Source: Pycnopodia helianthoides (taxonomy: Eukaryota; Echinodermata; Asteroidea; Forcipulatida; Asteriidae). Taken from it: 64,000 bases of DNA. Below the pieces are notes generated by a model. It saw nothing but the letters and a program-made list of their open reading frames with translations. It was not told the origin of the DNA and made no database searches. This document shows positions 1-64,000 of this stretch, piece after piece; within the stretch, counting starts at the first letter, position 1, and each line of letters starts with the position of its first letter. The stretch covers positions 1 through 64,000 of the forward strand of contig JASTWB010000032.1 of NCBI GenBank assembly GCA_032158295.1. Direction: 5' to 3'. The translations under genes were made by a program, and so were the position numbers.

Positions 1-680
1 CCGCTCATTAAGTAAAGTCATACCAGTACCAATCCTCGAAACAATTACTCTCCACTTGAATTTATTTATAAGTCGGGAAAATAGCCTCAGACCCACCATA
101 GATTATTTTGATCGCCGTTATCGTAATAAAGTGTTTATAATCATTAACCACTGTAGGTGGTTTTTCTATTCCCGCACTGAAACAGGATAAACTCAAGTGA
201 TGAAATGTTCTCATGTTGATTGAACAGAACTATTGTTAGGAAGAATATTATATTAAACTTAAAACAACAACAAAATAGTTTTGAAATATAAGAAGCCTTA
301 AATATTTAACATATTCCGTATAGAAAGTACGTATCAACCAGACACTATGTGAGATCATCTTGTGGATATTTTTCGATCCGTGTAGAAGAACTATTTACAG
401 TTTCTTCGAACAGGAATTATTATTTTTTTTATTTAACATGGATATTAGTTTTTCGAGCGATAAAAGACAGCATATACCGGATATTTGTCCACTTATTACA
501 ATTGTAAAATAACCTCAGGCCATTTACGTGTCTTGAATGTTTACAAAGGTCATTTGGGTTGGTGAGCAGTTCGCAGCAGCCCTGTTTTAATCATGTATTC
601 CATTTCTGTTGCAGTATCTCTTGGTGATTCTCCTTAGCTACATTGTAATTTGCTTTTGTTTTAACTGATTACTTGTTGTT
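1..680 (+). other. 3' UTR and proximal downstream flank of FReD-A (gene body left of window)
   Basis: The first bases match the sequence starting about 25 nt after the stop codons of the three complete FReD genes (near 22,090, 43,680 and 58,685). The window therefore opens just downstream of a fourth gene of the same array. An AATAAA lies at 125-130 in the same relative place as in the other copies. No coding exon of this gene is inside the window. Confidence 0.8.
125..130 (+). terminator. Polyadenylation signal AATAAA, FReD-A
   Basis: AATAAA inside a stretch conserved after all four array members, about 150 nt after the stop position in the other copies. The conserved position makes it the likely cleavage signal. 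The cleavage site itself is not visible. Confidence 0.6.
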
Positions 681-1195
681 ACTTCTATTCCTGCACTGAA
701 ACAGGATAAACTCAAGTGATGAAATGTTCTCATGTTGATTGAACAGAACTATTGTTAAGAAGAGCATTATATTAAACTTGCAAAAAAAATATAGTTTTGA
801 AATATAAGAAACCTTAAATATTTAACATCTTTCATATAGAAAGTACATATCAACCAGACACTATGTGAGATCATCATGTAGATATTTTTCGATCCGTGTA
901 GAAGAACTGTTTACAGTTTCTTCGAACAGGAATTATTATTATATGAATATTAATTTTTCGAGCGATTAAAGACAGAATATACCTATACCGGATATGTGTA
1001 CACTTATTACAATTGTAAAATAACCTCAGGCCATTTACGTGTCTTGAATGTTTACAAAGGTCATTTGGGTTGGTGAACAGTTTGCAGCAGCCCTGTTTTT
1101 ATCGTGTGTTCCATTTCTGTTGCAGTATCTCTTTATGATCCTCCTTAGCTACATTGTCATTTTTTTTAACTGATTACTTGCTGTTACTTCTGCTT
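169..1195 (+). repeat. Local tandem duplication of the 3' flank, period about 515 bp
   Basis: The stretch beginning TTCTATTCCYGCACTGAAAC at about 169 recurs at about 681. It continues in parallel through the ACTATGTGAGATCATC and AACAGGAATTATTATT blocks to an ACTGATTACTTG end. The equivalent flanks of FReD-B, C and D carry one copy, so this is private to the FReD-A flank. Confidence 0.75.
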
Positions 1196-3090
1196 CTTTG
1201 TTCTTTGGTCTGTGTATATAATTATACAGACGATAATTGTCAGACGATAATTGACTTTGGCTTGTGCCAGATCCAGGTTTGTAAATTCTAATACGTGCAA
1301 ATTGAAAGTAACAACCAAAAAGGCAATGCACGAACAGACAGCTTGCTGAAATTTTATTCAATATTTAGGTCAACTCGGATTCAAGTCAAACACGGATAGC
1401 TACCAAACTTGTTTGCTTCAGGCAATGCAATAAGCTGGCTTAGTATCAATCAGTTATCTACTGCAGACAACAATGAGAGTATGCGCAGTAACAACATGGC
1501 GATTATTGGACAACATGTTCTCCCTTCCCTCTTATCAAAATTCGATACAAAATATCAAGTTTTCGGTAATAATTATACAAGATTTTATGTTTTCCTCTTT
1601 CGAGCTGTCTACAGATTTACTTTAATATGATAAATGTTTAATTGCCTTACAACATAATTTTCATATTTGTTTTACTAATTTACTACTTAGACTTAAATGT
1701 TTATCGTAATGATATCTCAAAAAGGCAGGTATCGAATAAGTATGACTATTTTTGGATTGTAAATGGTATTTGCTATCAGAAAATATCGTTGAAGACTCAG
1801 AAAATACAGCATTATTTAATTATAGAGCGTATTGTTGCTATATTGATTTGTCTGATTGGGAAAACACTTGAATTTAAGTTCTTTTCAGGGGTGAATGATT
1901 TTGACTTTGGGGCCAGATCCATGTTTACAAATTACCAAGGAAACAATCCTTATAATAAAAGACAAACGAGGATACGTGACGATTTTGTGTAAATGTGGGC
2001 AATTGTTTCCTGATATGGATGAAAAGCAATGACAGCCTTATTTTTTTTTTTTGTATTAATATTTTTTTTTAATTGTAGCTAGTTATTATAAATACCACAC
2101 AATTTTACTCAATTATTTCAAACTGTTCCTGGGAAAAGTTGAAACCTTTGTCTTAAGAATAGAGAATAGTTGATCAGATAAATAGTTATCTTATCGTAAA
2201 AACTAACTATAGTCGATTCTAAACTGTAGCGCTCATAATAAGTTACAATTTTTCTGAGTAAAATAACGAAACAATCCAATATAATTCCTCTTACGAGTGT
2301 TCTGTGTATATATTTGAGTGTGTTCGTTCCTCGTTATTACGGCGTTTACTTCCTTATAATTGACAAGAACACGTCCATCTTATAACTCAATGTACAGTAA
2401 TTATAAACAACATTATAATGGGCTGCCAGTAATTGTCAGAATCTTCAGAGTGTACTACCTGGGAAGACAATATCTGAAATATGTGTGAAACTTTGGTCAG
2501 CCCCAGAGTCATCGTCATCAAAGGAAACATACAACATCGGAATATAGACGTGTCCATTCAATCACAGTCTAGTATTGTTTAACATCAGTAAGTAAACTTT
2601 AAAGTACAAAAGGTGACCGTACTTCCAATACAAATAGAGATATACGTTTTGGTTCTACATGCGTCATGTGCCCGGGAGAATGGCATATAAGACTCTACGC
2701 CCTTCTTCCAGGCACATAGAGAAATTGTTGTTCTAGTAAAAGAAGGTCGTAAGCAATCATATGACTCCTGACCAAAACAAAACATGAAACTAGTGTTACA
2801 GTTTTGCTTCTAGATTTACCCCAGACACATGTTTTCCCGTTCCCATGCAGCATTTAACATTCCTATTAAATTGAAAACACAACAAAACGATAAAACACTC
2901 CTCGCTTAGTTTATGGAAACACTTTTTTTGCACATTAAATTGCTCACGCACTTTTTCAAATACGACTTTCAAAGACAAACGTCAACTTTGCAGCAGACGT
3001 ATTGCACTTGGCGTGACGTATTGCAACCAAACCCTATCTTTAGACTCATGCTCATTTATATCGTAAACTCTGTCTCGACATTTTAAACCA
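1196..3090 (+). other. Array downstream flank block, copy A (non-coding)
   Basis: This stretch is colinear, with small indels, with about 22,750-23,180 plus 24,360-25,440 (B), 44,440-46,680 (C) and 59,480-61,460 (D). I see no conserved reading frame: the short ORFs break differently in each copy. It is best read as part of the duplicated segment that carries each FReD gene. Confidence 0.7.
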
Positions 3091-3475
3091 TCTTTAGTTT
3101 AGTATGTATTGGTATTGTAGTAGTCTCCTTCCAACACAGTGGAGGATGGGGAAATAATTTTATAATTAAAATGTAATTACATTTTTTATTCGGACAAGCA
3201 AATTTTTTCTCCATTCTAGTTTTCAAAGAACAACAAAATAATAATCTTCACAAATCTTATCGGGTTCACTAAAGTATACGTTTAATTCAATACAAAGAAA
3301 ATCGGATTCTTCTATGGGGATAATTTACACATTTCTAGCTGGCTTATTTGAATGTGAAATTTGAAAAAGGGCGGTCCTTATATTCAATTTTGTTTTGCTT
3401 TTAGTAGCGTTTATGGTAAAATTCTTCTGTGTGGGCGAGGAATTAGTTTATACCTCGTAATCAGATGAAATTTCT
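3090..3475 (+). repeat. Intergenic repeat, copy 1 (pair at 11,425-11,850)
   Basis: The block starting AACCATCTTTAGTTTAGT and running through a repeated TCCTTCCAACACAGTGGAGG stretch recurs at 11,430-11,850 with few changes. It is non-coding and directly precedes an R unit in both places. Confidence 0.7.
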
Positions 3476-3479
3476 AATT

Positions 3480-4975
3480 TAATCTTTTATTAGTACAATG
3501 TTTAGATTGATGCTGATTGTTTTTTTATCTTTCTTAATCTAAGAATGATTGTCTTTCTATCGTGTCAATAAACTGGCGCTCTTGTGCTTCAGGAACAGAT
3601 AATGATCCGAGTAAAATGTCGTATGATGTTGTCTGATACTCTGTGTGTCAAAAGTTGAATTGACAACAGTGATGAGACTTTGTTTGTTTTAAATTACACA
3701 GATTGATGTTATCAAGATCAGAACAGTCGTAACCGAGTAACAATTTCAAGATAAATCCACTGAAAAAAATAGATATATTGTACGGCCTGGGGAAAACGCT
3801 GAAATTACTTGGACAGTTTATTTATATACAACAGGAAGTATTAAACAAGAATTGAAGATATCAATGTCCAAAAATTCAAATCGGTTGTCAGACATCGTGA
3901 CCCAGGTCAGACGTGGTCTGTAACACACATTTTAAACAATTACCATTGTCCCATCCACCCCCTACCCTTAATTGTCTCTCTAGAAGGCGGGGATTTGTGG
4001 AAGCGGCAGTCTGTTAACAATTTTTTGAGAGCCAGCCAATTCACTGACAGAGATTTTTCCCCGTATCTTTCCAGACCAAACCGAAAGTATAACGACCTCA
4101 GCGTCATAGACTGTTATATCAAAAGTATACAAACAAACAAAAGTAAATCTGCACATTTTAAAGTGCACTCTGAATACTCAAAGTTTGACTGCCAAAACTT
4201 GTATTGCTCTTCTTTTTGGTTGATTAGTGTTTTGTGAACATTATCGATCCCACAACCTCTTACAATCGAACTCTCTCGCTATGACCCCAAAGGTTACTGT
4301 TTTAAAAGAACATTACATAATTGGTAAGAAAACAATTTGTAAAATATTTTTTTGATCACAGATTTACATAAAACTTACACGGTCTAATGATGATGATAGT
4401 AGAAAACATCCCTATAAATATTTATGTCTGAAATGCCATATTTGATGAGAAATGAATAAACTAACTTTCCGATTGGAGTTCATCGCTCAGTGAGCGTTTT
4501 ATTCATTTGTTGAATCTATATGATTTCATGCAAATGTGTAATCGGATTTTCACTATTTTCTCGTGGCCCAGATGGCCGATCGATCTCAAACTTCTACAGG
4601 TTTGTCAGTTTATGTATATGGTGGATTACAAAAAGTGTTAACACTGCCAGCATCTGTTTTGTTAGCAAAAACCAATTCTGTAATGTTACTTTAAGGGTGT
4701 TGTTGTGTTAATGTTGTCTCTAGAAGACACACAAAAGACAAAGTTAATGAGGACACACAATATAGGTCCGAGTAAAGGAAAACGATTTAGGGGACGCAAA
4801 ATTAATAATTAAAATAAGAACACACAAAAGACACGAGAATTTAAGGACATTTTGATTGTATGTCATCTATGAGACGCATACGTCAACGTAGCCCCTGTTT
4901 GTTTGTTTGGTTTTGTTGTTCCCAAACCGGATACGACCATTCTGCGGATGCATCCCTCTAAACCAGATCGTAAAG
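3480..4975 (+). repeat. Intergenic repeat unit R, copy 1
   Basis: Unit R is recognised by ordered landmarks: TCGTGTCAATAAACTGGCGC, CGATTTAC-type degenerate stretches, GTCAGACATCGTGACCCAGG, AGAAGGCGGGGATTTGTGGA, then GACCATTCTGCGGATGCATC near the end. The same order occurs at 6,425, 8,325 and 11,850, with the 3' part again at 47,395. The section 4,250-4,960 is almost identical to 8,990-9,700, so that duplication is recent. No reading frame is conserved across copies. Confidence 0.75.
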
Positions 4976-4979
4976 CCAC

Positions 4980-5654
4980 CCTATCAGTATCAACAGTATA
5001 CTGTGCCAAGCATTATTGTGGTAAAAGTAACATAAGTCAGAGATAATAACTCGACTCTGTGATTAGAATCCTACGATCGTCTTCTGTGAGTCAATTTGAC
5101 GATGTACAATACAACATCTTTATTTGGCAAGGGATTTATTTTTGTTAAGAAAAATGTTTCGGTGCTAAGAAAGTTTTGAGCAAGACAGCTTAGTAAACGT
5201 ATGCACTGTACGTAATATGACGACCCACATTGTAACAGTAATGTTAATTTCACATAAACTGAAAGTATTGGGAAAATCTTCAGAGGAAATAAATGTTTTC
5301 TGTAGTTTGGAAAGGTTTACATTTCAAAATGCACGGAGTATCAAGAGAAGTGTGATAAATGGTCGTCCATATTAAGATTTTCTGTTGTATGAATTATGTG
5401 GATGTTTACTAGACCTCCAAACGTAGTCTGCTGAACTATTTAGTTCATGTCTGTAGTTGTACTCGTCCCTACATATTTATTCAGTTTCAATTTGTTTCCG
5501 TTTCTATGGATTGACCCTTAATAATCCAGGTCAGCATATTGCTCAATACAGGATGAAGGAACACAACCTTCAATCGTATACCATTTACTACTAGTATATA
5601 TTGGGTTTACAAACAGGCTCTTCCCATTTCCCTGTGTCGATTCCTTTGTGCACA
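4980..5654 (+). promoter_or_regulatory. FReD promoter block upstream of the truncated first exon
   Basis: About 650 bp that match the upstream regions of FReD-B (12,950-13,380) and FReD-D (47,930-48,645). They share the stretch from TAGACCTCCAAACGTAGTCT to the start codon. A TATATATT sits at 5,595-5,602, about 53 nt before the ATG here, against about 95-100 nt in B and D; the shortening is a deletion between the TATA-like site and the ATG. Promoter function is inferred from position and conservation. Confidence 0.5.
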
Positions 5655-5820
5655 ATGGGGCTGTTTATCTGTTCACTCTTGATCGTTTTGATTGTGAAGT
5701 CTCAAGTTGAACTACAAGTTGCATCATACGGCAGTCAGAGAACGGTTTGCTGTGAGCAAGATACAAGTAGTAAGATAGATGAGTTGAGGAGTATTACAGA
5801 AAACTACCTAAACATGGTTA
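5655..5820 (+). pseudogene. Truncated FReD first exon (signal peptide plus start of coiled coil)
   Basis: The ATG opens a signal peptide ([14 protein letters not shown]) followed by the double-cysteine segment (TVCCEQD) and the first coiled-coil turns. These are almost identical to FReD-B. Identity stops abruptly inside ENYLNMV, where the sequence switches to a dispersed repeat starting AGCTTTGTGGATCGGGG. The frame then runs out at a stop ending at 5,849. There is no coiled-coil repeat, no donor site and no fibrinogen exon before the next R unit. It is a decapitated copy, unlikely to make a lectin, although a 65-residue secreted peptide is formally possible. Confidence 0.8.
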
Positions 5821-6424
5821 AGCTTTGTGGATCGGGGGACTTCTCGTAATTAACTGCACTGCCGCGGGTAAACCTTGGGGCATGTCCCGTACAGCCGGTG
5901 TCTTGTGGGGCCAGAGAGTCAAACCACGGGGGCACGAACTCGGAGCTTGTGGAGGGGTAGGGATCCAGACCATTAGTCTGTAGCCCTAGCTATTATACCC
6001 TAACTATTGTCACGTTACCTGATGCCTGCGTTACACAACGAGGCGGGACGACGACGAATAACTGCACGATGTCCACCTAATACAAGTTGATACGGTGGAT
6101 CGGACTGTGTTTATGTCGGTTTTTTAATTACTCGTGAATTACTGCTTGATGGATATGAAGACTGGATCCTCATGCCTCGCCATTGTTATAATTAATACAT
6201 AAACAGACCACCAGTATTCTTACAACAATGTTACATAAACTTGACAGTTGCAACGGCTGGAAAAGCGTATACGCTGACCCTTGACCGCATTTTTTGTTCA
6301 CATTTTTTTGTTAATTACGTGATATTTTGATGAAAAAAAATTATTGTCTGTGATTCCACATCACTAAATTAGATAAACAAATTCAATCTCTGAATCGGCC
6401 CTTGAGGTTTTAACCATGTAAAGC
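5821..6424 (+). mobile_element. Dispersed-repeat insertion (Penelope-like fragment plus unidentified sequence)
   Basis: The left 60 bp (ACTTCTCGTAATTAACTGCA, then CTGCCGCGGGTAAACC) recur at 47,060-47,145 and partly at 61,870-61,920. On the minus strand they recur at 20,020-20,065. This marks a dispersed family. The rest (about 5,880-6,420) is GC-richer than its surroundings, has no clear protein match by eye, and ends at the next R unit. Confidence 0.5.
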
Positions 6425-7690
6425 GTCTCCTTTTAGTACAATGTTTAGATTGATGCTGGATTTTGTTTTCTCTTTCGTAATCTAAGAATACATGTCTTTC
6501 TATCGTGTCAATAAACTGGCGCTCTTGGGCTTCAAGAGCAGATAATGATCCGAGTAAAACGTCGAATGATGTTGTCCGATACTTTGTGTGTCAAAAGTTG
6601 AATTGACAACAGTGATGATACTTTGTTTGGTTTAAATCACACAGATTGATTTTATCAAGAACAGAACAGTCGTAACTGAGTAACAATTTCAAGATAAATC
6701 CACTTAAAACAATAGACAGATTGTACGGCCTGGTGAAAACGCTTAAATTACTTGGACAGTTTATTTATATACAACAGGAAGTATTAAACAAGAATTGAAG
6801 AATGTCCAAATACTCAAATCGGTTGTCAGACATCGTGACCCAGGTCAGACGTGGTATGTAACACACATTATACACAATTACCATTGTCCCATCCACCCCG
6901 TACCCTTAAACCATTAACTTGTCTCTCCAGAAGGCGGGGATTTGTGGAAGCAACAGTCTGTTAACAATCTGTTGAGAGCAAAGCCAAATCGCTGACAGAG
7001 ATTTGTCCCGTTTCTTTCCAGACCCAAACCGAAAGTATAACAACCTCAGCGACATAGATTATTAAATCAAAAGATACAAACATAAGTTAAATCTGCACAT
7101 TATAAAGTGCCCCAAAATTTACTCTGAATACTCAACGTTTGACTGCCGAAACTTATCTTGCCCTTTTTGGTTGTTGGTTAGTGTTTCGGGAATGTCATCA
7201 ATCCCACAACCTCTTACACTCCAACTCACTTGCTATGACCCCAAAGGTCACTGTTTAAGAGTGTTGTTGAATTAATGTTGAAACAATGTGTGCAAAGAAT
7301 AATGTCTCTAGAAGACACACAAAAGACAAAGTTAATGAAGACACACAATATAAGTCTGAGTAAAGGATTACGATTTAGGGGACACACAAGTAATAAATAT
7401 AATAAGAACACACAAAAGACACGATAATTGAATGACAATTTGTTTAGTGTCATCTAGAGACGCATACATCAACATAGCCACTGTTTGTTTGTTTGGTTTT
7501 GTTTTTCCAAAACCGGATACGACCATTCTGCGGATGCATCCCTCTAAGCCAGATCGGATGTAACTTGAAGGCCAAAGTTCTTCAACGTTTCCTCACAACT
7601 GGTAGTCTGAACCCAATGTGATGTAAACATTTCACCATTACTCAGTATTAAAGCTTGACATCAAACATGAAATTCAATTCATGGCAATTC
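6425..7690 (+). repeat. Intergenic repeat unit R, copy 2
   Basis: Same landmark order as copy 1, diverged by scattered substitutions and small indels. It ends with a tail (GTAACTTGAAGGCCAAAGTT onward) that runs directly into a discoidin C-terminal fragment. Copy 3 does the same, so the fragment travels with R. No conserved ORF. Confidence 0.7.
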
Positions 7691-7698
7691 GCTTAATT

Positions 7699-7794
7699 CG
7701 CTTCAAGCCCGTCTTGGCGGTCAAGATTCGCATCGTGCCCGTTGAGTGGTATGGTAGAATCGATCTGCGTTTCGAGCTGCTTGTCTGTAAATAA
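7699..7794 (+). pseudogene. C-terminal end of an F5/8 type C (discoidin) domain, with stop
   Basis: The plus-strand frame reads RFKPVLAVKIRIVPVEWYGR, then IDLRFELLVCK and a TAA at 7,792-7,794. This is the usual close of a discoidin domain: a basic strand, R-I-x-P, W, then R-I-x-L-R-x-E-L-L. The rest of the domain is not contiguous; the N-terminal half is recognisable at 11,008-11,200 and an overlapping C-terminal piece at 11,331-11,423. It is probably a shuffled gene remnant. A terminal exon of a real gene cannot be excluded. Confidence 0.65.
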
Positions 7795-8020
7795 GTTACC
7801 TGCAGTAAAAGGGAAACACCGGCTTCGTTGGGCTATTTGGGCTACAAAATAGACTAAAACATGATTCCAAAGGTCATCCTGGAATGGAGAAGAATGGTTT
7901 ATAAAAGAAACCTTCAAATTTTGCCGTTTTCGAGAATTTTTCAAAAAATGGAAGGTCAAGTGACTTTCCCGAACTAAAATGTGGTTCTGAAAGTCACGTG
8001 ATCTTCAGGGTTAGTTTTAC
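7795..8020 (+). repeat. Intergenic repeat, copy 1 (pair at 47,155-47,400)
   Basis: The block with CACCGGCTTCGTTGGGCTAT and GAAAGTCACGTGATCTTCAG is repeated almost unchanged at 47,160-47,400. In both places an R fragment follows. No coding signal. Confidence 0.7.
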
Positions 8021-8324
8021 TTCCAGCCGTAAAAAAGTAAATTGCTGAACCAAATTACAGTCTTATTGTTGAAACAATGTGTGCAAAGAGTAATGTCTCT
8101 AGAGGACACACGAAAGACAAAGTTAATGAGGACACACAATTTAAGTCTGAAAAAAGGATTATAATTTAGGGGACACACAATAATAATTATAATAAGAACA
8201 CACAAAAGACACGATAATTTAAGGACATTTTGTTTGTAATGTGATGCTAAGAGATAACAATCGCTCACTATTAACGCATGACTTCAAAACTAAACTCAAT
8301 TCATTGCAATTCACAGAATTTGTG
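8021..8324 (+). repeat. Partial R unit
   Basis: This holds the R segment with repeated short ACACACAAAAGACA motifs around TCTCTAGAGGACACAC, matching 7,290-7,440. It is joined to the start of the next R copy without the intervening part. Confidence 0.6.
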
Positions 8325-9840
8325 GGTCAAAAGTTGAATTGACAACAGTGATGATACTTTGTTTGTGATGATACTTTGTTTGTGATGATACTCTGTTTGT
8401 TTTAAATCACACAGATTGATTTTATCAAGATCAGAACAGTCGTAACCGAGTAACAATTAAGATAAATCCACTAAAAACAATAGACAGATTGTACGGCCTG
8501 GGAAAAAACGCTTAAATTACTTGGACAGTTTATGTATAAACAACAGGAAGTATTAAACAAGAATTGAAGATATCAATGTCCAAATATTTAAATCGGTTGT
8601 CAGACATCGTGACCCAGGTCAGATGTGGTCTGTAACACACATTAAAAGCAATTGCCATTGTCCCATCCACCCCGTACCCTTAAACCATTAACTTGTCTCT
8701 CCAGAAGGCGGGGATTTGTGGAAGCAACAGTCTGTTAACAATCTGTTGAGAGCAAAGCCAATTCACTGACAGAGATTTTTTCCCGTATCTTTCCAGACCA
8801 AACCGAAAGTATAACGACCTCAGCGTCATAGACTGTTATATCCAAAGTATACCAACAAAAAAAGTAAATCTGCACATTTTAAAGTGCCCCCAAAGTTCAC
8901 TCTGAATACTCAAAGTTTGACTGCCAAAACTTGTATTGCTCTTCTTTTTGGTTGATTAGTGTTTTGGGAACGTCATCGATCCCACAACCTCTTACACTCC
9001 AACTCTCTCGCTATGACCCCCAAAGGTCACTGTTTTAAAGGAACATTACATAATTGGTAAGAAAACAACTTGTAAAATATTGTTTGATCACAGATTTACA
9101 TAAAACTTCACGGTCTAATGATGATGATAGTAGAAAACATCCCTATAAATATGTTTGTCTGAAATGCCATAATTGATGAGAAATGAATAAACTAACTTTC
9201 CGATTGGAGTTTATCGCTCAGTGAGCGTTTTATTCATTTGTTGAATCTATATGATTTCATGCAGATGTGTAATCGGGTTTTCACTAATTTCTCGTGACCC
9301 AGATGGCCGATCGATCTCAAACTTCTACAGGTTTGTCAGTTTATGTATATGGTGGATTACAAAAAGTGTTAACACTGCCAGCATCTGTTTTGTTAGCAAA
9401 AACCAATTCTGTAATGTTACTTTAAGGGTGTTGTTGTGTTAATGTTGTCTCTAGAAGACACACAAAAGACAAAGTTAATGAGGACACACAATATAGGTCC
9501 GAGTAAAGGAAAACGATTTAGGGGACGCAAAATTAATAATTAAAATAAGAACACACAAAAGACACGAGAATTTAAGGACATTTTGATTGTATGTCATCTA
9601 TGAGACGCATACGTCAACGTAGCCCCTGTTTGTTTGTTTGGTTTTGTTGTTCCCAAACCGGATACGACCATTCTGCGGATGCATCCCTCTAAGCCAGATC
9701 GGATGTAACTTGAAGGCCAAAGTTCTTCAACGTTTCCTCACAACTGGTAGTCTGAACCCAATGTGATGTAAACATTTCACCATTACTCAGTATTAAAGCA
9801 TGACTTCAAACATGAAATTCGATTCATGGCAATTCGCTTA
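8325..9840 (+). repeat. Intergenic repeat unit R, copy 3
   Basis: Near its start is a small tandem GATGATACTTTGTTTGT triplication (8,351-8,402). Then come the full R landmarks. The 3' half (8,990-9,700) is nearly identical to copy 1, including a matched 63-codon ORF that I treat as chance because it is not preserved in copies 2 and 4. Confidence 0.7.
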
Positions 9841-9843
9841 ATT

Positions 9844-9896
9844 CGCTTCAAGCCCGTCTTGGTGGTCACGATTCGCATCGTGCCCGTTGAGTGGTA
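9844..9896 (+). pseudogene. Discoidin-domain fragment attached to R copy 3
   Basis: Reads RFKPVLVVTIRIVPVEW then a TAA. It is the same peptide as the start of the 7,699 fragment, but it is stopped early. A short relict. Confidence 0.55.
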
Positions 9897-9954
9897 ATTA
9901 ACAATTAATTTGAGCCAGTTTATGTTACAGAATTGTTTCAAAAATTAAAAGATC

Positions 9955-10300
9955 GATATGAATCAAAAGTGCTTCAAAGGTGCGTCCATTTCTCTGTTTT
10001 TAAGACTAGGAGACTTGATGTTTCACCCCCCAAAACGCCAAAACTCAAAGCTTCCGGTGGCTTCGCCCCTGGATACCCTCCGGGGCTTCGCCCCTGGACA
10101 CACCAAGGGCCCTCACGCCCCCCTTCGTTAATTGCGTTGAATCAAAAGTGCTTCAAAAGTGCGTCTATTTCTCTTTTTTTAAGCATACGGCGGCTTGATG
10201 TTTCTCCCCCCAAAACGCCAAAACTCAAAGCTTCCGGGGGCTTCGCCCCCTGGACCACCACAGGGGCTTCGCACGTAGACCTCACCAGGGGCCGTTACAC
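9955..10300 (+). repeat. Two tandem units of about 180 bp with G/C-rich cores
   Basis: GAATCAAAAGTGCTTCAAAG begins at about 9,959 and again at about 10,138. Each unit carries TTGATGTTTC, CCAAAACGCCAAAACTCAAA and a CTTCGCCCC-rich end. The GC content contrasts with the AT-rich surroundings, which suggests a foreign mobile-element end. No proteins recognised. Confidence 0.6.
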
Positions 10301-11007
10301 CGGCATTTGCATATAGTCAGTGGAGTTAACGCAGTAAAGCGTTTTAAAATAAACAAACTAATTTCAAAGTTAACAAGGTTGAATCTGATTCCGAATCTGA
10401 TATATACCATCGGCCAAGCATTTTATAGAAACATCACACCAACTGCTAAAGAAAACAACGATTTTTCAGTTTTCGACGTGGGGGGAAACCCTATAGGGAA
10501 AACCCACGCATTCATGTAGGAACTGAAAACCCAACCATGCAAGAATCTGGTCCGGAAATCAAGCCGGGGTCCACAGAGGTGCAAGGCAGGAAGAAACCAA
10601 CGAGTGAACCTGACCAACTCGTTGAAATCGACCTTCAAATTATTCGTTTTCCTCGACGTTGTCAGTATTTATAAACTTGTTTTCGTTTCTGTTCACTTGT
10701 TTTTTCTACTGACCTAATGTCCTAATCATAATTTTAAGACGTTTTTGCAACGCGAAAAAGCACTTATGCACAAAGAAAACAAATCGTATAGCGTCCTCAG
10801 TTTAATATTCAGAATGTTGTCAGTATGGTCGTAGCTGAAAACAACATGCATACTATAGTTTATGCCGCAATTTTCAGAAAAGGGTTACCAAACCTAAGAA
10901 AAAATTAAAGTGTTTACATTTGCACATGTGACACATGAAGTGGTTTTAACTTCTGACATATTTCTGCAATAATCTGGCCAGTGTAGAAACTTATCAAAAA
11001 TTTCCAG
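10300..11007. other. Intergenic, nothing recognised
   Basis: AT-rich sequence with short ORFs on both strands, none resembling a known family. It ends with TTTCCAG directly before the discoidin exon, so the last part may be ancient intron. Confidence 0.4.
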
Positions 11008-11200
11008 AAAAACTCGGTCTTAAAGATGGATCGAACCCCGATGAGAGCCTGTCCGCATCGAGCAACTATAACGGACATCAAATGTCAACACCGGCTGGTG
11101 GCCGTCTCAACAAGATACCGCCTAATGATAATACCATAGGAGCATGGCAACCTAGTGTGGTTACCAACCAGTGGATACAGGTGCATTTAGGCAACCCGAT
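11008..11200 (+). pseudogene. F5/8 type C (discoidin) domain, N-terminal half
   Basis: After a TTTCCAG acceptor-like site the frame reads LGLKDGSNPDESLSASSNYN, continues through GRLNKIPP, and then has GAW and NQWIQVHLGN. This order (LGLxDG, SxSSxYN, GRLN, GAW, QWIQVxLG) is the signature of discoidin domains, which bind carbohydrate or phospholipid. The frame is open for about 63 codons and then decays, with no GT donor at the expected place. With the piece at 11,331 it looks like a once-spliced lectin gene now broken. Confidence 0.75.
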
Positions 11201-11330
11201 AGTCTTTATATTCTCACTCACTCACTCGGTCGCCCACAGGCGGGCTTTGTACACTTTTATATCATTTTATCCCAGACGATAAAACCCCTCTTAACCCAAT
11301 GAACAATATGCTTTTCATCATCCCTCCAAG

Positions 11331-11423
11331 ATATTCAATGGCAACACCGACACAAACGGCATCGTGGAGAGGCGCTTCTTCAAGCCCGTCTTGACGGTCA
11401 AGATTCGCATCGTGCCCGTTGAC
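11331..11423 (+). pseudogene. F5/8 type C (discoidin) domain, C-terminal piece
   Basis: Preceded by CCTCCAAG, the frame reads IFNGNTDTNGIVERRFFKPV then LTVKIRIVPVD. This corresponds to the V/I-F-x-G-N-T-D-x-N-x-x-V and R-I-x-P strands of discoidin domains. It follows the N-terminal half after 130 bp, as one exon of a split domain would. The frame then runs into the intergenic repeat at 11,425 with the usual W lost. Confidence 0.7.
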
Positions 11424-11424
11424 A

Positions 11425-11850
11425 TTGTAAACCATCTTTAGTTTAGTTTGTATTGGTATTGTAGTAGTCTCCTTCCAACACAGTGGAGGATGGAAAATTC
11501 AATTTATAATTAAAATGTAATTACATTTTTTATTTGGACAAGCAAATTCTTTCTCCATTCTAGTTTTCAAAGAACAACAAAATAATAATCTTCACAAATC
11601 TTATCGGGTTCACTAAGTATACGTTTAATTCAATACAACGAAAATCGGATTCTTCTATGGGGATAATTAACACATTTCTAGCTGGCTTATTTGCTTGTGA
11701 AATCTGGAAAAAGGCGGTCCTAATATTGAATTGTTTTGCTTTTAGTAGCATTTATGGTGAAAATCTTCTGCGTGGGAGAGGAATTAAAATATACCTCGTA
11801 ATCAGATGAAATTTCTAATTCAATCTCTTACTCGGCCTTTGAGGTTTACA
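11425..11850 (+). repeat. Intergenic repeat, copy 2 (pair at 3,090-3,475)
   Basis: Near-identical to 3,090-3,475, with the same position directly before an R unit. Non-coding. Confidence 0.7.
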
Positions 11851-12940
11851 TTGATGCTTAATTTGTTCTCTTGCTTAATCTAAGAATGCATGTCTTTCTA
11901 TCCTGTCAATAAAACTGGCGCTCTTGGGCTTCAGGAACAGATAATGATCCGAGTAAAATGTCGTATGATGTTGTCTGTTACTTTTTGTGTCAAAAGTTGA
12001 ATTGACAACAGTGATGAGACTTTGTTTGTTTTACATCGCAAAGATTGATTTTATCACCATAAACGACACGTAACCGATTTACAATTTCAAGCTAAATCCG
12101 CTGGAAAAAAAATAGATAGATTGTACGGCCGGGGGAAAACACTTAAATTACTTGGACAGCTTTATTATATACAACAGGAAGTATTACAAAAGAATTGAAA
12201 ATATAAAGGTCTACATATTTGTATTTCTAAATGATACATCAAGCCAATAAATTTAGCAAATGTTGATCGGCATGGGGCCGTTTGTCTTACTCAGGCTTGT
12301 TGTTACGAGTGTGAATTATCAGTCTGTAGGGAGACTTGTTAGACATATCAATATTCAAATCGGTTGTCAGACATCGTGACCCAGGTCAGACGTGGGCTGT
12401 AACACACATTATAAGCAATCATCATTGTCCCATCCACCCTCTACCCTTCAACCATTAACTTGTCTCTCCAGAAGGCGGGGATTTCTGGAAGCGGCAGACT
12501 GTTAACAATCTGTTGAGAGCAAAGCCAATTCACTGACAGAGATTTTTCTCCATTTCTTTCCAGACCCAAACCGAAAGTATAACGACCTCAGCGTCATAGA
12601 TTGTTATATCAGTATACAAACATAATCTAAATCTGCTTATTTTAAAGTGCCCCAAAATTCACTTTGAATCTTCAAAGTTTGACTGCCAAAACCTGTGTCT
12701 TGCCCTTCTTTTTGATTGATTAGTATTTCGGGAACGTCGTCGAAAAAATGATTACAATTTAGGGGAAACACAATTAAAAAATATAATAAGAACACACAAA
12801 AGACATGAGAATTGAATGACATTTTGTTTGTTTGTCATCTTGAGACGCAAACGTCAACGTAGACCATGTATGTTTGTTTGGTTTTGTTTTTCCATAACCG
12901 GATACGACCATTCTGCGGATGCATCCCTCTTAGCCAGATA
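11850..12940 (+). repeat. Intergenic repeat unit R, copy 4, with inserted FReD start remnant
   Basis: R landmarks are present, but about 150 bp of other sequence (about 12,200-12,345) lies between the ATTGAAAATAT and GACATATCAATATTCAAATC parts. The extra piece contains the relict FReD-C-type start exon described separately. The 3' part is shortened. Confidence 0.65.
12272..12343 (+). pseudogene. Relict FReD-C-type start exon
   Basis: ATGGGGCCGTTTGTCTT is shared exactly with the FReD-C start (31,203). It continues as MGPFVLLRLVVTSVNYQSVG, after which similarity is lost and the frame merges into R. A TATAAAGGTCT lies 64-70 nt upstream (12,202), as in FReD-C (31,120). A promoter plus signal-peptide fragment of the C type was therefore once placed left of FReD-B. 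Confidence 0.6.
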
Positions 12941-12944
12941 GGCT

Positions 12945-13380
12945 GTAACTGAATGGTTTGGGAAACATTTCGGAGCAAATAAAAGTTTTCTGTAGTTTGG
13001 AAAGGTCCTCTAAATGCACATAGTTTTAAGAGAAGTGTATTAAATGGTCGTCCATGTAAAGATTTTCTGTTGTATGAATTATGTGGATGTTTACTAGACC
13101 TCCAAACGTAGTCTGCTGAACTATTTAGTTCATGTCTGTAGTTGTACTCGTCCCTAAATATTTATTCAGCTTCAATTTGTTTCCGTTTCTATGGATTTAC
13201 CATTAAAAATCCAGGTCAGCATAGCTCAATACAGGATGAAAGAACACAATCTTCAATCGTATACCATTTACTACTAGTATATATTGGTTTTACAAACAGG
13301 CTCTTCCTCATTTCCCTGTGTCGATTCCTACGCCAAAATTACAACGACACGAAGTCGTGTACTGTTGACTTTTGTGCACA
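12945..13380 (+). promoter_or_regulatory. Promoter and 5' UTR block of FReD-B
   Basis: Colinear with the blocks before 5,655 and 48,646. TATATATT at 13,278-13,285 lies about 100 nt before the ATG, followed by a conserved TTTTACAAACAGGCTCTTCC. If transcription starts about 30 nt after the TATA-like site, the 5' UTR would be about 70 nt. Regulation beyond this is not readable. Confidence 0.5.
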
Positions 13381-13966
13381 ATGGGACTGTTTATCTGTTC
13401 ACTCTTGATCGTTTTGATTGTGAAGTCTCAAGTTGAACTACAAGTTGCATCATACGGCAGTCAGAGAACGGTTTGCTGTGAGCAAGATACAAGTAGTAAG
13501 ATAGATGAGTTTAGGAGTTTAGTAGAAAACTACCTAAACATGGTTAACAATGAACTAATAAACACAAATGATCAGGTGAAAGAGCTCAAAGTAACAATAA
13601 ATGATACTCAAGAAACGGTTTCCTCTGAGCTAGCAGGTACAAGACGTAATGTGGATGAGTTGCAGGTTACAGTCTCTGTTAATCAAGAAACGGTTTCCTC
13701 TAAGCTAGGAGATACAAGACGTCAAGTGGAAGAGTTGGAGGCTACAGTCTCTGCTAATCAAGAAACGGTTTCCTCTGAGCTCGGACATACAAGACGTCAA
13801 GTGGAAGAGTTGCAGGTTACAGTCTCTGAAAACCAAGAAAGGGTTTTGTCTGAGCTAAGAGACACCTCGTATCAATTGAGAGACACTCGACGTGAAATGG
13901 GAGTCATTGAGCGTCAGGTGGGGGAGCTCCAGGAGTCAGTATCTGCGTTAATGAAGCTCCTAAATG
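13381..13966 (+). CDS. FReD-B exon 1: signal peptide and coiled coil
   Basis: It contains 195 codons plus one base, ending AATG before GTGGGT. The 25-residue unit [20 protein letters not shown] plus RQVEE is present about three times, then a longer RDTxx variant. The 5' part matches FReD-D; the last 45 codons match FReD-C ([17 protein letters not shown]). The exon is therefore mosaic. Confidence 0.85.
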
Positions 13967-16900
13967 GTGGGTTTAATTTGTTTGAAATCTAAGTCAAACT
14001 TGCCTGAACACGAGCATAAGATAAAGTACATTTGAAATTTAAATTGTTTAAGCAGAATTGTGGAAAATTTAATAATACACTATAGAATCTCCTCCACAGC
14101 AATCATTAATATACCATCTTAATTCAATGTATGGTGCCGTTTTAATTCATAAAAACATACAACATAACTTTTTGAAAGAGGGTGGACGTAAGATGCGCTT
14201 TTCTTAATTGAAGTATCACAATAATCTTCCCTTCATGAAATCATAATCTCTTCTACATAAAAAGGAGGTTTATTTGTTCAGTGCCAACCTAAAGATTGTT
14301 CCGACATTCACGCAAGGGGTGTGACACGCAGTGGTGTGTACTCGATCAAATCGGTGACTGAGCCACTTAATAAACAAAAGTTCTTAACATATCAGTAAGG
14401 TTCACATCATATTTCATATACACCAGCCCCACCCCCCCCCCCCCAGCGGCGGCGCCAGACCTTGGGGGGGGGGGGGGCAAATGGGGGGGGGGGGGCAAAC
14501 TTAAATTTAGGGGGTGGGGGCAAACACAAATCTATAATGTACTATATAAGCCTACAATTCACTCCATAAATAAGGTTTTGCACTGTGTGAGTGTGACGTG
14601 TTGCGCGAACTGCGTGTACAATGGCTGCTTGCGGTTTTGGGCAGACAATGCATTTCTATTTATAGCAAGTTTCCAAGCTTGTACAGATAAATACATCCAC
14701 ATTTTATTAACACTGCCGGAGATGGAAAGTGTATTGGGCTTTTTTGATGGTGCCAGCTAATCATGATGGATGAAATTGAGTTTATTATTTTCAGCGCAAG
14801 CAACATTGTAACAAATTGGGTGCAATGGTTTGGGATTAAACTCAATTTCTGCCATCGGGGACAAACTGGGGGGGGGGGGCAAACAAACATACCTGGGGGA
14901 ATATGCCCCCCCCCCCCTTGCCCCCCCCCCCCCCCCCTCTAGTGCTTAGTGCGATACAGTCTTTGTTTCATAATGAAATCATAATCGGTATTACATAAAC
15001 AGGATATTTACTGATCCAGTGGATACCCAAAGATTGTGCCGACATTCTCACAAGGGGTGTGACGGAGAGTGGTGTGTACACGATCAAACCGCTGGACTCC
15101 GGTGAGCCATTCAGAGTGTACTGTGATATGGAAACAGACGGCGGAGGCTGGACGGTAAGATAATACATTATTGCCACATTGCCAATAAAATTAGGCTCTT
15201 CGTTTGTACTGAGTCGCCTGAGCAGCCTTTTAGTCCAATTTAGTAAGCAAACAATTACATGGTCTTAAAACTGATCTCCGGTCTTTCATAATCCACGAGA
15301 CGATGAAAATTGTTGTCGCGAATGCAACTATTTAGCCAAACTTATTTCCAAAACTGAAAGCAACTCTTAGCAAATAATACTCCGGAAGTAATCCAATTCG
15401 CGAAATTATAGTCTCACAAAAACAGCACTTATCTCCGGCACTAGAATTTAATCCACGGAATCTTAATCCTTTAGAAACTTGAATTCCGGTAGTAATATAA
15501 TCCACGAAATCATAATTCATTTACAAATGCAGCAGTGATTTCCAGCGAGAGACGTTTAAGGCACCTGTAAATAGTTTTGTTGAAATTGTTTTAAACAACG
15601 AAGTATACGTATATTAACAATCCAACAACATTTTTAGTGATTAGTTGTCAGGATTTATACAAATAAAAATGTTGTTTAGGGGGTGACTCCGCCCTTCTCC
15701 TTTTGTGACGTCAATCGAGGCAGACTTCGCTGCATTGGTCGAACATCAACCCCTCTCGACGCCCTCGACTTTGCCTGCGTTTTACAAGTGTGCAAGTAAG
15801 TAGTAAGCCTGACGTTGGGTTGTTTATAAAATAAAAAAAAAGAGGGAATTTTTCCGGCAATGCCGACCAGGTGCATTGCTGCTGGATGCAAAAAACAACC
15901 AAAGATGGGGTAAGCCTACATCTCTTTCCAGCTGATCCAAAATATAGGCGGTTATGGGCAACGAAAGTTAGGCTAACGAGGGCAGAGTGGGCATGGTCCA
16001 GTCTGCGCGTCCGGTCCGACGTCCTTTTCAGCTCTATGCAGCGACCACTCCAAGCCGTCGTGCTTCGAATCCGGGATGTATCAAACATTTGACATGAGAA
16101 GAAAAGTAATTCTTAAACACAACGCCATCCCAAACATATTTCCAGTTAGTGGGAAGTCGAAGAAGCAACCTGAACGACGTGAAAAACCTAGAGCAGCATT
16201 TGCCAAACGTGAACAAATCCGGGTAAGTTTGAACTTTGAAGGGCATGTTTTTAGCTCGCGCTACGCGTCACGATTTAAAAAAAAACAGCTCTGATCTCCG
16301 GCAGTATTATTTGGTCCGCGTGATAATTAACATTCAGCAAATTTGAGTTCCGGTCGGTGTTAGTAATCCGATCCGCGAAATCATCATTGTCACAGCTAGA
16401 CCCATAGAAGTCGATTGATATGGTTATTTTGTATTTTCTTTTTCCACTAAACTAAGGGCCATGATTTACTACTATGAAATTGCTAGTGCGAGTTGCTACT
16501 GTGCAGCAGCTGCTTTGTTGTAAATACTTTTGGCATGTCAGCAAGTGCTACTGTGCAGCAGCAGTACTTGTTATGTAGGTACAAATGCATTGCTAGAGCC
16601 TGTTTCTTTGTTCTGTGGGCGTAGTCTCTCAGGAATGTCTTGGGAATGTCACTGGTGTACTGAGTGAGCAGAATGTTAGTGTGGGATATAAAGTGGAGAA
16701 AGTGAAAGTATGTTCAGAGTACCAGCTTGAAGTCGGGTGTGTGAGGTGTGTGAAGTTAGAGACAGGCAGCCATAGTTCTCCCGAGCATGCTGCGGCACGG
16801 ATGTATTGGATCTGGTGAGGCACAGAGGAGAGATGAGCTTGGCAAATCGTAAGTTCTTTTAAATTATGTTTATGGAGAAAATACTTGGTCAAAAGCTTTT

Positions 16901-19900
16901 ATAGTTTTAAGCAAATTGTTGATCCAAAAATAGATTATTGCAATTTTGATAATTTTCATTGATTTACTGGCAAGTGTACTAAAAAGGTATAGACTAACTT
17001 GTAAGACCATGTTCTTGTACAGTTTGGTATTATTTTCACTTATAGATGGCCCTACCTGACCATTATAGTCTGCGGGTAAATGCTTGACACTCCTGATTTG
17101 AGAAGTGGCACATCACGCCAACACTGAGCTGATGTGAACCTTAGCTTTGAAGCATTTATGGAGATGTGACATTTTCTTCAATGGGCTGGATTCGGCAATC
17201 GACTGATGACAGCTTGACAGTTGATATCAGCTAAGTAGACTGGATAACCCATGGTTGGAAAACTTAACGGCTGTCGCCTTTCAGCAAGGATGAATGTCTT
17301 TGAGCAAGTCTTGAACATTGAACTATGAACTATGGCATTATCAGTTATACTATAAACATTTGAATTGAGTGTGGTTCTTGATTTGGTCACGGTTGATCAA
17401 ATAGAAGATTTGCAAAGTTTGAGATACGGCTAATTGCCGTTCACTCATATTGGTAAATGATCCAATTGACCATTGAGAATTGAATTAATGAGAATTACTA
17501 ACTTCTGGAGAGACTAATGTTTGGATCCTTGAGAGTTAACAACTTTATATGGAAGCAAGATCATTGGATCGTTGAGAGTTGATAAATTATTGAAAGAATA
17601 CTGTTGCTCGTTAAAACTTAATAAATTATTGAGGATTGTTGTTGAGTTATTGAAAATTTTGAATTTTTGAAAACTGTGATACAAGACGTTAGAAAATGAT
17701 GATTTGTTGACGAATTAAGGTTATTTGGAATCAGCAAATCACAAATTGATATTTTGGTTTGACAAGAATTTTGAGGATTGAATCTATTGAATGTTGAGGT
17801 GTTATTTTTTGTAGCTAAAACGGTGGCCACTGAAAATACCTTGCATGTAAAGTTCTGCCTAAGCATTTTGTTTTGTAAATATATGTTATTATTTTGTAAA
17901 CACAATCTTGGTTGGCTTCAGTGATAATTTATTTCTGCAGCGTGTTTTCGTCCTCTTTTGCAACCAGAACCCCAAAAGGTTGGTTGTGACAATCATTTAA
18001 AGCTAAAGTAAATTGTCAAAATAAATTGCATAGCTTAATTTGCCATCACGTATAAATAAACAAAATAAGACTAAATATTTAAGTATGTAACAGTTGACTG
18101 AATACAGCCGAGGACTATTTGTTTCTTCTTTCAAAATGTTCTTGCAGCTTCGGTGACCAATTGAGCCAAATTTTTCACAGGTTTGTTATTTTAAACATAT
18201 GTTGGGATACACCAAGTGAGGATAATGGTCTTTGACAATTAGCAAAGGTAAATCCTGCAGTAACCATGATTACGTGCTATTTATTTCTTTGTATTGTTTT
18301 TCAAAGCAGAAAATTAAAAAGAAGTAAGAAGGCATCGTCTAGAAGCTGGGGCTTGTGTTGAAATGCCTTACGGACAGACAGAGAAAACGTAAACTGGAAC
18401 AAGAACGTACGGACAGACAGGTTGAACAAAGACATGGAAAATTAACAAGAAATGCTAACGTTTAAATATAAAGATCAAACATTAAAGTGTGACAAAAATG
18501 TTTGCCAGGCAAGTAGATCAGCCCAAGCCCCTGCTGTAAAACGGATGAATTGGTGTGGCTTAGACACACCGCGTGTCGTACCAAGCAAGCGCTTCAGAAA
18601 AGCACGACCTGGCCGCACTGCGCTACACACACAATTCAAACTCCCTGGTTGAAGCTGTGACAGGTACGGGGCATTTGGTTTGACTGCCGTTGTCCCACGC
18701 CCCCACTGCGGTCGTCCTGCCGAAAGGAGGATTCAGCTACCGAAGCAGCCACAACGCAGTCGCCGTGGTGGCCGGAGCCAGATCGCACGGATTGTCCACT
18801 CTTCTAACATTACAGCCTACCAACCACCGCCCACTGAGCGAGGCAAGATGGAAGCAAAGAAGTGTGAACACGCACAGAGACAAATACGACAACGGAAAAG
18901 CAGCAAATTAACATAAATCAAAGACATACTTGATAACGACAGAAAACAAAGGAGGGAGTAAATTTATTGAAACTGATTTTTTTAGCAGTTAAGCATGAGA
19001 ACAAGTTAACACGAAGACTGCTCAAACACCTGATCCAACCAAGGGGGATTGCACAGGACAGTCAAGCAATTATCGAGCAACCATGTAGCAATTTTGGGCT
19101 TCATGATCCGACCAACCCCGCCAGACTGTCTAGTGGCAATGGATAATTTGAAGCTCAAATTTGCCTCACATCGATTATTTATGAAAGATCAATCGCGATG
19201 TACTGTACAACCGTGTCCGAATTGATGACTTCGGCCGTGGCTATGTGGATATGGCCGGAAGGACGATCGGGCCCGGCCGCACAGTCACACCATGGATGTA
19301 GCCAATTGTTAATTCGTTATAACGAAGTATTAACTCGTTTTAACGGATTACTAGATCGTTTTAACGGATTACTAGTTCGTTTTAACGAATCTTTCGTTCC
19401 GCATAAAATATATATGCGGAAATCGGTTCCCGCAATATATGCCTACTTCAGTGGCACGATTGGGCTTTCGTAATTAATTGATCATGGTAGAGGTGAAATG
19501 AGCGCTCACTTTTGTGATAGTATGAAGAGTTAATGTGAAGACAAAGCCAATCAAGTTTTCGTGTTTCTTGACAGGTATTCCAGCGGCGCCAGGACGGCAG
19601 TGTCGATTTCTATTTGGACTTTGCCAGCTACAGCCGGGGCTTTGGGAATCTAGAGGGAGAGTTTTGGCTCGGGAACGACATCTTGCACCGTCTGACCGCT
19701 CAGGGCGACTACGAACTCAGAGTCGAGCTGTCAGACTTTGAAAGCGAATCCAGGTATGCCGCCTTTGACTCGTTTAACATCGCTGATGTGAGTGACAACT
19801 ACAGGCTGACGGTGGGAAGTTACTCAGGAACCGCAGGTAATAAATGCAGCCATCCGCAATCTTGAAGCAAAGTGTTGTTGTGAGTGGATCGTTTTAAGGC

Positions 19901-22065
19901 ATGCAGCGCCACTAAACCTAATTCGTTCGAACGGATTACTTAACCGCCGTGACTAGCTTGCTCCAGTCATCAGCATGACTAGATCAAGCTAGTCGAAACG
20001 TTGAGACCAACAAGAACTCACTCCACAGCAGTGCAGTTAATTACTAGAAGTCCCCCCCGATCCACAAAGCTAAAGTAGTAGTCCATGCCGATTTCCTACC
20101 TCCCGCCCAGGTAGCAGTAGTTAATAAGCAGGACAGTTCTTTTCAGAACTGAGAAGTCTCCCGAATTCCGAAAATCTACTCCGCGGTAGTAAAACAAATA
20201 GCAAGACAAGTTCTCTAAAGAACAAAATCTACGCAGCAAAGTATATATTTTTTTACACATGGTGTTACCGCAAACCGAATATAAACTGGCAGATCGTTCC
20301 ACATTTTGGCCCCAGAAAAAGCAAAGCTTGAGCACAAGCTTTCTTTCTTGGCCATAGGAACTCTCAGAGTAAGGTTGTCATTGTGTCTAGTGGAACAGCT
20401 GTTTGTGAAGTGAATGAATAGTTTTGCCATGTACTCCGGGCAAAGATGATGTATGCATTTATACACTAGAATAATTTTTTTCAAACGAATTCTCTCGGCA
20501 AAAAGATAACAAGTTCAATTCATTAAACATATCAGTTGAGAAAGTTCGGTAGGGGCAACCAAGGATTAATCTGGCAGCTCTTTTCAACAGTTTGTTCAGC
20601 AGGTTAATATGTGCGCTGTATCGGCCTCCCCAAACCGTACAACAATAGTCCAAACTCGGTAATACAACAGTTTTAACCAAAGTGTGCAGACTGCTTTTTG
20701 GAATGTTGTGGTGAATTCTACTTAACATGGCTTATTTAGAAGAAACTTTATTTTTAATGTAATCAATATGAGGAGACCATGTGAGTGATTCATCAATTAT
20801 AACACCTAAACACTTGAAAGAGGTAACCTGTTCAAATGGATCGTTATTAATGGCAATGTTAAGGTCAGTTGAAGCTACCTTGTGTTTAGAGCCGATGATC
20901 ATTGACTTAGTTTTGGCAGCATTGATTATCAACCTATTTTTGGCGGCCCAATCGTTAATATTTACCATGGCTGTATTGAGGATACGTTCGATTTCCTCTC
21001 GGTTGGAGGAGCTACATATTATTGTTGAGTCGTCTGCGTACATGTGCAACTGGCAGTGTTTTTTTTTTAAATATCTGATCGGTTTCTAATCGGTCTTTTT
21101 TGTTCATAGTAATGAATTCAAAGCAGTGACGCTGTCCTCGATGATACACATTGGGCAGTGACTTACACCGTTTTCGAGATAAATACAAGTTTAATGTTAA
21201 TTTGTTGGGCTTAATTAAATGTAGGGACATAGATTGTCAATGTAGTGCAGTTTTATAAGCAATTGAAAAGAATGATACAATAAAAGTAAAATGTGAACGT
21301 TTCAGCTGGACACTTTACTATAATTGCTTCTCTCCACCCAGGGGTAAATGGGTACCTGTGAGGGCAGAGATGGTTCTTGTGATTGATTTAGCTTAGTGCG
21401 CTACATAATTTGGCAGCACAGGCTGTATACTCCCCACGGAGCTGAGATGGTTTAAGGAATGAAATGGCCCAGTGATCAGGGTAATAATGTTGGAAGCGCT
21501 TTGAGACATGGTGTATAAAGCACTATATAAAAACCGAATATTATTATTATTATTATTATCTATGACCCTACCTTTAACAAGAGAAAAAATAAGTTTCATA
21601 CTCAAAGAAGTCATAAGACAATTCATTAAATCCATTTGTTTCCAAGTTGTTTCGAAAGTATTTTGTTGTCATTGAAAATTAAACTAAGAATAGTATTTCA
21701 ACGCTACAATTTGCTTCATAAAAAAAAAATAATAATAATAAAATCACTAATTAAAAAGGTTTTGTTTTTCTTGCGCGTCCTTTACAATTAAAGTATCTTT
21801 CTTTGTTGCAGGTGACTCGCTGAGCTACCACAATAACCATCAGTTTAGTACTAAAGACAGAGACAACGATGCATCGGTCGGGAACTGTGCCCAGAGACGC
21901 CGCGGCGCCTGGTGGTACAGGAGCTGCAGCTGGTCTAATCTTAACGGGTTGTATCTCAATGGGACCACGACTGAACCTTTGCAGGGAGTTTATTGGTATT
22001 GCTGGAAGAGGGAATATTACTCACTCAAAACCACCGAGATGAAAATACGACCCACTCCACAATAA
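13381..22065 (+). CDS. FReD-B: secreted coiled-coil fibrinogen-related protein (407 aa, 4 exons)
   Basis: Predicted exons are 13,381-13,966, 15,033-15,154, 19,575-19,836 and 21,812-22,065 (1,224 nt with stop, in frame throughout; intron phases 1, 0, 1). The protein has a signal peptide (about 1-20), a CC pair for likely disulphide oligomers, a coiled coil of 25-residue repeats (about 45-190) and a complete fibrinogen C-terminal domain (196-407). The domain has the first Cys pair (DCADI, YCDM), the calcium loop DRDND (339-343), the second pair (NCAQ, RSC) and SNLNG. Such lectins bind acetylated or other microbial sugars outside the cell; ligand and immune role are inferred. The ATG is chosen for its signal peptide and conservation in D. 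Confidence 0.85.
14295..14372 (+). pseudogene. Vestigial extra copy of fibrinogen exon 2 (FReD-B intron 1)
   Basis: The frame reads [19 protein letters not shown] (with G supplied by splicing), homologous to the start of exon 2. It then loses the [15 protein letters not shown] part and any donor. Upstream sequence (TGAAATCATAATCTCTTCTA) is homologous to that before the real exon 2, so exon plus acceptor was duplicated. Confidence 0.75.
14440..14945. mobile_element. G-tract-ended MITE-like insertion, FReD-B copy
   Basis: It lies between the two exon-2 copies. One end has CAGCGGCGGCGCCAGACC followed by runs of 10 or more G with GCAAA spacers. The other end has the mirrored C runs with TTTGC-type spacers. 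It is palindromic in outline and non-coding. The same insertion sits at the same place in FReD-C (32,180-32,690), so it predates their duplication. Confidence 0.6.
15033..15154 (+). CDS. FReD-B exon 2: start of fibrinogen domain
   Basis: It encodes (D)[15 protein letters not shown], then the [12 protein letters not shown] landmark, ending before GTAAGA. The acceptor is the AAAG at 15,029-15,032, which joins in frame to exon 1. A second AG at 15,018-15,019 would give phase 0 and would need an unseen intermediate exon. Confidence 0.75.
15240..15545 (+). repeat. Degenerate short tandem motifs in intron 2 (FReD-B)
   Basis: The motif CTCCGG followed by about 20 nt and TAATCCACGAAATC recurs about every 60 nt (15,272, 15,380, 15,432, 15,485). 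It recurs in FReD-C (33,008-33,245), and similar phrases appear again at 16,295-16,380. Non-coding. Confidence 0.5.
15860..16222 (+). pseudogene. THAP-type zinc-finger exon, frameshifted
   Basis: ATG begins [15 protein letters not shown]. Then, in a shifted frame, come [20 protein letters not shown] and LTRAEW, followed by a degraded middle. In another frame there is SCFESGMY then [17 protein letters not shown]. The order C-x4-C, FP, W, then CFE and a basic stretch with AIPNIF is that of a THAP domain (a C2CH DNA-binding zinc finger found in P-element transposases and host factors). At least two frame changes break it. A GGGTAAGT donor-like site follows. It is absent from FReD-C and D introns, so it is a private insertion. 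Confidence 0.6.
16388..17991. mobile_element. Solo LTR, 1,604 bp, with 5-bp target duplication
   Basis: The element starts TGTCACAG and ends TTGTGACA, giving TG..CA ends with a 7-bp inverted repeat. It is flanked on both sides by ATCAT (16,383-16,387 and 17,992-17,996), as expected for LTR retrotransposon integration. No gag or pol lies inside, so it is a solo LTR left by recombination. Its short ORF at 16,615 is also in the FReD-C copy but has no family resemblance. Strand is not determined. Confidence 0.7.
18365..18665 (-). mobile_element. DIRS-type retroelement fragment, RT C-terminal part (FReD-B intron 2)
   Basis: The stretch is nearly identical to 53,890-54,185, whose minus-strand translation aligns with the region after the RT palm in the DIRS element at 33,337-37,620 (the PGRAFL landmark). 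Here the frame is broken. GGACAGACAG repeats mark its left side. Confidence 0.55.
18666..19160 (-). mobile_element. DIRS-related leader fragment (FReD-B intron 2)
   Basis: Matches 40,150-40,590 and 55,090-55,480, including CCACAACGCAGTCGCCGTGG and CCAAGGGGGATTGCACAGGA. In the other genes it adjoins a gag-like fragment on the minus strand; here the gag part is mostly deleted. Confidence 0.45.
19306..19425. repeat. Palindromic 21-bp repeat array, about 4 units, plus CCGCATA hairpin (FReD-B)
   Basis: Units resemble TTCGTTTTAACGGATTACTA. The ideal core AATTCGTTATAACGAATT is its own reverse complement. It is followed by CCGCATA and TATGCGG arms at about 19,399-19,423. The array lies about 150-270 nt upstream of exon 3. 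It has about 8 units in FReD-C and 12 in FReD-D. Confidence 0.75.
19575..19836 (+). CDS. FReD-B exon 3: middle of fibrinogen domain
   Basis: It encodes [20 protein letters not shown] through [12 protein letters not shown] to the [11 protein letters not shown] end, between ACAG and GTAATA. The landmark QRRxDGSVDF is typical of invertebrate FReDs. It differs from C and D at few positions (for example FLGN-D-I against N, AAF against AAY). Confidence 0.9.
19920..19945. repeat. Single palindromic unit downstream of exon 3 (FReD-B)
   Basis: ATTCGTTCGAACGGATTACT is one unit of the array family, here on the other side of exon 3. The same single unit stands at 41,367 (C) and 56,317 (D). Confidence 0.6.
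19946..20245 (-). mobile_element. Penelope-like repeat with hammerhead-like ends (FReD-B intron 3)
   Basis: On the minus strand it reads from a TACTACCGCGGAGTAGATTT block through TTAACTACTACCTGGGCGGG and GTTGAGACC-type sequence to CTAGTCGAAACG-type stems. The family recurs at 25,660, 46,917 and 61,690. At 19,950-20,000 two stem-loop halves face each other. The insertion cuts the LINE that follows. The Penelope assignment rests on the GAAAC/stem motif and is tentative. Confidence 0.5.
20246..21060 (-). mobile_element. LINE fragment, reverse transcriptase C-terminal part (FReD-B intron 3)
   Basis: Minus strand: [47 protein letters not shown], then after a frame break [14 protein letters not shown]. 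These are the YADD active-site box and thumb/C-terminal landmarks of CR1/jockey-like LINEs. It is 5' truncated and several frames are broken. It sits in the same place as the FReD-C LINE, so it was inserted before duplication. The C-terminus is cut by the Penelope-like repeat. Confidence 0.75.
21061..21811. other. Remainder of FReD-B intron 3
   Basis: Shared with 42,660-43,405 (C) and, from the ATT microsatellite (21,539-21,560) on, with 58,131-58,407 (D). No gene seen. It ends with a TTTCTTTGTTGCAG acceptor. Confidence 0.6.
21812..22065 (+). CDS. FReD-B exon 4: calcium and ligand-binding end of fibrinogen domain
   Basis: It encodes [36 protein letters not shown] and the closing [12 protein letters not shown], then TAA. 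Residues around the loop and after NGTTTE differ from C and D, while the frame between them is almost base-identical. FReD-B has SVG after DNDA where C and D have WG. Confidence 0.9.
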
Positions 22066-23179
22066 TAACACCATACCACTCACTATGTTGCCGCTCATTA
22101 AGTAAAGTCATACCAGTACCAATCCTCGAGATAATTACCTTCCACTTGAATTTATTTATAAGTCGGGAAAATAGCCTCGAACCCACCATAGATTATTTTG
22201 ATCGCCGTTTTTGTAATAAAGTGTTTATAATCCTTGACCATTGTAGGTGGTTTTTCTATTCCTGCACTGAAACATGATAAACTCAAGTGATGAAATGTTC
22301 TCATGTTGATTGAACAGAACTATTGTTAAGAAGAGTATTAAATTAAACTTAAAAAAAAAAATATATAGTTTTGAAATATAAGAAGCCTTAAATATTTAAC
22401 ATCTTCCGTATAGAAAGTACATATCAACCAGACACTATGTGAGATCATCATGTGGATATTTTTCGATCCGTGTAGAAGAACTATTTACAGTTTCTTCGAA
22501 CAGGAATTATTGTTTTTTATTTAACATGAATAATAATTTTTCGAGCGATAAAAGACAGAATATACCGGATATGTGTACACTTATTACAATTGTAAAAAAC
22601 CTCAGGCCATTTACGTGCCTTGAATGTTTAAAAAGGTCATTTGGGCTGGTGAGCAGTTCGCAGCAGCCCTGTTTTTATCATGTGTTCCATTTCTGTTGCA
22701 GTATCTCTTGGTGATCCTCCTTAGCTACATTGTAATTTGCTTTTGTTTTAACTGATTACTTGTTGTTACTTCTGCTTCTTTGTTGTACTGTGTATATAAT
22801 TATACAGACGATAATTGTCAGACGATAATTGACTTTGGCTTGTGCCAGATCCAGGTTTGTAAATTCTAATACGTGCAAATTGAAAGTAACAACCAAAAAA
22901 GAAATGCACGAACAGACAGCTTGCTGAAATTTTATTCAATATTTAGGTCAACTCGGATGCAAGAAAAGCTACCAAACTTGTTTGCTTCAGGCGATGCAAT
23001 AAGCTGGCTTAGTATCAATCAGTTCAGACAACAATGAGAGTATGCACAGTTATACCACGGCGATTATTCGATAACATGTTCTCCCATCCCTCTTATCGAT
23101 ACAAAATATCATGTTTTCGGTAATAATTATACAAGATTGTATGTTTTCCCCTTTCGAGCTGTCTACAAATTTACTTTAA
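22066..23179 (+). other. FReD-B 3' UTR and downstream flank
   Basis: Colinear with 1-1,640 without the tandem duplication. It is interrupted at 23,176 by a TTAA-targeted insertion. No conserved ORF. Confidence 0.7.
22215..22220 (+). terminator. Polyadenylation signal AATAAA, FReD-B
   Basis: Conserved position 150 nt after the stop codon; identical context TTGTAATAAAG in D. Confidence 0.65.
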
Positions 23180-23635
23180 CCCTGCGCCGCCAATACAGTG
23201 TCGTCAGAAGACACTCTTTTTTCGTTTTTTTTTTTTTAATAAAACCCACAATTTTGTGGCAAATACTGTGAAACTCCAGTTATGCCCCTTTCAAACCATG
23301 CCAAAAACATGGTTTAGTCATATTTTATCCTGGGTGAACGCACTTGCGACACCAGCCTTGAAAAAAGGGCAGCCTTAGTCATCGCCCCATTAGTTTATAC
23401 TGTTAACCACATTTCTTTGTGCCTGAGCCACCAGCCACTGAGGGGTAGGGGTGGGATGGGGTGGGGGGATCTCCTGTTGGGAGGAAGTCAAGATGACCGC
23501 CATTTATGTATTTAGACTCTTGAACAAAGGATTGTATACAGGGTTGGAGTGTACATTACATAAACCCACCTGCTTCTCCTAGCGACACTGGTGCGACCAC
23601 GGTGTAAGTTTGGGTCGGTTATTGGAAGCGCAGGG
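23180..23635. mobile_element. piggyBac-type non-autonomous element, TTAA target
   Basis: It starts CCCTGCGCCGCCAATA and ends TATTGGAAGCGCAGGG, an inverted pair with two mismatches. It is bordered by TTAA at 23,176-23,179 and 23,636-23,639. TTAA targets and CCC ends are features of piggyBac elements. There is no transposase in its 456 bp. Confidence 0.6.
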
Positions 23636-23636
23636 T

Positions 23637-23805
23637 TAAGATGTTTACGTAACATATTATCACATACACCCTCAGAAAATTGGTCACAAAGTAGCTTATC
23701 CTTAGAAGGGATCAAGTGTGGACACTTCTTTGATGCCTTACTAAAGATTTCCATCAAATGGTGGGAAAAATCTCTCAGACTTTCACTAGTTTTTTGTTTG
23801 CATTC
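23637..23805 (-). pseudogene. Retroelement gag fragment, inverted half
   Basis: The minus-strand frame includes SLRDFSHHLMEIFSKA and CDQFSEGVCDNMLRKHL, typical of a retrotransposon capsid C-terminus (the 'DQF.EG' region). It stops at the TTAA junction. Its natural continuation (KKQLRDSPS) is on the plus strand at 23,893, so the two halves are in opposite orientation. Confidence 0.6.
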
Positions 23806-23809
23806 GAAA

Positions 23810-23824
23810 AAAAATTTGGGTTTT

Positions 23825-23855
<31 letters not shown>

Positions 23856-23889
23856 TGTCTTCTGACGACACTGTATTGGCGGCGCAGGG
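23810..23889. mobile_element. Second, inverted end of the same TIR family
   Basis: 36 bp at 23,854-23,889 are the exact reverse complement of 23,180-23,215. Both are followed inward by a T (or A) run and an AATAAAACCCA stretch. It is a truncated inverted partner of the 23,180 element, ending GGG before TTTAA. Confidence 0.65.
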
Positions 23890-23892
23890 TTT

Positions 23893-24327
23893 AAGAAACA
23901 GTTAAGGGATTCCCCCAGTATGTCCTTTTTAAAACTGCGTAAGGAAGCAACTGAGAGGGCAGAAGAGGAAGATAACAAAGAGGGCAAAGATGAAAAAGTA
24001 ACTGTTCATGAAATTAAAGGGACATCGTCCTCACAGAGAGTAACCCTTGCAGAACAAGTACTCCAACTTAAGGGTATTATGGAACAACAGCAAGCTCAAT
24101 TCCAAGCCCAGCAAGCTCAAAATGAAGAGCAATATAACCAACCAACCAAGGGCAGTCATCAATCTTACCCTAATACCAGAACTACCACTTTTTGTGACCA
24201 TTGCCATCGTAAAGGACATTTAATATCGAACTGTTTTAGATTTCAAATACAACAGGCAGAAGCTAAATTGGAAGAGTATCACAAAGCAGCTGAGGCCAAC
24301 AGAACCAAAGATCAACCGTCAAACTAG
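23893..24327 (+). pseudogene. Retroelement gag fragment with CCHC zinc knuckle
   Basis: An open frame from KKQLRDSPSMSFLKLR through an acidic, glutamine-rich linker (QAQFQAQQAQNEEQ) to CDHCHRKGHLISNC (C-x2-C-x4-H-x4-C) and a stop. This is a gag nucleocapsid end of a gypsy-like element. No protease or RT follows; array flank sequence resumes at about 24,360. Confidence 0.65.
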
Positions 24328-24357
24328 TGCCTCCCACTGTAGGGAGCCCTCAAGTAT

Positions 24358-25340
24358 CGAGGATAAATGACGATTTTGTGTAAACGTGGGCAATTGTTTC
24401 CTGATATGGATGAAAAGCAATGGCAGCATTTATTTACTTCAATTTTGTATTAATAATTTGTTTTAATTGTAGCTAGTTAAATATCAATAATACAACAATT
24501 TACTAATTTATTTCAAACTGTTCTAACAACTTATACTCTTTCATTCCTGGGAAAAGTTGAAACATTTGTCTTAAGAATAGTGAAAAGTTGATCAGATAAA
24601 TAGTTATCTTATCGTAAAAAAACTAGCTATAGTAGATTCTAAACTGTAGTGCTCATCATAAGCTACAATTTTAATGAGTAAAAATAAATAACGAAACAAT
24701 CCAATATAATTCCTCTTCTGAGTTTGCTGTGTATATATTTGAGTGTGTTCGTTCCTCATTAGTTTCGCGTTTACTTCCTTATAATTGACAAGAACACGTC
24801 CATCTTATAACTCAATGTACAGTAATTATAAACAACATTATAATGGGCTGCCAGTTATTGTCAGAATCTTCAGAGTGTACTACCTGGGAAGACAATATCT
24901 GGAATATGTGTGAAACTTTGGTCAGCCCCAGAGTCATCGTCATCAAAGGAAACATACAACATCGGAATATAGACGTGTCCATTCAATCACAGTCTAGTAT
25001 TGTTTAACATCAGTAGGTAAACTTTAAAGTACAAAAGGTGACCGTATACAAATAGAGATATACGTTTCGGTTCTACATGCGTCGTGTGCCCGGGAGAATG
25101 GCATGTAAGACTCTACGCCCTTCTTCCAGGCACATAGATAAATTGTTGTTCTAGTAAAAGAAGGTCGTAAGCAATCATATGACTCCTGACAACAACAACA
25201 AAAATGAAACTAGTGTTACAGTTTTGTTTCTAGATTTACCCCAGACACATGTTTTCCCGTTACCGTGCAGCATTTAACGTTCCTATTAAATTGAAAACAC
25301 AACAAAACGATAAAACACTCCTCGCTTAGTTTATGGAAAC

Positions 25341-25374
<34 letters not shown>

Positions 25375-25659
25375 ACATTAAATTGCTCACGCACTTTTTC
25401 AAATACGACTTTCACACTGGAACGTAGCGATTTATTGGACGATGAGGCAGCTGGACACTGACATTGATTAGTGATGGTATGATGAGGGTCACAGGGAGAG
25501 AATAAGACCAGAGTTTTGTTTTATAAGAGATAAGGCCACATCGATATTGTTTCAGATCACTTGGCTGGACTCTTGTAATCGTCAAAGACCAGCCAGAGAC
25601 AGAGGCTACTGAATATTTGTCTTGATACCCAGTAATAACAGTTGCTTCAAAATTGTTGT
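24358..25659 (+). other. FReD-B downstream flank, resumed
   Basis: Colinear with 1,970-3,000, 45,240-46,900 and 60,380-61,690. A T-tract of over 25 nt lies at 25,344-25,372. No conserved reading frame. Confidence 0.7.
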
Positions 25660-25765
25660 ATATTCGGTTTGTCGTAACACCATGTGTATAATTGTCTCTT
25701 TAGAGAACTTGTCTTGCTATTTATTCTACTACCGCGGAGTAGATTTTAGGAATTCGGGATGAGAG
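25660..25765 (+). mobile_element. Penelope-like repeat, truncated copy
   Basis: Begins TATATTCGGTTTGTCGTAAC and carries CTACTACCGCGGAGTAGATT, then stops after AGGAATTCGGGA. Same family as 19,946, 46,917 and 61,690. Confidence 0.5.
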
Positions 25766-26410
25766 TTGGGGCTGTTCAACCAATCCCAATCGTGAGAGTA
25801 GTCAATTAACTAAGCTAGTCATTTGAAAAGCAGCCAGCTGAGATGTATACTTTAACACAAATTGTTAATCTAGTTCCTTCCAAAAAATTGGCAGTTCAAC
25901 TTGGCAAGGTTTTCTTTCGTTTATAGCGTTCAACATCAGTGTGTGATGTGATGTTTTTAAATACTTAAGATACAAAATACTACAATTTGTATTTGTAGAT
26001 TAGAGTCAGAAACCACTATACAGGTAAACTGTAAGACAGAGCAAAACAGTCCCATATCTCAGATGTAACTTCAGTACCATGACAACCTAAAGCACTACAA
26101 AGTTAAATGTGCCCATGGTTTTGTTTCCACTTATCACAAACAAATACAGGTTTAACAGTTGACGGAAGACGCTCTACCCGATTAATTAAATCGGCTCATT
26201 TTTGAAACAATTCTCATGTGACTTGATACTCATTCAATTTACTCAATCGATGTATTTGTCGTCCTTTGTGCTGACTGTTGAATATGCCATATGTATACTT
26301 TTTGCGTCACTGTCATTTGTAATCGATGTCAGTGTTTACACGAATGCGATGGGGTGTCACTGTCGCCATTTGTAAGCGATGCCGTGTTACTGTCACCATT
26401 TGTGATCAAG
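25766..26410. other. Intergenic, nothing recognised
   Basis: AT-rich, no repeat partner in the window and no protein resemblance. Three related phrases around TGTCACTGTCRCCATTTGT (26,300-26,405) suggest a small local duplication. Confidence 0.4.
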
Positions 26411-26754
26411 TTTAAAGGTATTGTACACTTTTGGTAACAGCTCAAAATCAGTGTCCACATTTTGTGTGATTAAACATATGCATGAACAAACAAACCTGTG
26501 AAAGTTTGAGCTCAATTGGTCATCGAGGTCACGAGAAAATAGTGAAAAGAGATCTTATGTGTTTTCTGTTTTTTCAAATTATCGCGCGCGATAATTACTA
26601 TTGTTTTACTCGTTTCTAAGAAACAATAGCATTTTAGGCAGAAATATTTTAAGGAACCCTTTCTACCATTACTTACTTTAAATCATGTAAGTTATGTGTG
26701 AATCTGTGAACATTGTGTTTTTCGATCTTACCAATAGTGTACAGGGCCTTTAAA
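26411..26754. mobile_element. TIR-bearing MITE, about 344 bp
   Basis: The left end TTTAAAGGTATTGTACACTT and the right end (reverse complement TTTAAAGGCCCTGTACACTA) form a 27-bp terminal inverted repeat with four mismatches, each continuing TTGGTAA. A central palindrome ATTATCGCGCGCGATAAT lies near 26,580. No coding capacity. I recall abundant similar elements in echinoderm genomes, unverified here. Confidence 0.6.
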
Positions 26755-26805
26755 ACGCTCGTGATAACCAAAGCCATGCTCAGGGATGAAGGGTCGACAA
26801 GTGTC

Positions 26806-28820
26806 TGGCGCGGATCCAGGGGGGCGTGGGGGCGCACGCCCCCCCCCCCTTTTTGTCGGGAAAAGAAAGAAAAAAAAGGAGAGGAAAAAAGAGAGAGAGA
26901 GAGAGAGAGAGAAAAGGGGGAAGGGGGGCGACAATTTTCTTGTTTACATAACTGGGTATTTTTTTATCAAAAAAGCTTTTAATAACCCGTTTTATACCTA
27001 CCTTGTACACTTTGTTTCTGTGTGGACCACTTTTATTTTACTCACAGATATTGTCTCATGAGGATTAACGTGAATCTGTGCGTGTGGACAGCGTGTTTTT
27101 CAAAATAAACATTAGCGCGAAACACCTGGGCCCAGTTTCAGCTCTTTTTACCGCCGTGAATTCGTCGCTTGCGATCACCATTCCCCTTCCAGCTACCAGC
27201 CCTGATTTCGGGGAGGATCTCCTTTGCGTGCGAATAAAATCACACGTGACCCCTCTTGAAAATGCACGCCGTGGCATAGTTTTCCGCTGTAACATTGTAA
27301 AGTAAAATAACGTCGTAAAAACTTTTTTTTTCTTTCAGTAGGCCCCTAATTCATATTAATGACCCCGTTTACCAATTTTAGGTCTGAAAATGCAAATATT
27401 TTTTTATACCGCCATTAATGTGCAAAACATTAATCGTCACCGACACCTGCAGGGTCAGCAGACGGCCGGAAAAAACTAGCCCCATAAATTGGTCCAATCC
27501 ACTCCGTATACTTGGCCCCAGCACCTTTGATATTAAATTATTTCGCTTTTTTTTAAAACAAAATCACAAAAACACTGATTTACAACGATCTGCATCTATT
27601 CATGAAACTTAGCGATCTGATGCTTCTGAAGTTGTAGATAGCCCTACGCCTGGATTTGTTTTAAACATAAACATCACACGTTTTGGGTAAAAATTAAATG
27701 ATTTTTGAGTGTATACTTCTAAACGGTCTCGACAACTTGCTCGTTTCCGAAGCGCGCACACAGACGTTCTCATAATTAGTCGGGTTCCTGCAATTGTAGC
27801 AACTAATTATACCATTATTGATAAGTGGTTATGGGAACCCGACAAAAAAAGCGAAATAATTTTATGTCAAAGGTGCTGGGGCCAAGGATACGGAGTGGAT
27901 TGGACCAATTTATGGGGCTAGGGAAAAACACGACATTCACGGTACATTTTTACAGGTTTACTCCCCACTAAGTTTGTGTTTTTATCCTCCTTACTCGGCA
28001 TTCATCCACGATTAAGACAGCTTAACTCTGCTTTATTCAAACACACACAAGTTTGTTCACTCATTCGGGCTTATTCGACTGTAAACTAACATTATTTTTG
28101 TCACCAAAAATAAATCAAAATGGCCAGCGATCTTGTTTTTCTTCTCTTTTTCTTGGGGAGAATTAGTACACGATCACGTGATGTGCAATTGATGCAGCAA
28201 CGGCTGTTACATAACATGTTGGTTGTCTTTATCAGTGCACTAAAATGTAGGCCTGTTACAAAATTGTCAACTAAAAAAGAAATGGATCGGCCGTTGATGG
28301 GAACGCTGATTTTTTGTTCATGGTGAATTTCCCCCTGTTGATTAAAACAAAAAAATCATATCGGTAAACCTGATTTTAAAATCAGAAGTCATACTCATTA
28401 GTGCATCTCTACAGACAAAATGATGTTCAAATTCTCTCTCTGCATCTGTTTACAATCCTTTATTATTAATTTTTTAATCATGGCTAGTAGTTTATTGGGT
28501 GTCATGCAGCCTGGCCGTAGTAACGTGGAGTACCCACACGCGCATAAAGCAACAACAATCTGCTTACTCGTGGAAAACGCTCGACGTAAGCGCGGAATTC
28601 ACTGCTTCTGTAAGCGCCAAGTTCTTTGCTTACGGTAAGCAGAACCATGGAATTTGATGTTTAAACCGATTTAGAAGAAACAACTTTCTCTTTGAAAAGC
28701 ACTACGACAATGGCAATTTCGCAGTGCAGAAAAATAAAATGCTGTCTGGGGATGGCGCGGTCTTTCATTCTGAAAAAAAATATCACGCCCCCCCCCCCAC
28801 CCTCTCCTGGATCCGCCCCT
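26806..28820. mobile_element. TIR element of about 2 kb with GGATCCAGG ends
   Basis: The left GCGCGGATCCAGG and a G/C run mirror a right CCTGGATCCGCCCC preceded by a C run. GTGTC occurs outside both ends. The interior has a (GA)n microsatellite (26,889-26,914) and a nested hairpin (27,477-27,920), but no transposase resemblance. Hence non-autonomous or decayed. Confidence 0.45.
27477..27920. repeat. Long hairpin: 70-bp inverted arms around 300 bp
   Basis: The left arm 27,477-27,546 (starting TAGCCCCATAAATTGGTCCA) is the reverse complement, with only a few mismatches, of 27,851-27,920 (ending TGGACCAATTTATGGGGCTA). A second inner pair TCGGGTTCC / GGAACCCGA sits at 27,780 and 27,834. It could be a MITE nested in the 26,806 element. 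Confidence 0.65.
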
Positions 28821-31115
28821 GGGTGTCATTCGATGCCACGGTAATCAGTATGTGACAAAAATGATCTTGTTATCAATGTATTTTTGATTTTTTTTTAAAG
28901 ATCAGAATAATATTGGTTTTAATAAGGAAGTGTATGAAAATTGCAATCCAATGTCGTGTATACGAATGCCAGCCAGTATGAGGAAGTATTATTGTTTATT
29001 TTCAGCACAATGTATGCTTCTATTTTGACCAAATTATAAACACAATGGCAGCTGCACTCTTACATTTGCTTATTCGATATGTTGCAATTTAAGGCAAACC
29101 ATGTAATATTATATATAATAAGAGCGAAATTTAGAAAGTTTGTCGCAAACAGAGAAGCAAAGAATCTTGGAAAATAATTGTCCATCCACGTGACATAATA
29201 ATGAGAACCTTAATGATAAACGAAAGCATTCCAAATAAAACTGACTATAATGAGCACAAGCTTTTCAGATTTCTCCCCAAAAGTGCCTGGTTAGGGTCAA
29301 CAACCTTAGGGGCACACTATTGAACCATTTATCAACAATCCATAAATCTCCGGACCTTCAAATTTTTGATTTACAGAAAAAGCTGTGTGTTTACATGTTA
29401 GTATTGAGACATGGCACATTAGTATTTAATAAAGTGCAATCCAAGTTGTCGCAACTTCCTCAATACGGCTCTGTGTAGAGGCTGCCGTGTGAACGACCTT
29501 CAACTACACTCTGATAATATCTAATGATGAACTGTTAGGGACTTGGGGCCAGATCCGGGTTGAAAAGTTCTTAAATACAAAAATAGACAAAACCAAAAAC
29601 AAGGAAGTGCAGAAATCATACACGCAATACTATTTAGGTCAATTAGGATGCGAGTCCCATAACTACAGACAACTTACCGCTCGCCAAGGAAAGATACTGA
29701 AAGGTCGAAGGCTCTGCAGTGTACCAACAAGGACGATGAACCAAATTGATCTTGATTGGTAATGCACTGTTTTTGTAAGACATCTCTATAATCAGGGTGC
29801 AGTAACTATGGGGAACCTACTTCACTTTGTTTTCTGTACTCTGCAGCTGAATCCTATTCAGGCAATTCAATTGACATAACGATGTCAGATTACTTCCTTG
29901 TTCCGTGAATGAATTGAACTACACAACGCCCCTGACCCCATCCCAATGTGACTACGTCACTGGTTAGAGGTATGCTGTATAGATTTAGTAGTCCAGCAAG
30001 TATGAAATGAAATTATGCATACCAAATGTAGTGTAATGTAGTTTCATACATGAGTTTTCGAGATAACCCGTTTTACACAACTACTCTGTGTAATTGGCAA
30101 GAAAACGTAACTCAGAACGCGACCGAGGTCAGGCGCTGCAGTTACGCAAGAACTTGACGTTAGTCCAGACTCTAGCTGACCATGTTCCAATCAATTGAAA
30201 CGGCACAAACATTGCTGATGACAAAGGGTTCGATTTCGGGAAACAATGAAGATTCATCTTCGAAAAAAATAATATTTAATCATAATTTATAAGTTTCGTA
30301 AACTCAATGAACGTTAAATTAATTCCAGACCTATGATTCCTAGAGAAAAATGTTTTGGGATAAAATATTGTCAAATTTAACAAATGCTTAGAAAGCATCC
30401 AAATTCACAGTAATTGATTAATGTTGCTATTATTTATTTTTAGTTTTATTTTAACTCGGAAATGGAAGTAAACACGTGTATTAGAACGAGTACAAATTCT
30501 TTGACTACAATATATTTTATTTTTCACTGTTTCCAAGCAAGCTTGATAAAAGTTAATCTGGTTGGTTGAATGGATTTATTACTATTATTATTTTTATTTT
30601 TTTAAAGTTTGGAATGGTTAAACTCTCCCCCCCCCCCAGACAAAAAAAAAACACGAAATATACTATTGCTGCCTTATTACTATGAGTTAACCAATAAATT
30701 AGTTTTAACTGCTGAATAAGTTATGATCTCTGACGATATTTAAAACTTTAACAAAGTGTGTAATGTTTTGTAACATCAACCAAGTGGTTGAGTTCCCCCC
30801 CCAACAAAAATAAAACAATAATTAGATGATAATATTAATAGTAATACTAATTTCAAAAAAATAGATTGTTTCACCCCTGGTACAATCAACAATGAATATC
30901 CATCTTGCTTGAAGTTAACAGTTTCAAAAACCTGTTCGTGCCATCTTTTAATAATCGAACTTGATGCCAAGTAATAGATGCATGTATTCCAAGTTGATTG
31001 TAGATTATGTGGCTATAAATATATATTTATGTATATTATCGTCTAGTTTCCCTTAATTTTTTCCACATTTAGTGTACGTCCTGGGAACAAACTTGGACAG
31101 TTACCAACTCTTCGG
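28821..31115. other. Intergenic between FReD-B flank and FReD-C, nothing recognised
   Basis: 2.3 kb of AT-rich sequence without copies elsewhere in the window, no long ORFs and no family resemblance. A GGGGCCAGATCC phrase near 29,548 resembles the array flank (1,911). Confidence 0.4.
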
Positions 31116-31202
31116 GAGATATAAAGGTCTGCTAATTCCCATTGTGTATCCATTACTACACGACACAACCAAACAACCAGAAGTATTGTCATTTTGACCG
31201 CG
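31116..31202 (+). promoter_or_regulatory. Core promoter and 5' UTR of FReD-C
   Basis: TATAAAG at 31,120-31,126 lies about 80 nt before the ATG. The TATAAAGGTCT phrase is shared with the relict start exon at 12,202. The region is unrelated to the promoter block of FReD-B and D, so FReD-C may be regulated differently. Confidence 0.5.
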
Positions 31203-31701
31203 ATGGGGCCGTTTGTCTTGTTCATGTTTGTTATGATCGTGAAGTCTGAAGCTGAGCATGGCGTCAGCTCACCTACTTTCACTGAGAGCAGTGATTCTGC
31301 AATGTGTGTGTGCCGTCCTCACGTAACCATCAACCCACCCGTATGTGCACGGTCTCTTCCGACGACCTTAGAGAGCGGCTGCAATTCTTCGACCGTTCAA
31401 GACATCGTTTCATTAGAGTTTGAAGACACCAAACGTAAGGTAGATGAGTTGCAGGTTGCAGTATCGACCAACAAGGAAATTGTAACCTCTGAATTAAAGA
31501 ACACAACTCATGAGTTGAAAGCCACAAGACGTCAGGTGGATGAGTTGCAGGTTGCAGTATCGAGCAACCAAGAAATTGTTACCTCTGAAATAAGGAACAC
31601 CTCAGATCAATTGAGAGACACTCGACGTCAAATGGGAGTCATTGAGCGTCAGGTGGGGGAGCTGCAGGAGTCAGTATCTGCGGTAATGAAACTCCTAAAT
31701 G
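31203..31701 (+). CDS. FReD-C exon 1: signal peptide, Cys-rich segment, short coiled coil
   Basis: It has 166 codons plus one base, ending AATG before GTAGGT. The N-terminal 60 residues are unlike B and D and contain five cysteines after the signal peptide. The 3' part from [13 protein letters not shown] is nearly identical to FReD-B. Confidence 0.85.
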
Positions 31702-34700
31702 GTAGGTTTATTTTTTTTGAAATCTAAGTCAAACTTGCCCGAACACGAGCATATTATGAAGTACATTTGAAATTGAAATAGTTCAAGCAAGACTGTGGAA
31801 GATTAATAATTCACTGTAGAATCTCTTCCACAGCAATCATTAATATATCATCTTAATAATTATAATGTATGGTGCCGTTTTAATTCATAAAAACATACAA
31901 CATAACTTTTTGAAAGAGGGTGGACGTAAGATGCGCTTTTCTTAATTGAAGTATCACAATAATCTTCCAAGTGTCTTTGTTTCATAATGAAATCATGATC
32001 TCTTCTACATAAAAAGGAGGTTTATTGGTTCAGTGCCAACCTAAAGATTTTTCCGACATTCACGCAAGGGGTGTGACACGCAGTGGTGTGTACTCGATCA
32101 AATCGGTGACTGAGCCACTTAATAAACAAAAGTTCTTAACATATCAGTAAGGTTCACATCATATTTCATATACACCAGCCCCCACCCCCCCAGCGGCGGC
32201 GCCAGACCGGGGGGGGGGGCAAAGGGGGGAACTTAAATTTAGGGGGTGGGGCAAACAAAAACAAAAATCTATAATGTACTATACAAGCCTACAATTCACT
32301 CCAGAAATAAGGTTTTGCACTGTGTGAATGTGACGTATTGCGCGAACTGCGTGTACAATGGCTGCTTGCGGTTTTGGGCAGACTATGCATTTCTATTTAT
32401 AGCAAGTTTCCAAGCTTGTACAGATAAATACATCCACATTTTATTAACACTGCTGGAGATGGAAAGTGTATTGGGCTTTTTTGATGGTGCCAGCTAATTA
32501 TGATGGATGAAATTGAGTTTATTATTTACAGCGCAAGCAACATTGTAACAAATTGGGTGCAATGGTTTGGGATTAAACTCAATTTCCGCCATCGGTGACA
32601 AACTAGGGTGGGGGGGGGAGTGGCAAACAAAAATACGTGGGGGAATTTGCCACCCTTGCCACTCCCCACACCCCCACCTTGAGTGCTTAGTGCGATACAG
32701 TCTTTGTTTCATAATGAAATCATAATCTCTTTTACATAAACAGAATATGTACTGGTCCAGTGGATGCCTAAAGATTGTTCCGACATTCTCGCAAAGGGTG
32801 TAGGGAAGAGTGGTGTGTACGCGATCAAACCAGTGGACTCCGGTGAGCCATTCAGAGTGTACTGTGATATGGAGACAGACGGCGGAGGCTGGACGGTAAG
32901 ATAAAACATTATTGCCACATTGCCACTAAAATGAGGCTCTTCGTTTGTACTGAGCAGCCTTTTAGTCCAATTTAGTAAGCAAACAATTGCATGGTCTTAA
33001 AACTGATCTCCGGTCGTTAATAATCCACGAGAAGATGGAAATTGTTGCCACAACTACTTAGCCAAACTGATCTCTAAAACTGAAAGCAACTCGTAGCAAA
33101 TATGATACTCCGGGAGTAATCCAATTCGCGAAATTGTAGTCTCACAAAAACAGCACTTATCTCCGGCACTAGAATTTAATCCACGGAATCTTAATCCTTT
33201 AGAAACTTGAATTCCGGTAGTAATAGAATCCACGAAATCATAATTCATTTACAAGTGCAGCAGTGATTTCCAGCGAGAGACGTTTAAGGCACCTGTAAAT
33301 AGTTTTGTTAAAATTGTTTTAAACAATGAAGTATCAAACCACTGGGCCGAACTGCTAAAATATGCAGAGACCATCCGTACTGCATCCTTTCAGTTTCCGG
33401 GATGGGGTTGGAAAGCTTATGATGAGCAGTTCCGCTTGCGTCAAGAAGCTAACCCATCACGTTCTTGGGGTGTTGTTGATCCTGAGTTGTGGCTTACTGT
33501 TGCTGCGGCTGCGGTAAGTCATTCCTCCTTTGCCACTCGGGCAGCACAGCCCCAGGGGCCCCAAGGCGTAAAGCAAGGGCACTGCTTTGCATTTAACAGT
33601 GTCAAAGGTTGCCACTTTAAGTCATTTCGCTTTAAGCACAGGTGCGACAAATGCTTGCGTGAGGGCCATGGGGGACATGTTTGCCGTGGTAACACTCAAC
33701 GTTTTGACAACAGAAACATGTCCCGCCAAGTAGCTGTTGGGGCTAAGGCAGTTAAGGATGTGAAGTCACCATCCATGAAATAGCAATTTGTGCCACCTAC
33801 CCCTATCAAAGTCGAGGTGTTGGTGGCAATGCTTAAAGAGTATCCTAATGCTACTGCGGCAGGTTCACTTCAACATGGGTTTACTTATGGGTTTTCACTT
33901 GACTATAATGGCCCTCGCATTAGCCGGTTTTCTGATTGTCTGAAATCAGCCAAAGCACTTCCAAATATTGTTATGGACAAAATTTCCAAAGAGAGGAGTT
34001 TGGGTAGAATTGAGGGCCCTTTTGGCACACCCCCATTTGCTAACCTCCAATGTTCACCTATTGGACTGGTGCCTAAACATGGGCCTAATTCCTATCGTAT
34101 GATTCACCACCTTTCATTCCCTGCTGGAGAATCTGTTAACGATTTCATTAATCGGGATGACTGTATTGTGCATTATGCATCCTTTGATGAGTCAGTTAAC
34201 ATTGTGCGTAACATGGGACTTGGTGCATGGTTGGCAAAGTCTGATATAAAGTCAGCTTTCAGGCTCCTCCCTGTTGCAACATCTGACTATGAACTACTGG
34301 GTTTACCTTTCAAGGGAAATTTTAGTATGACAAATGTTTGCCCGTGGGATGTTCAATTTCTTGTGCACTATTTGAAAAGTTCAGTACATTTCTGGAATTC
34401 CAAATTCGGAAAATTACAGGTTCTTCTGCCATTACCCACTATTTTGATGATTTTTTCTTTGCTCATGAATCACATGAGGGTTGTAAAGTCATCATGGAGG
34501 AGTTTTTCCAAATGTGTGGGTCACTAGGTGTTCCTCTTGCCATAGAGAAAACAGTTGGCCCACAACAAGCATTGACTTATCTAGGCTTGGAAACCGACTT
34601 ACAAATGATGCAGGTGCGTGTGCCTCTTGATAAAGTCATTGCACTCAAAGGTAAGCTCCAGAGGGTACTTGCTAAGCACAAAGTTACACTAGTAGAAGTT

Positions 34701-37274
34701 CAATCAATTGTGGGCACTCTGAATTTCGTATGCCGGGCGGTGGCGCCAGGGAGGGCATTTCTTAGGCGCTTAATAGCGCTGACACATGGTTTGACCAAAT
34801 CATATCATAAAGTGCGTCTTTCCAAGGGTGCAAAGCAGGATTTATCTATGTGGTTGGAATTTTTATCTCATTTCAATGGAGTTTCTGCCTTTTCTAACTG
34901 TGGTTGGGAATCCAATCATACCCTTGACCTTTATACGGACTCAGCAGCGACCATTGGTTTTGGGGCATATTTTCGAGGGCAGTGGGTTCAGGGGAGATGG
35001 CAGGCGTCAGTTCTTTCAAACCCACATTCAATTGCCTTGTTGGAGTTTTATCCTGTTGTGGTTGCAGTTAAATGCTGGGCTCAACAATTAGCCAATAGGA
35101 AGGTTTTGTTTCATTTAGACAATATGGCAGTAGTGCATACTATTAATGGTCAAACGTCACTGTCACAGCCCTAGGTTTGCCCTTCTCCTAGGTTTGACCT
35201 TCAGTAAGACACACCCATTGTCCCATCGACACACACACGCACACAAAAGTTAGATTGACAATTCTCTTTGATATTTACACATTTATTTTGCACATTATTT
35301 ACTACATTATTTACATTGTTACATCCACTGTGGTTCTACTGTTTTCAGTCTGTGGGGGGGGGGGGGGGTGTATGTTCCGTCCTTCTCACTCAGTACGGTA
35401 CTGTCATTCAGTTCCACCTTCCACCACATAGAACTCTTTGCTTCCACCAAGCTCTCTCGCTGTCTGGACTTCTCCCAACTTACAAGCCCTGTATATAAAT
35501 ACACAATCAACAACGTGCTAATTACTTCAACTATTTACAATAATTTAACTCATAATATACGACAAAGAACTTAAAATTATTTTTCAGAGGCTTTGTTCAA
35601 TTTTGACTCTTTGGTGAAATACCACAAGAAAAGATAAACATAATTATAAATACGGTTGGCCAACTTGCCGGTACTATAGACCGCCCTTCACCTTACTATT
35701 ATGATTGAACATCATTCTTTCTAGTGTCCATATTAATAAATCAATTCTCTAAAATGTACCATAATCACAAGGTTCCACTTTAAATATTTTAATTCAATAC
35801 AAAAATATAACTTACAGGAATACTCATGAGTCCTGGCCTTTCCCGAAGTTTAATTACTACTGATGCAAAATACGAATTCTCCAATACTCCTTGCAATCGG
35901 CATTCAACATTTCACATTGTAAAACTCTCAATAATTTTACTCTAGCTGCCAAAGGCTGGCTATGCCCTTTCTCCTTAGACAACTCCACCGAGGCTGGCTG
36001 CGCCCTCTCCCCTGGATATTCAGATGCCGAAAGCCAAATACTACACTCTAGGGCCAACATACCCTCTCAAACCCCAAACAAGAAATTGTAGGAATGTACA
36101 AGTTTGTACCCCCCCCCCTTAACTTTTCTACCTGCTCGCTCAAGCCAAACTTTGAATATTCATTATGCAAAACCAATAAATTAACCAATCAAATAACCTG
36201 TTGAGATCACATCACCCCCAGGTATGTCTTGAGGTAGTTCACTAAGTCTAAGGAATTTTTAGGGTGCGGCACGGCCACTCAAAAATAAAATGTTGTTCCC
36301 TTACTAACAATAACTTAATGTTCACTACTACGGCCATTCACAAACTAAACTAAGTTACTCTTCTGTTTAATACAATATCTGGAGTAAATTCGCTACCTTT
36401 TATTTCACTCTGTGACAGTCACAATGCCCCAAGATTATGCAATTGCTGTGATTTTTTGTGCTCACATGTCTCAGATTTAATATTTCTGTCAAGGCTGTTC
36501 ATGTACCAGGTGTGCTTAATAACATTGCTGACTCTCTGTCACGATTCCAGGTAGAGCGTTTTCATGCAGCAGCACCACTGGCGGCATGTCACATGACCCC
36601 ATTACCGCTTCTTCCCCAAGTTTGGTAGGATCCGAGATGAATCGCTTACTAATTATGGCTTGGTCGCCAAACACTTTGAAAGCTTACGCCACTGGTTGGC
36701 AAGCATTTTCTCAATTTTTGCAGCATGGTGGGCATGCCCTTAATTTTCCAGTTACAGTACAGGTGGTTCTGGAATTTGTAGCTTGGCTGTCACTGCGCCA
36801 ATTAACATCGGCAACAATATCAACATATGTCGCCGGGGTTAGTCATTTTCACAAAATTAATGATTATCAGGGTCCAACTAAAGATTTCATTGTATCAAAA
36901 CTGCTTGAGGGCACACGCCGTGCTGCTCCTAAGTCTGACACCCGGTTACCAATTTCTCTTCCAATTTTGCGGGATATTCTGGGTGCTATTCCTTTAGTCT
37001 GTACAACTCAGTATGAGGTTATTGTGTTCAGAGCTGCATTCCTGTGTGTTTTCTTTGGTTTTAAGCGGGTGGGAGAATTCACAGCTAATTCCAAACTTAC
37101 AATACAGCCATCCGCCCTTAGGAATGGGTAGGTGCGTTTTTGTCATTCACAGGAGCATGGGCATTCTGTGGAAATTAGTTCCCAATGTAGCAACTCGAAT
37201 CAATTGCCCCCCCCCCCCAAAAAAAAAAAAAATAAAATAAAAAATAAATAAATAAATAAATAAAATAATAAAAT

Positions 37275-37306
<32 letters not shown>

Positions 37307-40300
37307 TAAAAATAAATAAATAAAGCAAAACAAAAATCATTCGCTTAGCACAAGCTCAAGATCTTGCGTTTTGTCCAGTCGCAGCACTGCACAAATTGGG
37401 GCAAGGCAACAAGGCGCAATTGACCATATCCGTCGCTCCATCAATCGGTGGGCGCGGTCGTGCTGCAGGCAATCTAGGGCAATCTTTCTCCCTCACAATG
37501 GTATTCAGAGGCAAGATCAGGCTCTGTTTTTACATGACGGGGTTCACCTCAGTGTTGAGGGCACTAACCGGCTGCTGTCGGACGTTGTGGATTGTATTTC
37601 TTCATACGTTCAGTAATTAGAACTTTGCATTTGGGTTGCTTCTGTTGTTCCTGTTGGGGCGTGATGCGTACGGCGTTTTTACAGGATGTCAAGGAAACCA
37701 ACCCAAAATGTACACACAATAACCTTTAGAAGGATTTTTGATTAGTGTTGCTTAATTGTCTTTGGTTTATAATACAACATAATTATCAATTGTAAGGGGT
37801 CAACCACTCCCCCTTTATGTACCTATTCGGGGTTCTTGTGCTGTATTTCCATAGCACAACTCCGGTTGACCTCAACATATATAATTTGTATTCATTGCTA
37901 ATGGTCTCAAACATTCCCTTTAAGCAACATGTAGTCAGGGTTGGATTGGGGGCCAGTTTAAAGAGGTACATGTATATAGGTTGGACCTGGGAGTCCATTG
38001 AATTAGGACCTCGGCGTCCAATGACGGTATAATTTTGGACCTGGGCGTCCATTGGTAGTTTCGGACCTGGGAGTCCATTGGTAGTTTCGGACCTGGGAGT
38101 CCATTGAAGATTAAAACTTGGATCTGGGAGTCCATGGACCTGGGAGTCCTTTGGACCTTGGAGTCCTTTGGACCTGGGAGTCCAATTCTGTTGGAAATTC
38201 TGTGGGACCTGGGCGTCCATTGGTTGTAGTATTTAAAGTTGGTAAGGTTTGACAGTTTTATGTAAGGTTTTAATGATGCCAGCTTGCCAAAAAATATTGG
38301 TATCTGGCGAAACATGTTAATAAAAAAACTGTGGCAACAAACAATTCGAATGTCTCTATTGTCCTTCCCTCCGAGTCCTAGTGTAAGTGCCATGATTTTC
38401 TATTATGAAATTGCTAGTGCGAGTTGCTACTGTGCAGCAGCTGCTTTGTTGTAAATACTTTTGGCATGCAGATGAGCAAGTGCTACTTGTTATATAGGTA
38501 CAAATGCATTGCTAGAGTCTGTTTCTTTGTTCTTTGGGCGTAGTCTCTCAGGAATGTCTTGGGAATGTCACTGGTGTACTGAGTGAGCAGAATGGTAGTG
38601 TGGGATATAAAGTGGAGAAAGTGGAAGTATGTTCAGAGTACCAGCTTGAAGTCGGGTGTGTGAGGTGTGTGAAGTTAGAGACAGGCAGCCAGAGTTCTTC
38701 CTCGCATGCTGCGGCACGGATGTATTGGATCTGGTGAGGCACAGAGGAGAGATGAGCTTGGCAAATCGTAAGTTCTTTTAAATTTTCTTTATGGAGAAAA
38801 TACTGTGAAATGATGTAGTGTTTTAAATTAAATATAGGGCACTTGGTCAAAAGCATTTATAGTTTAAGCAAATTGTTGATCCCCAACAAATTATTGCAAT
38901 TTTTATATTCTTTATTGATTTACTGGCAAGTGTACTGAAAAGGTATAACCTAACTTGTAAGACAATGTTCTTGTACAGTTTGGTATTATTTTCACTTATA
39001 GATGGCCCTACCTGACCACAGCGGTTGTAGCCTTTTAGCAAGGATGAATGTCTGTGAGCATGTCTTGAACATTGAACTATGACCTTTGGAAGTGTGGACT
39101 CCATATAAACTCTTGAATTGAGTGCGGTTCTTAATTTGGTCACGGTTGATCAAATAGAAGATTTGTACAGTTTGAGACACGGCGAATTGCCGTTCACTCA
39201 TATTGGTAAATGATCCAATCGACCACTTAGAATTGAATTAGTCAGAATTACAAATTTCTGGAGAGACTAATGTTTGGATCCTTGAGAGTTAACAACTTTA
39301 TATGGAAGAAAGATTATTGGATCGTTGAGAGTTGACAAATTATTGAAAGAATACTGTTGATCGTTAAAACTTAATAAATTATTGAGGATTGTTGTTGAAT
39401 TATTGAGAATTTGGAATTTTTGAAAACTGTGATACAAGAAGTTAGAAATTGGTGATTTATTGACGAATTAAGGTTATTAGGAATCAGCATATCACAAATT
39501 GATATTTGGTTTGAGTGTTGAGGTGTGCATTTTTGTAGCTAAAACGGTGGCCACTGAAAATACCTTGCTTGTAAAGTTTTGCCTAAGCGGTCGTACTGCC
39601 GAAATGAGGATTCTGCAGGGTATAACAAAAATGTGGCTGCACCAACTAAAGTGAACCACCACTCAGCGTCAACGGTAGCCCAAAGAGCAGGATGACATAC
39701 GGGCTTGCCTCAATCTTAAATCATATCGTGAATGCCTGCAGTACGCGGGTAGGCAGCTGAACGAACATTATTAGCATATTTATTTCAGCAAATGGCGCGC
39801 TTGCCCTGAATGGCCCTGCATACAAATGGAGGCAAAAGAATTCAAAGAACTCGCCTTTCCAAATTGTCTCGTGCATTGAAAGAGGTTCTTCATCCCCAAG
39901 CTCATCCCACACGTTAAGCAGTGGGAACTGAGCAAACTCGCCAGTTGTCGCGCTTCCTTCGTTGATACCCCGGGCTGAACAAATTGAAACCTGAATCAAG
40001 CTCACAGATTCCAGAGGTGACTAGCACAGCGGATGAAAGCGCAGCATTCCCTTGCTGACTCGATGCAGGGCCCCCGTCGATGGGCGGCAAACCGATTACT
40101 TGAACGGTTGAATCCACATTGACAGCAGGAATAGTGAATGAGACTGCTGCTACCGAAGCAGCCACAACGCAGTCGCCGTGGTGGCCGGAGCCAGATCGCA
40201 CTGATTGTCCACTCTTCTAACGCTACGGCCTACCAACCACCGCAGTCGACATAGAGGCTGCTGATGGGAGCGCATTGAGCGAGGCAAGATGTAAGCAAAG

Positions 40301-43300
40301 AAGTGTAAACACGCACAAAGACAAATACGACAATGGAAAAGCAGCAAATTAACATAAATCAAAGACATACTTGAGAACGACAGAAAACAAAGGAGGGAGT
40401 AAATTTATTGAACTGATTTTTCTAGCAGTTAAGCACGAGAACAAGTTAACACGAAGACTGCTCAAACACCTGATCCAACCAAGGGGGATTACACAGGACA
40501 GTCAAGCAATTATCGAGCAACCATGTAGCAATTTTTGGCTTCATGATCCGACCAACCCCGCCAGACTGTCTAGTGGCAATGGATAATTTGAAGCTCAAAT
40601 TTGCCTCACATCGATTATTTACGAAAGACCAATCGTGCCACTGAAGTATATATTATCAGCGGGAACTAATTCGTTATAATGAATTAAAAATTCGTTATAG
40701 CGAATTGGTAATTCGTTACAATGAAATAACTATTCGTTTTTACGATTTAGTAATCTGTTATTTCGAACTACTAATCCGTTATAACGAATTACTAATTCGT
40801 TATAACGGATTACTAATTCGTAATCACGAATCTTTTGTTCCGCATAAAATATATATGCGGGAATCAGTTCCTGCATATAATATTTAGGCCTACTTCAGTG
40901 GCACGATTGGGCTTTCGTAATTATTTGATCATAGTAGAGGTGAAAGGAGCGCTCACTTTTGTGATGGTATGAAGAGTTAATGTGAAGACAAAGCCAATCA
41001 AGTTTACGTGTTTCTTGACAGGTATTCCAGCGGCGCAAGGACGGCAGTGTTGATTTCTTTTTGGACTTTGCCAGCTACAGCCGGGGCTTTGGGAATCTAG
41101 AGGGAGAGTTTTGGCTCGGGAACGACAACTTGCACCGTCTGACCGCTCAGGGCGACTACGAACTCAGAGTCGAGCTGTCAGACTTTGAAAACGAATCCAG
41201 GTATGCCGCCTATGACTCGTTTAGCATCGCTGATGTGAGTGACAACTACAGGCTGACGGTGGGAAGTTACTCAGGAACCGCAGGTAATAAATGTAGCCAT
41301 CCGCAATCTTGCAGCAAAGTATTGTTGTGAGTGGATCGTTTTAAGGCATACAGCGCTACTAAACCTAATTCGTTCGAACGGATTACTTAACCTTGCGACC
41401 GAATTGGCTTTCCATAGTTTTTACTTTTACTGTCCCTTCCCGGTCTCCGTACCTTTATTTATTTATTTTTTTATTTATTTCCTTTATTTACCCAGGGTGA
41501 GCCAAATCAGTAAAAAATAACTGGTTTTCATTTGGGCCCTGCATAATTACATTGTTAAGAACAAACAAACTAACATAATAAAAAGACATAAGCACATTAT
41601 AAAACTAACGATATAAAAATTATAAATTTAGCGTAAATATGTATGGATAAGGTAAACTGTAACAATAACATGATTTTTTTTTTTTTTTTGAAGAGCAGCT
41701 TTCAAAACAATAGAGAAGGGTCCCTACATACACATTCAGGAATTTAAATAAAAATGTGATTTGAATGAATGTACAATTAATGTATAAAAGGCGGGAAAAC
41801 TGCCAAGAAGCACAAATAAAACAAAACTCACAATGTGTACAGAGTATAAATTAAGCGATTAGGAATTGAAAAAGCTCAGTTTTAAAAACAGACAAAGACT
41901 CAATTTTTCCCAGACTAACTGGCAGATCGATCCACATTTTGGCCCCAGAAAAAGCAAAGCTTGAGCACAAGCTTTCTTTCTTGGCCATAGGAACTCTCAG
42001 AGTTAGGTTGTCATTGTGTCTAGTGGAACAGCTGTTTGTGAAGTGAGTGAATAGTTTTGCCATGTACTCTGGGCAAAGATGATGTATGCATTTATACACT
42101 AGAATATTTTTTCAAACGAATTTTCTCGGCAAAAGATAACCAGTTCAATTCATGAAAGTTATCACTTGAGGAAGTTCGGCAGGCGGCTCTTTTCAACAGT
42201 CTGTTCAGCAGGTTACTATGTGCGTTGTATTGGCCTCCCCAAACCGTACAACAATAGTCCAAACTCGGTAATACACAAGGTTTAACCAAAGTGTGCAGAC
42301 TCCTTTTTGGAATGTTGTGGCGAATTCTACTTAACATGGCTAATTTAGAAGAAACTTTATTTTTAATGTAATCAATATGAGGAGACCATGTGAGTGATTC
42401 ATCAATTATAACACCTAAACACTTGAAAGAGGTAACCTGTTCAAATGGATCGTTATTAATGACAATGTTAAGGTCAGTTGAAGCTACCTTGTTTTTAGAG
42501 CCGATGATCATTGACTTAGTTTTGGCAGCATTGATTATCAACCTATTTTTGGCGGCCCAATCGTAAATATTTACCATGGCTGTATTGAGGCTACGTTCGA
42601 TTTCCTCTCGGTTGGAGGAGCTACATATTATTGTTGAGTCGTCTGCGTACATGTGCAACTGGCAGTTTTTTTTAATATCTAATCGGTTTCTAATCGGTCT
42701 TTTTTGTTCATAGTAATGAATTCAAAGCAGTGACGCTGTCCTCGATGATACACATTGGGCAGTGACTTACACTGTTTTCGAGATAAATACAAGTTTAATG
42801 TTAATTTGTTGGGCTTAAATGTAGGGACATAGATGTTTAATGTAGTGCAGCTTTATAAACAATTGTAAAGAATGATGCAATAAAAGTATGTGAACGTTTC
42901 AGCTGGACACTTTACTATAATTGCTTCCCTCCACCCAGGGGTAAATGGGTACCTGTGAGGGCAGAGATGGTTCTTGTGATTGATTTAGCTTAGTGCGCTA
43001 CATATTTGGCAGCACAGGCTGTATACTCCCCAGGGAGCTGAGATGGTTTAAGGAATGAAATGGCCCAGTGATCAGGGTAATAATGTTGGAAGCGCTTTGA
43101 GAGATGGTGTATAAAGCACTATATAAAAACCGAATATTATTATTATTATTATCTATGACCCTACCTTTAACAAGAGAAAAAATAAGTTTCATACTCAAAG
43201 AAGTCATAAGACAATTCATTAAATCCATTTGTTTCCAAGTTGTTTCGAAAGTATTTTGTTGTCGTTGAAAATTAAACTAAGAATAGTATTTCAACACTAC

Positions 43301-43656
43301 AATTTGCTTCATAAAAAAAATAATAAAAATAATAAAATCACAAATTAAAAAGGTTTTGTTTTTTTTGCGCGTCCTTTAAAATTAAAGTATCTTTCTTTGT
43401 TGCAGGTGACTCGCTGAGCTACGACAATAACGATCAGTTCACTACTAAAGACAGAGACAACGATGCATGGGGTGGGAACTGTGCCCAGTACCACCAGGGC
43501 GCCTGGTGGTACAGGAGATGCGGCCCTTCTAATCTTAACGGGTTGTATCTCAATGGGACCACGACTGAATATTGGGGAGTTGTTTGGCATCGCTGGAAGG
43601 GGTGGTATTACTCACTCAAAACCACCGAGATGAAAATACGACCCACTCCACAATAA
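31203..43656 (+). CDS. FReD-C: secreted coiled-coil fibrinogen-related protein (377 aa, 4 exons)
   Basis: Predicted exons are 31,203-31,701, 32,774-32,895, 41,022-41,283 and 43,406-43,656 (1,134 nt, in frame; phases 1, 0, 1). The signal peptide [13 protein letters not shown] is followed by a cysteine-rich N-terminus (CVC, PPVCAR, SGCNSS) not seen in B or D. Then come a short coiled coil with about two repeats and a full fibrinogen domain (167-377) with DRDND at 310-314. One codon is missing after TEYW relative to B and D. Intron 2 is about 8 kb and holds a DIRS-type element. It is likely a secreted oligomeric lectin. Expression through so long an intron is plausible but unproven. Confidence 0.83.
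32047..32120 (+). pseudogene. Vestigial extra copy of fibrinogen exon 2 (FReD-C intron 1)
   Basis: Counterpart of 14,295-14,372. Its first cysteine codon is now TTT ([10 protein letters not shown]), and it lacks the second half and a donor. Decay has gone further than in FReD-B. Confidence 0.7.
32180..32695. mobile_element. G-tract-ended MITE-like insertion, FReD-C copy
   Basis: Orthologous in position to 14,440-14,945, with shorter G and C runs. The core reading TGACGTATTGCGCGAACTGC and onward is nearly identical. Confidence 0.6.
32774..32895 (+). CDS. FReD-C exon 2: start of fibrinogen domain
   Basis: It encodes (D)[18 protein letters not shown] through [12 protein letters not shown] to GTAAGA. 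It uses the same AAAG acceptor type as FReD-B. Confidence 0.75.
32896..33336. other. FReD-C intron 2, shared start
   Basis: Colinear with 15,155-15,605 of FReD-B, including the CTCCGG...TAATCCACG degenerate repeats. Identity ends at GAAGTAT, where the DIRS-type element begins. Confidence 0.65.
33337..33783 (+). pseudogene. DIRS-type element: gag C-terminal part
   Basis: An open frame reading [20 protein letters not shown], then [18 protein letters not shown] and DPELWL. It is followed by a Cys/His knuckle ([28 protein letters not shown]). These are landmarks of DIRS/Ngaro-type gag ends. The 5' part is missing at the intron junction. Confidence 0.65.
33784..35155 (+). pseudogene. DIRS-type element: reverse transcriptase and RNase H, frameshifted
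   Basis: The first frame has [20 protein letters not shown] and [14 protein letters not shown]. After a one-base shift near 34,335 the second frame has [14 protein letters not shown], the catalytic YFDD box, LTYLGLETD and PGRAFLRRL. RNase H follows with [15 protein letters not shown] and [10 protein letters not shown]. The order RT then RNase H without protease or a DDE integrase marks DIRS-type elements. The reading frame is further cut at 35,156 by a solo LTR. Confidence 0.75.
35161..36417. mobile_element. Solo LTR, 1,257 bp, nested in the DIRS-type element
   Basis: It starts TGTCACAG and ends CTGTGACA (8-bp inverted ends, TG..CA), with GTCAC duplicated at 35,156-35,160 and 36,418-36,422. 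Removing it with one GTCAC rejoins the host element's RNase H frame. It contains TATATAAATA near 35,492 and no coding gene. A G-run lies at 35,354-35,367. Confidence 0.8.
36423..36585 (+). pseudogene. DIRS-type element: RNase H end, continuation after the solo LTR
   Basis: The frame carries [20 protein letters not shown] then SLSRFQ, the usual end of DIRS RNase H. One TGA stop interrupts the line upstream of it (near 36,448). Confidence 0.7.
36586..37131 (+). pseudogene. DIRS-type element: tyrosine recombinase N-terminal and central part
   Basis: An open frame with [40 protein letters not shown] and [18 protein letters not shown]. This is the SAM-like N-terminal fold and the start of the catalytic domain of tyrosine recombinases. 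The frame closes early (NG then stop), and the later R..Y part is lost into an A-rich microsatellite. Confidence 0.7.
37203..37326. repeat. A-rich microsatellite (AAATA/AATAA)n
   Basis: A C run followed by A15 and about 100 nt of AAATAAATA repeats. It interrupts the recombinase to hydrolase section of the element and may be the tail of a retroposed insertion. Confidence 0.8.
37371..37616 (+). pseudogene. DIRS-type element: SGNH-hydrolase-like C-terminus
   Basis: The frame ends [20 protein letters not shown] then [10 protein letters not shown] and a stop. The DGVHLS...G...LL block is the last (catalytic Asp-His) motif of SGNH hydrolases, which some DIRS/Ngaro-type elements encode. The other catalytic blocks are missing here. 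Confidence 0.5.
37620..37978. other. 3' region of the DIRS-type element or neighbouring unique sequence
   Basis: No ORF and no repeat partner in the window. It lies between the hydrolase stop and a hairpin minisatellite, so it is probably element 3' UTR. Confidence 0.35.
37982..38223. repeat. Minisatellite of TGGAC-CTGGGA-GTCCA hairpins, 10 units
   Basis: Ten cores like GGACCTGGGAGTCCATTGG are spaced 16-35 nt apart. Each can fold as a TGGAC/GTCCA stem with a 6-nt loop. Variants include GGGCGTCC and CTCGGCGTCC. Found only here, directly 3' of the DIRS-type coding region. Confidence 0.8.
38270..38316 (+). ncRNA. Hammerhead-like stem motif, degenerate
   Basis: TTAATGATGCCAG, a spacer, then CTGGCGAAACATG. 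A GCCAG/CTGGC stem is followed by GAAAC and preceded by a near CTGATGA box with two mismatches and one extra base. Compare the motifs at 19,950 and 62,176. Catalytic activity is doubtful. Confidence 0.3.
38385..39587. mobile_element. Truncated copy of the 16,388 solo-LTR family (FReD-C intron 2)
   Basis: Matches 16,455-17,858, including AAATTGCTAGTGCGAGTTGC and a repeated ATTATTGA-rich section. Both ends are missing, and the right side joins DIRS-related sequence at GCCTAAGC. A 67-codon ORF here is shared with the B copy but unlike any family. Confidence 0.65.
39588..40201 (-). pseudogene. DIRS-type gag N-terminal part, minus strand (FReD-C intron 2)
   Basis: Minus strand: [20 protein letters not shown], then after a frame change [20 protein letters not shown] and [10 protein letters not shown]. 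The L-W-D-E-L-G...I-W-K-G-E-(F/Y)...pattern is seen in DIRS/Ngaro gag. It is in opposite orientation to the element at 33,337. Related pieces lie at 54,840-55,140 and, deleted, in FReD-B. Confidence 0.5.
40202..40620 (-). mobile_element. DIRS-related leader fragment (FReD-C intron 2)
   Basis: Adjoins the gag fragment and matches 18,770-19,150 and 55,140-55,480. Probably the 5' non-coding part of the same element. Short ORFs on both strands look incidental. Confidence 0.45.
40664..40862. repeat. Palindromic 21-bp repeat array, about 8 units, plus CCGCATA hairpin (FReD-C)
   Basis: Contains the full self-complementary core TTCGTTATAACGAATTACTA twice in succession, and diverged units on the left. 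Followed by CCGCATA...TATGCGG. Same location before exon 3 as in B and D. Confidence 0.75.
41022..41283 (+). CDS. FReD-C exon 3: middle of fibrinogen domain
   Basis: [20 protein letters not shown] through [12 protein letters not shown] to SYSGTAG. It has K and F where B and D have Q and Y. Flanking GACAG and GTAATA are conserved. Confidence 0.9.
41448..42665 (-). mobile_element. LINE, 5'-truncated, reverse transcriptase C-terminal half (FReD-C intron 3)
   Basis: The minus strand is open for 188 codons from [19 protein letters not shown], with [18 protein letters not shown] and [13 protein letters not shown]. After a frame break come [14 protein letters not shown] and [14 protein letters not shown]. 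The 3' end has an (AAATA)-type tail. This is a CR1/jockey-like LINE. It lacks the endonuclease and N-terminal RT blocks. It occupies the same site as in FReD-B, and the site is empty of LINE in FReD-D. Confidence 0.8.
42666..43405. other. Remainder of FReD-C intron 3
   Basis: Colinear with 21,061-21,811. Contains an ATT microsatellite (43,135-43,151) and ends TTTCTTTGTTGCAG. No gene seen. Confidence 0.6.
43406..43656 (+). CDS. FReD-C exon 4: calcium and ligand-binding end of fibrinogen domain
   Basis: [40 protein letters not shown], then [16 protein letters not shown] and the constant close. It is three bases shorter than B and D (one codon lost after W). The histidines before the calcium loop are aspartates here. 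Confidence 0.9.
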
Positions 43657-45958
43657 TAACACCATACCACTCACTATGTTGCCGCTCATTAAGTAAAGTC
43701 ATACCAGTACCAATCCTCGAGATAATTACCTTCCACTTGAATTTATTTGTAAGTTGGGAAAATAGCCTCAAACCCACCATAGATTATTTTGATCGCCGTT
43801 ATCGTAATAAAGTGTTTATAGTCCTTGGCCACTGTATGCGGTTTTTCTATTCCTGCACTGAAACAGGATAAACTCAAGTGATGAAATGTTCTCATGTTGA
43901 TTGAACACAACTATTGTTAAGAAGAGTATTATATTAAACTTGCAAAAATAAAATAGTTTTGAAATATAAGAAGCCCTAAATATTTAACATCTTCCGTATA
44001 GAAAGTATGTATCAACCAGACACTATGTGAGATCATGATATATTAAACGTATAAAACAATTATTTACAAATGACATGAGTTCTTATAATGTGGATATTTT
44101 TCGATCTGTGTTGAAGAACTATTTACAGTTCGAACAGGGAATTATTATTTTTTATTTAACATGGATACTAATTTTTCGAGCGACAAAAGACTAAACACAC
44201 TGGATATGTGTACACTAATCACAGTTGTAAATGTGTGTTGTATAAACACTTTGAGACAGACTCTGGTGGGATAGAAACCTCAGGCCATTTACGTGCCTGA
44301 ATGTTTACAAAGGTCATTTGGGTTGGTGAGCAGTTTGCAGTAGCCCTGTTTTTATCATGTGTTCCATTTCTGTTGCAGTATCTCTTGATGATCCTCCTTA
44401 GCTACATTGTAATTTGCTTTTGTTTTAACTGATTACTTATTGATTACTTCTGCTTCTTTGTTCTTTGAACTGTGTATATAATTATACAGACGATAATTGT
44501 CAGACGATAATTGACTTTGGCTTGTGCCAGATCCAGGTTTATAAATTCTAATACGTGCAAATTGAAAGTAACAACCAACAAGGAAATGCACGAACAGACA
44601 GCTTGCTGAATTTTTTTCTCAATATTTAGGTCAACTCAAATGCAAGTCTAACAAGGATAGCTACCAAACTTCTTGGCTTCAGGCGATGCAATAAGCTAGC
44701 TTAGTATCAATCAGTTCTCTACTGCAGACAACAATGATAGTATGCGCAGTTATACCATGGCGATTATTGGTATAGTAATAAGATGTTCTCCCTTCCCTCT
44801 TATCAAAATTCGATACAAACTATCAAGTTTTCGGTAATAATTATACAAGATTGTATGTCTTCCTTTTTCGAGCTGTCTACAAATTTAACTTTAATATGAT
44901 AAATGTTTAATTGCTTAACAACATATTTTTCATATGATAAATGTTTAATTGCTTAACAACATAATTTTCATATTTGTTTTACTAATTTAGTACTTATAGG
45001 CCTAGACTTAATTGTTTATCGGTAAATGATATCTCAAAAAGGCAGGTATAGAATAAGTATGACTATTTTTGAATTGTAAAGGGTATTTGCTATCAGAAAG
45101 TATCGCCGAAGACTCAGCAAATAGAGCATTCTATAATTATAGAGCGTATACTGTACATGTTTGAAAATATTGTTGCTATATTGTTTTGTCTGATTAGGAG
45201 AACACTTAAATTTAAGTTCTTTTAGGGGTGAATAAATTTGACTATTGGGCCAGATCCATGTTTACAAATTCTATAGCTATAGTTAAATATCAATATTGCA
45301 CAAAATTACTAATTTATTTCAAACTGTTCTAACAGCTTATACTCTTTCATTCCTGTGAAAAGTTAAAACATTTGTCTTAAGAATAGAGAAAAGTTGCTCA
45401 GATAAATAGTTATCTTATCGTAAAAACTAGCTATAGTCGATTATAAACTTTAGCGCTCATAATAAGTTACGTTTTTTTTCTGAGTAAAAATAAATAACGA
45501 AACAATCCAATATAATTCCTCTTATGAGTGTTCTGTGTATATATTTGAGTGCGTTCGTTCCTCGTTAGTTTCGCGTTTACTTCCTTATAATTGACAAGAA
45601 CACGTCCATCTTATAACTCAATGTACAGTAATTATAAACAACATTATAATGGGTTGCCAGTAATTGTCCGAATCTTCAGAGTGTACTACCTGGGAAGACA
45701 ATATCTGGAATATGTGTGAAACTTTGGTCAGCCCCAGAGTCATCGTCATCAAAGGAAACATACAACATCGGAATATAGACGTGTCCATTCAATCACAGTC
45801 TAGTATTGTTTAACATCAGTAGGTAAACTTTAAAGTACAAAAGGTGACCGTACTTCCAATACAAAAAGAGATATACGTTTTGGTTCTACATGCGTCATGT
45901 GCCCGGGAGAATGGCATATAAGACTCTACGCCCTTCTTCCAGGCACATAGAGAAACTT
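43657..45958 (+). other. FReD-C 3' UTR and downstream flank
   Basis: Colinear with the other flanks. It carries an extra AACTTTAATATGATAAATGT doubling near 44,886-44,950 and an added TGTTGTATAAACACTTTGAG block shared only with D (44,230 and 59,270). C and D flanks are therefore closest relatives. Confidence 0.65.
43806..43811 (+). terminator. Polyadenylation signal AATAAA, FReD-C
   Basis: Same conserved position, 150 nt after the stop. Confidence 0.65.
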
Positions 45959-45959
45959 T

Positions 45960-46610
45960 TGTTCTAGTAAAAGAAGGTCGTAAGCAATCACACTACTCCT
46001 GACAAAAAACAAAAAAAACATGAAACTAGTGTTACAGTTTTGTTTCTAGATTTACCCCAGACACATGTTTTCCCGTTCCCATGCAGCATTTAACATTCCT
46101 ATTAAATTGAAAACACAACAAAACGATAAAACACTCCTCGCTCATGTACTGCTTCCATACATCTATGTAGACCATTAGAAAAAAAGGATTCTAGTAAAAG
46201 AAGGTCGTAAGCAATCACATTACTCCTGAAAAAAAAAAAAAAAAAAAAAAAAACATGAAACTAGTGTTACAGTTTTGTTTCTAGATTTACCCCAGACACG
46301 TTTTCTCGTTCCCATGCAGCATTTAACATTCCTATTAAATTGAAAACACAACAAAACGATAAAACACTCCTCGCTCATGTACTGCTTCCATACATCTATG
46401 TAGCCCGTAAGAAAAAAAGGATTCTAGTAAAAGAAGGTCGTAAGCAATCACATTACTCCTGAAAAAAAAAAAAAAAAAAAACATGAAACTAGTGTTACAG
46501 TTTTGTTTCTAGATTTACCCCAGACACATGTTTTCCCGTTCCCATGCAGCATTTAACATTCCTATTAAATTGAAAACACAACAAAACGATAAAACACTCC
46601 TCGCTTAGTT
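45960..46610. repeat. Tandem triplication, period about 232 bp
   Basis: TCTAGTAAAAGAAGGTCGTA occurs at about 45,963, 46,191 and 46,425. Each is followed by an A run, the GTTTCTAGATTTACCCCAGA block and a CTCCTCGCT end. The A, B and D flanks have one copy (2,732; 25,149; 61,182). The A runs (26 and 19 nt) separate units. Confidence 0.8.
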
Positions 46611-46916
46611 TACAGAAACACTTTTTTGCACATTAAATTGCTCACACACTTTTTTAAATACGACTTTCACACTGGAACGTAGCATTTTATTGGACGATGA
46701 GGCAGCTGGAAACTGACATTGATTAGTGATGGTATGATGAGGGTCACAGGGAGAGAATAAGACCAGAGTTTTGTTTTATAAGAGATAAGACCACATTGTT
46801 TCAGACCACTTGGCTGGACTCTTGTAATCGTCAAAGACCAGCCAAAGACAAAGGCTAATGAATATCTGTCTTGGTACCCATAATAATAGTTGCACAAGAC
46901 GAAATAGCTTCAACAT
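46611..46916. other. FReD-C downstream flank, end
   Basis: Colinear with 25,370-25,655 and 61,390-61,685 (TGGTATGATGAGGGTCACAG). Non-coding. Confidence 0.6.
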
Positions 46917-47150
46917 TGTTGTATATTTGGTTTGCGGTAACACCATGTGTATAATTGTCTACTTTGCTGTGTAGATTTTGTTCTTTAGCTAGAGAACTGT
47001 TCCTGCTTATTAACTACTACCTGGGCGGGAGGTAGGAAATCGACCTGGACTACTACTTAAGCTTTGTGGATCGGGGGGGGGGGGGACTTCTCGTAATTAA
47101 CTGCACTGCCGCGGGTAAACCTTGGGGGCATGTCCCGTACAGGGCGGGAG
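46917..47150 (+). mobile_element. Penelope-like repeat with internal deletion and G run
   Basis: GCGGTAACACCATGTGTATA, then TTAACTACTACCTGGGCGGG, a 13-G tract and ACTTCTCGTAATTAACTGCA. It ends where a second GGGCGGGAGGTAGG begins, suggesting strand slippage or recombination between family copies. Confidence 0.5.
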
Positions 47151-47400
47151 GTAGGAAAGGGACACACCGGCTTCGTTGGGCTATTTGGGCTACAAAATAG
47201 ACTAAAACATGATTCCAAATGTCTTCCTGAAATCGAGAAGAATGGTTTACAAAAGAAACCATCAAATTTTGCCGTTTTCGAGAATTCTTTTCAAAAAACA
47301 AAGGTCAAGTGACTTTCCCGAACCAAAACGTGGTTCCGAAAGTCACGTGATCTTCAGAGTTAGTTTTACTTCCAGCCGTATAAAAGTAAAGTACTGAACC
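47151..47400 (+). repeat. Intergenic repeat, copy 2 (pair at 7,795-8,020)
   Basis: Same block as 7,795-8,020, followed again by an R fragment. Confidence 0.7.
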
Positions 47401-47930
47401 AAATTTGAGTCTTATTGTTGAAACAATGTGTGCAAAGAGTAAAGTCTCTAGAGGACACACAAAAGACAAAGTTAATGAGGACACACAATATAAGTCTGAG
47501 TAAAGGATTACGATTTAGGGGACACACAATTAATAAATATAATAAGAACACACAAAAGACATGAGAATTGAATGACATTTTGTTTGTATGTCATCTATGA
47601 GACGCATGCGTCAACGTAGCCCCTGTTTGTTTGTTTGGTTTTGTTTTTCCCAAACCGGACACGACCATTCTGCGGATGCATCCCTCTAAGCCAGATAGGA
47701 TGTAACTTGAAGGCCACAGTTCCTCAACGTTTCCCACAACTGGTAGTCAGAACCCATTGTGATGTTAACAGATCACAATCGCTCACTAATAACGCATGAC
47801 TTCAAAATTCAATTCAATTCATGGCAATTCACTTAATGCAGCAACCGCACGCGTGTTAATGTACAAACGTAATTTTATGTGAATGAGTAAGGGACACTGT
47901 ACTGCCTTCTTCTCTTAAAGCCACCCTATC
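47401..47930 (+). repeat. Partial R unit, copy 5
   Basis: The 3' part of R only: GTGTGCAAAGAGTAAAGTCT through GACCATTCTGCGGATGCATC to the AACTTGAAGGCCACAG tail. It shows that the same R to promoter order precedes FReD-D. Confidence 0.65.
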
Positions 47931-48645
47931 AGTCTCAACAGTGCACTGTGCCAAGCATTATTGTGGTAACAATACATGAGTCAGAGATAATAACTCGACT
48001 CTGTGATTAGAATCCTACGATCGTCCTCAGTAAATCATTTTGACGATGTACAATACAGCATCTTTATTTGGCAAGTGATTTAATTTTGTTAAGAAAAATG
48101 TTTCGGTGCTAAGAAAGTTTTGAGCAAGACAGCTTAGTAAACGTATGCACTGTACGTAATATGACGACCTACATTGTAACAGTAATTTTACTTTCACATA
48201 AACTGAATGTATCGGGAAAATCTTCAGAGGAAATAAATGTTTTCTGTAGTTTGGAAAGGTTTACATTTCAAAATGCACGGAGTATCAAGAGAAGTGTATT
48301 AAATGGTCGTCCATAATAATTGAGATGTTCTGTTGTATGAATTATGTGGATGTTTACTAGACCTCCAAACGTAGTCTGCTGAACTATTTAGTTCATGTCT
48401 GTAGTTGCACTCGTCTCTACATATTTATTCAGCTTCAATTTGTTTCCGTTTCTATGGATTGACCCTTAAGAATCCAGGTCAGCATATTGCTCAATACAGG
48501 ATGAAAAAAACACAACCTTCAATCGTATACCATCTACTACTAGTATATATTGGTTTTACAAACAGGCTCTTCCTCATTTCCCTGTGTTAATTCCTATGCC
48601 AAATTACAACGATACGAAGTCGTGTATTGTTGACTTTTGTGCACA
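47931..48645 (+). promoter_or_regulatory. Promoter and 5' UTR block of FReD-D
   Basis: Colinear with 4,980-5,654 and 12,945-13,380. TATATATT at 48,544-48,551, about 95 nt before the ATG, in the conserved ACTACTAGTATATATTGG phrase. Confidence 0.5.
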
Positions 48646-49369
48646 ATGGGGCTGTTTATCCGTTCACTCTTGATCGTTGTGATCGTGAAGTCTCAAGTTG
48701 AACTACAAGTTGCATCCTCAGGCAATCAGAAAACGGTTTGCTGTGTGCTAGATACAAGTAGTAAGATAGATGAGTTAAAGAGTATTACAGAAAACTACCT
48801 AAACATGGTTAACATTGAACTCATAAACACAAACGATCAGGTGAAAGAGCTCAAAGTTACAATGACTGATAATCAAGAAACGTTTTCCTCTGAGCAAGAA
48901 GACACAAGCCGTAAGGTTGATGAGTTGCAGGTTACAGTCTCTCAAAACCATGAGTTGCAGATTGAATTCTCTGATAACCAAGAAAGGGTTTCCTCTGAGG
49001 TAGAAAATGCAATACATAAGATGGATGAGTTGCAGGTTGCAGTCTCTGGTAATCAAGAAACGGTTTCCTCTGAGCTTGGAGATACAAGACGTCAAGTGGA
49101 AGAGATGCAGGTTGCAGTCTCTGCTAATCAAGAAACGGTTTCCTCTGAGCTAGGAGATACAAGACGTCAAGTGGAAGAGTTGCAGGTTACAGTCTCTGCT
49201 AATCAAGAAACGGTTTCCTCTGAGCTCGGAGATACAAGACGTCAAGTGGAAGAGTTGCAGATTACAGTCTCTGGTAACCAAGAACATGTTACCTCTGAGA
49301 TACGGGGTATAAGACGACAGTTGGAAGAGCTGCAAGTCTCTGTCTATGCCTCAGTGGAACTCCTTCATG
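48646..49369 (+). CDS. FReD-D exon 1: signal peptide and repeated coiled coil
   Basis: It has 241 codons plus one base, ending CATG before GTAAGT. The repeats (75 bp each) are nearly identical in the middle: [18 protein letters not shown] occurs three times in succession. One short half-unit ([10 protein letters not shown]) shows a register slip. Confidence 0.88.
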
Positions 49370-52300
49370 GTAAGTGTAGTTTAGTTACAGTAATTTTCAC
49401 AGCTTTTGATTACTTGCCTATACACCAAAGTCAGCTAAAAAAAGGTCGACATTTTCCTCTAAAATACTTGAGATTTTCTTTTCATGATAACTTTACACCA
49501 TAAAGGACGTTTTTTCTTTATAAAACAACCATTAAAAAAAAAATCTGCTTTCCTTCTCGGAAGGACATCTTGCAAAATTAAAAAAATATATATATATATA
49601 GCTTAAAGAAATCAGCCTGATTTTTGTTTATACTCCTAAGTCAGAATTGCCATTAAGTCTTCTTTTATGATTAGATTAAAAAAGAACAACTTTTTTTTTA
49701 CGAACGAGGCTGATACAAGTGTTGCAACTGAGAAAACCGCAACGATGGAAGTTCCTAATAATGTTAAGAGTCAGTTCACGTAAATATTTAACATGCTGTG
49801 TAAACGGTTAAAAAATCTGTTTTCAAAATATTTTGTGTGTGGAAGGGCCTTGGTATACAAGTTAAGTTAATAAAATTGACTTTTGAAATAATTATATAGC
49901 CCGTTGCCATGGTAACAGCTCATTTTGTGTTTTTGGCATTTTAGGGCGTTTTTTTTTATAACTCCACCCTACCAAATTGCAAAACTATTTTATATCTAAA
50001 CACTTTATATCTAAACAAAGTATCATCCTTGGCTTTACTTGAGAAAACAAATTATTGCCTTAAATTTCACCCTTGTATGTTTTTAGAGCTTGCAAAATTG
50101 AAATGTTTACCCTATTTTTGGCCCTCAAAATGTCAATTTGCCAGGGGTCTCAGACAATTTTCAAGAAAAACTTGAAAAACAATTGAATTATGTTGTGACA
50201 GTAATGACTCAAACATCATTTTTTCCCCCCCCAAAACAGAGAAAATGCAATTTTAAGTTGCTCTCTCAGTTTGATTTAATATCATACAAAAAACACGTTT
50301 TCCGGGATTTTTTGCTTACCAAAATCTCTGACTTTTACACCCCCCCCCCCCCTGTTTTGGGCAGTTTGCTGCACAGTCTAGCAGCAGAATGTACGCGTCT
50401 GAGTTGAGTCAAAAGTTAATTTATTTGCCGGTTGGTTTGCCACGGGTGTAGCGGTCTATGTTGTTGTAAATTTCGAAAAGTTAAATCAAACCGAAACAGT
50501 TTGAAGATGATACAAAATATCCAAGCCTATTTTGGCTAATTGCTGCCTTGTTCAATACGACTTGAAAGTGATATATACTGGCTGTCGCATTATTATTAGT
50601 AGTGTTATATAACTAAATAGGGTCTTTATTTAATGGCAAATAATTAATTAGATAAAAAAAGAAACAAAACACACGATGTAAATGAGAAAATAACAATGTT
50701 GACACAAGTCCCTTGGAACAATCAAAAACGAGGAGAGTCGACCAGGATAAGAACAATCTTGAAGCTTAATTTAGGAGACTTTCAATGGTTTCTTGAGAGG
50801 GGGGGGGTATGTCTAGATATAGAGATGATGTCACAGAGAAAATATATAAGATCAGTGACATATCATTTCCTAGAAGGTCGGATGGGGTAATGGTCAACCA
50901 TTGAGGAAATCTACCTCCATGGGTCAACAGGGGAGTAAATATGGTCAGTACTAGGTGACCAATTTATTGGCTTCAGTTTGGGATCATGAACCAAGTATAA
51001 TCCTTATTCAAAGAAGGACGACAGTTATCTACAATGAGACGTATACACTCACAGTCCATGATCACACTGAGTACTGTTTCAGGTAGGCCTAGGCCTACAT
51101 GTTCACAAATTATTTAACACGTCCGCGCAAAAGCAAAGAGATCACTATGTACTGCATGCGCGTGCACAGTGTGTAACAGTACATGTACATACATGTACAA
51201 TTTACATAGGCGAACATGCAAGTGCTTCCCAACTTGAATAAATCAGCAGCATCCAGCCAATGAGAAGCGAAAATGCAAATGATGGCCTTTACCGCGCTGG
51301 GGAAAAAATGTCGCATCCGGCGAGGCGCCTACAGCTTATGTGGGTATACAATAGCCAGCGTGTGTTCTGAAACAAAAATCGCGTGCCGCACATCGATGTC
51401 GTTTTTGCAACACGTCCTCTTTCGATGAAGTCTTGCACACAAAATCAATATTTGACAATAGAACGAAAATACAAATTCGTATTCCCTCAGGCTGATCGCC
51501 GCGGCGCACCTTTCCAAAAGAATGCAGTACAAAAAATTTCAGCCAGATTTATGCAGGCACTTCAGAGTTTTTTTTTCTAAAACAAACAGACACGTTTCTC
51601 AAATTAGTATATTATTATTATAGATAGACAGATTCAAAGTGTTGTGAACAGCGCCCCCTTCGTTGAAAGTCACACATTTGGGAATTCCCCTTGAACATTA
51701 ACACAAGCAAGACAGTCTGTGCTGTCTTCAGCTTTGGTTGTGATTAGGGCCAATATTGGTTGTTTCATGTCTGGTGAGAAAATCTTGGGCAGTTGTATCC
51801 TTTTGTGACACTACTGCCTCAAATATGGTAATTTTTCCCAAAACAGGAAAAATGTATATGAAGTTTTTCCCTTAGTTTGAAATAATAATACACAACGAAA
51901 GGATGCTTTGAAAAATCTGGCACAGTTTCCAGGCCCGCTATTTAATGAATACCAAGTATTTGTTTAAATGTGGTATCCAACCAAGCCATAACCCATGCTT
52001 CGCCATATAGAGTTCTTTATTTATCATGACTGTTTTACCTTGTATGTACGATTCCCATTGCAAATAGAGAAGTAGTGCAATGAGCTTTTTTTTTTTACAA
52101 GTTGTCCTTTGTGACATTCTTCATACAGTCTCCTCTGTCCCCTGCATGCCACCTAGTGTAAACCTTTTTATCCCCATCAAAACAAAAACAAACTTTTAAA
52201 ATGAGCGAAAATCAACCAAAGTATCTAACTGGCCATCCACCATTTTTGGCCCTCTGTCAGCAATTCCCCCATCGGGTGCAGGAGTTCATTATAGTTGCAC

Positions 52301-55300
52301 TGTTGCAAATAATTAAAAAAAACAGTAGGTTAATTTAACATGAATAGACAAATCAGCCAGTAATGTTTCATAATGGTTTACGGTTTTTCGGAAAAGGAAA
52401 AAGCTCTGATTCAGGCATAATCTTCAGAACTTTTACTTGGTTTTCCTACTTTCACAGCCTGGCCTTTGTCTTGCATGGACCTCTTTAAACATGTTCCTCT
52501 GCTGCTGCGAAGGGCCTCTTTGAATTAGGATGTTTTTGTGCATTTTCCCTGTTTTGGGAAAAAGTCAAATTTGGAGGCAGTGTTTTTACAGCAGGAAACA
52601 ATTGACCAAGTTTTTCTCCCCAGTTATGAAAAGACCAATGTTGGCCCTAATCACAACCGAAAGGTCAATTTCTGAGACCACTGGCAAATTTATATTTTGA
52701 GGGCCAAAAATAGGGTAAAAATTTAGATTTTGCAAGATCTAAAAACATGCTTTAATGCATGATGCAAAAATAGCATTATGGTGAAATTTATAGCAATAAG
52801 TTTTTTCTCAAGTAAAGCCAATGATGACACTTTGTAGGGATTTAAAAAGGTTTTATGAAATAAATTTGCATTTTGGTAGGGTATATATGGATTTGAAAAG
52901 TCGATTTTGTTTACTTGTATCCCAAGTCCCTTCCACCCACAAAGTATTTTTTTTTTTAATGTGTTTGTTTTACCGTGGACACACTATGTCAAGTATTTAC
53001 GTGAAATAACACTTTAGGCTTTATCAATGTAAATACCTCTGTTAGGTATAGATTGGGATGAAGAATGCTGGTTAACGTCAATCCCTATGTCGAGGGTTCA
53101 TATCCCACAGTTATTAGATACTTAGAGAAAATGATACGTGTAGTTCTGATGATGAGCTCTGGAGTAATTCATGTTAATTATTTTTCTGTTGGAATAACGT
53201 TGCACTGGATTAAGAGAAAATAAATGTTACCAAATAATAAAGTAATTGCAGATATACGGTAATAATTGCTTTTGTTTTCGTTTTTTCCCTTTTTTCTACT
53301 AACTTGATTTAAATATACCTTCCCCATGAACCGGACTTGTACAGCTGAAGCAACGGAGAGAGCCGCAACGACGGAAGCTGGTAAGGGTATTGTGGCTTAT
53401 TACTGTTATATAAGTGTGTTGTAGCTTGGGATGGAGAATGCTGGTTAATGTCAACCCTGAGGTCGCGGGTTCATATCCCGCAGTTATTACTAGATACGTA
53501 GGGGAAATGATACTTGTAAATCCGATAATGAACTCTGGAGTAATACATGTGCAATGTTTACCTGTTGGAATTATATTGCCTTTGCAGATACGGGGATAAC
53601 AAGCCACGTTTCGTTTTATACATATTTGTACAGTTCCAATGGATTGTTCAGTGATTCTTGCAGGGGGTGTATCGAGGAGTGGCGTGTACACGGTTCAACC
53701 TCTAGACTCCGGTGAGGCTTTCAAGGTGTATTGTGATATGGAGACAGACGGTGGTGGATGGACGGTAAGATAACACGCTTGTGAATCAATGAGAGTGCTT
53801 ATCGCTAAGAATGAATTTGTAAATAGAAGGAGTTTTATCAAGTTTAAATAGACTTGGGTATTAACAAAGGGGGCATTCTTGTTAATGGCTGCCTTACGGA
53901 CAGACAGACAAAACGTAAACAGGAACAAGAACGTACGGACAGACAGGTTGAACAAAGACAGAGATGATGAACTAGAAATACACACTATTTTTTAAATATA
54001 AACATCAAAAATTAAAGTGTGACAAAAATGTTTGCCAGGCAAGTAGATCAGCCCACGCCCCTGCTGTAAAACGGATGAATTGGTGTGGCTTAGACACACT
54101 GCGTGTCGTACCAAGCAAGCGCTTCAGAAAAGCACGACCTGGCCGTACTGCGCTACACACACAATTCAAACTCACTGGATGAAGCCGTGACAGGTACGGG
54201 ACATTTGGTTTGACTGCCGTTGTCCCACGCCCCCACTGCGGTCGTCCTGCCGAAAGGAGGATTCCGTAGGGTAGAACAAAATGTGGCTGCACCAACCAAA
54301 GTGAATCACAACTCAGCGTCACTGCAGCCCAAAGAGTGGGATGGCATACGAGCTTGCCTCAATCTGAAATTAGTATCGTGAAAGCCAGTACGCTGGTAGG
54401 CAGCTGAACGAATATTATTAGCATAGTAATTTCAGCAAATGGCGCGCTTGCGCTGAATGGCCCTGCAGACAAATGGAGGCAAAACAATTAAAAGAACTCG
54501 CCTTTCGAAATCGTCTCGTGCATTGAAAGAGGTACTTCATCCCCAAGCTCATCCCACACGCTAACCCTGCGATGTCATTAATTATTAATTAGTCTGTGGA
54601 TGCCCTACAGGAGAGCAGCGTGCAGTACGTTGGGAAAACGTGTATACCTCCTTTACAATGTTAATTTCATACCTTTTTTCAAAGCTAATAACCTTTCGAA
54701 ACGTTGAAGAGAAAGTTTGGTATAAAGAAGAAAAACAATTATCATATATATTTTTGTTCGAAAATTATTATGTTTTTACACTTAAAATGAACAACTAATT
54801 AAGGTAAATGTGTTTTCGGTCTATAGGTTGCAGACCTGTAGGCCATTGGAGGGTTAATCAGTGTGGACTGAGCAAACTCGCCAGTTGTCGCGCTTCCTTC
54901 GTTGATAGCCGGGCTGAACAAATTAAAACCGAAATTAAACTCACAGATTCCGGAGGTGACAAGCGCATCGGATGAAAGCGCAGCATTCCCTTGCTGACTC
55001 GATGCAGGGCCCCCGTCGATGGGCGGCAAACCGATTACTTGAACGGTTGAATCCACATTGACAGCAGGAATAGTGGATGAGACTGCTGCTACCGAAGCAG
55101 CCACAACGCAGTCGCCGTGGTGGCCGGAGCCAGATCGCACGGATTGTCCACTCTTCTAACGCTACGGCCTACCAACCACCGCAGTCGACATAGAGGCTGC
55201 TGATGGGAGCGCATTGAGCGAGGCAAGATGTAAGAAAAGAAGTGTGAACACGCACAGAGACAAATACGACAATGGAAAAGCAGCAAATTAACATAAATCA

Positions 55301-58300
55301 AAGACATACTTGAGAACGACAGAAAACAAAGGAGGGAGTAAATTTGTTGAACTGATTTTTCTAGCAGTTAAGCATGAGAACAAGTTAACACGAAGACTGC
55401 TCAAACACCTGATCCAACCAAGGGGGATTGCACAGGACAGTCAAGCAATTATCGAGCAACCATGTAGCAATTTTGGGCTCCATGGCCGGAAGGACGATCG
55501 GGCCCGGCCGCACAGTCACACCATGGATATGGGCCAATTGTTAATTCGTTATAACGAAGGATTAAATCGTTTTAACGGATTACTAATTCGTTTTAACGGA
55601 TTACTAATTCGTTTTAATGGATTATTAATTCGTTTTAATGGATTAATAATTCGTTTTATTGGAATACTTATTCGTAATAACGAGATCATAGTTTGTTGAA
55701 ACGAACGAAACAATCGTTATTACGAATTATTAATCCGTTATAACGATTCGTTTTAACGGATTACCTATTCGTAATAACGAATCTTTTGTTCCGCATATAA
55801 TATATATGCGGGAATCAGTTCCGCATATAATATATAGGCCTACTTTAGCGGCACGATTGGGCTTTCGTAATTATTTGATCATAGTAGAAGTGAAAGGAGC
55901 GCTCACTTTTGTGATGGTATGAAGAGTTAATGTGAAGACAAAGCCAATTAAGTTTACGTGTTTCTTGACAGGTATTCCAGCGGCGCCAGGACGGCAGTGT
56001 TGATTTCTATTTGGACTTTGCCAACTACAGCCGGGGCTTTGGGAATCTAAAGGGACAGTTTTGGCTCGGGAACGACAACTTGCACCGTCTGACCGCTCAG
56101 GGCGACTACGAACTCAGAGTCGAGCTGTCAGACTTTGAAACCGAATCCAGGTATGCCGCCTATGACTCATTTAGCATCGCTGATGTGAGTGACAACTACA
56201 GGCTGACGGTGGGAAGTTACTCAGGAACCGCAGGTAATAAATGTAGCCATCCGCAATCTTGTAGCAAAGTGTTGTTGTGAGTGGATCGTTTTAAGGCATG
56301 CAGCGCTACTAAACCTAATTCGTTCGAACGGATTACTTAACCGTGCGACCGAATTGGCTTTCCATATTTTTTTACTTTCACTGTTCCTTCCCGGGCTCCG
56401 TACATTTATATATATATATATATATTTGAGGTGTTCGTGCAGCAGCGCGAACAACTCTTTGTTGAGGTGTTCGTGCAGCAGCGCGAACAACTCATTGATT
56501 TTGTTCGTGTTTTTTTTTTTTTTTTTTTTTTTTTTTTTGAGGTGTTCGTGCAGTAGCGCGAACAACTCATTGATTTTGTTCGTTTTTTTTTTGTTGTTTT
56601 TTTAGGTGTTCGTGCAGCAGCGCGAACAACTCATTGTTTTTGTTCGTTTTTTTTTTTTTTTTTTTTAGTTTTTCTTCTTCTTCTCAGAGTCGTTTGTCCA
56701 CAAAAAAATAGCATAGTTGCGAGGCCAATATTAACTTGAAACTTTACATGTACGTAGATTGCAACTAGCAGATGATACATAAGTTGTGGCGTCATGATGA
56801 CGTCATCGGGTGTCAAATTACAAGCAAATTTAAGTTCAAAAAGTGACGTTAGGCCAATGCCTGTATGTCTCTGAATATTATAGCCACAGTATTCATATTT
56901 GGGCATATGATAGATCTAGACATGGGCAATCTTTAAAAAGTTAACCCCAAAATCGTATGACCTTTACTTCCGGGTCGTTACCCTGGGTCGAAGTTTGCCT
57001 TTGGGTTTTTTTCTTGAAAAACATCACTTTCGGGCTTATTTACGGCATAACTCAAGATTGAAATTGAATTGAACATTGAAACTCATCAGACATTTGAACC
57101 TCAATATCAAGACGACACAAACTTGATGATGTCATGATGACGTCATCAGGTTTTGAATTACAATAAATCAAAGTTTAATATTTGTAAAAAATCATAGCTC
57201 GCGAACCGCATGTTGGATTTTTTACAATCGACACATCATCGGACAGATCGTTGAAAGTTTAACAAACCTTACACAAAGCTTGACCCCATTAGATCTTTAC
57301 TTCCGGTTCAAATCGGAAGTTGAAAATTTCAATAATTCGTATCTCAAAAACTACCATTTATTTTAGTTTATTTTTTGTATCAAGGTGTGGAACGTTAAGC
57401 CTGCTCAAACTTTTGCACTCAGATGACAATTTTTTGACCTTTACATGAGGTCGAAAAAGGCGCACGTTTAAGTTGACCCACAGTGACAACGCACGATAGT
57501 GAAACTGAAAGAACACAGGTAGACATACGAACGTGCGCCTACAGATCGCATGCATTGAAGGCTATGCGTACTGTGGCGTGTTCTGCTCGACTGATCACAG
57601 GGGGGGGGGGGGGGCAAAGTCCATTTGGCATAGGTTATGCATAGAGCAAGGCTGTATGGGCTGTTAGTCTAATCCAAGTGTGAGCATTTTTGTCAGATAA
57701 CAAAAGACACACTTCCAAAGATCACACAACCTTCAAACTTCGCACATAGTTAGCTCTTCAATTGTAGAAGACACCGCTTACTTGACGTCATAATGACGTA
57801 ATCAGGTGTTCAATTAAATTTAAAAAAAAAATAATATATTTGAAAAATTAATAACTTATGAACCGTGCATCGGAATTTTACAATCTATACATCATCGGAG
57901 AGGTCTTCGAAAAATAAACAAACGCTAAACAGAGTGTGGACTCAATTGACGTTGTCTTTTGGTTGAAAGCGGAAGTTAAGTGGTAACCTTAGCACTTATT
58001 TCCTGTGTAACAAATGTACTTTCCGTGAAAATTCAAAAGCTATCAACAATCTTTTCATCTATTTAATTAAACACTGAACCAATTGATAGCCGAACACCTC
58101 GGTGTTTGTTCGTACAAACACTAAATTCTAGTTATTATTATTATTATCTATGACCCTACCTTTAACAAGAGAAAAATAAGTTTCATATTCAAAGAAGTCA
58201 TAAGTTGCGAAGACAATTCATTAAATCCATTTGTTTCCAAGTTGTTTCGAAAGTATTTTGTTGTCGTTGAAAATTAAACTAAGAATAGTATTTCAACACT

Positions 58301-58661
58301 ACAATTTGCTTCATAAAAAAAATAATAAAAATAATAAAATCACTAATTAAAAAGGTTTTGTTTTTCTTGCGCGTCCTTTACAATTAAAGTATCTTTCTTT
58401 GTCGCAGGTGACTCGCTGAGCATACACAATAACCATCAGTTCACTACTAAAGACAGAGACAACGATGCATGGGGCTTGAACTGTGCCCAGACACTCCACG
58501 GCGCCTGGTGGTACTTGAGCTGCGGCTGGTCTAATCTTAACGGGGAGTATCTCAATGGGACCACGACTGAATTTTGGCAGGGAGTTTATTGGTATCACTG
58601 GAAGGGGGCTTATTACTCACTCAAAACCACCGAGATGAAAATACGACCCACTCCACAATAA
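48646..58661 (+). CDS. FReD-D: secreted long-coiled-coil fibrinogen-related protein (456 aa, 4 exons)
   Basis: Predicted exons are 48,646-49,369, 53,634-53,764, 55,972-56,233 and 58,408-58,661 (1,371 nt, in frame; phases 1, 0, 1). A further 36-bp exon at 53,345-53,380 would fit in frame. The protein has signal peptide [14 protein letters not shown], a VCC pair, six 25-residue coiled-coil repeats plus partial ones (about 45-241) and a full fibrinogen domain (245-456) with DRDND at 388-392. The longer stalk implies a longer oligomeric stem than B or C. Exon 2 is the most diverged of the three genes, and intron 1 is unrelated to B and C, so the 5' half has a separate history. Confidence 0.85.
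49775..53005. mobile_element. 3.2-kb segment with long diverged inverted ends (FReD-D intron 1)
   Basis: The left 49,775-50,165 and right 52,665-53,005 are reverse complements at moderate identity. Both hold TTCACGTAAATA at the tip, TGGCTTTACTTGAGAAAA and TACCCTATTTTTGGCCCTCA. A further inverted pair, TTGTGATTAGGGCCAA, lies at 51,740 and 52,645. No transposase is recognised in between, and no clear target duplication. Absent from B and C. Confidence 0.55.
53040..53275 (+). repeat. tRNA-like repeat, copy 1 (FReD-D intron 1)
   Basis: ATTGGGATGAAGAATGCTGG, then GAGGGTTCATATCCCACA (a B-box-like GGTTCATATCC), then a tail GATGAGCTCTGGAGTAATTC. Paired with 53,405-53,620. Confidence 0.5.
53345..53380 (+). 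CDS. Candidate 36-bp mini-exon of FReD-D
   Basis: Between ACTTGTACAG and GTAAGG the frame (entering in phase 1) reads [12 protein letters not shown] with no stop and leaves in phase 1. It could be spliced between exons 1 and 2 without a frame change. The acceptor region resembles that of exon 2 (both TTGTACAG), as if duplicated. A related, donor-less piece is at about 49,718-49,750. Use in mRNA is unproven. Confidence 0.35.
53405..53620 (+). repeat. tRNA-like repeat, copy 2 (FReD-D intron 1)
   Basis: GCTTGGGATGGAGAATGCTG, then GTCGCGGGTTCATATCCCGC with a perfect 5-bp T-arm stem (GCGGG/CCCGC). An acceptor arm is not evident, so it is SINE-like rather than a tRNA gene. It ends at the exon 2 acceptor. 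Confidence 0.5.
53634..53764 (+). CDS. FReD-D exon 2: start of fibrinogen domain
   Basis: After TTTGTACAG it reads (V)[38 protein letters not shown] then GGGWT, before GTAAGA. It starts three codons further upstream than B and C, using a true CAG acceptor. Confidence 0.85.
53880..54190 (-). pseudogene. DIRS-type RT C-terminal fragment (FReD-D intron 2)
   Basis: Minus-strand frame [20 protein letters not shown] then [20 protein letters not shown], parallel to [14 protein letters not shown]...[10 protein letters not shown] in the FReD-C intron element. A short relict on the opposite strand to the host gene. The plus-side ACGGACAGACAG repeats border it. Confidence 0.65.
54191..54560 (-). mobile_element. 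DIRS-related non-coding fragment (FReD-D intron 2)
   Basis: Matches 18,690-18,740 and 39,590-39,910, including GCCAGTACGCTGGTAGGCAG-type sequence. Frames are broken. Confidence 0.45.
54565..54853. mobile_element. piggyBac-type MITE, 289 bp, with empty site in FReD-C
   Basis: It starts CCCTGCGATG and ends CATTGGAGGG (short imperfect inverted ends). It is bordered by CTAA (54,561-54,564) and TTAA (54,854-54,857). The matching place in FReD-C reads CACACGTTAAGCAGTGG without the insert (about 39,910), so the insertion postdates the duplication. Confidence 0.7.
54858..55500 (-). pseudogene. DIRS-type gag N-terminal fragment and leader (FReD-D intron 2)
   Basis: The minus-strand frame contains [20 protein letters not shown] as in 39,914-40,201. 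The leader part on its 5' side is near-identical to 40,240-40,530. Broken by the MITE and frameshifts. Confidence 0.5.
55541..55820. repeat. Palindromic 21-bp repeat array, about 12 units, plus CCGCATA hairpin (FReD-D)
   Basis: The longest of the three arrays. The middle units (AATTCGTTTTAACGGATTAC) are homogeneous, the right ones rearranged or inverted. Followed by two CCGCATATAATATAT arms. About 150-430 nt before exon 3. Confidence 0.75.
55972..56233 (+). CDS. FReD-D exon 3: middle of fibrinogen domain
   Basis: [38 protein letters not shown], to SYSGTAG. Charge changes relative to B and C: E to K and E to Q in the GNLEGEF segment. Confidence 0.9.
56430..56665. repeat. Four hairpin units with T tracts (FReD-D intron 3)
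   Basis: GAGGTGTTCGTGCAGCAGCG followed by CGAACAACT occurs at about 56,428, 56,464, 56,539 and 56,604. Each folds as an 8-bp GTTCGTGC/GCGCGAAC stem with an AGCA loop. Units are separated by T runs up to 26 nt. Not in B or C. Confidence 0.75.
56690..58130. repeat. Diverged repeats with TGACGTCA-type palindromes (FReD-D intron 3)
   Basis: Three related units have ATGATGACGTCATC (about 56,792 and 57,132) or GACGTCATAATGACG (57,783). Each is followed by a CAATTAC/AATTAAA stretch, and units 2-3 by ATCATCGGA and ACTTCCGG-type phrases. Also a G run at 57,601-57,613. No protein recognised. Replaces the LINE-bearing section found in B and C. Confidence 0.5.
58408..58661 (+). CDS. FReD-D exon 4: calcium and ligand-binding end of fibrinogen domain
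   Basis: [59 protein letters not shown] and the constant close with TAA. It differs from B and C mainly by amino-acid-changing substitutions. Confidence 0.9.
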
Positions 58662-61600
58662 TAACACCATACCACTCACTATGTTGCCGCTCATTAAGTA
58701 AAGTCATACCAGTACCAATCCTCGAGATAATTACTCTCCACTTGAATTTATTTATAAGTCGGGAAAAAAAATAGCCTCGAACCCACCATAGATTATTTTG
58801 ATCGCCGTTTTTGTAATAAAGCGTTTATAATCCTTAGCCACTGTAGGCGGTTTTTCTATTCCTGCACTGAAACATGATAAACTCAAGTGATGAAATGTTC
58901 TCTTATTGATTGAACAGAACTATTGTTAAGAAGCGGTTTATATTACACTTACTCAAAAACAAAAACAAAACTAGTTTTGAAATATAAGAAGCCTTAAGCA
59001 AGTGTAAAATATTTACAATCTTCCGTCTAGAAAGTATGTATCAACCAGACACTATGTGAGATCATGATATATTAAACGTATACAACAATTATTTACATAT
59101 GACATGAGTTCTTATAATGTCGAAATTTTTCGATCCGTGCAGAAGAACTATTTACAGTTTCTTCGAACACGGAATTATTATCTTGTATTTAACATGAATA
59201 CTAACTTTTCGAGCGATAAAAGACAAAATATACTGGATATTTTTACACTAATTACAGTTGTAAATGTGTGTTGTATAAACACTTTGAGACAGACTCTGGT
59301 GGGATAGAAACCTCAGGCCATTTACGTGCCTGAATGTTTACAACGATCATTTGGGTTGGTGAGCAGTTTGCAGTAGCCCTGTTTTTTTTTTCATGTGTTC
59401 CATTTCTGTTGCAGTATCTCTCGATGATCCTCCTTAGCTACATTGTAATTTGTTTTTGTTTTAACTGATTACTTATTGATTACTTCTGCTTCTTTGTTCT
59501 TTGAACTGTGTATATAATTATACAGACGATAATTGTCAGACGATAATTGACTTTGGCTTGTGCCAGACTCAGGTTTGTAAATTCTAATACGTGCAAATTG
59601 AAAGTAACAACCAAGGAAATGCACGAACAGACAGCTTGCTGAATTTTTTCTCAATATTTAGGTCAACTCGGATGCAAGTCTAACAAGAAAAGCTACCAAA
59701 CTTGTTTGCTTCAGGCGATGCAATAAGCAGGCTTAGTATCAATCAGTTCTCTACTGCAGACAACAATGACAGTATGCGCAGTTATACCACGGCGATTATT
59801 GGTATAATAATAACATGTTCTCCCTTCCCTCGATACAAAATATCAAGTTTTTGGTAATAATTATACAAGATTGTATGTTTTCCTTTTTTGAGCTGTCTAC
59901 AAATTTAACTTTAATATGATAAGTGTTTAATTGCTTAACAACATAATTTTCATATTTGTTTTACTAATTTACTACTTATATGCCTAGACTTAATTTTTAT
60001 CGTAAAATGATATCTCAAAAAGGCAGGTTTAGAATAAGTATGACTATTTTTGGATTGTAAAGGGTATTTGCTATCAGAAAATATCGCTGAAGACTCAGCA
60101 AATAGAGCATTCTATAATTATAGAGCTTATACTGTACATGTTTGAAAATATTGTTGCTGTATTGTTTTGTCTGATTAGGAGAACACTTAAATTTAAGTTC
60201 TTTTTAGGGGTGAATGATTTTGACTTTTGGGCCAGATCCATGTTTACAAATTCTTAAAAATGCCAAACCTCAACATTCTTCCTCTCAACTTATTACAGAA
60301 TCGCTCAAAACACTGATTTTATTAATCTGTGTTTATATGCAATTCTATAAATCAAGGAAACAATCTTAATATTCAAAGACAATCGAGGATACATGACGAT
60401 TGTGTGTAAACGTGGGCAATTGTTTCCTGATATGGACGAAAAGCAATGGCAGCATTTATTTACTTTTATTTGTATTAATATTTTTTGTAACTGTAGCTAT
60501 AGTTAAATATCAATACTGCAACAAAATTACTAATTTATTTCATACTGTTCTAACAACTTATACTCTTTCAATCCTTGGAAAAGTTGAAACATTTGTCTTA
60601 AGAATAGTGAACAGTTGCTCAGATAAATAGTTATCTTATCGTAAAAACTAGCTATAGTCGATTCTAAACTTTAGCGCTCATAATAAGTTACGTTTTTTGG
60701 AGTAAAAATAAATAACGAAACAATCCAATATAATTCCTCTTATGAGTGTTCTGTGTATATATTTGAGTGTGTTTGTTCCTCATTAGTTGGGCGTTTACTT
60801 CCTTACAATTGACAAGAACACGTCCATCTTATAACTCAATGTACAGTAATTATAAAAAACATTATAATGGGTTGGCAGTAATTGTCAGAATCTTCAGAGT
60901 GTACTACCTGGGAAGACAATATCTGGAATATGTGTGAAACTTTGGTCAGCCCCAGAGTCATCATCATCAAAGGAAACATACAACATCGGAATATAGACGT
61001 GTCCATTCAACCACAGTCTAGTATTGTTTAACATCAGTAGGTAAACTTTAAAGTACAGAAGGTGACCGTACTTCCAATACAAATAGAGATATACGTTTTG
61101 GTTCTACATGCGTCATGTGCCCGGGAGAATGGCATATAAGACTCTACGGCCTTATTCCAGGCACATAGAGAAATTGCTGTTCTAGTAAAAGAAGGTCGTA
61201 AGCAATCACATGACTCCTGACAAAAAACAAACATACAGTTACAGTTTTGTTTCTAGATTTACCCCAGACACATGTTTTCCCGTTCCCATGCAGCATTTAA
61301 CATTCCTATTAAATTGAAAACACAACAAAACGATAAAACACTCCTCGCTTTTTTTTTCCTAGACATTTTTTGTTGTTGTTGTTGTTGCACATTAAATTGC
61401 TCACGATTTTTTTCAAATACGACTTCACACTGGAACGTAGCATTTTATTGGACGATGAGGCAGCTGGACACTGACTCTGATTAGTGATAGTATGATGAGG
61501 GTCACAGGGAGAGAATAAGACCAGAGTTTTGTTTTATATGAGATAAGACCACATCGATATTGTTTCAGATCACTTGGCTGGACTCTTGTAATCGTCAAAG

Positions 61601-61689
61601 ACCAGCCAGAGACAAAGGCTACTGAATCTCTGTCTTGATACCCAGTAGTAACAGTTGCACAAGACGAAATAGCTTCAAAATTGTTGTAT
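58662..61689 (+). other. FReD-D 3' UTR and downstream flank
   Basis: Colinear with the other flanks, closest to C. Includes a CTTCTACGG-type site matching 2,690 and a GTTGTTGTTGTT run (61,371-61,387) where A to C have T or A tracts. No conserved ORF. Confidence 0.7.
58815..58820 (+). terminator. Polyadenylation signal AATAAA, FReD-D
   Basis: Conserved position after the stop, context TTGTAATAAAG as in FReD-B. Confidence 0.65.
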
Positions 61690-62215
61690 ATTCGGTTTGC
61701 GGTAACACCATGTGTATATTTGTCTCTTTAGAGAACTTGTCGTGCTGTTTTTTCTACTACCGCGGAGTGGATTTTCGGAATTCGGGAAACTTCTCAGTTC
61801 TGAAAAGAACTTTACTGCTTATTAACTACTACCTGGGCGGGCGGAAGGTAGGCAATCGGCCTGGACTACTACTGGTGTGGATCGGGGGGACTTCTCGTAA
61901 TTAACTGCACTGCCGCGGAGTGAGATCTTTTTGGTCTCAACGTTTTTTATTATTATTATTATTATTATTATTTATTCAGCCATTTCAACAATACATGACA
62001 ATACAAAAAATACTTCCAGATGGGCTAGGAGAAACAAAAGCAAAATAATTAAGGTCCATAGACCTGCCCCCCACATCTGGTTGTAATACAAGTAATAAAA
62101 CGAGTAATAAAATATGTATAAAGCAATTCATGTACAAAAAGAAAGGAAAGTTAACTATAAATAAAACATGTCTATGTTTCGACTAGCTTGCTCTAGTCAT
62201 CGTCAGGAGAATGAA
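61690..62215 (-). mobile_element. Penelope-like repeat, most complete copy, split by a retroposed insert
   Basis: On the plus strand it runs from ATTCGGTTTGCGGTAACACC through TACTACCGCGGAGTGGATTT, TTCTGAAAAGAACTTTACTG and CTACTACCTGGGCGGGCGG to GGTCTCAACG. It is then cut by about 230 bp (61,946-62,174) bearing an (ATT)n tract, and ends with a hammerhead-like motif. Seen from the minus strand, the insert ends GGCTGAATAAATAATAAT, as a LINE/SINE 3' tail does. Confidence 0.55.
62175..62207 (-). ncRNA. Hammerhead-ribozyme-like motif
   Basis: Minus strand: CTGACGA, T, then GACTAG-AGCAAG-CTAGTC, then GAAAC. This gives the CUGANGA box, a stem II of 6 bp and the GAAA box. One extra base sits between box and stem compared with the textbook hammerhead. 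Such motifs are known in Penelope-like retroelements. Self-cleavage is not shown. Confidence 0.45.
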
Positions 62216-62700
62216 GAGCTTGAGACATGTTGGTCTATTTATAATGATTCAGAAAGTTCAAAATTGTTGTTAATCTTCAGATACCAATGAATTATACACT
62301 TGTCGAATCCACAGTCGGTAATGTCTAAGTCACTTTATCACGTCACCGTGGCAGTCTCTCCTACCTCGGCTACGGCATCCTCGTGGTGACCAGTGATGAC
62401 ACACGCTCTGCATCCATAACACAGAACTAAAACAACCAGACAAACTTAATACATCTTCTTCTTTTTCCAAGTTTCAAAATATGCTAGAATCAATTCACGA
62501 GATCTTCACGGATCAGCTGAAATAAAAGTTGTCTGGTGCATTAAATGGATCTACAAATGTATTTTACTTCTCCTAGTTTACATCAAGAACTAAGGTCTTT
62601 ACCAAGCGCAAAATTTGTCTATATGTATAAAATGTCAAGTAATGAACCACAAGGGAAACTGACCGGGTAAATTTCAAATAGTATGGGGTTAAACAAAAAA
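62216..62700. other. Sequence right of the array, nothing recognised
   Basis: No match to other parts of the window and no clear gene. It may still be part of the Penelope-like element. Confidence 0.35.
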
Positions 62701-62703
62701 AGT

Positions 62704-62776
62704 TGACTAGAGCGGGATTTGAACCAACGACCTCCGGATTAACGTACCGGCGCTCTACCAACTGAGCTATCTAGCC
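62704..62776 (-). tRNA. tRNA-like gene, nominal anticodon GUU (Asn), probably degenerate
   Basis: A 73-nt cloverleaf can be drawn on the minus strand. It has acceptor GGCTAGA/TCTAGTC (one G-U), D stem GCTC/GAGC, AGTTGGTA loop, anticodon stem CCGG/CCGG with a T-T mismatch at 31-39, and T loop TTCAAAT. A run of seven T follows within a few nt of the 3' end, a Pol III terminator. Position 33 is C instead of the invariant U, and the T stem has one mismatch. It may be a tRNA pseudogene or SINE head. Confidence 0.55.
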
Positions 62777-63655
62777 CTATGTTGGCGGTTTCCCTATTTT
62801 GTCAATATCTTTGTTCGGGGTGCCAGTCAGAAGCCATGCAACCGTTAACTGCCGTGTAGCCAGGGACCACACCCAAGTTTATCTCTTCCTTGTTATTCAT
62901 AACAATGAAGTAAACAATATTGTATTCATTAGACAGAGAACTATAATTATGTTTTTGGTTGATAATGAAATGCCCCACGTATGTTTCTTTAATGTAACTT
63001 CGTTTTTGATTTTGATTTCCTTCTTTTAAAAAAACTTAAGGTTTAATGGGTATTTTCATGGGTTTCTTTATGATTTGTTCTTACATAAAGATATAGTTAG
63101 TGAAAAACTGAAAAGGTCTTTTTTCATATTAAAACATATGTTACGAAGGCTGATTTGCTTTCATTAAACTACAAAACGTACATGTCTTAAAAATAAATTG
63201 CCAATTTTTTTTAAGAACGGCGGTTGACAAATGAAAAAAGAATTGATTGAAGTGTTGATTGATATTAAATTAATATTATGTTTGAAAGTTTGCTTTAGAA
63301 GGAATGCCTTGAGATTGCCTAAACTATCTGGAATAAAAAAAGTCAGGTATTGACCTTAGTTTGGGCGGGGCAATAATGGTTGATAGAAGGTGGTTGCTCC
63401 TTACCAAAACACCGGGAACCCAAAACAAAGCACTCCTTGAACAAATGATTTAAAATATATTATTATGATCAAGGTAATTACCATTTAATTTGTGTCCCTT
63501 GCTTGTTGGATCGAAGCAAATTATTAGTGGGGTTATACGAATGTAATCTTTCTTCTATCAAGGACACGACTGTGTGGACGAGCCTCCACACACAAATGAA
63601 TATTCATGTCTTTATTTCCATCCACCTGGCCCCACGTCACCTCTAGCTAGATAGT
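62777..63655. other. Non-array sequence, nothing recognised
   Basis: AT-rich with no repeats shared with the FReD array and no protein family visible. It suggests that the right boundary of the duplicated array is near 62,215. Confidence 0.35.
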
Positions 63656-63659
63656 CATT

Positions 63660-63960
63660 CATTGTTGTATTGTACCTAGAATGTGTACCTAGAATATTTC
63701 TTCAAGTGAATTCATCCATGTACATTGTACGCGTTTGCAATGAATGAACATCCAGGGCGCTGTATCTAGTGTTATGTAAGATGTAGTAAGATGTAGTAAA
63801 TATTAAGTTGTACATGTACATGGGATGCATACATCCGATGCGTGTACCGAGCAAACACCATGGTCTTGGAACCAAGACTATATTGTACCTAGAATGTTTC
63901 TTCAATTGAAGTCATCATGTAAGATGTAGTAAATATTAATATGATACTTTAAATCATGCG
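63660..63960. repeat. Scattered short repeats at window end
   Basis: TTGTACCTAGAATGTTTCTT-like phrases occur at about 63,670, 63,685 and 63,882. GTAAGATGTAGTAAATATTA occurs at about 63,775-63,805 and 63,918. A small local repeat cluster, non-coding. Confidence 0.5.
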
Positions 63961-64000
63961 GGACCCCAAATGAAACGGTTGTTACGTTTGGGCAAATCGT

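Follow-up and report, generated by a model that had tools for sequence, protein, structure and literature searches.

Diversified ligand pockets and probable short-tract exchange in a ficolin-like lectin gene array of Pycnopodia helianthoides

Ficolins, tachylectin-5A (TL5A) and FIBCD1 have the same Pfam domain, calcium aspartates and Cys401–Cys414 pair as the starfish copies described here. Binding codons rich in replacements, lying beside conserved non-coding DNA, are familiar from the MHC peptide-binding sites and from the conotoxin and snake phospholipase A2 genes. The Biomphalaria FREPs are, like the starfish array, an expanded invertebrate fibrinogen-domain family; their variants arise, according to the portion of PMC7588048 drawn on here, through gene conversion and point mutation. 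The sea urchin SpTransformer (Sp185/333) genes form an echinoderm immune array, as the starfish genes probably do, and the second exon of SpTransformer is described as a mosaic in the part of PMC8634487 consulted. No account of a comparable pocket-variable lectin array was found in searches of an open-licence library.

The window, i.e., the whole stretch of 64,000 nucleotides that was analysed, belongs to an array that is a young, expanding set of ficolin-like FReD lectin genes and that has the look of a recognition-molecule repertoire undergoing rapid diversification. The S1 pocket and rim codons encode a wide range of amino acids although their silent rate is ordinary. In some copies whose surroundings are almost the same, most differences fall at pocket codons, and several exons are mosaics, pieced together from short segments that match different paralogs. 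We think it probable that this is a birth-and-death lectin array in which strong diversifying selection acts on the ligand pocket and short-tract gene conversion does the shuffling.

Copies of the last exon in the window and the genome

The features of the window are as follows.

1..686 (+), flank lying downstream of an additional copy, A, aligning to 22091-22773 at 94%; its last exon would fall past the contig end
15035..15154 (+), copy B, first exon of the fibrinogen domain, from CADIL (tblastn; donor GTAAGAT); 5′ boundary provisional
19575..19836 (+), copy B, middle exon of the fibrinogen domain, serving as conserved control
21812..22065 (+), copy B, last exon of the fibrinogen domain with stop, hypervariable (PF00147, E=1.6e-26)
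21898..21900 (+), copy B, counterpart of the FIBCD1 Tyr405 codon, column 30, CGC, located by counting from Cys401, which is conserved
21919..21924 (+), copy B, counterparts of the FIBCD1 Arg412-Asn413 codons, columns 38-39
21928..21930 (+), copy B, counterpart of the FIBCD1 His415 codon, column 41
21976..21981 (+), copy B, counterparts of the FIBCD1 Tyr431-Ala432 codons, columns 57 and 60
22012..22014 (+), copy B, counterpart of the FIBCD1 Trp443 codon, column 71
32776..32895 (+), copy C, first exon of the fibrinogen domain; 5′ boundary provisional
41022..41283 (+), copy C, middle exon of the fibrinogen domain
43406..43656 (+), copy C, last exon of the fibrinogen domain, shorter by one codon, hypervariable (PF00147, E=5.9e-24)
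53645..53764 (+), copy D, first exon of the fibrinogen domain; 5′ boundary provisional
55972..56233 (+), copy D, middle exon of the fibrinogen domain
58408..58661 (+), copy D, last exon of the fibrinogen domain, hypervariable (PF00147, E=2.8e-25)

The last exons (exon 4) start at 21,812, 43,406 and 58,408, each behind a CAG acceptor, and end with TAA at 22,065, 43,656 and 58,661. They score 85.5-93.9 bits against PF00147 (FReD), for which the curated cut-off is 22. With splice sites predicted from the sequence, the B, C and D domains would be complete, in frame and 211, 210 and 211 residues long. The best PDB matches lie in the ficolin/TL5A/FIBCD1 group (ficolin-2, E=1.3e-69).

A three-way codon comparison of these exons gave 22 columns variable in amino acid, 1 silent-only, 59 identical and 1 gapped. 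The original prediction had counted about 22 replacement codons and one codon deletion, and both figures hold. It also listed about two silent differences: one is the silent-only column, and the other, GGT/GGC, separates C from D silently in a column where B encodes a different amino acid.

The check proposed with that prediction, extraction of exon 4 from the whole genome, yielded at least 47 copies (40 in a first listing and 7 more), far beyond the three genes; each search scored 40 of 77 initial candidates, which makes these figures minimum counts. Many copies sit on unplaced contigs. Five exon-4 copies lie on C32, the window contig, which itself begins 26 bases beyond an exon-4 equivalent. 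The chromosome-size contigs C10, C14, C15, C22 and C9 also hold copies with variable pockets. The exon body is free of frameshifts in 41 of the 47 copies and frameshifted in 6; L017 has a frameshift near the exon end. The codon table covers 26 of 30 copies (L023, L026, L028 and L036 excluded), i.e., 20 young and 6 older intact copies. A 40-copy set excludes these four along with L079, L085 and L090; L079 has a mis-cut start and an open reading frame. Middle-exon statistics refer to the 21 genes having both exons.

Replacement and silent variation at the ligand pocket

The hypervariable set comprises the 25 of 83 codons with pN > 0.2 and is defined in the same data, whereas the pocket set is taken from crystal papers. 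Ten of the 11 pocket and rim positions from the literature are hypervariable (p=1.2e-5), which agrees with the ligand-pocket location originally predicted. Lys381 and Glu398 are debatable members of this set: Lys381 makes no ligand contact in FIBCD1 yet is equivalent to a TL5A contact, and without it the count is 9 of 10 (p=5e-5). The other 15 hypervariable codons lie outside the 11 positions, many of them adjoining the pocket. All five acetyl-pocket residues of FIBCD1 are hypervariable (p=0.0018), ranking 3, 4, 6, 11 and 13 for variability among the 83 codons. That is, the residues that mark the acetyl pocket of ficolin/TL5A/FIBCD1 lectins (Tyr405, His415, Tyr431, Ala432 and Trp/Tyr443) are not conserved here.

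The features kept are the calcium aspartates, the Cys401–Cys414 pair, the WW motif, core blocks, the preceding exon and the adjacent non-coding DNA. Aspartate occupies columns 16 and 18, the equivalents of FIBCD1 Asp393 and Asp395, in 25 and 24 of the 26 copies; both cysteines beside the pocket are found in 26/26. Twenty-five codons of the exon are invariant across the 26 intact copies. At column 30, the Tyr405 equivalent, the third base is C in all 26.

Older copies partly retain the canonical acetyl pocket: His415 is present in 13 of 20 older intact copies and in none of the 20 young ones, which have G (11), S (8) or D (1). Tyr405 is mostly replaced in the 20 intact young copies as well, and the young copies therefore probably have new specificities. 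Judging from sequence, the products may bind differing glycans or other microbial surface ligands.

Pocket pN exceeds the pS of the rest of the exon by a factor of 6.2 (95% 3.95-10.14), a ratio that is 6.5 in the 20 young copies, 5.9 in the 6 older ones and 11.5 in the three window copies. The very strong diversifying selection first proposed from three genes is thus supported. Equal silent and replacement rates among genome-wide copies, which would tell against it, were not seen: for exon 4 as a whole, pN/pS is 1.77 in the 26 intact copies (codon bootstrap 95% 1.19-2.61; at or below 1 in 0.22% of resamples), while that of the neighboring middle exon is 0.41 in the 21 genes. In those genes, pS is 0.079 and pN 0.033 in the middle exon, against 0.081 and 0.145 in exon 4, so that pN is 4 times lower in the middle exon. 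The idea that silent sites stay fixed in exon 4 does not survive these figures; its extreme rate is that of replacement.

In pairwise Fisher tests, replacement exceeded silent change at p<0.05 in 3 of 13 disjoint pairs, a low number that follows from small counts and from the silent steps that multi-hit codons introduce. Replacement exceeded flank divergence at p<0.05 in 9 of the 13; the remaining 4 are the most diverged. The same columns vary in Asterias relatives (rho 0.62; 7 proteins picked by motif) and Acanthaster relatives (rho 0.73; 12 of 15 listed proteins).

Exchange between copies and alternative explanations

The favored account would run as follows. Genes would duplicate, and short gene-conversion tracts would carry pocket codons between paralogs; the same tracts would homogenise the neutral DNA flanking the exon, and copies bearing new pockets would be retained by strong diversifying selection. 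Short-tract exchange between paralogs, with breakpoints within exon 4, was no part of the original prediction; short stretches common to otherwise diverged copies are seen. L011 matches L012 from base 1621 through 1780, while the flanks differ by about 10%. Eight stretches from different copies cover the exon of L017. L024 and L025 show 0 differences over 335 upstream bases and 32 over 635 downstream bases, and L019 and L024 are near-identical upstream to L011, L025 and L028 and diverge from exon 4 onward. Covering the 20 young copies as mosaics took 12.9 segments, against 15.1 in shuffles. The PHI test gave 2/1000 for 23 young copies at window 10; it was not significant at window 25 (435/1000), nor in 24 older copies (165/1000).

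In the more variable patches, most states are private to one of 30 copies, and donors are therefore demonstrated for only part of the changes. Matching patches to donors failed for many patches among 30 copies and gained only partially with 47. A scan for upstream versus downstream divergence picked out 69 of 376 pairs, the 19 strongest of which all include L014; the L014 downstream region is probably not homologous, and its pairs were set aside. Non-coding diversity dips around exon 4, which could reflect purifying selection rather than conversion.

It is unlikely, though worth weighing, that near-identical copies are alleles (haplotigs) and that balancing selection acts at one or a few loci, as at the MHC peptide-binding sites. 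L011 and L028 would suit this reading, as they lie on different unplaced contigs and diverge by about 0.12% outside exon 4. However, contigs carry several copies each, as C32 does, the young set numbers 23, and the nearest neighbors of copies upstream differ from those downstream. Even if true, the allelic reading entails the same selection and exchange, and so overlaps with conversion under selection.

We also doubt that point mutation and positive selection would suffice with no exchange between copies. The replacement excess at the pocket and the many private patch states are what such a process predicts, and of the 105 codons that differ within six close pairs, 72 do so at a single base. 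The other 33, in pairs with flanks at most 5% different, differ by two or three bases, and neither the whole 3′ part of the exon common to L011 and L012 on different backgrounds nor the divergence of L019 and L024 from exon 4 onward is expected of it.

A programmed process, germline or somatic, might instead rewrite pocket codons, e.g., by directing error-prone or templated conversion to exon 4. Between L011 and L028, 23 substitutions fall inside exon 4 and 12 elsewhere in about 9.7 kb, an excess of about 70-fold; none fall in the 250-base bins containing the middle exon, and indel events number 4 in the exon and 7 in the rest. In these very young copies, exon 4 is an exceptionally fast island; L028 also has a cluster of indels. 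Among the 47 copies, 9 of 10 frameshifting indels lie, by eye, in or beside hypervariable codons, counts that are small, partly ambiguous in placement and open to assembly error. The dip in non-coding diversity also fits such targeting. Against it, third positions are under-represented among differences (33/148, p=0.002).

Two simple forms of targeting were considered. Third-base C/T changes are always silent, and their frequency is not raised in hypervariable codons (99/4664 pairs, 2.1%) over conserved ones (192/9853, 1.9%); base-blind hypermutation is therefore unlikely. Diversity-generating retroelements substitute at template adenines only. Adenine-directed mutagenesis of that kind is unlikely too, as 27 of 75 invariant-codon bases are adenine and, of the 50 first and second positions in hypervariable codons, 21 show all four bases. 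Of the mechanism targeting those codons that was originally offered as an alternative, these simple forms find no support and a broader targeted process retains a slim chance. Such a process would be an active diversification, in the germline or in coelomocytes, that recombines and rewrites the pocket codons of one exon in a ficolin-like array; improbable as it is, individuals would then differ in their recognition repertoires without lymphocytes.

Very unlikely is an assembly artefact, in which collapsed or mis-joined copies yield false exon-4 sequences, although this may hold for single copies such as L028, with its indel cluster. The placement of many copies on unplaced contigs and the start of C32 just past an exon-4 equivalent speak for it; yet variable pockets lie inside chromosome-size contigs, most exon bodies are free of frameshifts, and assembly errors would ignore codon position and pocket. 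Relaxed constraint on redundant copies, to which the frameshifted copies and L017 might point, is rejected, because relaxation cannot raise pN above pS, let alone about sixfold at the pocket while 25 codons stay invariant.

Comparison with known systems

If the crystal-defined pocket and its rim, and little else in the domain, vary between near-identical copies, the array would parallel, at the germline level, the hypervariable loops of antibodies in an animal that lacks lymphocytes. The ligands of many slightly different pockets, and the sufficiency of short-tract exchange for their variety, are now testable. FReD gene counts miss functional diversity of this kind, here located in about 25 codons.

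The MHC, conotoxin and snake phospholipase A2 genes encode proteins different from the starfish lectins, and the likeness is one of pattern. The SpTransformer protein is likewise unrelated to the FReD lectins. Biomphalaria FREPs combine fibrinogen and IgSF domains, and the accounts drawn on, in the parts consulted, place the diversification in the IgSF domains, with variants from cells of a single snail. In the starfish, it is the fibrinogen pocket that varies, between genomic copies, as known here from the fibrinogen-domain exons alone. Ficolins, TL5A and FIBCD1, as far as the portions of the structural accounts used here describe them, conserve the pocket, whereas the starfish copies vary exactly there.

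The last exon and its ligand pocket

Each of the three fibrinogen C-terminal domain (FReD) genes of the window, B, C and D, encodes a complete domain in three exons, of 211, 210 and 211 residues once spliced. Among the 120 matches listed for copy D, the top named relative is an Asterias rubens protein (76% identity), and an unnamed NCBI protein reaches 85%, which points to a sea-star source. The last exons begin at 21,812, 43,406 and 58,408. It had been proposed that replacements crowd into few codons here, with hardly any silent change. A codon-by-codon comparison of B, C and D bears this out: 22 columns vary in amino acid, 1 is silent-only, 59 are identical, and 1 is gapped.

The last exon has at least 47 genomic copies, 40 from one search and 7 from a second, all of which were read; the count is a lower bound, as the best 40 of 77 candidates were scored in each search. 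The copies lie on C10, C14, C15, C22, C9 and unplaced contigs. The exon body is free of frameshifts in 41 copies, including one, L017, with a one-base deletion close to the exon end, and is frameshifted in six. A copy of the middle fibrinogen-domain exon, at C41:58176-58448 (L052), has no partner last exon among the 47; it may be an orphan or have an unlisted one. Fibrinogen_C has at least 158 matches genome-wide (best 150 of 751 candidates scored), on C3, C7, C11, C15 and other contigs; many are densely clustered, and some share one long open frame with neighboring domains.

Hypervariable columns, defined by a replacement difference rate (pN) above 0.2, make up 25 of the 83 codons in 26 intact copies. 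Ligand-site residues of FIBCD1 follow the crystal papers (PMC10825690, PMC3908420), and were placed by counting from a conserved cysteine, a spacing that is identical in ficolin-2 alignments. The acetyl pocket, Tyr405, His415, Tyr431, Ala432 and Trp443, is hypervariable at 5/5 positions (p=0.0018). With Lys381, His382, His396, Glu398, Arg412 and Asn413 added, 10 of 11 positions are hypervariable (p=1.2e-5), His396 being the sole exception; this supports the proposed placement of the changes at the ligand pocket. Lys381 does not touch the ligand in FIBCD1 but corresponds to a contact residue in TL5A; dropping it leaves 9/10 (p=5e-5). The calcium aspartates are kept in 25 and 24 of the 26 copies, and both pocket cysteines in all. 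His415 is found in none of 20 intact young copies and in 13 of 20 older ones. Seven Asterias proteins (rho 0.62) and 12 of 15 Acanthaster proteins among the matches listed (rho 0.73) are variable at the same codon columns as these copies, though the Tyr405, His415, Tyr431-Ala432 core seems, by eye, better preserved in most of the Acanthaster proteins.

Replacement excess at a normal silent rate

In 21 genes having both exons, the silent difference rate (pS) is 0.081 and pN 0.145 in the last exon, against 0.079 and 0.033 in the middle exon. That is, silent rates are equal between exons and replacements alone differ, which argues for selection rather than a raised mutation rate. The two rates of the last exon are unequal across genomic copies, as the original prediction required; its claim that silent sites are fixed needs correcting, the silent rate itself being ordinary. 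Pocket pN is 6.2 times the pS of the exon remainder (95%, 3.95-10.14), in keeping with the very strong diversifying selection proposed; the ratio is 6.5 in 20 young copies, 5.9 in 6 older ones and 11.5 in the 3 window copies. Third-base C/T differences, which are always silent, occur in 99/4664 pairs in hypervariable codons vs 192/9853 in conserved ones. Several hypervariable codons combine a constant third base with many different first-two-base states, as in column 30, where eight such states all end in C (26/26 copies). Counting against selection, replacements exceed silent changes within pairs at p<0.05 in just 3 of 13 disjoint pairs, single-pair tests being weak. Of these 13 pairs, the 9 closest show replacements in excess of flank differences at p<0.05, and the 4 most diverged do not.

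A process targeted to the last exon is improbable. It is retained because, in the patches that vary most, the majority of states are each confined to a single copy among 30, because 9 of 10 frameshifting indels lie in or adjoining hypervariable codons (by eye; they are few and ambiguously placed), and because, in L071 (C47:36001-46000), four indel events relative to L011 cluster in the 250-base last exon of L028, within near-identical 10-kb surroundings. These observations could reflect a collapsed consensus, old pseudogene donors or mutagenic repair; for the L028 cluster, the exon itself may also be a pseudogene.

Young copies and exchange

Some copies are very young. L011 (C78) and L028 (C47) align over ~10 kb with 35 substitutions, 23 in the 253-base last exon and 12 elsewhere, a ~70-fold higher density in the exon; bins containing the middle exon have none. 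Counts in the last exon and elsewhere are 14 and 19 for L025 (C41) vs L028, 25 and 26 for L011 vs L025 and, over a shorter stretch, 10 and 20 for C68 vs C47 (L019, L024). Among the 22 closest copies, exon-adjoining non-coding DNA is itself unusually similar, with pi of 0.03-0.10 within ~250 bases and 0.08-0.29 farther out.

Several copies are mosaic. L011 equals L012 across locus bases 1621-1780, with flanks ~10% different. L019 and L024 agree with the L011 group up to the last exon and are diverged from there on; L024 and L025 differ at 0/335 positions upstream and 32/635 downstream. Eight stretches from different copies together cover L017, and young copies need a mean of 12.9 covering segments vs 15.1 with columns shuffled. 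At window 10, the PHI result is 2/1000 for 23 young copies and 0/1000 for a set of 12 picked by the analyst; it is non-significant at window 25 (435/1000) and in 24 older copies (165/1000). The recombination signal is short-range, consistent with short tracts, and uneven.

The window spans the opening 64 kb of C32, a 160-kb unplaced contig of the 479-Mb assembly. Window position 1 aligns to 22091, so the contig starts 26 bases beyond an expected last-exon stop, which points to an assembly break at or near a hypervariable exon. Other features of the window are as follows.

164-686 and 683-1191: tandem duplication, ~529 bases, 88.7% identity, in the 3' flank of the off-contig copy; a single stretch of copy B matches both halves
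14860-14940: long poly-G and poly-C runs, close 5' of the first fibrinogen-domain exon of copy B
20801-21055, minus strand: reverse transcriptase fragment (PF00078, E=3.4e-8) in the intron preceding the last exon of copy B, alignable to the homologous stretch of copy C

Proposed mechanism and known systems

Duplication probably supplies new gene copies, and short conversion tracts probably shuffle pocket codons among them and homogenize the neutral DNA around the exon. Novel pockets would be retained through diversifying selection. The products would be lectins of changed ligand specificity with an immune role.

No description of pocket-hypervariable FReD arrays in sea stars was found in the open-licence literature, searched by title and abstract opening. 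Diversified immune gene arrays are already known; an array whose hypervariable unit is the ligand pocket of a fibrinogen domain, with such contrast to its flanks, was not found described in that literature. Echinoderm diversity is germline-encoded according to a 2026 review (PMC13428168). The systems for comparison are the Biomphalaria FREPs (PMC7588048) and SpTransformer (PMC8634487).
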